From contig DVHB01000058.1 of the NCBI GenBank assembly GCA_018712405.1, positions 1 to 35,235 of the forward strand: a stretch of DNA of 35,235 nt, written 5' to 3'. Source of the stretch: Candidatus Coproplasma stercoripullorum (lineage in GTDB: Bacteria; Bacillota; Clostridia; Christensenellales; Borkfalkiaceae). Of the stretch, positions 1-35,235 are shown piece after piece. A program made the position numbers and the translations under genes. The notes under the pieces are model-generated. The model saw only the letters and a program-made list of their open reading frames with translations. It was not told where the DNA came from and made no database searches. Position 1 is the first letter of the stretch, and the number at the start of each line of letters is the position of its first letter.

Positions 1-247
1 GGCAGTCAACGTGCGCATAGTGACGCTTGTCTGTCTGATACTCAACGTGAGCGGTGTTTATCGTGATACCACGAGCCTTCTCTTCGGGAGCCTTATCGAT
101 CTCGTCGTATCTCATCTTCTGAGCCTGACCTTTGCACGCCATTACCATAGTGATAGCTGCGGTCAGAGTGGTCTTGCCGTGGTCAACGTGGCCGATAGTG
201 CCAATGTTAACGTGGGGCTTGCTGTTGTCGTACTTAGCCTTTGCCAT
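1..247 (-). CDS. tuf: Elongation factor Tu, N-terminal part (runs off the left edge)
   Basis: GTPase that carries aminoacyl-tRNA to the ribosomal A site in the cytoplasm. Only the first 82 codons are inside the window. They begin [20 protein letters not shown] and contain the P-loop GHVDHGKTT and the switch I end [12 protein letters not shown], which are diagnostic for EF-Tu. The ATG at 245-247 follows a strong AAAGGAGAA ribosome site. It is the last gene of the str cluster but is separated from fusA by 254 bp holding a hairpin and its own promoter, so it is probably transcribed both by read-through and independently. Between P-loop and switch I it reads [10 protein letters not shown], a slightly unusual segment. 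Identity is certain; the C-terminal two thirds are not visible. Confidence 0.97.
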
Positions 248-371
248 TTTTGTTTTCTCCTTTAAATATTATTTAAACGATAACTTTTGCCCGAACTTTT
301 CGGGCGACGCAGCTATCTATCATTTCAATTTGCTGCTGATTTTATGACTTCCAGTTTAAGTCACATTTAAC

Positions 372-400
372 ATTATATATTAAAAATTTTAAAAATACAA
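372..400 (-). promoter_or_regulatory. Predicted sigma-A promoter for tuf
   Basis: On the minus strand, TTGTAT (395-400), a 17-base AT-only spacer and TATAAT (372-377) lie ~125 bp upstream of the tuf start. The transcript would begin near 365 and carry a small hairpin, GCCCGAA/TTCGGGC at 289-305, before the ribosome site. The match is seen directly; activity is inferred. Confidence 0.6.
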
Positions 401-434
401 TCAAATAAGGGCTTGTATTTGAAAAATTTTTGTA

Positions 435-460
435 CGTACGCCGCCGCAAAGCGGCGTACG
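435..460 (-). terminator. Hairpin between fusA and tuf, possible weak terminator
   Basis: A perfect 10-bp inverted repeat, CGTACGCCGC with GCGGCGTACG and a 6-base loop, lies 41 bp past the fusA stop. On the minus strand it is followed by TACAAAAATTTTT, so the T-run is delayed and interrupted. It could partly terminate the rpsL-rpsG-fusA transcript, leaving tuf to its own promoter. Confidence 0.45.
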
Positions 461-501
461 ATTTATATTTACAGTAATTGCAGACTATGCCGCGATATTA
501 C

Positions 502-2613
502 TTAGTTAGAATTGCGCTTCGCGCGCTCACCGATTACCTTTTCGGCCACGCTCTTGGGAACCTCAGCGTAGTGGTCGAACTGCATCGTGAACTGGCCGCG
601 GCCCTGCGTGCGCGAACGAAGGTCGGTAGCATAACCGAACATCTCCGAAAGAGGAACTTCGGCATCAACTACCTTGGCGCCCGCACGGTCATCGGTGGAT
701 ACGATAGTGCCGCGACGGGAGGTCACATTGCCCATGATGTCGCCGAAGTAGTCGTCGGGAGTGATTACCTCGACCTTCATTATGGGCTCAAGAAGGACTG
801 CCTTAGCCTTTTCCATACCGTTCTTGAACGCCATGGAGCCCGCGATCTGGAACGCCATTTCGGAGGAGTCGACCTCGTGGTAGCTTCCGTCGTAAACCTG
901 AACTTTGAAGTCTACAACTTCATAACCTGCAAGGAAACCGTTCTTGGCCGCGCCCTGAATGCCCTTGTCGATAGCGGGGATGTATTCCTTGGGAATAGAA
1001 CCGCCGACTGTAAGGTCTTCGAACACATAGCCCGAGCCGGGTTCGCCGGGAATGAGATGGATCTTGCAGTGACCGTACTGGCCTTTACCGCCCGACTGCC
1101 TCTTGTAAAGGCCCTCTGCATCAACTGCCTGCTTGAAGGTCTCGCGGTAGGCAACCTGAGGAGCGCCTACGTTGGCTTCGACCTTGAATTCCCTTAAAAG
1201 ACGGTCTACGATAATATCGAGGTGGAGTTCGCCCATACCTGCGATAATGGTCTGGCCGGTCTCCTGATCGGTATAGGTCTTGAAAGTGGGGTCTTCCTCT
1301 GCAAGCTTGATAAGAGCCATCGTCATCTTCTCCTGGCCGGCCTTGGTCTTAGGCTCGATGGAGAGCTGGATAACGGGATCGGAGAAGGTCATCTGCTCGA
1401 GAACGATGGGATGAGCTTCGTCGCAGAGCGTGTCGCCGGTAGTCGTGTCCTTGAGACCGACTATGGCGCAGATATCGCCCGAGTAAACCTTGGGGATCTC
1501 GGTACGCGTGTTGGCGTGCATCTGAACGAGACGGCCGACGCGCTCCCTCTTGCCCTTGGTGGAGTTATATACATAGGAGCCGCTCTCGAGCACGCCCGAG
1601 TAAGCTCTGAAGTATGCAAGCCTGCCGACAAACGGGTCGGTAGCTATCTTGAACGCAAGGCCGGAGAAGGGTTCGTCGTCCGAAGTCTTGCGCTCTTCCT
1701 CTTCGCCCGTCTTGGGGTTGACGCCCTTTACGTGGTCGACGTCTACGGGTGAAGGAAGGAAATCTATAACGGCGTCGAGAAGCATCTGAACGCCCTTGTT
1801 TTTATAGGATGAACCGCAGAGCACGGGAGTGCACTTCATGGCGATGGTCGCCGCGCGCAGGCCCTTTCTTATTTCGTCGGGGGTAAGTTCCATAGTGTCG
1901 AGGAACTTTTCCATGAGCTCGTCGTCGCCTTCGGCTGCAGCTTCCATTATCTTCATATGAAGTTCTTCGGCTTCAGCCTGCATATCGGCAGGGATCTCGT
2001 CCTTATGATACTGCTTGCCGTCGTCGGAATCATAGATTTCGGCATTCATCTCTATAAGGTCGACTATTCCGCGGAAGGTGGCTTCCTTGCCTATGGGCAG
2101 CTCGATGGGGACGGGGTTGGCTGAAAGCCTCTCCCTCATCATTCTTACGGCACGCTCGAAGTTTGCGCCGTTGATGTCCATCTTGTTTACATATGCAATG
2201 CGGGGAACCTTATATTTATCAGCCTGGCGCCAAACGGTTTCAGACTGGGGCTCAACGCCGCCCTTCGCGCAGAAAGTTGCGATGGCGCCGTCGAGGACGC
2301 GGAGCGAACGTTCAACTTCTACCGTGAAGTCTACGTGGCCCGGGGTATCGATGATGTTTATACGGCATTCATCGGCCTTTGTCTTGCCCGAACGGATCCA
2401 GTGGCAGGTAGTTGCGGCCGAAGTAATGGTTATGCCGCGCTCCTGCTCCTGCACCATCCAGTCCATGGTAGCTGTACCGTCGTGCGTTTCGCCTATCTTA
2501 TGATTGATACCGGTATAATAGAGTATACGCTCAGTAGTAGTCGTTTTACCGGCGTCGATGTGCGCCATTATGCCGATGTTGCGGGTATGCAATAAATCGT
2601 ATTCTCTTGCCAT
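502..2613 (-). CDS. fusA: Elongation factor G
   Basis: Ribosomal translocase GTPase, 703 aa, normal family length. The N-terminus [20 protein letters not shown] carries the P-loop [15 protein letters not shown]. Then follow the switch II region [17 protein letters not shown], the [10 protein letters not shown] base-recognition motif, domain II, and the C-terminal EF-G domains with the [19 protein letters not shown] signature. The ATG at 2611-2613 has a GGAGTAACAT ribosome site. It starts 18 nt after the rpsG stop, so the two are co-transcribed and probably translationally coupled. The third position of the str operon is the usual place for fusA. Long open frames on the opposite strand are codon-bias shadows. 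Confidence 0.98.
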
Positions 2614-2631
2614 ATGTTACTCCGGTAAAAC

Positions 2632-3102
2632 TCAGAATCTGAAGTGAGCAAACGCCTTGTTTGCCTCTGCCATTCTGTGCGTATCTTCCTTCTTCTTAAC
2701 GGTGCCGCCGGTGTTGTTGAACGCGTCCATGAGTTCGGCCGCGAGCTTTGCGCTCATGCCGCGCTCGGAACGCTTGCGGGTGTTGATGACCAGCCAGCGG
2801 ATTGCGAGCGTCTGCCTTCTTTCGGGCCTTATTTCCATGGGCACCTGATAGTTGGCGCCGCCTACGCGCCTTGCCTTAACTTCAAGCACGGGCATGATGT
2901 TGTTCATGGCCTGGTTGAATATATCCATTGCGTCCTGTCCGAGTTTTTCAGACATAATTTTGAACGCGTCATAAACTATGTTCTGCGCCGTTCCCTTGTT
3001 GCCGTCGTACATGATCTGATTTATCAGCTTTGTTACGACCTTTGAATTATACACGGGATCAGGCAGCACGTCCCTCTTGGGGACGTTACCTCTTCTGGGC
3101 AT
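2632..3102 (-). CDS. rpsG: 30S ribosomal protein S7
   Basis: Primary 16S rRNA binding protein that nucleates assembly of the 30S head, 156 aa, standard length. The N-terminus [20 protein letters not shown] and the conserved [25 protein letters not shown] segment identify S7. The start has a strong AAAGGAGAT site. It lies 18 nt upstream of fusA. In E. coli, S7 represses its operon by binding the rpsL-rpsG spacer. Here that spacer is 309 nt and contains a dispersed repeat, so whether the same feedback works cannot be read from the sequence. Confidence 0.98.
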
Positions 3103-3411
3103 AATAATCTCCTTTAATTTTATTCGTTTGGGTTGGGCCTGAAGTTTGTTATTTCAAACCCTAAATAAGCTATTGCTTGCCACAATAAAAACTCACGCAA
3201 AATCTTTTGCCGTGAAATTCATTTTGTCGTAACGCGGCTTAACGCCCGAACTAAATTCGTGCTACCGCGTTTCGGCATTATATCCTGGTAGCAAATCTTC
3301 TCCGCCCGTTTACCGTATTGATACATACGGCACGCGGCGAATACTGCCTACTTTTATCGGTCAAGGGAAGATATATTCCGAAACAAGTAGGATGTTAAAT
3401 CTTGTGTGCGA
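3103..3411 (-). other. Long rpsL-rpsG intergenic spacer (309 nt)
   Basis: No coding frame is supported here. The spacer holds one copy of a dispersed two-hairpin repeat at 3193-3280 (listed separately) and a short hairpin CCGTAT/ATACGG at 3312-3329. A TATAAT-like string occurs on the minus strand near 3280-3290 without a convincing -35. The spacer is far longer than usual for a str operon and may be a processing, regulatory or insertion site. Confidence 0.7.
3193..3280. repeat. Dispersed two-hairpin repeat, copy 1 (inside the str operon)
   Basis: It shares length, order and much sequence with 29705-29812. Hairpin 1 is TCACGCAAAA (3193-3202) against TTTTG-C-CGTGA (3205-3215) with one bulged C. 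Next comes the shared ATTTTGTCGTA. Hairpin 2 is CGCGG (3233-3237) with CCGCG (3265-3269), enclosing CGAA-CTAAA-TTCG. The shared tail TTCGGCATTA ends it at 3280. Stem bases differ between the copies but pairing is kept, so the structure appears selected or inherited from a mobile unit. Confidence 0.75.
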
Positions 3412-3786
3412 TTAAGCCTTGGGCTTCTTTGCGCCGTAGCGCGAACGAGCCTGCTTGCGCTTTGCAACGCCTGCGGTATCGAGGGCGCCGCGCACGATGT
3501 GGTAACGAACGCCGGGCAGGTCTCTAACCCTGCCGCCGCGGATAAGAACGGAAGAGTGCTCCTGAAGGTTGTGACCTTCGCCGGGAATGTAAACGGTACC
3601 TTCCTGCTTGTTGGTAAGGCGCACCCTGGCAATCTTTCTTATAGCAGAGTTAGGCTTTTTAGGAGTCGTGGTGGTAACCGAAAGGCATACGCCGCGCTTC
3701 TGGGGGCAGTTGTCAAGTATAGGTGACTTGGACTTATAAACCTGCTTCTCTCTGCCGTGCTTTATAAGCTGGTTGATTGTAGGCAT
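3412..3786 (-). CDS. rpsL: 30S ribosomal protein S12
   Basis: Decoding-centre protein of the small subunit, 124 aa. It starts [20 protein letters not shown] and has the hallmark loops [12 protein letters not shown]-type (here [19 protein letters not shown]), [20 protein letters not shown] and [20 protein letters not shown] frame opens 11 codons earlier at 3819, but the ATG at 3784-3786 is preceded by AAGGAGGAAACAA and matches the family N-terminus, so I chose 3786. It is the first gene of the str operon behind a structured leader. rpoB/rpoC, which commonly precede it in Bacillota, are not upstream here. Confidence 0.98.
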
Positions 3787-4190
3787 TTGTTTCCTCCTTG
3801 TTTTACTCGGCAGGCGCAAAGCGCCGCCTGTGGAATATATCTTTTATCCTCGTCCGTCCCTTAGCGAACAAAGTAAAAAGCGAAAGTATTCACAAAATTT
3901 TAGCTCTGGCCGAGAGCTAAAATTTTCGTGAGTTCGAGGGGCCAGCCCCTCTTTGCGCGACCCTAAGTGCCCGCGGAATATATAGTCGCGCAAATTCACC
4001 CTTGGTGAACCTGCTGACCGCAGCAAATAGGGTCTTTCTACGGCGGGAAACCCGCCTTGAAACGCAAATTATTTTCAGAAAGATTTTACGAAATTGTCGC
4101 GCAGGCATATAAGTGCCCGCGAAAATTCTGTGCTGTAAACACTGTTTAAAGGTCACTACAAACATAGTGACCCAATTTGACTATAACAGC
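3787..4190 (-). promoter_or_regulatory. Highly structured ~400-nt leader of the str operon
   Basis: Non-coding region between the predicted start point near 4190 and rpsL. It contains a chain of inverted repeats: GGTCACTA/TAGTGACC (4151-4172), GGCGGG/CCCGCC (4039-4054), TGCTG/CAGCA (4012-4026), TTCACC/GGTGAA (3996-4010), TTTGCGCGAC/GTCGCGCAAA (3952-3994), GAGGGGC/GCCCCTC (3936-3951), a perfect 14-bp stem AAAATTTTAGCTCT/AGAGCTAAAATTTT with 5-base loop (3894-3926), and a GC hairpin near 3809-3832. The 14-mer AAGTGCCCGCG(G)AA motif occurs twice (3964 and 4111). The stem at 3894-3926 ends in UUUU and is attenuator-like. I recognise no known ribosomal leader family. Confidence 0.6.
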
Positions 4191-4197
4191 AAAAGGT

Positions 4198-4226
4198 ATT
4201 TTAACAAACGATTTAAAGTTTGTCAA
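4198..4226 (-). promoter_or_regulatory. Predicted sigma-A promoter of the str operon
   Basis: The minus strand reads TTGACA (4221-4226), exactly 17 bases, TAAAAT (4198-4203). This is the best promoter match upstream of rpsL and lies ~410 nt before its start codon. Strong consensus boxes fit a highly expressed ribosomal operon. Confidence 0.75.
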
Positions 4227-4508
4227 CCGAATTGAGCAAAATTTCTTATATTATACCCTCTATTATGCCCTCTTGCGACCTTGCCGATACCTTTTTGTCA
4301 TATTTTGCTTTACCACGCTGAATTATATACCATATTATATAAATAGAAAATAGGGCGCCGGAGAGGCTAAAGATTGTACCCAATTTTTTAAGCGCGAACC
4401 CCACCTTTAATTCCTCCCCTTGAGGGGAGGCTTTATTGCGGAACTATTTTTAAAAATAAATAACTGTGCGCAGGCGAATTAAAATAGCACCTCACCACAG
4501 CAAAAAGT
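4227..4508. other. Non-coding gap with T-rich and hairpin repeat fragments
   Basis: No gene is seen between the str promoter and the structured repeat. The region 4413-4441 carries CCTCCCC/GGGGAGG followed by CTTTATTGCGG. Then comes an AT-rich stretch ending in AATAACTGTGCGCA at about 4460-4470. Both pieces recur at 15270-15330, and the hairpin core also at 15202-15232 and, more loosely, 8012-8038. They look like members of a degenerate intergenic repeat family. Confidence 0.55.
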
Positions 4509-4516
4509 CCATAACG

Positions 4517-4636
4517 GGTTCAGAGATGCGAGCAGAACGAGGCGAACGCGGATTTGACCGCAGGGAGTGTACAAAGAGGTACACGACCAAGGCAAACCGC
4601 AAGTTCAACAAAGTTATGCGACGCATATATGAAGCC
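4517..4636. repeat. Covarying 3'-flank structured element, copy A1
   Basis: A ~120-bp element whose four copies share a nested fold. P1 is GGTTCA (4517-4522) with TGAA-G-CC (4630-4636, one bulged G). P2 is ATGCG (4526-4530) with CGCAT (4622-4626). P3 is GCGG..TTTG (4548-4556) with CAAA-CCGC (4593-4600). P4 is GTGTAC (4567-4572) with GTACAC (4579-4584) around the loop AAAGAG. The right edge continues GGGCGGAGTTTA and stops against the terminator of the aldolase-like gene, 25 bp from its stop codon. Short ORFs here are not convincing. Confidence 0.85.
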
Positions 4637-4647
4637 GGGCGGAGTTT

Positions 4648-4673
4648 AAAAGGCGTTGACATCAGTCAACGCC
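4648..4673 (-). terminator. Intrinsic terminator overlapping the aldolase stop codon
   Basis: GGCGTTGAC (4652-4660), loop ATCA and GTCAACGCC (4665-4673) make a perfect 9-bp hairpin. On the minus strand it is followed by TTTTAAA. The left arm in transcription order is the end of the coding sequence (codons for Gly-Val-Asp) and the loop contains the TGA stop. Confidence 0.75.
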
Positions 4674-5633
4674 CATGATCTCTTGAATGAATTGCTCATA
4701 GTCCTCGCGGTTCGCCTTGATGAAATCTATCGCCGCGTAGGGGTGAACGTTGTATATGCCCGTGAGAAGATATGCCGTGTCGTACCCCCATTTTACTTCC
4801 TTGGAAAGAGGGTTCATGTATTCGCGGATGAACTTTAACACGGGTTCCATTTTGTATTTGGGGTTCTTAAGAAAGCCCAAGAGCGCCTCGGTGTAGGCAT
4901 TGCCCGCGCCGCGTCCCATGCCGCAGACGGTGCCGTCGAGGTAGTTTACGCCCTTGGCGCACGCCTCAATCGTATTTGCAAAGGCGAGTTGCTGGTTGTT
5001 GTGCGCGTGTATGCCCACCTGCTTACCATACTTTGCGGCAATCTCGAGATACGTGTCGCAAATGGGACGGATCTGCTCGGGATAGAGCGCGCCGTAGCTG
5101 TCGACAATCACCATTATTTCGGCGGGCGACTGCGCTATTATTTCCAGCGCCTGCCTTAAGCTGCTCTCCTGCACCTTTGAAACGGCCATTACGTTGCAGC
5201 TCGTTCTGTAGCCCATTTTGGCGCAGTACTCTATCATTTCAATGGCTGTGGGCACTTGGTGAACGTAGGTCGCCACGCGGTACATGTCTATCACCGATTC
5301 TTTTTTGGGAATGACCTCTTCCTTTAAATCGACCCTGCCCACGTCGGACATTACGCTTATCAGCATATCTGTCTTATTTTCGCCGACTACCGCGCGGATA
5401 TCCTTTTCGTCACAGAACTTCCACTTGCCGAACTTGGTGGTATCGAACATCTTTTTGGATACCTTGTAGCCGAACTCCATTATATCCACGCCCGCGGCGA
5501 CGTTGGCCTCATAGAGCGCTTTTACGAAGTCGTCTTTGAAATAGAAGGAATTTACTATGCCGCCGTCGCGCAGCGTCGCATCCAAAATTTTAACTCCCTT
5601 CCTGAACGATTGAAGATTGCCTACGTTTTCCAT
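4662..5633 (-). CDS. DRE-TIM / HMGL-like aldolase family protein
   Basis: TIM-barrel metal-dependent aldolase/lyase of the family that includes 4-hydroxy-2-oxovalerate aldolase, HMG-CoA lyase and isopropylmalate synthase; 323 aa. Near residue 17 it has the signature LDATLRDGG, with the Arg and Asp of the active site. It also has the metal-binding HxH in QVGIHAHNNQQLAF and the glycine-rich GTVCGMGRGAGN loop. The length fits a stand-alone catalytic barrel without the C-terminal regulatory or communication domain, so the substrate cannot be named. The ATG has an AAGGAGAA site 10-11 nt upstream. It is monocistronic, with its own promoter, an adjacent palindrome and a terminator that overlaps its stop codon. 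No pathway neighbours help with substrate. Confidence 0.85.
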   Translation of the reverse strand: MENVGNLQSFRKGVKILDATLRDGGIVNSFYFKDDFVKALYEANVAAGVDIMEFGYKVSKKMFDTTKFGKWKFCDEKDIRAVVGENKTDMLISVMSDVGRVDLKEEVIPKKESVIDMYRVATYVHQVPTAIEMIEYCAKMGYRTSCNVMAVSKVQESSLRQALEIIAQSPAEIMVIVDSYGALYPEQIRPICDTYLEIAAKYGKQVGIHAHNNQQLAFANTIEACAKGVNYLDGTVCGMGRGAGNAYTEALLGFLKNPKYKMEPVLKFIREYMNPLSKEVKWGYDTAYLLTGIYNVHPYAAIDFIKANREDYEQFIQEIMGVD

Positions 5634-5704
5634 AAAAATATATTCTCCTTAAGAAATTGCCGCGCACTCCGCGCGCCAAAGTGTTTTCCGTAAAATTATT
5701 GTTT

Positions 5705-5734
5705 ATTATAACACGGCCTGCGCGGACTTGTCAA
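5705..5734 (-). promoter_or_regulatory. Strong sigma-A promoter for the aldolase-like gene
   Basis: Minus strand TTGACA (5729-5734), an 18-base spacer and TATAAT (5705-5710): both boxes are perfect consensus. It lies ~70 bp upstream of the start codon. Confidence 0.8.
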
Positions 5735-5736
5735 TC

Positions 5737-5754
5737 ACTTTATCATGATAAAGT
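5737..5754. promoter_or_regulatory. Perfect 18-bp palindrome abutting the -35 box (candidate operator)
   Basis: ACTTTATCATGATAAAGT is a perfect palindrome ending two bases from the TTGACA box. It has no loop, so it suits a dimeric DNA-binding protein better than an RNA hairpin. I cannot assign it to a known regulator. Confidence 0.55.
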
Positions 5755-5790
5755 AAAAATAGCGGCGGGCGCAAAGTTTGCGCCCGCCGC
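5755..5790 (-). terminator. recG: Intrinsic terminator after recG
   Basis: A GC-rich stem, GCGGCGGGCGC with GCGCCCGCCGC (5762-5790) and a short A/T loop, is followed on the minus strand by TATTTTTA. It lies ~70 bp after the recG stop and just before the palindrome and promoter of the next gene. Confidence 0.75.
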
Positions 5791-5859
5791 GCGGGACCTT
5801 AGTTTCGCAATCCCGGAAAAATTCCCTGCTCTGCAAGGCGGAAATTTTCGCGAACATGC

Positions 5860-7866
5860 TCAGTTCAGCACTACGTTTTCCAAACTCTTATATTTTTCAA
5901 GCGCGGCGCGGCGCAGGGCGGAAATTTCAAAATTGCCCGAAAAGGCTTCGTCCGATATCGCCTTTGCCGTGAATATCACGCTTGCGGGGAACTTTAAATT
6001 CTTTATCTCGGAGAGCACGCGGCCGCTCTGGCGTGTACCCATAAAGTCGCCCCCTCCCCTCAGCTCGAGGTCGGCCTCGGCTATCTTAAAGCCGTCGGAG
6101 TTGTTCTTTATCACCGACAATCTTTCGCGCGCCTGCGGCGTATCCGAGCCCATGAGCAGAAAGCAGTAGCTCTTCTCCGAGCCGCGGCCCACGCGCCCGC
6201 GCAGCTGGTGGAGCTGCGAAAGGCCGAAGCGCTCGGCGTTGTATATCACCATTATGGTGGCGTTTGGCACGTCCACCCCCACCTCTATCACCGTGGTAGA
6301 GACGAGGCAGTCATACTCTCCCTCTTTAAAGGCCTGCATTACGGCGTTCTTGTCCTTCTCCTTCATCTTGCCGTGCAAAAGGGCGAGGCGCACGCCGCTC
6401 ATCTTCGATTTGAGCTCCTCGAAAAGCTCGGTGACGGACATCACAGTGCCCTCGTCGTCGCCCTCTATCTTGGGGCAGACGAAATAGGCCTGCCTGCCCA
6501 GCTTTGCCTGTTCGGCGATGTATTTGATCATATCGCCGTATTTTGACGAGGGAATTATCGAGGTGGATATCTCCTGCCGCGCGGCGGGCTTATCCTTTAT
6601 GGTGGTTATATCCAGATCGCCGTAGAATATCAGCGAGAGCGTGCGGGGTATGGGCGTTGCCGACATTATCAAAACGTCGCTTCCCTCGCCCTTATCGGCA
6701 AGGGAAGCGCGCTGCGCCACGCCGAAGCGCTGCTGCTCGTCGCAGACGACGAGAGCGAGGTTTTTGAATACTACGTCCGCCTGAATGACGGCGTGCGTGC
6801 CGCAGATTATATCAATCTCCCCCCTTTTGAGGGCGGCCTTGACAGCCCGCTTTTCGGCGGCGGGCGTTGAACCGACGAGCAGGGCGCAGTTGTAGTCGGG
6901 GAAATACCGCTGAATTAGTGCAAAGCTCTGGCGGGCGAGCACCTCGGTGGGCGCGATCATGGCCGCCTGGTAGCCCGACTTTACCGCCATGAACATGCCC
7001 GTGAGCGCGACGGCCGTTTTGCCGCTGCCCACGTCGCCCTGCAGCAGCCTGTTCATCTGCGACGGGGAGCGGATATTATCGTATATGTCCCGCACGGCGG
7101 AGAGCTGGCCCGCGGTGAAATTGAACGGAAAGCGCGTCATAAAGCCGGCCACGTCCCTCTCGGTCACGGCGTAATTGTTGAGGCGCACGCGGCTTCCGTA
7201 CCCCTTTATCACGCGGAAGGCGGAAATCAACAGGAAATACTCCTCGAGCGCGATGCGCGCCGAGGCCTTTTTTATATCCTCCTGCGACTGAGGCGCGTGT
7301 ATGCGGCGGTAACTTTCCGACAACGGGATAATTTCATACTTTTTGCGCAGCGGCTCGGGAATGAAAGTTGTCGGCGTGCACTTTGTGAGCGCCTGGCGCA
7401 CGGCGTCGCGCACTATCTTCTGCGTGAGCGCGCCCGCGAGCGGGTACACGGGGATTATGCCCTTTAAATTTTTGTTGCTTGCGGCGGGCTCGAACGAAGG
7501 GTTTACCATGGAGGCGCCCATGCCGTACCTGTTCTGCACACGGCCGTAGAAGAGATATTCGCCCGGCTTGAGCTTTTGCAGCACATACGGCTGGTTGAAC
7601 CATAATGCGGTGAAGATGCAGCCGTTCTGCTGGCAGAGCGCCTTTACATACGGCCTGCGCGAATAGCGGTTGAACTCGGCATTTAAAACCTCGCACGCGA
7701 TGAGCGCCTGGGAGTTGTGCTCGACCTCTGTGATGGACGAGATGTGCGTGAGGTCCAAAAAATCACGCGGGTAGAGGCGCACGAGGTCCTCGCACGTAAA
7801 CACGCCCAGTTTATTGAAATCTTTTTCACGCTTTTCAGATATAAATTTCAGTTCGGTAAGTTTCAT
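5860..7866 (-). CDS. recG: ATP-dependent DNA helicase RecG
   Basis: Branch-migrating helicase that remodels stalled forks and Holliday junctions. From the ATG at 7866 it is 668 aa, typical for the family. An N-terminal wedge/OB domain is followed by the SF2 core: Walker A LLQGDVGSGKT (near 274-284), DEQQRFG (376-382), motif III SATPIPRT, and the C-terminal GRVGRG (557-562) plus the TRQSGR hook. The usual DEQH box reads DEQQ here. The frame opens at a TTG at 7911, but MKLTELKFISEKREKDFNKLG matches the family start; the ribosome site (GGTGG) is weak. recG follows fakA in the same order as in B. subtilis, without sdaAA/sdaAB. Confidence 0.95.
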   Translation of the reverse strand: MKLTELKFISEKREKDFNKLGVFTCEDLVRLYPRDFLDLTHISSITEVEHNSQALIACEVLNAEFNRYSRRPYVKALCQQNGCIFTALWFNQPYVLQKLKPGEYLFYGRVQNRYGMGASMVNPSFEPAASNKNLKGIIPVYPLAGALTQKIVRDAVRQALTKCTPTTFIPEPLRKKYEIIPLSESYRRIHAPQSQEDIKKASARIALEEYFLLISAFRVIKGYGSRVRLNNYAVTERDVAGFMTRFPFNFTAGQLSAVRDIYDNIRSPSQMNRLLQGDVGSGKTAVALTGMFMAVKSGYQAAMIAPTEVLARQSFALIQRYFPDYNCALLVGSTPAAEKRAVKAALKRGEIDIICGTHAVIQADVVFKNLALVVCDEQQRFGVAQRASLADKGEGSDVLIMSATPIPRTLSLIFYGDLDITTIKDKPAARQEISTSIIPSSKYGDMIKYIAEQAKLGRQAYFVCPKIEGDDEGTVMSVTELFEELKSKMSGVRLALLHGKMKEKDKNAVMQAFKEGEYDCLVSTTVIEVGVDVPNATIMVIYNAERFGLSQLHQLRGRVGRGSEKSYCFLLMGSDTPQARERLSVIKNNSDGFKIAEADLELRGGGDFMGTRQSGRVLSEIKNLKFPASVIFTAKAISDEAFSGNFEISALRRAALEKYKSLENVVLN

Positions 7867-8318
7867 CTTCCACCACATATGATAACGGGGAAAGACTTCG
7901 CCTTCCCCCAAAAAAAACTATATTCACAATATTTTGCAATTTAATGCGGCTTGAACTGAGCAGTCAGCCTGCGTATAATCATATATATCCCTCAGTCGGC
8001 TGCGCCGCCAGCTCCCTTTAGCAAGGGCGCCTTTAATGCGGACGAGATTTCTCCGTTTCGCCTTCAGCTCCAGTCGAAATGACAATATTATTTTATAAAT
8101 AAATAATATCGCAAGGCGGGGTCTCGCCGCCATTAAAGTAATGGCATGGCGGCTCGGTCACCGCAAGCGCTTTTGCCTATGCGCTTACTCATCTCATTTC
8201 GCCACGCACAATGGGTGTCCATTGTGCTATGAAATGGCTCATTCGTCCCGCCGCAGCCCTTGCCTGGATAACCCTCGTAGATGCGAGCAAGACACGAAGC
8301 CTCCCCCCGCCCATAACG
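7867..8318. repeat. Mosaic of intergenic repeat fragments upstream of recG
   Basis: No gene is supported. In order there is a CAGTCGGCTGCGCCGCCAGC-type unit with a CTCCC..GGG hairpin (7992-8038, related to 15249-15300). Next is a GAGATTTCTCC...GTCGAAATGAC unit (8046-8083, related to 19345-19397). Then come a GCCGCCAT/ATGGCGGC hairpin (8126-8153), a perfect CACAATGG/CCATTGTG hairpin (8207-8226), and a fragment resembling the left end of the covarying element (8279-8297, ATGCGAGCAAGACACGAAG). These units look like layered small non-autonomous repeats. Confidence 0.6.
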
Positions 8319-8435
8319 GGTTCAGAGTTGCGAGCAGAGCAAGGCGCGCGAGGAAAACCTGAGGGAGTTTACAAAGACGTAAATGACCGAAGGTTGCCAC
8401 AGCGCAACACCGCTATGCGACGCAAATATGAAGCC
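8319..8435. repeat. Covarying 3'-flank structured element, copy A2
   Basis: Same fold as the copy at 4517. P1 is GGTTCA (8319-8324) with TGAA-G-CC (8429-8435). P2 is TTGCG (8328-8332) with CGCAA (8421-8425). P3 is AACCT (8356-8360) with AGGTT (8391-8395). P4 is GTTTAC (8367-8372) with GTAAAT (8379-8384) around AAAGAC. The tail GGGCGGAGT is conserved. The fakA stop codon begins 25 bp beyond the right end. Confidence 0.85.
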
Positions 8436-8460
8436 GGGCGGAGTAAGTACTATCGTCTTG

Positions 8461-10110
8461 TCACTCTAAAGATACCATGTAATAGTACACCGGCTGCCCG
8501 CCGTAATGGAAATCGACGTCGCACTCGGGGAACTCTTCGGCAACCTTTTGGGAGAGCGCCTCGGCATCCTCCTCCGTCACGCCCTCGCCGTAATAGAGGG
8601 TGATCATTTCATGGTCATTGGTCTTCATGGCCTCGATGAGCTTTATCGTCGTTTCATCGATCGTCGAACCCTGTGCAAGTATCTTTTTGTTGTCGAGGCC
8701 TATGATATCGCCCTCCTTGAGCCTGAAGCCGTTCATCGTAGTATCGCGCACGGCATAGGTAACCAAGCCGGAGGTGACGTTATCGATGGCGTGCGTCATG
8801 TTCGTCTTGTTGACGGGCACGGACGCCTCGGGATTGAATGCGAGCGCCGCCGCAAAGCCCTGCGGCACGTTCTTTGTGGGTATTACATGGATCACGCGGT
8901 TTGTTACCAGGTCCTTTGCCTGTTCGGCCGCGAGAATTATATTCGAGTTGTTGGGGAATACGAACACATTCGAGGCGTTTATCTTCTGAACGGCGCTGGC
9001 TATATCCTGCGCGGAGGGATTCATCGTTTGTCCGCCCTCTATAACCCTGTCGCACATAAGGTCTTTGAAGATCTCGGCAAGACCCTCGCCCGAACATATG
9101 GCGAGCATGCCCATCTCCTTCTTTTCCGCCTCGAGCTTGGCCTTAAGCTGCCTGTTCTCCTCGAGCATGTTCTCTATCTTTATCCTGTCGAGCTCGCCCA
9201 GCTCGAGCGCGTACGAAAGCGCAATGCCGGGTGTGTTTGTGTGGACGTGCACCTTTACGAGCTCCAAATCGCCTATGCAGATGACGCTGTCGCCTATCTG
9301 CATGAGCTTTTCTTTGAGCCTGTCGATATCGGCGAGAGTGGTCATCGGCTTTAAATGAATGATGAAATATTCGGTGCAGTATGCAAACTCTATCTCGCCG
9401 AGGTCGAGGTTGATTATATCTGAGTTGTCGCCGAATTCCGGCTCCTTTTTAGGGGTCTGCGCGTCGGTCGGAATGTCGTCCGCACCGATGTCCTCGCCCG
9501 AAACTGCCGCAAGGAAGCCGCGCATTATGGTCATGAGGCCCACGCCGCCGCTGTCGACAACGCCGGCCTTCTTCAAAACGGGCAGAAGTTCGGGCGTATG
9601 CGCCAGCGCCTCGTCGCCCACGGCAATGAGCGCCGTAAGGAAATCTACGAAATCTTTATTCTTGCTCGCAAGTTTGGGGGCGGCCTCGCTCATCAGCCTT
9701 ACGACGGTGAGGATGGTGCCCTCTTTGGGCTTGGATACGGCGCTGTAGGCTATCTTTGTGCCCGCCTCTAAGGCCTTTGCAAAAGTCTTTGTATCGAAAC
9801 TCTGCTGGCATTCGCGTATGACAGAGCAAATGCCGCGGAATATCTGGCTGGTTATAACGCCCGAATTGCCGCGCGCGCCGCGCAGCGCGCCCTTGGAAAC
9901 GGCGTCGCAAATCTCCTGAAAATGATTGGAATTGCAGGCGTTCATCTCGGCTATGGCCGACTGCATGGTGAGCGACATATTCGTGCCCGTGTCGCCGTCG
10001 GGCACGGGGAATACGTTGAGGGCGTCGACTTTGGCCCTGTTTATTTCAAGCATTCTCGCACCGCTCGTGACCATCTTCCTAAAGTCGGTGCAGTTTATGA
10101 TTTTTTGCAT
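8461..10110 (-). CDS. fakA: DAK2-domain fatty acid kinase (YloV/FakA family)
   Basis: ATP-dependent subunit of the fatty acid kinase that phosphorylates FakB-bound fatty acids in the cytoplasm; 549 aa, full family length. The N-terminal DAK2 domain has the nucleotide/metal motif NVFPVPDGDTGTNM (residues 32-45) and the GALRGARGNSGVITSQIFRG segment. The middle and C-terminal domains match the YloV layout (VKVHVHTNTPG; FVFPNNSNIILAAEQA). The ATG has a GAGGAG site. It follows asp23/yloU by 61 bp, the conserved yloU-yloV pair. No fakB (DegV) gene is in the window. Function is from family knowledge. Confidence 0.93.
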   Translation of the reverse strand: MQKIINCTDFRKMVTSGARMLEINRAKVDALNVFPVPDGDTGTNMSLTMQSAIAEMNACNSNHFQEICDAVSKGALRGARGNSGVITSQIFRGICSVIRECQQSFDTKTFAKALEAGTKIAYSAVSKPKEGTILTVVRLMSEAAPKLASKNKDFVDFLTALIAVGDEALAHTPELLPVLKKAGVVDSGGVGLMTIMRGFLAAVSGEDIGADDIPTDAQTPKKEPEFGDNSDIINLDLGEIEFAYCTEYFIIHLKPMTTLADIDRLKEKLMQIGDSVICIGDLELVKVHVHTNTPGIALSYALELGELDRIKIENMLEENRQLKAKLEAEKKEMGMLAICSGEGLAEIFKDLMCDRVIEGGQTMNPSAQDIASAVQKINASNVFVFPNNSNIILAAEQAKDLVTNRVIHVIPTKNVPQGFAAALAFNPEASVPVNKTNMTHAIDNVTSGLVTYAVRDTTMNGFRLKEGDIIGLDNKKILAQGSTIDETTIKLIEAMKTNDHEMITLYYGEGVTEEDAEALSQKVAEEFPECDVDFHYGGQPVYYYMVSLE

Positions 10111-10171
10111 ATAGCTCCTCAGAAATTAAAGGCGCGTCCGAAATATTTCAGGGCGCGCAAAAACATGGAAA

Positions 10172-10525
10172 TCAGAGTTTGACTCCCATTATGTTTACGT
10201 TCACCGTATCTACGATCATGCCCGAAAAACGCTCCAACTTGTACTTTACTCCCTCTTTGAGCGATTCGGCCACGGCGTTTATCGAAACGCCGTACTTTAC
10301 GATGACGTATACGTCTATATATATCCTGTCGCCGTTGGTTACGACTTTTATCCCCTTGCCGGTGTTTGTGTTCTTTTTCAGAAGTTCCATAATGGAATCC
10401 TGCAGGCGGCGGGATACAAGTTCAACAATGCCGTAACATTCGAGCGCGGCGAAGGCCGCTACCTTGGCGAGTACCTGGTCGGATATCGAAATTTTACCGT
10501 AAACGTTGCTTGTATTGACTGACAT
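10172..10525 (-). CDS. Asp23/Gls24 family protein (YloU-like)
   Basis: Small envelope-stress-associated protein of the Asp23/Gls24 family, 117 aa. It has the family pattern of an N-terminal YGKISISDQVLAKVAAFAALECYGIVELVS helix and the VNVNIMGVKL end. The frame extends 16 codons upstream, but the ATG at 10523-10525 is preceded by AGGAGATGTT, so I start there. It has its own promoter and leads into fakA. Its precise biochemical role is not established from sequence. Confidence 0.9.
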   Translation of the reverse strand: MSVNTSNVYGKISISDQVLAKVAAFAALECYGIVELVSRRLQDSIMELLKKNTNTGKGIKVVTNGDRIYIDVYVIVKYGVSINAVAESLKEGVKYKLERFSGMIVDTVNVNIMGVKL

Positions 10526-10544
10526 AACATCTCCTGTCGTAGTT

Positions 10545-10573
10545 ATTTTATACCATTTGACGGCGTTTTGCAA
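10545..10573 (-). promoter_or_regulatory. Predicted promoter for asp23-fakA
   Basis: Minus strand TTGCAA (10568-10573), 17 bases, TAAAAT (10545-10550), ending 20 bp before the asp23 start codon. Confidence 0.6.
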
Positions 10574-10666
10574 GTCTTTCCCCCAACTTTTCGCATAAAA
10601 TGGGGGCAGGCGGCCCCAAAATTTTGCTCATCAAGCAAAAAAAATTCAAATTAAGGGCATTTTTGG

Positions 10667-10695
10667 TTGATTTTTTTTTGAACGGGTGCTATATT
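10667..10695 (+). promoter_or_regulatory. Predicted promoter for rpmB
   Basis: TTGATT (10667-10672), a 17-base spacer starting with a T-run, and TATATT (10690-10695), ~75 bp before the rpmB ATG. It is divergent from the asp23 promoter. Confidence 0.55.
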
Positions 10696-10770
10696 AATAT
10701 AGCCGTTTTTGAGAAGCGGCTTTTATTTACACTTATTTTTTGCAAATTTCCACCACGGAGGTGTTTTATT

Positions 10771-10956
10771 ATGTCGAGAGTATGCAGCGTATGCGGCAAG
10801 GGACAGACGTCGGGCAACAATGTTTCCCACTCCAAGAGAAGGACGAGGAGAACTTTCAAGGCAAACGTTCAGAAAATAAGCTATATCGACGCAAAAGGCA
10901 ACGCAGTTACGGGCTACGTGTGCACGAGGTGCATGAAGACCGTTGAAAGAGCGTAA
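10771..10956 (+). CDS. rpmB: 50S ribosomal protein L28 (zinc-binding form)
   Basis: Large-subunit protein, 61 aa. It reads MSRVCSVCGKGQTSGNNVSH and ends YVCTRCMKTVERA. The two CxxC pairs mark the cysteine-containing, zinc-ribbon version of L28. A longer frame opens at 10600, but the ATG at 10771 has a CGGAGGTG site and the family N-terminus. In B. subtilis rpmB sits head-to-head with yloU, and the same divergent arrangement is kept here. Confidence 0.97.
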   Translation: MSRVCSVCGKGQTSGNNVSHSKRRTRRTFKANVQKISYIDAKGNAVTGYVCTRCMKTVERA

Positions 10957-10988
10957 GTCTTTCAGGCGTAAACTGAATGCGGCTTGAC

Positions 10989-11020
10989 AGTTCGGGCGGC
11001 GTTTGCCGGCCGAACTTTTT
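10989..11020 (+). terminator. rpmB: Intrinsic terminator of rpmB
   Basis: AGTTCGG and CCGAACT enclose a CGGC/GCCG inner stem, followed by TTTTT; it lies 33 bp after the stop codon. Confidence 0.85.
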
Positions 11021-11183
11021 ATGTTGCAAAAATCAGCTGCAATGCGGATTAAAGTAAGGGAAAAGCCCCGCCGCGCCGCTTCTTCGCCGCCACGGTTGTC
11101 TTTTAGCAATTTGACAATATAAATATGCAATTTCATATTCAAGACAGAGATTGAAAATTGCCGCAAGACATATATATAGCGTT

Positions 11184-11219
11184 AAAACGAGCCTGATTTT
11201 TTAAAATCAGGCTCGTTTT
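11184..11219. terminator. Bidirectional terminator between rpmB and the LRR gene
   Basis: A perfect 17-bp inverted repeat, AAAACGAGCCTGATTTT with AAAATCAGGCTCGTTTT, separated by TT. Each strand ends its stem in a T-run. It serves the convergent LRR lipoprotein gene and backs up the rpmB terminator. Nothing else is recognisable in 11021-11183. Confidence 0.8.
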
Positions 11220-11296
11220 GATTATATCAGGTAAAAAAATTCGAAAATGCGCAGCGCAAGGCATTCCGCCAATATATATTGCCAACACAGAAAATG

Positions 11297-12478
11297 TTAT
11301 ACAGCTACAAAGTACCAGTATGCAGTGAGAAGATCGTCCTTGAGCCACTCCGCCGCCTGCTCGCCGTCGGTGAGCTCGTACGAGGGTATCCTGCCCTTGG
11401 CGGACGGGTCGTCTTTCACATCCTCGCTGTAGTAAAAGGAAAACAACAGATCCTCTGCTTCTTCTGAGCCGGGAGCAATACTCTCGTCCTCCTCCGTTTC
11501 GGGATCGTCTTCGGCAAGTTCTTCGGTATACAGCCAAACGCCCTTCCCCTGAGGCATTGCGACAGACGTAACTCCGGAAGCCTGGAAGGCATACTGACCG
11601 AGATAAGTCAGATTTTCGGGCAAAGTAAGCGAGTCAAACTCATATGTATTTGAAAAGGCATAGTCGCCTATTGCGGTCACGGCCGACGGTATGTCAATGC
11701 TTTCGGCAGAATGGCAGCCGCCGAAGGCCCCGTCGCCTATGGCCGTAACATCGCCGTCTATCACAAAGGAAGTTACGTTTATGCAATTGGCAAAGGAATA
11801 CTGCATTATTTCGGTAACGCCGGCAGGTATCACTATTTCTCCTGAGAGTTCATAGCAATAAAAAAACGCGTTGCCGCCTATAAATGTGAGCGTGGAAGGC
11901 AGGTTCACAGGATTCGATTCATCGGCATTTATCTCGCTTAAGGCATAGCACTGCTGGAACGCGCGGTTGCCTATTGACGTTATTCCCTCGGGAAGGGTCA
12001 CCGACTGCAGTCTGTCACAACCGCCGAACATACTTTCCCCTACATTCATCGTAGAAGGCAAAACGGCTTTCTGCAATGAAATGCAATAGACGAACGCCGC
12101 TATGCCGACTTCGCTCACTCCTTCTTCGACAGTAAGCGTAACCAGCGATTTGCAATTAATGAACGCCTGCTCTCCTATGCCGCGCACGGGCGTGCCGCCT
12201 ATTTCGGCGGGAACGACAAGATCTACAGGCTTACCGGAATAGCCGGTGACCATATAATAAGAACCTTCCGGCGCGGGATCCGGGGAGTCGGCGGAATCAC
12301 CGCCGGAAGACCCGTCCGGCTCGTCGGGATTTTCCGAAAAATTATCGGTGCGGATCACCTCGTCTTCGGAGGAATAGAGAGTATACTCTATATACGTTTC
12401 GCCGAAACAACCCGAAAGAGCGGGCATGCAACACAGCGCCGCCACAGCGGCGGCAGCGGCAATGATTTTAAATTTCAT
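11297..12478 (-). CDS. BspA-type leucine-rich-repeat lipoprotein
   Basis: Predicted surface lipoprotein, 393 aa. It has a signal peptide with lipobox LSGC (Cys24), an acidic/Ser-rich linker (about 40-70), then LRR_5/BspA-type repeats from about 90 to 300 (units such as IGEQAFINCKSLVTLTV, IGNRAFQQCYALSEI and IGDGAFGGCHSAESI). An acidic tail ends in a tryptophan/tyrosine-rich patch. BspA-like repeats mediate binding to host or bacterial surface ligands in some species; the ligand here is unknown. The ribosome site is weak (GGG). It ends ~75 bp before the bidirectional terminator. It interrupts the B. subtilis-like gene order and is probably accessory. Confidence 0.85.
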   Translation of the reverse strand: MKFKIIAAAAAVAALCCMPALSGCFGETYIEYTLYSSEDEVIRTDNFSENPDEPDGSSGGDSADSPDPAPEGSYYMVTGYSGKPVDLVVPAEIGGTPVRGIGEQAFINCKSLVTLTVEEGVSEVGIAAFVYCISLQKAVLPSTMNVGESMFGGCDRLQSVTLPEGITSIGNRAFQQCYALSEINADESNPVNLPSTLTFIGGNAFFYCYELSGEIVIPAGVTEIMQYSFANCINVTSFVIDGDVTAIGDGAFGGCHSAESIDIPSAVTAIGDYAFSNTYEFDSLTLPENLTYLGQYAFQASGVTSVAMPQGKGVWLYTEELAEDDPETEEDESIAPGSEEAEDLLFSFYYSEDVKDDPSAKGRIPSYELTDGEQAAEWLKDDLLTAYWYFVAV

Positions 12479-12740
12479 ATCGTACCCAAGCGCGAAAAAC
12501 AGTGCGCGCCCATCAATCTGAATTTCAATATATTTATTTTAACATATCTGTGCTATGCACGCAAGGGAAACGGGCTGAATATCTTGTGAAATAAAATTGC
12601 GGAGCGCGGCTTCGCCGTCTGTATTTCTCTCGGGGTGCATTTTTTGCCGAACGGCCGCGGGGCGCGCAATCTTTGCGCGCCCCGCGGCCTGAACAGAACC
12701 TGATATCTCATTTCAATTCATTTAAAAAAGCAGGCGGCTC
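12479..12740. other. Intergenic gap with a perfect 17-bp GC-rich hairpin
   Basis: The stem arms are 12653-12669 and 12673-12689 with a TCT loop; it begins GGCCGCGGGGCG. It lies ~50 bp past the dipeptidase stop. Neither strand has a T-run directly after it, so it is a questionable terminator or a repeat. No promoter for the LRR gene is convincing. Confidence 0.5.
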
Positions 12741-13676
12741 TCAGCCGCACACATCCCTGAACACGCGCTCAAAATTGCCGCGCGCAACCTTTTCGGCTAT
12801 GCGCGGACCGAATTTTTCGGCAATTCTGCGCAGTAATACGGGCATGCCTTCGCATGATTCCATACCTGCCTGTGGCAGCATGCCGTCAAAGTCCGAACCG
12901 ATAGCCGCGCAGTCCTCCCCGCCGACATCTATTATATGCGCGACGTGCAGGAGCGCGCCCTCCATAGCGTTTTCGCCGCCTGAAAAATCCAAGCAGAAGT
13001 TTATTGCCGCAATGCCGCCGCAGTCGGCAATACCCCTTATCTGCCCGTCGGTCAGGTTACGGCTGACGGGATGCAGCGCAAAGGCGTTTGAGTGGCTGGC
13101 CACGAGCGGCTTTTTTCTGCCGCGCAAGAGGTCCGAAAGTCCTCCGTCGGAGAGATGCGAAACATCGATTATTATGCCCGCGTTGTCGAGCGCATCTGCC
13201 GCGTCACGCCCGCGCGGCTTTAACCCGCGTTCCTCGCGCGAACGAAAATCGGGTTTACCGCCGCGGAACTTTAAATTAGGATAAGCAAGCGCGTTTTCGT
13301 CGTTCCAGACAAGCGAGGCCATGCGCACTCCCGCGGCATAGAGCCCTGCGATATCGGCAGGCGAAGAGATAAAGCCGATATTTTCAGCCGTCAATATACA
13401 GCCCGGTTTGCCCTCAGTTATTGCAGTCTCAAGGTCGGCACAGCACAAAACGGGCGCACATATATCAGAACTTTCGCAAATTTCCCGCCTGAAAAACGCG
13501 GCGTACTCATAAAATTTTTCCCTTGTACCGCCCTGCATAAAGATAGCGAAACACTGTGCGGCACACCCGGCCGCGCATAAGCGCTCAAAATCGAGCTGAA
13601 GATTGTTTTTGCGTAAACTCAGGCCTTTGTCGCTCGCAAAGGTCAAAGTATCGCAATGCATGTCTATGTAATTCAT
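12741..13676 (-). CDS. Membrane dipeptidase family (peptidase M19)
   Basis: Zinc-dependent dipeptidase related to renal dipeptidase, 311 aa, normal for bacterial members. The metal-binding HxD is at residues 7-9 (MNYIDMHCDTL). Later come ILTAENIGF, the IIIDVSHLSDGG and VASHSNAFALHPVSRNLTD motifs with the second-site histidines, and IGSDFDGM. No signal peptide is seen, so it is probably cytoplasmic and cleaves dipeptides or related amides. There is no good ribosome site before the ATG. It lies between the thiN terminator and the LRR gene. Confidence 0.92.
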   Translation of the reverse strand: MNYIDMHCDTLTFASDKGLSLRKNNLQLDFERLCAAGCAAQCFAIFMQGGTREKFYEYAAFFRREICESSDICAPVLCCADLETAITEGKPGCILTAENIGFISSPADIAGLYAAGVRMASLVWNDENALAYPNLKFRGGKPDFRSREERGLKPRGRDAADALDNAGIIIDVSHLSDGGLSDLLRGRKKPLVASHSNAFALHPVSRNLTDGQIRGIADCGGIAAINFCLDFSGGENAMEGALLHVAHIIDVGGEDCAAIGSDFDGMLPQAGMESCEGMPVLLRRIAEKFGPRIAEKVARGNFERVFRDVCG

Positions 13677-13686
13677 AATCTTGTGT

Positions 13687-13727
13687 AAAAAACAGCGTTA
13701 ATTGCCGCATATGTGCGGTGCAATTAA
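13687..13727 (-). terminator. Probable terminator after thiN
   Basis: TTAATTGC (13698-13705) and GCAATTAA (13720-13727) enclose a CGCA/TGCG inner stem. On the minus strand TTTTTT follows after five bases. It would end the yicC-to-thiN transcript. Confidence 0.45.
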
Positions 13728-13805
13728 TTTTTATGCGCTAAAATTCCAAGCACTTTGCGGACGGGTTTGGGCGGCTTCACGCATACGACGATAATTTTAT
13801 TCAAC

Positions 13806-14411
13806 TTACACGCTCCCAAGGTTTATTACTACGAGGGCGGTATCGCCCTCGCCGAACACTACGCGGGCGTCAGCGCTCTCCACAATGTTGGATACGCCGC
13901 GGCACTCACCGTATGAAATGACTTCGGGGTAGCTGTACTTAAGCCCTCTGCTACACATTATATGCAGGGGCGCAGAAAAGGGAAACACCGATATCGTCCT
14001 GCCGGCATAGCCGCCGAGCTCAACACATCCGCGCACCGCGCAAATTATAGTGCTTTCGCTCAAAAGACGCGCACATATGCCGCGTTGAACGCAGTAATAC
14101 AGCAGCTGGACATTGCCTAAAAAATGGTCTTCCCTGCCTCCGAACGCGCCGTATATGTCTATTTCCGTAACACCGTCGGCAATCATCTTGCGCACTGCGA
14201 TCTCGCCGTCGGTAAAGTTCTTTTCGGAGGGGTAAACTTCGTCGGGCGGAGGTACGGGCGGCTCGTCCAGGCTGTCGAAATCGCCGATATTTTTATATAT
14301 CTCCACCCTGCCCTTTGCCCAGTGATAGGCGCCGTCGCAGCAATATACGTGGCAGCCTTTGGGTATTTCGCCGCTATATGGCGTACCGTTTAAAAGCAGT
14401 ATGCCCTTCAT
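13806..14411 (-). CDS. thiN: Thiamine pyrophosphokinase
   Basis: Transfers pyrophosphate from ATP to thiamine to make thiamine diphosphate; 201 aa. Family motifs seen are CDGAYHWA, the metal-binding NIGDFDSLD, YPSEKNFTDGEIAVRKMI and GAFGGREDHFLGNVQLL. Its ATG overlaps the rpe stop (ATGA, 14408-14411), indicating translational coupling. rpe-thiN adjacency is also seen in B. subtilis. No TPP riboswitch is visible, in line with a housekeeping salvage role. Confidence 0.93.
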   Translation of the reverse strand: MKGILLLNGTPYSGEIPKGCHVYCCDGAYHWAKGRVEIYKNIGDFDSLDEPPVPPPDEVYPSEKNFTDGEIAVRKMIADGVTEIDIYGAFGGREDHFLGNVQLLYYCVQRGICARLLSESTIICAVRGCVELGGYAGRTISVFPFSAPLHIMCSRGLKYSYPEVISYGECRGVSNIVESADARVVFGEGDTALVVINLGSV

Positions 14412-15076
14412 TGCCCGCGAAGTTCCCTGGTTGCCGCCGCAAAGTCGGGCGCGGAGAAGAGCGCCGAGCCCGCCACGAGCACGTTTGCGCCCGCATCTAT
14501 GACAAGCGGCGCAGTTTTTGCGTTTATGCCGCCGTCCACCTCGATATCAAGCTCGGGTTTGCCGATAGTTTTGGCATATTCCCGCGCCGATCTGATTTTT
14601 TCGAGCGAGCCTTCGATGAATTTCTGCCCGCCGTAGCCGGGGAATACCGACATTATGAGCACCATGTCGCACAGGCCGAACACTGGGAAGATGTTCTGCA
14701 CGGGCACGTCGGGGTTGACCACCGCGCCGCACTTTACGCCGTACGACTTTATCAGTTCGAGCGTCTCTTTAAGGTAGCTTTCAGATATCTTTGCGCACGC
14801 CTCGTAATGCACGGTTATTATGTCGGCGCCCGCCTCGGCAAAGAACTTTATCTGCGTTTTGGGGTGCTCTATCATGAGGTGCACATCGAGCGGAAGTTTT
14901 GTTACGGGACGGATATTTTTTACCATCTGCCCGCCGAAGGTTATGGGGCCGACGAACGAGCCGTCCATGACGTCGCAGTGAATAAGATCTGCCCCGCTCC
15001 TCTCGCAGAGCCCTACGGCCTCGCCCATGCGCGAAAAATCGGCCGAAAGTATTGAAGGCGCTATCTTGATTTGCAT
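14408..15076 (-). CDS. rpe: Ribulose-phosphate 3-epimerase
   Basis: Interconverts ribulose-5-P and xylulose-5-P in the pentose phosphate pathway; 222 aa TIM barrel. Motifs include IKIAPSILSADFSRM, HCDVMDGSFVGPITFG, LDVHLMIEHP, VHYEA, the PGYGGQKFI phosphate loop and DIEVDGGIN, with the two catalytic Asp and the metal His residues present. A GGAGA ribosome site precedes the ATG. Upstream lies a 436-bp repeat-filled gap where B. subtilis has prpC-prkC-rsgA. Confidence 0.97.
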   Translation of the reverse strand: MQIKIAPSILSADFSRMGEAVGLCERSGADLIHCDVMDGSFVGPITFGGQMVKNIRPVTKLPLDVHLMIEHPKTQIKFFAEAGADIITVHYEACAKISESYLKETLELIKSYGVKCGAVVNPDVPVQNIFPVFGLCDMVLIMSVFPGYGGQKFIEGSLEKIRSAREYAKTIGKPELDIEVDGGINAKTAPLVIDAGANVLVAGSALFSAPDFAAATRELRGQ

Positions 15077-15383
15077 ATTATATTCTCCGTTAAAACAAGT
15101 AGTTTACTAAAATTTTATACCGCAATACATATACGCCCGTAGCGGGTTCAGAGAAAAGTGCCAAGAACCCCTCCGAGTTGTTTGAGCAGAGCGAAAACAA
15201 CTCACCTCCCCTTAATGGGAGGCTTAATGCGGTGAAAAGCATAAACCCTTAAGTCGACTTCGTCGCCAGCTCCCCTTAAAAAGTGGAGCCTATATTGCGG
15301 AATAATTTTCAAATAATAACTGTGCGCAAGCAGGGTTTCCCTGCGCAACAGGATAAAATTTTCACCTTATTAAAGCAGTTAAT
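15077..15383. repeat. Repeat mosaic between rlmN and rpe
   Basis: No gene is supported. The pieces are: a CCCG-TAG-CGGGTTCAGAG head fragment (15132-15150) like the left end of the covarying element; CTCCCC-TTAAT-GGGAG-type hairpins (15202-15232 and 15270-15300); and the TATTGCGGAATAA ... AATAACTGTGCGCA block (15292-15330) shared with 4433-4470. A CAGGG/CCCTG hairpin lies near 15330-15345. Confidence 0.6.
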
Positions 15384-15503
15384 AACTTCATAGAAGCGAG
15401 CAAGACAAGGAAGCGTGCGGAAGTTGTGAAGGAGCTTACTTAGAGGTAAGTGACTGAACAAAGCCGTAAGCGCGACACCGTATTGCGACGCTTATATGAA
15501 GTT
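15384..15503. repeat. Covarying 3'-flank structured element, copy A3
   Basis: P1 is a perfect 9-bp AACTTCATA (15384-15392) with TATGAAGTT (15495-15503). P2 is AAGCG (15394-15398) with CGCTT (15489-15493). P3 is TTGT (15424-15427) with ACAA (15458-15461), extended by GCGG/CCGT. P4 is GCTTAC (15434-15439) with GTAAGT (15446-15451) around TTAGAG. The conserved tail GGCGGAGTTTA contains the rlmN stop codon (15513-15515). Confidence 0.85.
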
Positions 15504-15512
15504 TGGCGGAGT

Positions 15513-16553
15513 TTAGTTATTTTTAATATAACCTGCCCTGAGTTGGCCGCACGCCCCGCCAATATCCGCCCCCATTCTTCTCCGCAGGGTGGCGGATATG
15601 CCGCCTGCGGTGAGCGTCTTTAAAAACGCCTGGGCGTTTTTTTCGCTCGCTGCCAAAAGAGCACGCTCCTTTACCTCGTTAAGCCTTATCAGATTCACAT
15701 GGCACGGCCTGCCCTTTAAAAGGCTTATAAGCGCCCTTGCGTGCGCCTCGTCGGCGTTTTCGCCCTCGATGAGCGAATATTCAAAGATATATCTGCGGCC
15801 CGTCTTTTCAAAGTAATTGGTGCATGCCGCCAGAATTTCGGCTATTTTATAGCGCTTTGCAATCGGCATGGTACGGGCGCGCTCTTCATCGGTAACGTTG
15901 TGGAGAGATACTGTGAGGTTTACCGGCAGGCCCTCCTCCGCGAGGGCGTACATCTTTGGCACAAGTCCGCAGGTTGAGAGACTGACGTTGCGGGGGGAGA
16001 TATTTATGCCGCCCTCCGCCGCCATGTCGCGGATAAATTTTATCACATTTTCGTAGTTATCGAGCGGTTCGCCGCTGCCCATCAATACGACATTGGTCAC
16101 TTGGCGCTTCTTTTCGGTGCCGCCGTGCACGGCGTTCACCTTTAAGACCTGCGACAGGATCTCGCCCGACGAAAGATTGCGCACGAGGCCGCCCAAAGTG
16201 CTGGCGCAGAACTTGCAGCCCATGCGGCAGCCCACCTGCGTGGAGACGCACTGCGTGTTGCCGTATTTATATTTCATCAGAACGCCTTCGATTATGTTGC
16301 CGTCGGCAAGGCGGAAGAGATACTTCTCCGTCCCGTCGGCCGAGACGAGCGTTTTGACGACCTCTATGGCGCAGTCCTCGAACTGCTCTGAAAGCTTCGC
16401 CTTGAAAGCATTGGGGAGCGCGGGAATATCGGAAATGTTGTGCCCGCGCATTATGCCGCTGTAGAGCTGTTTCGCGCGGAAGGGCTTCTCTCCCATCTCC
16501 TCGACGAGCTTTTCAAGCTCCTTTAAGTTGTAGTCCTGAATGATTTTTTTCAT
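15513..16553 (-). CDS. rlmN: Dual-specificity rRNA/tRNA adenine-C2 methyltransferase RlmN
   Basis: Radical-SAM enzyme that methylates A2503 of 23S rRNA and A37 of some tRNAs; 346 aa. The iron-sulfur motif is C109-x3-C113-x2-C116 (VGCRMGCKFCAS), followed by GEPLDNYENV and the SLHNVTDEER region; a conserved Cys lies near the C-terminus (IGGACGQL). The start is uncertain. The ATG at 16553 fits the family (MKKIIQDYNLKELEKL) but lacks a ribosome site; a TTG at 16580 in frame is an alternative, and the frame opens at a TTG at 16616 overlapping rsmB. It follows rsmB directly in the operon. Confidence 0.93.
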   Translation of the reverse strand: MKKIIQDYNLKELEKLVEEMGEKPFRAKQLYSGIMRGHNISDIPALPNAFKAKLSEQFEDCAIEVVKTLVSADGTEKYLFRLADGNIIEGVLMKYKYGNTQCVSTQVGCRMGCKFCASTLGGLVRNLSSGEILSQVLKVNAVHGGTEKKRQVTNVVLMGSGEPLDNYENVIKFIRDMAAEGGINISPRNVSLSTCGLVPKMYALAEEGLPVNLTVSLHNVTDEERARTMPIAKRYKIAEILAACTNYFEKTGRRYIFEYSLIEGENADEAHARALISLLKGRPCHVNLIRLNEVKERALLAASEKNAQAFLKTLTAGGISATLRRRMGADIGGACGQLRAGYIKNN

Positions 16554-16599
16554 AGTTGAGGCATATGTGGGGGTCAATTTGCACTTTGCGCAAAACAGG

Positions 16600-17823
16600 T
16601 CATGCCTTGCGCACAAGTTCGGTCACAAAGAAGCCCGCGCCGAGAGATATATGCGGCAGAAACTGAAGGCCGAATTTGGTGCGGCTCGAGGGAAGAGCGC
16701 AATCCGGGATATGCAGCTCAAAACCCTGATTTTGCTGCAGGAAGTTGTAGATCACGCTGTCATTCTCCTCGGGAAGTATCGAACAGGTGGAGTAGTACAG
16801 GCTGCCGCCCGGTTTTACATAGCGCGAGCAGTTTGAAATTATTTTGAGCTGCAGCGCGGCGAGCGAGGATATGTCCTCCCCCCTTCGGAAAAGCTTTATG
16901 TCGGGATTTTCGTTGATGACGCCGCTGCCCGAGCAGGGGACGTCGCATAAAACGCCGTCGAACGCGCCCTCCCATTCGGGGTTGAACGCCGAGGCGTCGC
17001 CCACGACGGCGGCAACGTTGCCTGCGCCCATGCGGGCGGCATACGACTTTATGAGTTCGGCGCGGTGGGGATGCAGCTCCTGCGAGGTGACAAAACCGCA
17101 CTTTTTTGAAAGGAGCACGCTCTTGCCACCCGGTGCGGCGCAGGCGTCGAGCAGACGTTCGCAAGGGGATATGACCGAACAAATGGCGACCGAACCCACC
17201 GACTGAAAGGTATAGTCACCTCTGTCGTAGCCGCTGTCGCGCACAAAATTTTTAAAGATATAAACGTGTTCAAAGGGCGTTTTTATGTATTCGCCCTTTA
17301 AATACTCCTCCTTGCCCCGCTCAAAGCGCACGCATACGCCGGGCGCGGGGGCAGAGAGAATGGCCTCGGCCTCACCCTTATAGCTGCGGCGCATCTTTTT
17401 TGCAAGCCAGAGCGGCGCGCTGGCGGCAATCGAGAGCCGCTCGTCGGCGCTATCGGGCAGGGGCGGGACTTTATATGAGCGCAGAAAGGCGTTGACAAAG
17501 CCGGCGGCGCCCTCCTTGCCGAGTTTTTTTGTGAGTTCGACGGCGCAGTCGGCCACCATATAGCCGTGCTTGCCCATAAATTCGAGCATATACAGCGCGA
17601 TCTTGAGGACCAGCCGCACGGCGGCCTTGGGCGACTTTTTGCAATTTGCCCCTATGATATGGCCCAGATACACGTCCTTTTCAAGCACGCCGTAACATAT
17701 CTTTGAGGTGCGCGGGCGGTTTATAGGCTCTATGGGCGTATCGGCGAGCGCCTGCTTTAAATACGCGCCCTCCGAATATACCTTTGTAAGGACCAGAAAG
17801 GGGTCTGTGAGCGGATTATTCAA
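16600..17823 (-). CDS. rsmB: 16S rRNA (cytosine-967-C5)-methyltransferase RsmB
   Basis: Methylates C967 of 16S rRNA. A NusB-like N-terminal domain is followed by a Rossmann methyltransferase domain with LDACAAPGGKSVLLS (SAM binding) and the two cysteine motifs CDVPCSGSGVINENPDI and YYSTCSILPEEND. I choose the TTG at 17821-17823 (NNPLTDPFLVLTKVYSEG follows), giving 407 aa. It has GGGTGAT just upstream and overlaps the fmt stop. The frame extends 23 codons further into fmt without family similarity. It sits between fmt and rlmN, the canonical order. Confidence 0.93.
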   Translation of the reverse strand: MNNPLTDPFLVLTKVYSEGAYLKQALADTPIEPINRPRTSKICYGVLEKDVYLGHIIGANCKKSPKAAVRLVLKIALYMLEFMGKHGYMVADCAVELTKKLGKEGAAGFVNAFLRSYKVPPLPDSADERLSIAASAPLWLAKKMRRSYKGEAEAILSAPAPGVCVRFERGKEEYLKGEYIKTPFEHVYIFKNFVRDSGYDRGDYTFQSVGSVAICSVISPCERLLDACAAPGGKSVLLSKKCGFVTSQELHPHRAELIKSYAARMGAGNVAAVVGDASAFNPEWEGAFDGVLCDVPCSGSGVINENPDIKLFRRGEDISSLAALQLKIISNCSRYVKPGGSLYYSTCSILPEENDSVIYNFLQQNQGFELHIPDCALPSSRTKFGLQFLPHISLGAGFFVTELVRKA

Positions 17824-18733
17824 GGATATCACCCGCCGAAATTTTGCGGCCGTTGAAGATATCGGGCGCGGCGAGGCGCTTGCCGCCCGCAAACTGCGCC
17901 TCGGTGATGAGCACGGCGCCCGTGCCGCAGGCCACCTTTACGCCGCGCTTTGTGACCTCTATCACCGTGCCGCAGGGGCCCGAGCCTTCAGATACATAGG
18001 CGCGGTAAAAATTTACGGGCGCGCCCTTTAAATGAGCGAACGCCGCGGGCGAGGGGCTCATGGCGTTTATCAGCGCGCATACCTCTTTTGCAGGCGCGGA
18101 GAAATTGACTTGTGCATCCTCTTTTTTTATCTTTTTGCAGAAAGTTGCGGCACTTTCGTCCTGTAAAAGCAGGGCGGTGTCGCCGCGCTCAATGAGGTCA
18201 TACGCCTCACACAGCGCCTCGGCAGAGAGCGACGAGAGGCGCGCGGAAAGCTCGCCGCACGTTTCGCCGTCGCAGATGGCGCAGCGCTTTGTGAGCAATA
18301 TGTCGCCTGCGTCGAGCGCAAGCTCAGTCTTCATTATGGTAACGCCCGTGACAGATTCGCCCGCGAGTATGGCCGATTGAACGGGAGAAGCGCCCCTGTG
18401 TTTCGGAAGCAGCGAGGCGTGCGCGTTCCACACGCCGAGCGGGAATAAACCCAGCACCTCACGCGAGAGAAGCTGACCGTAAGCGCAGGTAAACATAGCG
18501 TCCGCGCCGAGAGATCTCAGCTCTTCGACGCGCTCGCGTATCTTTTTGAACTGATATACGGGGAGTCCGGCCGAGAGTGCATACTGCTTTACGGGCGGGG
18601 GCGTCAACACGCCCCTGCGACCGAACGGCCTGTCTTCCTGGGTTATCACGGCGACTATTTCACAGCCCTTTTCGTGCAGCGCTTTGAGGGGCGCCACGGC
18701 GTACTGCGGAGTGCCCGCGTAAATTATCTTCAT
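17816..18733 (-). CDS. fmt: Methionyl-tRNA formyltransferase
   Basis: Formylates initiator Met-tRNA using 10-formyl-THF; 305 aa. The N-terminal formyltransferase fold has IIYAGTPQYAVAPLKAL, the active-site stretch WNAHASLLPKHRGASPVQSAILAG (the SLLPKHRG motif with catalytic Asn and His), and GVTIMKTELALDAGDIL with the catalytic Asp. The C-terminal domain runs from about residue 205. def lies 66 bp upstream, the standard def-fmt pair for formylation and deformylation of nascent proteins. Confidence 0.97.
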   Translation of the reverse strand: MKIIYAGTPQYAVAPLKALHEKGCEIVAVITQEDRPFGRRGVLTPPPVKQYALSAGLPVYQFKKIRERVEELRSLGADAMFTCAYGQLLSREVLGLFPLGVWNAHASLLPKHRGASPVQSAILAGESVTGVTIMKTELALDAGDILLTKRCAICDGETCGELSARLSSLSAEALCEAYDLIERGDTALLLQDESAATFCKKIKKEDAQVNFSAPAKEVCALINAMSPSPAAFAHLKGAPVNFYRAYVSEGSGPCGTVIEVTKRGVKVACGTGAVLITEAQFAGGKRLAAPDIFNGRKISAGDILE

Positions 18734-18799
18734 CTAACACTCTCCGTGCCGATTAGCCGAGCGCTGATAGCTTTTAACACTCGGCCGATGCGGCGAAAA

Positions 18800-19294
18800 T
18801 TACTGCTTGTCCTCTTGGGGTTCGATGCGGCGGCCCTCGGAGTCGATATCGTAGACCTCGACCGCCTTGTCGATATATAAAATGCCGTCGAGGTGGTCGA
18901 GCTCATGACAGACGGCGCGGGCAAAGAAACCCTCGGCCGTGAGCTTGTGCTTGCGGCCCTTTCTGTCGCGATATTCGAGCTTCACCTTGTCGGGGCGGAT
19001 GACCGTACCCTGCTTGCCCCTCACCGAGAGACAGCCCTCGGGGCCGACTTGTTCGCCCTTGGTTGAGTATATGACGGGGTTTACAAGCTCGAAAAAGCCC
19101 TCGTCAACGTCCACAACTACCACGCGCGCATCCACGCCCACCTGGGGCGCGGCGAGACCCGCGCCGTCCTCCGCGCGGACGGTCGTCTTCATGTCGTCTA
19201 AAAGGGCGCCAAGATCATCGTTGAAATTTTTAACCTCTTTGCAGACCTTGCGAAGAACGGGATCGCCGACCTGCACTACATATCTCTGAGCCAT
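18800..19294 (-). CDS. def: Peptide deformylase
   Basis: Metalloenzyme removing the N-formyl group from nascent chains; 164 aa. All three family motifs are present: GAGLAAPQVG, EGCLSV (metal Cys) and HELDHLDG (HExxH, two metal His and the catalytic Glu). It starts MAQRYVVQVGDPVLRK. It lies between priA and fmt in the housekeeping operon. A 323-bp repeat-bearing gap separates it from priA, so it may also have its own promoter. Confidence 0.97.
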   Translation of the reverse strand: MAQRYVVQVGDPVLRKVCKEVKNFNDDLGALLDDMKTTVRAEDGAGLAAPQVGVDARVVVVDVDEGFFELVNPVIYSTKGEQVGPEGCLSVRGKQGTVIRPDKVKLEYRDRKGRKHKLTAEGFFARAVCHELDHLDGILYIDKAVEVYDIDSEGRRIEPQEDKQ

Positions 19295-19498
19295 ATATAT
19301 ACCTCTGTTGTATGATTAATTTGAATGTATGTATTTATTTTAAGACTTCTCGACTGCGCGGCCGCACACCGTGCCGCCGCTCCGCTCGAAATGACAGAAT
19401 ATAGAATTTATGTAAAATAATTTTAGCCGCAGCAAAACGCAATTAATAACTATGGCGATGCGAGCAGAGCAAGGCGCGTGCGGATATACGCGCGGCCC
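19295..19498. repeat. Repeat fragments between priA and def
   Basis: 19345-19397 contains the GACTTCTCGACTGCGC ... GCTCGAAATGAC unit related to 8046-8083. 19452-19497 is a partial head of the covarying element (ATGCGAGCAGAGCAAGGCGCG), followed by a GCGCGT/ACGCGC hairpin. The full element follows at 19499. No gene is seen. Confidence 0.6.
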
Positions 19499-19622
19499 CC
19501 TGAGTTCAAAGAAACGAGCAGTACGCGGCGCGCGAGGAAAACTTGAGGGAGTTTACTTTGGCGTAAATGACCGAAAGTTGCCGCAGCGCAACAAAGTAAT
19601 GCGACGTTTATTTGGGCTCAGG
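19499..19622. repeat. Covarying 3'-flank structured element, copy A4 (overlaps the priA stop)
   Basis: P1 is CCTGAGTTCAAA (19499-19510) with TTTGGGCTCAGG (19611-19622), 12 pairs including two G-U. P2 is AAACG (19512-19516) with CGTTT (19605-19609). P3 is AACTT (19540-19544) with AAGTT (19575-19579). P4 is GTTTAC (19551-19556) with GTAAAT (19563-19568) around TTTGGC. The right half of P1 contains the priA TGA stop (19618-19620), so the last codons are part of the fold. Confidence 0.85.
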
Positions 19623-21789
19623 AAAGGTTGACGGGATTTTCTTCGACATACACAAGCGCCCGCGCAGTCGTATATTTTACCGCGAGGTCATAGATCTCGG
19701 GCAGGAGTTTGCCGTCCTCGAGCCGCATAAGAACCTGGTAGCGCACGCGGCCCTGTATCTTTTTTATGGGCGAATGCATTTTGTTTAAGAATATGAACTC
19801 CTGCGGATAGTCCCTGCGAAGCTCCTCGCAGCCGAAATACACGCCCTTGAGCGCCTCGAGCGCGGCTCCGTCATCCTCAGCGGTGACCATCACTCTGCAT
19901 ATGAGCGAAAAAGGCGGGAAGTGCGTCGTCTTTCTCAGATCTATCTCGTTGTTGAAAAAGCCGAGATAGTCGTAGTTTACCGCATACCTTAAGATATAAT
20001 TTTCGGGCGAGTACGTCTGCAGGACTACCTTGCCCGCCTCTCCGGCCCTGCCGCTGCGGCCCGACACCTGCGTGATGAGCTGAAATGTGCGTTCGCCCGC
20101 GCGGTAGTCGGAAAAGTGCAGGCTCATGTCGGCGTCGAGTATGCCGACCAGAGTTACCGAGGGGAAGTCGTGCCCCTTAGCTACCATCTGCGTGCCGACG
20201 AGGATATCGGCCTCTCTCTCTGCAAACTTTTTGAGTATTTTATAGTGCCCCTCTTTGCCCGAGGTGGTATCCACGTCCATGCGCAGTATGCGCGCCGAGG
20301 GGAAGGCCGCCTTCAGATCTGCGACCACGCGCTGCGTGCCCGTGCCGCCGTATCTTAAATGCAGGCCGCCGCACTCGGGGCAGGCGCGCGGCATGCGGTA
20401 TTTTGCGCCGCAGTAGTGGCACTTTAAACAGTTTTCCTCGCTGTGATATGCAAGCGGCACGTCACAGTGTTCGCACTTTAACACATTGCCGCAGTCCTGG
20501 CATATGACGGTGTGCGAATATCCCCGCCTGTTCAAAAATATTATGGCCTGATTGCCGCTTTTGAGCACATCGGAAAGCTCTTCCCGCAAGACGGCAGAAA
20601 ATGCGGTGTTATTGCCGCGCTTTACCTCTTTGCGCATATCGGCTATCGTGATTTCCGGCAGCGGTCTGCCGTTTATGCGCTCTGTGAGCGTTATCAGGTT
20701 ATATTCCCCCGAAACGGCCCTTGCATACGTTTCGACCGACGGCGTGGCGCTGCCTAAGATGAGTTTGCAGCCGTTGTATTCCGCGCGCATCTTTGCCACC
20801 TCCACGGTGGAATAGCGCGGAGCGGACTCCGAAAAATAGGAACCGTCGTGTTCCTCGTCTATGATAATCGCGCCGATATTTTCGAGCGGGGAAAATATGG
20901 CGGAACGGGCGCCTATGGCTATCTTTGCCTCGCCCGTCTTAAGTCTCCACCACTCGTCGAAACGCTCTCCGGCCGAGAGACCGCTGTGGAGTATTGCGGC
21001 CTTATCGCCGAAGCGGCGCCTGAGCTGCGAAAACATCTGGGGAGTCAGAGAAATTTCCGGCACCAAAAATATGGCCGTCTTGCCCGCGGCGAGCGCGCGG
21101 CTTATTACGTTTAAATATATCTCCGTTTTTCCGCTGCCCGTAACACCGTGGATAAGATGCACGGTCTGCGGATTCTTTTCTATGCTTTCAAGCGCATTTA
21201 CCTGCGCGGGAGTTAAAACCCTGCCCGTCTCCTCACCGCCGTCATAGCCGGCAGGGGTGCGGTTTACTTTGATTTTAACAAGCTCCGCCCCGCCCTTATC
21301 CAGAACGGCGTTCACGGCGCCCCGTCCGAACCTCTCGCAGGAGGCTGTATACTCAGCCTCTCCGCAGTCCTTTAAATATTGTAAAAACTCGGCCTGTTTT
21401 TTTGCCGACTTTGTAAGTTTTATGTCGTCAGACAAAAAGCGGACCGTTTTTTTATATATCTCGTGCACGCGGCCCGTGCGCATTTCGGCCGGGATGAACA
21501 GCCTCAGACACACCGCCTTGGGCACGCGATAGCGCGCAGAGAGTCCGTTCATGAGCGAAAAACATTCCCTGCCCAGCGCCGGCGGCTCGTCGTAGACATA
21601 GGCGACCGGCTTTATTCTATCGGGCGGAAACCCGCTCGTCTCCGCAAGCCCCACGACAAAGCCGTCTATAACCCTGCCGCCGAAGGGCACCTTCACGCGG
21701 CAGCCCTCGCGAACCTCGCCGTCGCAGGAATATTCAAATATTTTATCCACCTGTGCGTGGGCGATATCGACGATGACCTGTGCGTACAT
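19618..21789 (-). CDS. priA: Primosomal protein N' (replication restart helicase PriA)
   Basis: Superfamily-2 3'-5' helicase that reloads the replisome at collapsed forks; 723 aa, normal length. The N-terminal 3'-DNA-binding domain (about 1-100) is followed by Walker A GVTGSGKTE (215-223), DEEH (311-314) and GSATPS. The zinc-binding insertion has cysteine pairs at 430/433, 439/442, 457/460 and 470/473. The helicase C-terminal part has VGTQMVAKGHDFPSVTLVGI and ISGRSGRAG-like QVSGRSGRAG. It follows rpoZ directly; coaBC, which lies between them in B. subtilis, is absent. Its stop codon is embedded in a structured repeat. Confidence 0.97.
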   Translation of the reverse strand: MYAQVIVDIAHAQVDKIFEYSCDGEVREGCRVKVPFGGRVIDGFVVGLAETSGFPPDRIKPVAYVYDEPPALGRECFSLMNGLSARYRVPKAVCLRLFIPAEMRTGRVHEIYKKTVRFLSDDIKLTKSAKKQAEFLQYLKDCGEAEYTASCERFGRGAVNAVLDKGGAELVKIKVNRTPAGYDGGEETGRVLTPAQVNALESIEKNPQTVHLIHGVTGSGKTEIYLNVISRALAAGKTAIFLVPEISLTPQMFSQLRRRFGDKAAILHSGLSAGERFDEWWRLKTGEAKIAIGARSAIFSPLENIGAIIIDEEHDGSYFSESAPRYSTVEVAKMRAEYNGCKLILGSATPSVETYARAVSGEYNLITLTERINGRPLPEITIADMRKEVKRGNNTAFSAVLREELSDVLKSGNQAIIFLNRRGYSHTVICQDCGNVLKCEHCDVPLAYHSEENCLKCHYCGAKYRMPRACPECGGLHLRYGGTGTQRVVADLKAAFPSARILRMDVDTTSGKEGHYKILKKFAEREADILVGTQMVAKGHDFPSVTLVGILDADMSLHFSDYRAGERTFQLITQVSGRSGRAGEAGKVVLQTYSPENYILRYAVNYDYLGFFNNEIDLRKTTHFPPFSLICRVMVTAEDDGAALEALKGVYFGCEELRRDYPQEFIFLNKMHSPIKKIQGRVRYQVLMRLEDGKLLPEIYDLAVKYTTARALVYVEENPVNLS

Positions 21790-21846
21790 AAATTCTACCC
21801 TGTGAGCGCGGCCGACGCCCGCGCAAAACTCAACGGCAAGCGATTT

Positions 21847-21874
21847 CAGCCCCGCGCCTGAAGGCGCGGGGCTG
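21847..21874. other. Perfect 12-bp GC hairpin between rpoZ and priA
   Basis: CAGCCCCGCGCC and GGCGCGGGGCTG with a four-base loop, 10 bp past the rpoZ stop. No T-run follows on the minus strand (GAAATCG), so it is more likely an mRNA processing or stability hairpin, or a leaky terminator, inside the operon. Confidence 0.5.
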
Positions 21875-21884
21875 TCATTTCAAA

Positions 21885-22097
21885 TCAGTCCTTTACGGAG
21901 GTGACCTTGCCGCTCTCTATCTCATAGCAGGCGGCGGTTATCTCCTTCATCTTGTTGGGCAGCTCCCGGCCGCTGTTCTGCTCGATTATCTGGCGGGCGC
22001 GCTTTGCCGCCACCACGCACAGTTCATAACGCGAGGCCTCGTGCCCGTCCGCAGAGAGTTTTTCTAAAAGTTCGTCTACCGCAGGTTTATTTATCAT
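21885..22097 (-). CDS. rpoZ: DNA-directed RNA polymerase omega subunit
   Basis: Small RNA polymerase assembly subunit, 70 aa. It has MINKPAVDELLEKL, the conserved SRYELCVVAAKRARQI helix (the RYxLVxxxAKRAR pattern) and the EITAACYEIESGKV end. Its start overlaps the gmk stop by 11 bp, so the two are translationally coupled; gmk-rpoZ is a widespread pair. Confidence 0.95.
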   Translation of the reverse strand: MINKPAVDELLEKLSADGHEASRYELCVVAAKRARQIIEQNSGRELPNKMKEITAACYEIESGKVTSVKD

Positions 22098-22671
22098 TGT
22101 GCAAAACCTCCTTATTTTTACGGATAATATGCAATATGCGCTCTGCTGCGCTTGTTACGTCGTCGTTTACCACGCAGTAGTCGTATTTGTCCTTTTTTGA
22201 AAGTTCGTAGGCCGCGCGCGCAAGGCGCTCCTCCACCTTTTCGTCGCTCTCGGTGCCGCGCGACTTTAAACGGCGCCTGAGCTCATCCATATCGGGCGGG
22301 AGGATCATGATGAGCACCGCCGCCGGGTGAGCCGCCTTTACCTGCAGCGCGCCGTCGACCTCTATCTCGAGTATCACGTCGGAGATCTTCAACTTCTCCT
22401 CCACGAACGCCCTTGGAGTGCCGTAATAATTTTCAAAGTGGGAAGAATATTCCAGAAGCTCGCCGCGCTCTATCATCTGTTTAAAGCGCTCTCGGGAGAT
22501 GAAGAAATATTCCCTGCCGTTTTGCTCCCCTTCGCGCGGGGCGCGCGTCGTGCACGACACACTCTCGCACAGCGAGGGGCAAAGTTCAAACATCTTTTTT
22601 ATCACCGTGCCCTTGCCCACGCCCGAAGGGCCGGAGATGACCGCAAGCACATTATTTACTTTATCACTCAA
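22087..22671 (-). CDS. gmk: Guanylate kinase
   Basis: Phosphorylates GMP to GDP; 194 aa. P-loop SGPSGVGKGTV near residue 13, the GMP-binding SCTTRAPREGEQNGREYFFIS, and the lid region MILPPDMDELRRRLKSRGTES. It overlaps yicC by 8 bp and rpoZ by 11 bp in a tightly packed operon. Full length, no anomalies. Confidence 0.97.
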   Translation of the reverse strand: MSDKVNNVLAVISGPSGVGKGTVIKKMFELCPSLCESVSCTTRAPREGEQNGREYFFISRERFKQMIERGELLEYSSHFENYYGTPRAFVEEKLKISDVILEIEVDGALQVKAAHPAAVLIMILPPDMDELRRRLKSRGTESDEKVEERLARAAYELSKKDKYDYCVVNDDVTSAAERILHIIRKNKEVLHNDK

Positions 22672-23539
22672 CGTTCTGTACCTGTTCGCGTATTTTTTCT
22701 ATCTCATTTTTAAGCTCCAGACCGCACTTGGTTATGGTTATATCGTTGCTCTTGGAACAGATGGTGTTCGTCTCTCTGTTGAATTCCTGAACAAGGAAGT
22801 CGAGCTTGCGCCCGACTATGGGCGAGCGGCATATATCCCTGAACTGCTCTATGTGCGACTTTAACCTTGTGAGCTCCTCATCTATGTTGGACTTATCGGA
22901 AAAAAGCGCCACCTCGGTCAGGAGCTTGCCCTCGTCGTAAGTTGCGCCCTGGAGATACTTTTCGATCTTCTCCTTAAGCTTTGCGCGGTAATCTTCGGCA
23001 ACGAGGGGGGCGCGCTCTGCCACCATTTTTACCAGTTGTTCGATCCTGTCCATGCGGGAGAGCATGTCTGCCCTTAGCTTTTCGCCCTCTTTAAAGCGCA
23101 TGGCGTTAAGATTTTCAAGCGCGGAAGAGAGCGCCGATGTGAGCGCCGCGATAAGCTCGTCGTCGGCGGCCTGACTCTCGTCGCGCACGACGACGTCGGG
23201 CATTCTCAGCAGGGACGTGGCCGTCACGTCGAAAGGAATATCGGATGAAAGCCGGGAAAGACGCCTTGCAGCGGCTATATACGAGGCTGCGACGCCTTCG
23301 TCAAGCTCGAGCGCCTTCTTCTTTTCGCGTTTGTCTGAAAGGCTGACGTACACGTCGGCATGTCCGCGCGTGATCTTTTCGCGTACGCGCGCGCGAATCA
23401 CCTCTTCGTAGGCGGCGAATATGCGCGGCGCCTTTATCAACGCGTCGAGATAACGGTTATTCACCGTTTTTATTTCAACCGAGAGCTCTATTCCGCCCTC
23501 CCTGTATTCGCCTCTGCCGTAGCCCGTCATGCTGAGCAT
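22664..23539 (-). CDS. yicC: YicC/YloC family endoribonuclease
   Basis: Member of the conserved YicC family, whose E. coli member is an endoribonuclease; 291 aa. The N-terminus MLSMTGYGRGEYREGGIELSVEIKTVNNRYL is diagnostic. The C-terminal DUF1732-type region has SHIEQFRDI and GRKLDFLVQEFNRETNTICSKSND. First gene of the yicC-gmk-rpoZ-priA-def-fmt-rsmB-rlmN run, ~80 bp after a consensus promoter; remA, between yicC and gmk in B. subtilis, is absent. The RNA target is unknown. Confidence 0.95.
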   Translation of the reverse strand: MLSMTGYGRGEYREGGIELSVEIKTVNNRYLDALIKAPRIFAAYEEVIRARVREKITRGHADVYVSLSDKREKKKALELDEGVAASYIAAARRLSRLSSDIPFDVTATSLLRMPDVVVRDESQAADDELIAALTSALSSALENLNAMRFKEGEKLRADMLSRMDRIEQLVKMVAERAPLVAEDYRAKLKEKIEKYLQGATYDEGKLLTEVALFSDKSNIDEELTRLKSHIEQFRDICRSPIVGRKLDFLVQEFNRETNTICSKSNDITITKCGLELKNEIEKIREQVQNVE

Positions 23540-23621
23540 ACTTTCTCACCGCCTTTATATCAGTCGGCCGCGCCGCCCGCAACGGTTGTAAAAAGCGCCG
23601 CCAAAATTTTATACGTATTAT

Positions 23622-23650
23622 ATTATATCAAACCGCGCGGAAAAATTCAA
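23622..23650 (-). promoter_or_regulatory. Sigma-A promoter for the yicC operon
   Basis: Minus strand TTGAAT (23645-23650), 17 bases, TATAAT (23622-23627), ~82 bp before yicC. The spacer contains the 8-bp palindrome CCGCGCGG. The rest of 23540-23814 shows no gene. Confidence 0.75.
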
Positions 23651-23814
23651 GCGGTTTATACAGGTATAGAGGCAATACTTTGCCGCAACTTTGCGCCGGG
23701 ACGTATCCGCAATGCTGCGCGGCGGCAATTGCAAAACATCGCTTGCACGGCAAGGCGAAATCCCAGCCCGTCACGTTTTGTCCGTGCGCAAAACTTATAA
23801 CTGCCGCAAGCGGC

Positions 23815-24465
23815 CTAATAATCATCTCTCCCCTCGTCATCCAGCCCGCGTATGCGGGAGGATACCAGGCGGTAATTATTCTTCAGGTCGGTTTCAAACA
23901 GTGTGACAGCCTGGTTGGACGAAGCCACGCCGCCGCTCGTATCGGCAAAGAATGCGATATTTCCTGCGCACATGACTATGGGCACGCCGTACAGATATGC
24001 GTAGGCACGGGCAAGCAGGGGCGGCATTACGCCGCACATATCCTCGAGTACGGCGGCGATCAGACTGCATCCGCACGATGCGAGCGCACGCACCCCATCG
24101 GGAAAGTACAGGTCGTTGTCTATCACCAGCCCCACTCTGTAACCTTCCACCTGGTACAGGCCGAGATAAGCGCCGCTCTTATACTCCTCGCCGCCGAACA
24201 CATGGTTCATATCTGTTATGCCGAGCAGTTTCCCCCTGTCGGCAACGGCGGCAGACTTGCGCACCACCCCGCGCGAAACCGTCTTGCAGCCGCAAACCAC
24301 GCCGCAGGAATATGTGCGGGAAAGGCGTGCCGCCTCCTCAAATTTATCTGTTTTACCCGCAAGCTCGTTTTCGTAATCGACTTCGCCGAGGAAATCGAAG
24401 CCGAACAGAGCGAGTTCGCATCCGGGTAGCCTGTTCGCCCCGCCCGCAGCAACGCATACTTTCAT
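23815..24465 (-). CDS. Nitrilase-fold (carbon-nitrogen hydrolase-like) protein, catalytic residues missing
   Basis: 216 aa from the ATG at 24463-24465; the longer upstream frame lacks family similarity. The fold is suggested by the pattern GYRVGLVIDNDLYFPDGVRALASCGCSLI (residues 108-136), which matches the nitrilase GxxIGxxICYDxxFPExxRxLAxxGA block, and by LYGVPIVMCAGN. In active enzymes a Cys sits where this protein has Asp116. The catalytic Glu region reads LALFGFDFLG, without Glu at the expected place, and the Lys region reads LGITDMNHVF, without Lys. It is therefore probably a non-enzymatic or altered member. No strong ribosome site is seen. It is divergent from the M1 peptidase gene. Confidence 0.6.
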   Translation of the reverse strand: MKVCVAAGGANRLPGCELALFGFDFLGEVDYENELAGKTDKFEEAARLSRTYSCGVVCGCKTVSRGVVRKSAAVADRGKLLGITDMNHVFGGEEYKSGAYLGLYQVEGYRVGLVIDNDLYFPDGVRALASCGCSLIAAVLEDMCGVMPPLLARAYAYLYGVPIVMCAGNIAFFADTSGGVASSNQAVTLFETDLKNNYRLVSSRIRGLDDEGRDDY

Positions 24466-24594
24466 ACCATATATTCTACTGCAGCAAAAATATTTTTGTG
24501 AATAAGCATCACCGGGGGCATTAAGCAAAAACGGCGCGAAATTTATTGCGCTGACAGGAAAAAAAACGAGCCGCCCGGCATACAATATGTTGCT

Positions 24595-26028
24595 ATGAAA
24601 AAAATTGTTACCGTAATTGTTGCCGCGGCAGTTTGCGCGGCCGCCCTTTCTCTTGCCGCATGCGCGGGCGGAAATGAGCGAACGACCTATGACTTAACGT
24701 GCAGCTACAGCGCCGAAAGCGGAGCGCTTGAGGCAGATTGCACGGTGAACTATGTTAACACAGGCGCCGATACCGATATTGTAAAATTCAATCTGTACGG
24801 CAACGCCTTCCGCGAGGGCGCGCTTTACAGGCCGATATCCGACGAGCTCTCGGCAAGCGCGTACTACAACGGAAGCAGCTACGGCGGCATGGAGATAACC
24901 GCCGTTACGGGGGGCGAATGGCGCATTTGCGGAGAGGACGAAAACATTCTGGAAGTAACCTTGCCCGATACGCTGGGCAGCGGCGACAGCTGCGAGATAG
25001 AGATATCCTATACGCTCAGGCTGGCCGAAGTCAACGGCCGCACGGGCATAGCCGAACACGCCGTCAACCTGGGCAACTTTTACCCCGCAGCCTGCGTGCG
25101 GGACGATGAAGGGGAGTTTATCGAGTGCGTGTATTACAGCGACGGCGATCCCTTTTTATCGGACTGCGCCGACTACAGCGTGCAGGTAACCGTACCGGCG
25201 GGTTACACCGTGGCGGCGAGCGGAGCGCTTGAGGAGAGCGAGGGGAACACTTATACATACTCGCTTGAAAACGCGCGCGATTTTGCCATGGTACTCTCAG
25301 ACGAGTTCGAGCGGCTCTCCCTGGAGGTGGACGGGACCGTCGTATACTACTACTATTACTCCGACGAGAACGCGCAGGCAAAACTTGCCGCCGCGTGCGA
25401 CAGTCTTGCGTACTTTGAAGATACCTTCGGCGATTACGCCTGGCCTACCCTCTCAGTGGTGCAGACGGGCTTTGCGGCGGGCGGCATGGAGTATCCCGCG
25501 CTCACAATGATAAACGGAGAACTGGACGGGAGCGATGCCTTTTCCGCCATAGTGCACGAAAACGCGCACCAATGGTGGTATGCCATGGTGGGCAGCGACC
25601 AGCTGAACTGTGCGTGGCAGGACGAGGGACTGACCGAATATTCGACGCTGATGTTCTTTGAAAACAGCCCCGAATACGGGATCACCCGCACGGGGCTGGT
25701 GAACTCGGCGATATCCTCATACCGCGCCTACTTTACGGTATATAACCAGATTTTCGGCGACGCGAATACGGCGATGACGAGGCACCTCAAAGACTTTGTG
25801 AGCGATTACGAATATGTGAACATAGCCTACAACAAGGGGCTGATACTCTTCGATACGTTGCGCGAGTCAATAGGCGACGAGCGGTTTGTTGCGGGGCTCA
25901 AGAGCTATTTTGCCGCAAACTGCGGCAGGACCGCCTCGCCCGAAGATCTCATTGCCTGCTTCGAAGGCACGGGCGTGGACGTTGACGGACTGTTTGAAAG
26001 TTTCATCGAGGGAAAGGTAATTATTTAA
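24595..26028 (+). CDS. M1-family metallopeptidase lipoprotein
   Basis: Predicted membrane-anchored zinc aminopeptidase, 477 aa. Signal peptide with lipobox LAAC (Cys23). An N-terminal beta domain is followed by the substrate-binding GGMEYP (296-301), the HExxH motif HENAHQWW (321-328) and the third zinc ligand Glu344 in DEGLTEYS, exactly 18 residues after His325. It lacks the large C-terminal helical domain of classic M1 enzymes, as do other short bacterial members. No ribosome site or promoter is obvious in 24466-24594. The transcript ends at the hairpin at 26076. Confidence 0.9.
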   Translation: MKKIVTVIVAAAVCAAALSLAACAGGNERTTYDLTCSYSAESGALEADCTVNYVNTGADTDIVKFNLYGNAFREGALYRPISDELSASAYYNGSSYGGMEITAVTGGEWRICGEDENILEVTLPDTLGSGDSCEIEISYTLRLAEVNGRTGIAEHAVNLGNFYPAACVRDDEGEFIECVYYSDGDPFLSDCADYSVQVTVPAGYTVAASGALEESEGNTYTYSLENARDFAMVLSDEFERLSLEVDGTVVYYYYYSDENAQAKLAAACDSLAYFEDTFGDYAWPTLSVVQTGFAAGGMEYPALTMINGELDGSDAFSAIVHENAHQWWYAMVGSDQLNCAWQDEGLTEYSTLMFFENSPEYGITRTGLVNSAISSYRAYFTVYNQIFGDANTAMTRHLKDFVSDYEYVNIAYNKGLILFDTLRESIGDERFVAGLKSYFAANCGRTASPEDLIACFEGTGVDVDGLFESFIEGKVII

Positions 26029-26075
26029 AGAAATAAATTATATTAATTTAATTTATTATATAATTGAAATCGAAA

Positions 26076-26118
26076 CGGAGCGGCGCGCTGAATTTCATTC
26101 GCGCGCCGCTCCGCTTTT
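26076..26118. terminator. Terminator between convergent genes
   Basis: A perfect 13-bp stem, CGGAGCGGCGCGC with GCGCGCCGCTCCG and a 12-base loop, is followed by CTTTTA on the plus strand. It ends the M1 peptidase transcript and may also serve the opposing gene, whose strand shows only a short T-run. Confidence 0.7.
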
Positions 26119-26174
26119 ACCGATATACAGTTTAATTAACCGTTTTTTATTTCATTTTTTCCGTCGTTTTCACT

Positions 26175-27617
26175 TTAACTTTTTTTATTCAAAAACTTTT
26201 TCTTGTCGCGATTTACAATTACAACCGTAACAATCAGTCCGACGATTGCGCAGAGGAGCGGAACTGGAAGCAGAAGCACTATTGTAACGACTATATATGC
26301 CCAGCCGTAGCCCGTGTATTCGGGGTTGCTTGAAGAACACAATGTGAAATAAAGTTCACCCCCGGGAAGCCCTTCAAACGTGGCAGTATAACCGCCCTCG
26401 TCCGCGGCTTCAAAGACATCGCCGGCCGAGCTATGCAGAATATACCCGTCGTAATTTATGCGCACGGTGAGCGTGCCGAAGTCAGCCCAGCCCGCCGCGG
26501 GTGAGATATAGTAATAATAGTCGTAGGTATACGGCTCGCTGTCTATGCCGATATCGGGATAGACGGGCACGGTGACCGAATTTATTAAAGTTCCGCCCGA
26601 TGGAATGGTCACTTCATACTCCAGCCAGCGCATGGCCGTATACAAACCGCGTTGCAGGTTCTCCACGCTTTCGCTGCCGCGGTATGCATGCTCCGACATA
26701 TAGAAAACTATGTAATTGAACCAGTCGCAATCGCTCACGTTTGCAAAGAGCTGCGGCTTTATCCTGCGGATAAACTCTATAAACGTGATGCCGCCTGCGG
26801 GCTCGGGCGCGGCAACGGGCGTATCCTCTGCCGTGGCAAGCGTATGGCCGTCGCTGCCGCCCACGGGGACGTATGTGCGGCTGTAGAACTGTAAGTCATC
26901 GGGCACGGCGCCCGCGAAATACAGCTCGTCGCCCTCATCGAGTTCTATAAACACCTGCGAGCCGTCGTAGCCGCAACTCCTGCCGTCGTAAAAGGCATAA
27001 AAATTGTTTCCTTCGGTAAATTTTGCAACGAGATATTCACCCTCGCCCTCCTGCCGCTCATAGACCGTTACGGAGCTTTCATATGAGAGTACGCCGTCCC
27101 CGGCGGGCAGGGAAAGAAGATTTTGCCGCGCCTCGTTGAAATTGAAGCCCGAACCGATGTCGGAATTTCCCCTGCCGTCGTACGAAAGGCGGTAGGAAAA
27201 ATCCAAGGGCGCGTCATTTTCGCCCGTGGTCACAGAAAAGAGAGGCGAATCGCTGAATTGTCCTTCATTCCCTGCCCAATAATCGGGCAGACTGCCGAAC
27301 GGGAAGAGCATTCCCACCGTTAAATCTTCGGCAGCGGGGTTAAAAAAGGTGTAGCGCGCCGTCACGGTGGAATCGTAACTGCCAAAATCGTTCAAGTCGG
27401 GATAGTCCGTTATGTTGAAGGTGAGGAGTTCGCTCTCCACCTCTATCGGGCAGTCCTCCAAGGGATACACACCCGTGCCGCCCACGCCGAAGTAGTAGCC
27501 CGGCCCCGAGTTTGCCGAGGCGGGCAGCGCACGGGGAATAAATATGAGCGCGCACAGCGCCGCCGCGGCAAGCGCGGCGCACATAAATATTCTGTTTTTC
27601 AGCGCCTTACTTTTCAT
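26175..27617 (-). CDS. Surface-anchored protein of unknown function
   Basis: 480 aa from the ATG at 27615-27617, which has a GAGGTGAT ribosome site; the frame opens 14 codons earlier. An N-terminal signal peptide ends near ASANSGPG. A large extracytoplasmic region of mostly beta character follows, then one C-terminal membrane helix (about residues 440-470, YIVVTIVLLLPVPLLCAIVG) and a Lys-rich cytoplasmic end. The topology is that of a type I anchored exoprotein. Tyr/Asp-rich stretches (TYDYYYYISP) and the early GYYFGVGGTGVYPLEDCPIEV segment are the most distinctive parts. I do not recognise a family or catalytic motif. It faces the M1 lipoprotein across a shared terminator. Confidence 0.75.
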   Translation of the reverse strand: MKSKALKNRIFMCAALAAAALCALIFIPRALPASANSGPGYYFGVGGTGVYPLEDCPIEVESELLTFNITDYPDLNDFGSYDSTVTARYTFFNPAAEDLTVGMLFPFGSLPDYWAGNEGQFSDSPLFSVTTGENDAPLDFSYRLSYDGRGNSDIGSGFNFNEARQNLLSLPAGDGVLSYESSVTVYERQEGEGEYLVAKFTEGNNFYAFYDGRSCGYDGSQVFIELDEGDELYFAGAVPDDLQFYSRTYVPVGGSDGHTLATAEDTPVAAPEPAGGITFIEFIRRIKPQLFANVSDCDWFNYIVFYMSEHAYRGSESVENLQRGLYTAMRWLEYEVTIPSGGTLINSVTVPVYPDIGIDSEPYTYDYYYYISPAAGWADFGTLTVRINYDGYILHSSAGDVFEAADEGGYTATFEGLPGGELYFTLCSSSNPEYTGYGWAYIVVTIVLLLPVPLLCAIVGLIVTVVIVNRDKKKFLNKKS

Positions 27618-27703
27618 AGATATCACCTCGCCCTGCTGTTTCCGATATAAGTATAACATATGCGCGGATGCATTTCAAGAGCAAATTTTTTTACACCGTT
27701 TGC

Positions 27704-27732
27704 TTGCCAAAAGGAATATAATGCATTATAAT
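27704..27732 (+). promoter_or_regulatory. Sigma-A promoter for corA with an overlapping palindrome
   Basis: TTGCCA (27704-27709), 17 bases, TATAAT (27727-27732). A perfect 14-bp palindrome, TATAATGCATTATA (27717-27730), overlaps the -10 box and resembles an operator; it recalls PerR/Fur-type AT-rich boxes but its centre spacing differs. Confidence 0.7.
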
Positions 27733-27739
27733 TATAGTG

Positions 27740-27951
27740 CGCTGATATGGCGTACCGCGAAATGCAGGGCGAAAACGCTCAATTTTTTTGCGGCCGGAGA
27801 TTTTTATGGACCCATATTACAGTTGTAGCTGTAAAACAGTTCTGATTTTCACAAAACATTGATATAGGATAAATTCCGTACCGCGACTTTACCGAGGCAC
27901 GGGTTTTGTCCCGTGCATTTTTTTAACTTTTTTTAAGGCGGTAAAAGCAAT
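27740..27951 (+). promoter_or_regulatory. corA leader with an internal intrinsic terminator (candidate attenuator)
   Basis: A ~212-nt untranslated leader. At 27897-27924, GCACGGG and CCCGTGC with a six-base loop are followed by ATTTTTTT, a textbook terminator 28 nt before the corA ATG and after its promoter. The leader also has a TTACAG/CTGTAA hairpin (near 27819-27836) and the direct repeat CGTACCGCGA near 27751 and 27878, the second copy just ahead of the terminator. This fits conditional termination by an ion-sensing RNA, but I do not recognise the ykoK M-box or another known class. Confidence 0.55.
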
Positions 27952-28956
27952 ATGGTACAGTTCTTCCGCACATCGGAAAGGCGCCCTTTGAACCAGCTTG
28001 AAAAATTCGAGCCTCTCTGCTGGGTGGATATGATAAACCCCACCGACGACGAAGTTGAGGACGTGGCGGCGATTTCGGGCATATCAGAGGATATGCTCGC
28101 CTCCGCGCTCGACGACGAGGAGCGCGCCCGTGCCGAGATAGACGACGGCAACTACATGTTCATCCTCGACTGTCCAGTTATAGAGGAGGGCGACAGCGGC
28201 GACGTTTACTCCACCCTCCCCCTAGCCGTGATATACAACTCGAAGTGCGTAGTTACGGTATCGTTAAAGGGCAACCCTGTTCTGAAGGACTTTATCACGG
28301 GCAGGCAGAAGGTGCTCACAGAAAAGCCTGTGCTGTTCACATTAAACTTTATGCTTGGCAACGCTAAACGCTTTTTGAACGTGCTCACGCAGATCGACAG
28401 AAAATCGCGCCGCGTTCAGGCCGAGCTGGGCAGGACGATGAAAAACGAGGAGATAGCGCAGCTATTGGACCTCGAAAACTCGCTCGTATACATCTCAACC
28501 TCGTTGAATTCAAACTACAGCGTACAGGAAAAACTGTCAAAAGCCGAGGCCGTGACCACGCGCGAGGACTATCAGGACCTGTATGACGACGTGGCTATTG
28601 AGAGCAAGCAGGCCATGGAGATGTGCAACATATATAAAGATATTCTAACGGTGACGATGGACGCCTACGGCTCGATGATCTCCAACAACGCCAACGACAG
28701 CATGAAAAAACTGACCGTAATCACCGTGCTTCTCGCCATACCCACCATGATAGCGGGCTTCTGGGGCATGAACGTCGTGGTGCCCGGCCAGATAGGCGAA
28801 GACGGCTCGTCGTCTGTGTGGTTCTGGATAATACTCGCCGCAACGCTCGTTTTAACGGTAGCCGTGGGAATATTTCTCGGCAAGTTCATGCGCTCGGGCG
28901 GCGCGATAAAACGCACAAGACGTGCGAGGCGCCGTAAAGATAAGGATAAAAAATAA
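27952..28956 (+). CDS. corA: CorA-family divalent cation transporter
   Basis: Inner-membrane Mg2+ (or Co2+/Ni2+) channel, 334 aa. A large N-terminal cytoplasmic domain with coiled helices (about 140-250) is followed by two membrane helices (about 252-271 and 290-312). The signature GMN tripeptide sits at 272-274 (GFWGMNV), followed by a short acidic periplasmic loop and a Lys/Arg-rich C-terminus. The ribosome site is a modest AAGGCGG. It is followed after one base by a zinc-ribbon gene. Its leader ends in an intrinsic terminator, so expression may be attenuated by an ion signal. Confidence 0.93.
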   Translation: MVQFFRTSERRPLNQLEKFEPLCWVDMINPTDDEVEDVAAISGISEDMLASALDDEERARAEIDDGNYMFILDCPVIEEGDSGDVYSTLPLAVIYNSKCVVTVSLKGNPVLKDFITGRQKVLTEKPVLFTLNFMLGNAKRFLNVLTQIDRKSRRVQAELGRTMKNEEIAQLLDLENSLVYISTSLNSNYSVQEKLSKAEAVTTREDYQDLYDDVAIESKQAMEMCNIYKDILTVTMDAYGSMISNNANDSMKKLTVITVLLAIPTMIAGFWGMNVVVPGQIGEDGSSSVWFWIILAATLVLTVAVGIFLGKFMRSGGAIKRTRRARRRKDKDKK

Positions 28957-28957
28957 C

Positions 28958-29155
28958 ATGCCCATACTTCAGTACAAATGTCCCTCCTGCGGAAAAGAGT
29001 TTGAGGAACTCGTTAAAAAATTTGACGACGAAGTCGTTTGCCCCGCGTGCGGAGCGGCCGCCGAAAGAAGCTACAGCGGAACGATGTTTTCTTCGACCGG
29101 CACGCACGTAAAGCGCTGCAGCGGCAACTGTAAGACATGCGGAGGATGCAAATAA
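28958..29155 (+). CDS. FmdB-type zinc-ribbon protein
   Basis: 65 aa. It starts MPILQYKCPSCGKEFE and has a second CPAC pair, the two-CxxC zinc ribbon of the FmdB regulatory-protein family. A Cys-rich end (CSGNCKTCGGCK) adds four more cysteines. The ATG lies one base after the corA stop with AAGGATAA upstream, so it is co-transcribed and coupled. The frame extends 12 codons into corA but the MPxxxY start fits the family. Molecular function is not established. Confidence 0.9.
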   Translation: MPILQYKCPSCGKEFEELVKKFDDEVVCPACGAAAERSYSGTMFSSTGTHVKRCSGNCKTCGGCK

Positions 29156-29245
29156 AAAGATTCACGAATTTTTCGTTATTATTTCGAGCAAAGTCAATAG
29201 ATAAAACCGTTCGATTCCGTTTAAAAAATTAAAATTGAGTCAATA

Positions 29246-29278
29246 AATTCCCTGCGAAAATCCGCGGGGAATTTTTTT
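29246..29278 (+). terminator. Terminator of corA-zinc ribbon, abutting the next start codon
   Basis: AATTCCCTGCG (29246-29256) pairs with CGCGGGGAATT (29263-29273; one G-U) and runs into seven Ts ending at 29278. The next ATG begins at 29279. The only Shine-Dalgarno-like string for that gene (GGGGA) is inside the stem. Confidence 0.8.
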
Positions 29279-29698
29279 ATGAAATTTTTTAAAATTTTGG
29301 GGATTGTTGCATGCTTTGCGGCATGCGCCGCATGCCTTACCGCTTTTAACAGCAATACCTGCTTTGCCGAGGGGGAAAGTTACACCTTCTTTTGCGGCGA
29401 CACCTCGCGCGACTGCCGCATTATAACCGTAGAGAGCGGCGCGGCGCTTAAAAAGCTGACTTTGCGCGACATAAACGGCGAGAGCACTGCCTATCCCGAG
29501 CTCGATATAGCTGAATTTTTGGACGAAGTAAACGGGCAGATCATTTTTACCGAAGAGCTCACGGACAGCACAAACTACTACTGCTCGGCAAACCTGCCGT
29601 ATTCGGTCGAGCTGTACGGCAAGCAGATAAACCTGCATATCTGCGTTAAAGAGGGGCAGACGATAGTCGCAAGCCCGATAATATTTGGCGGATACTAA
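29279..29698 (+). CDS. Small secreted protein of unknown function
   Basis: 139 aa with a signal peptide (MKFFKILGIVACFAACAACL ... CFA, cleavage near residue 30) and a soluble exported domain of about 105 aa. The C-terminal segment SVELYGKQINLHICVKEG followed by SPIIFGGY loosely resembles the end of YwmB-like exported proteins; I hold that only weakly. Two Cys pairs could form disulfides. Its start codon directly follows a terminator T-run, so translation would need melting of that hairpin or a separate promoter, which I cannot find. Confidence 0.65.
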   Translation: MKFFKILGIVACFAACAACLTAFNSNTCFAEGESYTFFCGDTSRDCRIITVESGAALKKLTLRDINGESTAYPELDIAEFLDEVNGQIIFTEELTDSTNYYCSANLPYSVELYGKQINLHICVKEGQTIVASPIIFGGY

Positions 29699-29704
29699 GA
29701 CTGT

Positions 29705-29812
29705 TCACGAAAAACCTTTTGCCTTTGTCAAAATCTTTTTCCGTGAGATTTTATTTTGTCGTAGGACGGCTTTACCCCCGAACTAAATTCGGGCTGCCGT
29801 TATTCGGCATTA
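29705..29812. repeat. Dispersed two-hairpin repeat, copy 2
   Basis: Homologous to 3193-3280. Hairpin 1 is TCACGAAAAA (29705-29714) with TTTTT-C-CGTGA (29736-29746), keeping the bulged C but with a longer loop. The shared ATTTTGTCGTA follows. Hairpin 2 is ACGGC (29766-29770) with GCCGT (29796-29800), enclosing CCCGAA-CTAAA-TTCGGG. The tail TTCGGCATTA is shared. Paired positions differ from copy 1 in a compensating way. The rest of 29813-29970 shows a short tandem ATTTATAATG unit and no gene. Confidence 0.75.
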
Positions 29813-29970
29813 ATAATTTATAATGACCAATTTATAATGCCCAAAAATTCCGCTTCAGATTCAGGCAAAAAATTTTGGCGGGGCATGTATAAAACAAAAC
29901 CGCGCGGGCAATAAACACTGGGCGAGGCGAAAGATCAACGCTTTAGCCGCATAAAAAAGGAGAACGCGAA

Positions 29971-30633
29971 ATGAACGAACATGAACAGAAACCTAAAAAC
30001 AAAAGATTATTGACCTACTATCTTATACTTGGCGCATGCATACTGATAATTGCCGCGGTTGCAGTTGCGGTCACGCTTTCGCTCACGCTTGGCGGCAACG
30101 ATATGACCATTGACGACGATACCGACCAGACTGTCGACGGCGACGACGACAACGACGACGAAACGCCCGACGACGGCGACGATGAAGACGATGACGACGC
30201 CGACGATACCGGCAACGAAACCACATTCCTTATGCCCGTAACTGAAGTCGACGCAATAAACAGCTACGGTTTTTACCACAATACCACGCTCGACAAATAC
30301 TATCTGCATACGGGTATAGACTTTGCGGGCGAAGCGGGCGACGAAGTGTACGCCGTGCTGGACGGCACCGTGGAGAGCATCGTGAGCGACCCGATACTTA
30401 CGGGGACGACGATAACAATTGCGCACGAAAACGGACTTACGACTACCTACACCTTTGTAGACGCGGCAGAGGGCCTTGAAGCCGGCGACACGGTTGCGCG
30501 CGGCGACGTCATCGCCACTGTTGCAGAGGCAATGGGTCAGGAATATAAAGACGGCGCGCATCTGCACTTTGAAGTGTTTTTGAACAACGAACCCGTCGAT
30601 CCCGAGACTTACCTTGAGATCACAGAAAAGTAA
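29971..30633 (+). CDS. Membrane-anchored M23/LytM-domain protein with acidic linker
   Basis: 220 aa. Short cytoplasmic N-terminus, one membrane helix (14-40), a very acidic linker (47-82, mostly Asp), then a LytM/M23 domain. The zinc ligands His113 and Asp117 (HTGIDFAG) and the His197-x-His199 motif (GAHLHFEV) are present. The histidine normally found in the YxHL strand is replaced by Phe162 (TYTFVD), so activity is doubtful. The layout recalls SpoIIQ-type proteins, which are single-pass LytM proteins of the sporulation channel, but no partner gene is here. A strong AAAAAGGAGAACG site precedes the ATG. Confidence 0.85.
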   Translation: MNEHEQKPKNKRLLTYYLILGACILIIAAVAVAVTLSLTLGGNDMTIDDDTDQTVDGDDDNDDETPDDGDDEDDDDADDTGNETTFLMPVTEVDAINSYGFYHNTTLDKYYLHTGIDFAGEAGDEVYAVLDGTVESIVSDPILTGTTITIAHENGLTTTYTFVDAAEGLEAGDTVARGDVIATVAEAMGQEYKDGAHLHFEVFLNNEPVDPETYLEITEK

Positions 30634-30659
30634 TCCGACATAACTTCTTATCCCCCTAT

Positions 30660-30768
30660 TTACCGCCGCTGCAACTAAAGTTGCAGCGGCGGTAACCCTT
30701 TGCGCCGCAGGCGCAAATCAACGCATGGCGAAGCCATTCATAACTTGTAACTTTGCGCTATAGTGCGC
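30660..30768. repeat. Cluster of four consecutive palindromes
   Basis: TTACCGCCGCTGCAACT/AGTTGCAGCGGCGGTAA, a perfect 17-bp stem with two-base loop (30660-30695); TTTGCGCC/GGCGCAAA (30699-30717); ATGGC/GCCAT (about 30724-30737); TGCGC/GCGCA (about 30752-30768). The first lies 27 bp past the M23 stop but has no T-run. The series looks like a compact repetitive element and not a simple terminator. Confidence 0.6.
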
Positions 30769-30803
30769 ATGAAAAATATTAAAAATTAATTTTAAATTTA
30801 ATA

Positions 30804-30832
30804 TTGCAATTTTCCGCGCGCGGAATTATAAT
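30804..30832 (+). promoter_or_regulatory. Nitroreductase promoter with a palindromic spacer
   Basis: TTGCAA (30804-30809), 17 bases, TATAAT (30827-30832). The spacer contains the perfect 14-bp palindrome TTCCGCGCGCGGAA (30812-30825), well placed for a repressor. Confidence 0.7.
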
Positions 30833-30862
30833 TGAACTGCAAATAACGACGGAGGTTTTATT

Positions 30863-31372
30863 ATGAACGTGACCGAGGCCATACGCGCAAGGCGGAGCAT
30901 ACGCAAATTTACGGGCGCGGAGATACCGCAGGAACACCTTGACGCCATTTTAGAGGCGGCCATGCTTGGCCCGAGCGCGCGCAACATGAGGCCGTATGAG
31001 TTTGCCGTGGTAAAAGACAGGGCGCTTTTAAAAGAATTGAGCGAGGCCTGCCCCCGCTGGTATATGGCCGAAGGCGCAGCCTGCGTTATCATCGTTTTCG
31101 CCCGTCCCGACCTTGAGGAGGGGCTGGGGCACGAGTTCTGGCAGCAGGACTGCTCCGCCGCGACCGAAAATATCCTGCTGCAGGCACTGGAGCTGGGCTA
31201 CGGCACCTGTTGGTGCGGCGTATATCCCATTGCAGAGCGCGTTGCCGCCATCAGGAGGATACTCGGCACAGGCGAAAATTCCGTCCCCGTTTCGCTCATA
31301 CCCATGGGCGTGCCCGCAGAACACCCCGCGCCGCGCGGACATTACGAAAAATCGCGTGTTAAATACTATTGA
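30863..31372 (+). CDS. Nitroreductase-family FMN oxidoreductase
   Basis: 169 aa, a short single-domain member of the FMN-dependent nitroreductase superfamily. The N-terminal ARRSIRKF motif binds the FMN phosphate. It is followed by AAMLGPSARNMRPYEF, the dimer-interface core (CSAATENILLQALELGYGTCWCGV) and a C-terminal GVPAEHPAPRG segment typical of FMN contacts. A GGAGG ribosome site precedes the ATG. It is monocistronic behind a promoter with a palindromic spacer, consistent with inducible control. The substrate cannot be told from the sequence. Confidence 0.93.
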   Translation: MNVTEAIRARRSIRKFTGAEIPQEHLDAILEAAMLGPSARNMRPYEFAVVKDRALLKELSEACPRWYMAEGAACVIIVFARPDLEEGLGHEFWQQDCSAATENILLQALELGYGTCWCGVYPIAERVAAIRRILGTGENSVPVSLIPMGVPAEHPAPRGHYEKSRVKYY

Positions 31373-31401
31373 CAAAATTTATATAGAGCACAAACAGCAG
31401 C

Positions 31402-31436
31402 GTGCCCGCACGGCGTAAAGCCGTGCGGGCATGTTT
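31402..31436. terminator. Terminator between nitroreductase and lipoprotein genes
   Basis: TGCCCGCACGGC (31403-31414) and GCCGTGCGGGCA (31420-31431), a perfect 12-bp stem with GTAAA loop, followed on the plus strand by TGTTTATAATTTT. It sits 30 bp from each convergent stop codon. Confidence 0.75.
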
Positions 31437-31460
31437 ATAATTTTATTTTCTATTAACGAA

Positions 31461-32789
31461 TCAATAAGCGCGAACGGCATTGATGGCATACACATCTTCG
31501 CCAAGGCCGCTCACCCACATGACGTCGTCCTTTCCGCTTTCGATATGTACGCGATGCAGAGCCGTCCAGCCTGCGGATGACATGAGCCCGCCGGGATAAT
31601 AGTTATAGTAAAAATAATACTCGCCGTTGCCCGTGCTTCCTTTGGGGCGCTCCTTTGGCAACAGCGGCGGAAAGAGCACGAAGCTGTTGCTTGTTATATT
31701 GTAATAAGCGCGCTTGTTATAATCCACGTCACAATCTCTGCCCTCAAAAATCAAATACCCATTCTCAATACATACCCGCTTAAATTTCCAGTCGGCATCA
31801 GGGGCAGAGAAATCGCATACGAACTTGCTTGTAAAAGTTTCTGTATCAAAATGCATCAAAGCATAATTATCAGCAAAGCCGACATATTCGCCGTTTATGC
31901 CGTGTATGCCTAAAGAACCCGTTATGTAATAGCCCGTCTCAACGTCTATGTCGGCGCTCTGCTCTTCGGAAGCTGCGGCGAGACACTGCAACTTTCCTCC
32001 CGCTGCGTCATAGACATACAGACCCTGCCTTACAAAGGCCCAGTCATAGCCTTTTTTTATTTCGGCAATAAAGGACGTATGGGTATAAAGATACACGATA
32101 TCGCCGCCCGCATACTCAGCATCTGCGATCTCGGCGTCAAGGGCGCGCGTGTAAGTCCAGTCGGAATCGTACCACGACATGCTTTTCAGAAATTTCCCGC
32201 TGAAGCAAACTATTGAGGAATCGGTAAATATCAGGCTCCTTTGTTCAGAACCTGAAAACGAAAAATCGCATACCCTTGCAAGCTTGCCGTCCTCCACTAT
32301 TATATATTCATCTTCCGAATTTTCATTTTCACAGCAAAGCAAAAAGCCCGAATTATTTTTATTATAGTGCAAAACGGATATCACGGGGTGTTCGGCGCCG
32401 CCGTCGTATACGACCTCTGCGGTCTTATCACCGATATCATAGCGGATAAGGCAGCCGCCCCTGAGCCCCTGCCCGTTACCTTCGCAATCATTTACGCTCT
32501 CCGCGACGCCCCCGTTAAAAAGATATGTCGCGCACATATAGACGTCGTCGCCCGCATACTCACAGTACGTAACGTCTAAATCGTCATAGACTTCGCCGCC
32601 GATTTCAATGGCCGCAACAAGCTCCGCTCTTCCCGACAAATCGCTTCTGAAGCGATAGTTCCCGCTATAAAGCCAGATGCCGTCGTCGGCGGCGCCCGTA
32701 ATATCGGGCGGCTTATAACAGCTTTCGCAACCGGAACAAAGTATGCAGACCAGGGAGAGGCAGACCGGCAATAAGAATTTTATCTTCAT
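31461..32789 (-). CDS. Lipoprotein of unknown function, possibly beta-propeller-like
   Basis: 442 aa from the ATG at 32787-32789 with a GGAGG site; the frame opens 23 codons earlier. Signal peptide with a slightly unusual lipobox (ILCSGC; Cys at -3 instead of Leu), lipid-modified Cys21. The mature protein is a run of short beta-type segments with recurring patterns of the kind DDGIWLYSG, GGDIVYLYTH, RQGLYVYDAAGGKL and NGEYYFYY, suggestive of a propeller or similar repeat fold. No catalytic motif is recognised. Monocistronic, facing the nitroreductase gene. Confidence 0.75.
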   Translation of the reverse strand: MKIKFLLPVCLSLVCILCSGCESCYKPPDITGAADDGIWLYSGNYRFRSDLSGRAELVAAIEIGGEVYDDLDVTYCEYAGDDVYMCATYLFNGGVAESVNDCEGNGQGLRGGCLIRYDIGDKTAEVVYDGGAEHPVISVLHYNKNNSGFLLCCENENSEDEYIIVEDGKLARVCDFSFSGSEQRSLIFTDSSIVCFSGKFLKSMSWYDSDWTYTRALDAEIADAEYAGGDIVYLYTHTSFIAEIKKGYDWAFVRQGLYVYDAAGGKLQCLAAASEEQSADIDVETGYYITGSLGIHGINGEYVGFADNYALMHFDTETFTSKFVCDFSAPDADWKFKRVCIENGYLIFEGRDCDVDYNKRAYYNITSNSFVLFPPLLPKERPKGSTGNGEYYFYYNYYPGGLMSSAGWTALHRVHIESGKDDVMWVSGLGEDVYAINAVRAY

Positions 32790-32916
32790 GATATCCCTCC
32801 TCCCGCAAAAATATGATGTTCTTATCTGTATTGTAACACCGACCTTTATACAAATCAACCCCCATATAAAAATTTACCCGCCGCGCAGATTTTCTGCGCG
32901 GCGGAAAACTCTGTTT

Positions 32917-35070
32917 TTATTCTTTTTTTGCGGGGGCCTTGCGCGATTTTACCGCCTTTGCCACCTTTACCGATTTTTTCGGAGCTTCGGCAGGCGGCGC
33001 CGCATCTTCGGCGGGGGCCGCCTGAGCATCGGCCGTCGCCGCGGCCGCCTTTTTGCGCCCTGCGCGGGCCGGCTTTTCCACGGGAGCGGGCACCTTGGGA
33101 ACGTGTTCGTTATCGCTTATGGCGTCCTCATGCTCCTTCTTTATGCGGCGGCGCGTTTTGCGTTCCTCCTCCTTCTCCTCCTCGGTGCTCTCGTGCCAGG
33201 GCACGGAGAATATGAGCGATTCGTATGGCCTCAGCTTTACCACAAGGCGGTAAGGCCTGCCGTCGCACTCCTCCTTTACGGCTGTAAGGGAATACTCTTC
33301 CTCGTCCGCATAAGTGGAGAATATCTTTTTATATTCGCCCGAAACGGGCACTCCTATCTCTATCGGATCGCGGTCGACGGGCGCGAAGTTGATCACGAAC
33401 ACGAGCGCGTCGTTATAATTCCAGGGGTTGCGCCTTATGAACGAAAACAGGTTGCGCATGTAGTCGCCGCTGTTTATCCACTCGAACGTGTTCTTCTTGC
33501 CCGCGTCGTTATACAGCACCGCGTGCGTGGTGTACAGATTCAGCAGCCTGCGGTAGCACTCCAGAATGTCCCTGTGGCCGGGGTCGTCGCACAGGTACCA
33601 CTGCAGCGAGCCCTTATAGTCCCACTCGGCCTCCTGGCCGAAGTCCTGGCCCATAAAGAGCAGCTTCTTGCCGGGGTGGCCCATCATCATGGTGTAGGCC
33701 GTCTTCAATGCGCCGAACTTGTCCTGGTGGCTGCCGGCCATCTTGTTGAACATCGAGCCCTTGCCGTGCACCACCTCGTCGTGCGAGAGAACGAGTATAT
33801 AATTTTCAAGGAAAACATAGTCGAACGTGCCCGTCATCAGATGGTGCTTGTAGCGACGGAAAACGGGGTCCTCGTTATAGTAACGGATAGTATCGTTCAT
33901 CCAGCCCATGTCCCACTTTAGGCCGAAGCCGAGGCCGTCGTTTTTGGCGGGGGCGGTCACGCCGGAGACTATCGAGCTGTCCTCGGCGATTATTATCGCG
34001 GAGGTGCGCTGACGGAGCACGGTATTCAAATGGCGGAAGAACTCGAAGCTCTCCATGTTAAAGTCGGTGCCGTACTTATTGGGACGCCACTCAGATCTGC
34101 CGAAGCTGTTATAAAGCATGGCCGCAACTGCGTCGGCGCGCAGCCCGTCGACGTGGTATACGTTCACCCAGAAAAATGCGGAGGCTATCAAAAAGTTTGA
34201 TACTTCGGGCTTACCAAGATCGAATGCCTTTGTACCCCACTGCGGATATTCGGCGCGGAGCGGATCGGCATACTCATACAGCGGAGTGCCGTCGAACCAG
34301 TCAAGTCCGAACTCGTCCTTCGGGAAGTGCGCGGGCACCCAGTCCAAAATGACTCCTATGCCGTTTTGGTGCATATAGTCGACGAAATACATGAAGTCCT
34401 CTGGCCTGCCGTAGCGAGCCGTCGGCGAGAAATAGCCCGTCACCTGGTAGCCCCACGAGCCGTCGAAGGGATATTCGCAGATGCCCATTACCTCGATATG
34501 CGTATAGCCCATCCACTTTACGTAATCGCACAGCTCGTGCGCGAGGCGCCTGTAGTCGAGGAACTTATCTTCGTCCCACCACTTGTCCCAGTCCTTTTTC
34601 CACGAGCCGAGGTGCACTTCATACACGGCCATGGGCTTTTCCAAAAAGTTTTCCTGTTTCTTCTGCTCGCGCCACTTCCCGTCGCCCCACTCGTACTTTG
34701 AAAGATCGGCGACTACAGAGGCGTTGGCAGGGCGCAGTTCGGAGGCGTAGGCGTAGGGATCGGCCTTCATGACCTCCGAGCCGTCGGCGCGGACGATGAG
34801 GTACTTATACTTCACGCCCTCGCACATGCCGGGCACGAAGAGCTCCCAGATGCAGTCATCGACCTTTTCCATTACGTCGCGCCAGGGGGTCCAGCCGTTG
34901 CCGTCGGAGACGACGCACACCGCGCGGGCCGAGGGCGCCCAGAGAACGAAGTGCACTCCGCGCACCCCGTCTTCCTCGACGACATGCGCACCCATCTTAT
35001 TATAGAGCTCATAATGCACGCCGTGGTGGAAATAGTATCTGTCCAAATCGGTAAAAAATCTTTTGACCAT
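32917..35070 (-). CDS. glgB: 1,4-alpha-glucan branching enzyme with histone-H1-like C-terminal tail
   Basis: Introduces alpha-1,6 branches into glycogen; 717 aa. An N-terminal CBM48-like domain (about 30-130) is followed by the GH13 barrel, with nucleophile Asp313 in VDGLRADAV, acid/base Glu363 in IAEDSS and Asp431 in LSHDEVVHGK, then a C-terminal beta domain ending near residue 625. Beyond it are ~90 extra residues: a charged Glu/Lys/Arg stretch (628-650) and then a Lys/Ala/Pro-rich tail (660-717, with AGRKKAAAA and SRKAPAKKE) resembling histone H1-like tails, not part of the family. A GGGG ribosome site precedes the ATG. No other glg genes are in the window. Confidence 0.95.
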   Translation of the reverse strand: MVKRFFTDLDRYYFHHGVHYELYNKMGAHVVEEDGVRGVHFVLWAPSARAVCVVSDGNGWTPWRDVMEKVDDCIWELFVPGMCEGVKYKYLIVRADGSEVMKADPYAYASELRPANASVVADLSKYEWGDGKWREQKKQENFLEKPMAVYEVHLGSWKKDWDKWWDEDKFLDYRRLAHELCDYVKWMGYTHIEVMGICEYPFDGSWGYQVTGYFSPTARYGRPEDFMYFVDYMHQNGIGVILDWVPAHFPKDEFGLDWFDGTPLYEYADPLRAEYPQWGTKAFDLGKPEVSNFLIASAFFWVNVYHVDGLRADAVAAMLYNSFGRSEWRPNKYGTDFNMESFEFFRHLNTVLRQRTSAIIIAEDSSIVSGVTAPAKNDGLGFGLKWDMGWMNDTIRYYNEDPVFRRYKHHLMTGTFDYVFLENYILVLSHDEVVHGKGSMFNKMAGSHQDKFGALKTAYTMMMGHPGKKLLFMGQDFGQEAEWDYKGSLQWYLCDDPGHRDILECYRRLLNLYTTHAVLYNDAGKKNTFEWINSGDYMRNLFSFIRRNPWNYNDALVFVINFAPVDRDPIEIGVPVSGEYKKIFSTYADEEEYSLTAVKEECDGRPYRLVVKLRPYESLIFSVPWHESTEEEKEEERKTRRRIKKEHEDAISDNEHVPKVPAPVEKPARAGRKKAAAATADAQAAPAEDAAPPAEAPKKSVKVAKAVKSRKAPAKKE

Positions 35071-35235
35071 ATTGTTCCCCTTTATCGTTATTTATTTTAA
35101 ATTAAATTTTTATTTGATTTTAATTATTTATTTTAATTTATTTTTTTGCTTACAAATTAACACACTGCCGTTAAATTGAATAATGTATTGATGCGGCAAT
35201 TGAGCTTAACATTGGAGCATAGTTAATCATATATA
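35071..35235. other. AT-rich region upstream of glgB
   Basis: Very AT-rich leader and promoter region with no clean -35/-10 pair and no ORF. A TTGCCG at 35190-35200 on the minus strand lacks a good partner. Confidence 0.4.

Follow-up and report, generated by a model that had tools for sequence, protein, structure and literature searches.

Mobile repeats in bacteria are mostly scattered in the spacers between genes. Integron attC sites are imperfect palindromes that follow a stop codon in a fixed orientation and act as folded single strands, and group IIC introns insert just after intrinsic terminators. REPs measure 20-40 bp according to the excerpted text of PMC3733652, and in E. coli they are placed within 15 nt of a stop codon in 446/4,072 cases, as given in the excerpt of PMC12306157. 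In Yersinia, the partial text of PMC2229807 describes for ERIC an orientation-dependent relation to the neighbouring gene, which involves mRNA stability.

Our analysis of a 35,235-nt stretch of DNA from Candidatus Coproplasma stercoripullorum (the window) showed that a structured element repeated at gene 3' ends, which a first-pass annotation had reported in four copies, is real and is not a product of chance. The copies lie where they had been placed, with bounds that shift by a few nt under our R1 model, and all are on the + strand, next to genes on the - strand. Copy 1 (4515-4641; 131.8 bits; fold z -7.3) ends 20 nt from the stop codon (4662-4664) of a gene of the HMGL-like/aldolase family (4662-5633; PF00682, 4.1e-23), and copy 2 (8317-8440; 123.8 bits; z -5.7) ends 20 nt from the stop codon (8461-8463) of fakA, of the DAK2/YloV family (8461-10110; TIGR03599, 7.3e-187). 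Copy 3 (15383-15508; 122.5 bits; z -5.4) ends 4 nt from the stop codon (15513-15515) of rlmN (15513-16616; TIGR00048, 3.5e-108). Copy 4 (19501-19624; 114.0 bits; z -5.1) overlaps the end of priA (19618-21789; TIGR00595, 1.4e-177), whose stop codon (19618-19620) is inside the element, in the outer stem. These domain matches agree with the partner genes that had been proposed. Truncated, gene-distal stubs of older copies, also on the + strand, adjoin copy 2 (8260-8300; nhmmer E 1.5e-4) and copy 4 (19437-19489; E 2e-6). For every copy, the + strand has a better fold than the reverse complement and than 200/200 of its own shuffles (z from -7.3 to -5.1). The helices are as first described: one beside the outer stem, an apical one around a six-base loop, and a middle one that reads AACCT/AGGTT or AACTT/AAGTT in two copies. 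Rfam gave no match at gathering across the window; relaxing the threshold to E <=5 gave three weak matches within 4400-4760, each of them to the left of the element.

The first-pass annotation understated the extent of the family. The search that it had proposed, with a covariance model in the genome and its relatives, found 48 full-length copies in the host, from 0 to 68 per genome across 24 congeners, and family matches in 110/297 genomes of the order. The screens used stricter filters and scored at most 85 candidates per genome in the genus and at most 11 in the order; the congener copies analysed below are the ~150 best-scoring rows of the genus screen, and thus a top-scoring sample. The set of own copies used for stubs, terminal stems, arms, strand and uniform placement contains one duplicate (L087:1-118, a cut version of the L051 copy) and leaves out the lowest-scoring copy (L100:958-1082). 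Across the family the element is ~125-150 nt long, and it belongs with the small dispersed repeats that are non-coding and bounded by terminal inverted repeats, having 48 full copies and a terminal stem of ~9 bp.

The architecture is that of a single long imperfect hairpin, in which internal loops are conserved and helices covary. In 22 own copies, 96.5% of the cells were paired and both sides had changed in 21/32 pairs. Their covariation score of 0.450 exceeded that of shuffled (0.196; 0/500 as high) and slid alignments (at most 0.087), which bears out the compensatory changes noticed at first and answers the call for a significance test. The 38 hits of the order sample scored 0.550, against 0.167 when shuffled and at most 0.135 when slid, in an alignment that leans towards the model because it was made with the same one as for the own copies. 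Counting further pair types, the order sample was also above its shuffles (0/500 as high) and the own copies were not (219/500). In the terminal stem, positions 1-8 are paired in 82-100% of 120 copies, against 41-65% with shuffled arms, and pairing is at background from position 10 on. Over 198 copies, we counted 272 G-U cells and 46 A-C cells (106 and 46 once a single conserved G-U pair is removed). This excess of wobble pairs points to the strand opposite the mRNA as the one that folds.

The tie to gene ends holds in the genome, in the genus and in other genera, with one, nearly invariant, orientation relative to the gene. In this genome, 43/48 copies have a stop codon within -12 to +30 nt of the same element end, with the gene reading into the element; two of the others adjoin the ends of unscored ORFs, two adjoin leader terminators (S-box and T-box), and one lies outermost in a tandem. 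This tally joins scored genes with separately read ORF ends and leader terminators: the gene finder omits ORFs shorter than 40 aa, which made rpmJ-like cases appear far from a stop codon, and these ORFs, like those of L037, L068 and L100, were read without a coding score. Docked copies make up 90/104 in the top-scoring congener sample and 22/26 in the order sample. Uniform placement predicts far fewer: 8.8 of 39 in this genome (38 observed), 27.9 of 101 in congeners (87 observed) and 4.9 of 22 in the order sample (18 observed). Copies usually dock at the stop codon; in some cases they dock where an intrinsic or leader terminator ends, and one copy is docked at the 3' end of tmRNA. Native gene ends are intact at these sites. 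Exceptions include L446 and both L165 copies, which precede gene starts in a tabulation of 18/19 hits (the weakest omitted), and L340 and L352, within a leader resembling a TPP riboswitch; L305, L072, L354, L349 (second copy), L339, L131 and L425 are possible exceptions.

Several observations bear on how copies spread. Near-identical copies sit at different genes, and the closest copies share their terminal stem: in the 11 closest pairs within one genome (core score >=0.94; one pair is the same locus), the right arms differ at 0-2/9 bases. Arms must also be exchanged, because 17/47 similar pairs differ at three or more arm bases. Tandem and partial copies occur at the same sites, and the gene-distal ones are partial or lower-scoring. 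Growth of these arrays is not cleanly polar: the better-scoring copy is distal at L279 and L097, and some tandems, at L288 and L064, are local duplications of the flank and part of the element. Near-identical copies at different genes and the variable copy number, together with the partial or lower-scoring gene-distal copies, indicate mobility. The earlier proposal of a mobile hairpin aimed at gene ends is thus partly supported: mobility is probable, although no insertion was caught, and the aiming is something that we infer. We found no empty site at base level among the closest congeners, and no target-site duplication is proven, because their priA loci are at most 82% identical in DNA and the 3' UTRs could not be aligned by eye.

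We also considered that each insertion copies a new terminal stem from the gene end. This was rejected for most copies, since the closest ones have their arms in common and pairing ends at ~9-10 bp, short of the coding bases (37/95 paired, against 33.7 when shuffled). Such copying is possible at queA-like sites. At queA, in 8 genomes from five genera, one arm of the terminal stem is made up of the gene's last codons, and where these change the opposite arm changes with them. That pairing has been kept suggests a function at least there, and complementarity between the gene end and the terminal stem may have persisted at some of the older sites. We rejected queA as a universal ancestral site: an R1 match was near it in only 4 of 42 examined loci (at its end in L471, L482 and L488, ~85 nt away in L483), these being the 30 best-scoring of 59 hits plus 12 picked by hand, some for a known nearby element.

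Our results are best explained by a non-autonomous family of mobile hairpins, of the ERIC/RUP/REP-like kind, that dock in a fixed orientation at the 3' ends of genes and RNAs, presumably through directed insertion; we give this a probability of about 0.62. Copies would move in single-stranded, folded form, through some enzyme acting on the strand opposite the mRNA, and insertion would be aimed at the point where translation or transcription stops. Directed insertion is favoured over selection alone because uniform placement in spacers fails to explain docking within a few nt. An ordinary MITE inserting at random, with purifying selection clearing the other positions and the other orientation, might be thought sufficient in compact genomes, and symmetric TA at the termini of 45/165 copies (17.6 when shuffled, maximum 27 in 300 shuffles) fits it. 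Yet left-hand gaps in congeners have a median of 190 nt while the right end is a few nt from the stop codon, the uniform expectation is 3 to 4 times too low, and the orientation hardly varies, so we regard this as improbable. Somewhat less improbable, though still unlikely, is a post-transcriptional 3'-UTR element, whose mRNA-sense fold over the stop codon would affect translation termination or mRNA decay and whose position and orientation selection would keep. The location, the co-changing arms at queA and the precedents of REP and ERIC (in the excerpts of PMC12306157 and PMC2229807) argue for it, and the queA pairing in several genera keeps alive this alternative of the first-pass annotation. 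It is weakened by the G-U excess on the opposite strand, by docking at tmRNA and leader terminators, and by the fast turnover of the gene set: among genus members, an R1 match is found at the fakA end in 4/19 (G000, G001, G002 and G005), at the rlmN end in 1/19 and at the 3' end of priA in 1/17 (in G010 and G018 the contig stops short of the 3' flank).

A transcription terminator module would account for hairpins at gene ends and for the A/T-rich terminal arms of some congeners. We consider it very improbable: none of 38 predicted terminator-like sites in 4300-19900 of the window falls within the four copies, which lack a hairpin with an immediate T run; native-type terminators are retained beside the element (L323, L071, L314), with similar hairpins at L299, L317, L335 and L351; and spacers that carry copies separate genes that are, by eye, ~12-30 nt apart in the near relative G004 (L303, L318, L327). 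Equally remote is a REP or IS200/IS605-type hairpin moved by a Y1 (HUH) transposase, a link suggested early on, which the strand-specific fold and the one Y1 gene of this genome might favour. Y1 (PF01797) occurs in 10/31 genomes and does not track copy number, being present in G018, with 0 copies, and not found in G006 (56 copies; 93% complete) or G014 (68 copies; 97% complete); REPs are also far shorter (20-40 bp in the excerpt of PMC3733652). Reverse transcriptase (PF00078; 9/31 genomes) does not track copy number either: it is present in G014 and absent from G000 (82% complete) and from the copy-rich G006, G009, G016 and G017, which all lack Y1 as well. A search of these two families thus gave no mobilising enzyme. 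With a single copy as the blastn query against phages and against plasmids, and a single exact gapped pattern against IMG/VR, there was no match, hence no carrier at those sensitivities. Within the reading of directed insertion, the element may recognise RNA 3' ends, by a mechanism in which insertion is coupled to termination of translation or transcription and no transposase or reverse transcriptase of a known kind takes part. Its targets, all hit in one orientation, would then include stop codons and the ends of terminators as well as attenuated leaders and the 3' end of tmRNA; the proposal is tentative, and the odds are against it.

Overall, the element keeps to the 3' ends of genes and RNAs with a precision of a few nt, in one orientation, in many genera of one gut Clostridia order. 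Directed insertion, if it is the cause, would amount to a new principle of targeting, in which insertion is coupled to termination; if selection is responsible, the family would be a large natural experiment on the effect that a structure has when it lies at a stop codon. Both readings can be tested directly with the covariance model and the high-copy and zero-copy congeners listed.

Among known systems, ERIC (127 bp), RUP, Correia and NEMIS elements share with this family a length of 100-200 nt, dispersal in many copies, a stem-loop that is long and imperfect, TA at the ends (TA-like in some copies here) and, in the partial text of PMC2229807, an orientation-dependent relation to genes. The element differs by its nearly constant docking at stop codons or RNA 3' ends in a single orientation, by several short covarying helices between conserved loops, and by a terminal stem that at some sites is the gene's own last codons; it has no Rfam match, and is set apart from ERIC by these features rather than by direct sequence comparison. 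It resembles attC in being a palindrome after a stop codon, with a fixed orientation and a presumed action as a single-strand fold, but its neighbours are dispersed core genes, priA and rlmN among them, with no cassette array, and by eye we saw no RYYYAAC/GTTRRRY boxes. Group IIC introns also insert directly 3' of intrinsic terminators, whereas the element is far too short, lies mostly at stop codons and occurs in a genome where we found no reverse transcriptase. REP/BIME sequences with their RAYT (TnpA-REP) are extragenic palindromes too, and some of them lie no more than 15 nt from a stop codon. The excerpts of PMC12306157 and PMC3733652 nevertheless place only a minority there and give 20-40 bp, compared with nearly all copies and ~125 nt here, in a family whose copy number Y1 transposase does not follow.

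The tie to gene 3' ends that had been proposed from the four window copies, beside an HMGL-like/aldolase gene, fakA, rlmN and priA, holds throughout the host genome. In 43 of its 48 full-length copies, the neighbouring gene is directed toward the element and terminates at a stop codon positioned between -12 and +30 nt relative to the right, gene-side end of our covariance model (R1). Two of the others (L037 and the first copy of L100) adjoin the end of an ORF unscored by the gene finder, L046 comes after a hairpin plus T-run lying 3' of a SAM riboswitch, L089 lies beyond the end of a T-box leader, and the remaining one is the outer copy of the L097 pair. The best-scoring rows of the congener search supplied 121 distinct copies; in 104 the right-hand gene ends at the element, within -20 to +30 nt in 90 of them. 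The 14 out-of-range copies comprise three ending at rpmJ-like ORFs (L062, L063, L069), seven whose gap contains a terminator-like hairpin (L299, L071, L314, L317, L328, L335, L351) and four others (L305, L072, L354, the second L349 copy). The other 17 comprise 12 outer members of tandems, one copy lacking a gene, and four with a gene start on the right (L068, L339, L340, L352), where L068 also has an ORF end at +3. Our sample of the order yielded 36 distinct copies, with 22 of 26 in range; the exceptions are rpmJ-like (L439), placed after a hairpin (L427), adjacent to a tmRNA (L445; RF00023), or L425. Its other copies are seven outer tandem ones, one lacking a gene, and two flanked on the right by a gene start: L436, after a TPP leader (below the family's gathering score) with a hairpin, and L446. 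Near rlmN in other genera, where 18 of 19 matches were used, the range holds for 13 of the 14 innermost copies at which a gene ends (the exception being L131), and both L165 copies precede a gene start. Uniform placement in spacers would give 8.8 docked copies of 39 in the host, 27.9 of 101 in congeners and 4.9 of 22 in the order sample; we observed 38, 87 and 18.

The four copies claimed in the window were all located and are matched by R1, which was trained on 22 copies. The + strand of each folds better than all 200 of its shuffles and better than its reverse complement. Copy 1 gave 26 blastn matches in the host genome, and R1 gave 55 at E <= 0.1: 48 of full length (at least 93 bits), two weaker, four contig-end fragments and one marginal. 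Four contigs (C34, C37, C44, C59) break off within the apical hairpin, so this count probably falls slightly short of the real copy number. Across 24 congeners, copy number at E <= 0.001 ranges from 0 (G008, G018) to 68 (G014). Scoring of no more than 11 candidates in each genome gave matches at E <= 1e-6 in 110 of the 297 genomes of the order sample, host included, and in 42 of 125 genera.

Compensatory pairing, also proposed by the first-pass annotation, was confirmed: in 22 host copies both sides change in 21 of 32 pairs, and the covariation score is 0.450 vs 0.196 in shuffled and at most 0.087 in slid alignments. The measure of further pair types did not exceed shuffles in these copies. 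The score is 0.550 vs 0.167 shuffled and at most 0.135 slid in 38 order-sample matches, which were aligned by R1 and hence lean to the model. Palindrome perfecting through template switching alone would not explain this pattern, because loops are conserved while helices vary.

Outer-stem positions 1-8 are 82-100% paired in 120 docked copies vs 41-65% with arms shuffled, and pairing drops to background by position 10. Over the first 12 positions, 112 of 159 stop-codon bases are paired vs 77 in shuffles (maximum 96), and 37 of 95 coding bases vs 33.7 (maximum 46). The right arms of the 11 closest within-genome pairs, one of them within a single locus, differ at 0-2 of 9 bases; arms differ at three or more bases in 17 of 47 similar pairs, and in divergent-arm pairs own arms pair at 7.6 of 9 positions vs 5.2 when swapped. 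The terminal stem therefore moves together with the element and keeps its pairing as it diverges. At queA, in eight genomes of five genera (L074, L431, L433, L434, L441, L448, L482, L488), the inner loop contains the stop codon, and one arm is formed by the last codons; the other arm tracks the changes in these codons with, in most cases, one or two mismatches, and the pairing has been kept, or remade, over long times. At L444 (~1501-1624), the last bases of a queA-like gene (TGTTTTTAATATA) are directly repeated where the element's arm starts, which could represent either a target duplication or copying of the gene end. Several copies of the host and congener G002 (L035, L057, L018, L278, L280) share a recurrent AGAATGTTG stretch between tail and stop codon, probably a longer right end of one subfamily.

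Ten partial copies accompany a full copy at eight host places (one duplicate locus left out), all gene-distal; nine are left-end pieces and one is internal (L032), and E exceeds 0.1 for two. Lower scores are frequent among outer copies (L064, L423, L428, L429, L448), with the opposite trend at L279 and L097. Flank and part of the element are duplicated at L288 and L064. At L102 (1492-1741), ~110 nt of other sequence interrupt the element near its apical part.

The element strand of 198 copies has 272 G-U vs 46 A-C cells, which are not independent (106 vs 46 without one near-invariant G-U pair), an excess whose direction matches the better-folding strand in the window. Because this strand is opposite to the mRNA, the excess speaks against a 3'-UTR RNA and in favour of an antisense RNA or a DNA single strand in folded form. 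At L340 and L352, the element lies in its folding sense within what resembles P3 of a TPP riboswitch leader, where it extends a helix; Rfam did not call the TPP aptamer in either. A strong terminator is also improbable, because hairpins are kept beside the element, genes can be tightly spaced and none of the 38 terminator-like sites at window positions 4300-19900 falls inside the four copies. By eye, the element of congener G009 is flanked by the stop codon and a terminator-like hairpin also present in congener G004 (L323), comes after a hairpin that G004 shares (L071), follows a hairpin at L314, or sits between genes only some 12-30 nt apart in G004 (L303, L318, L327).

Orthologous ends in congeners keep the native gene end, as at fakA and at priA, which ends in NLS and a stop codon with or without the element. 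Turnover at these genes is fast, since R1 matches the fakA end in 4 of 19 genus members, the rlmN end in 1 of 19 and the priA end in 1 of 17 (two more being cut by contig ends). The suggested IS200/IS605-type link found no support when tested through Y1 transposase. Of the two enzyme families searched, neither Y1 transposase nor reverse transcriptase tracks copy number across genomes. At the sensitivities used, searches of phage, plasmid and IMG/VR collections did not find the element. Candidate causes of docking are directed insertion, functional selection and purifying selection.

Other repeats were noted. A second hairpin family (TTCACGAAATTTT..CTGGCCGAG..GTGAGTTTGAGAAACC) likewise begins at stop codons, at L106 and in congener G016 at rlmN, fakA and priA (L247, L220, L189); at G016 rlmN one arm of a long, near-perfect hairpin consists of the last codons plus the stop. 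The window also holds a 63-nt direct repeat (D9; 3218-3280 and 29750-29812, 83% identical) and a spacer repeat with CCCTCAGTCGGCTGCGCCGCCAGCTCCC (D6; 7983-8025 and 15241-15283), which is similar to repeats widespread in gut Clostridia.

In the titles and abstract openings consulted, we recognised no description of the element family, which is no proof of absence. To our knowledge, no small structured mobile repeat is known to dock at gene and RNA 3' ends in nearly all copies and in a fixed orientation; the kind itself is already known, including some repeats near stop codons.
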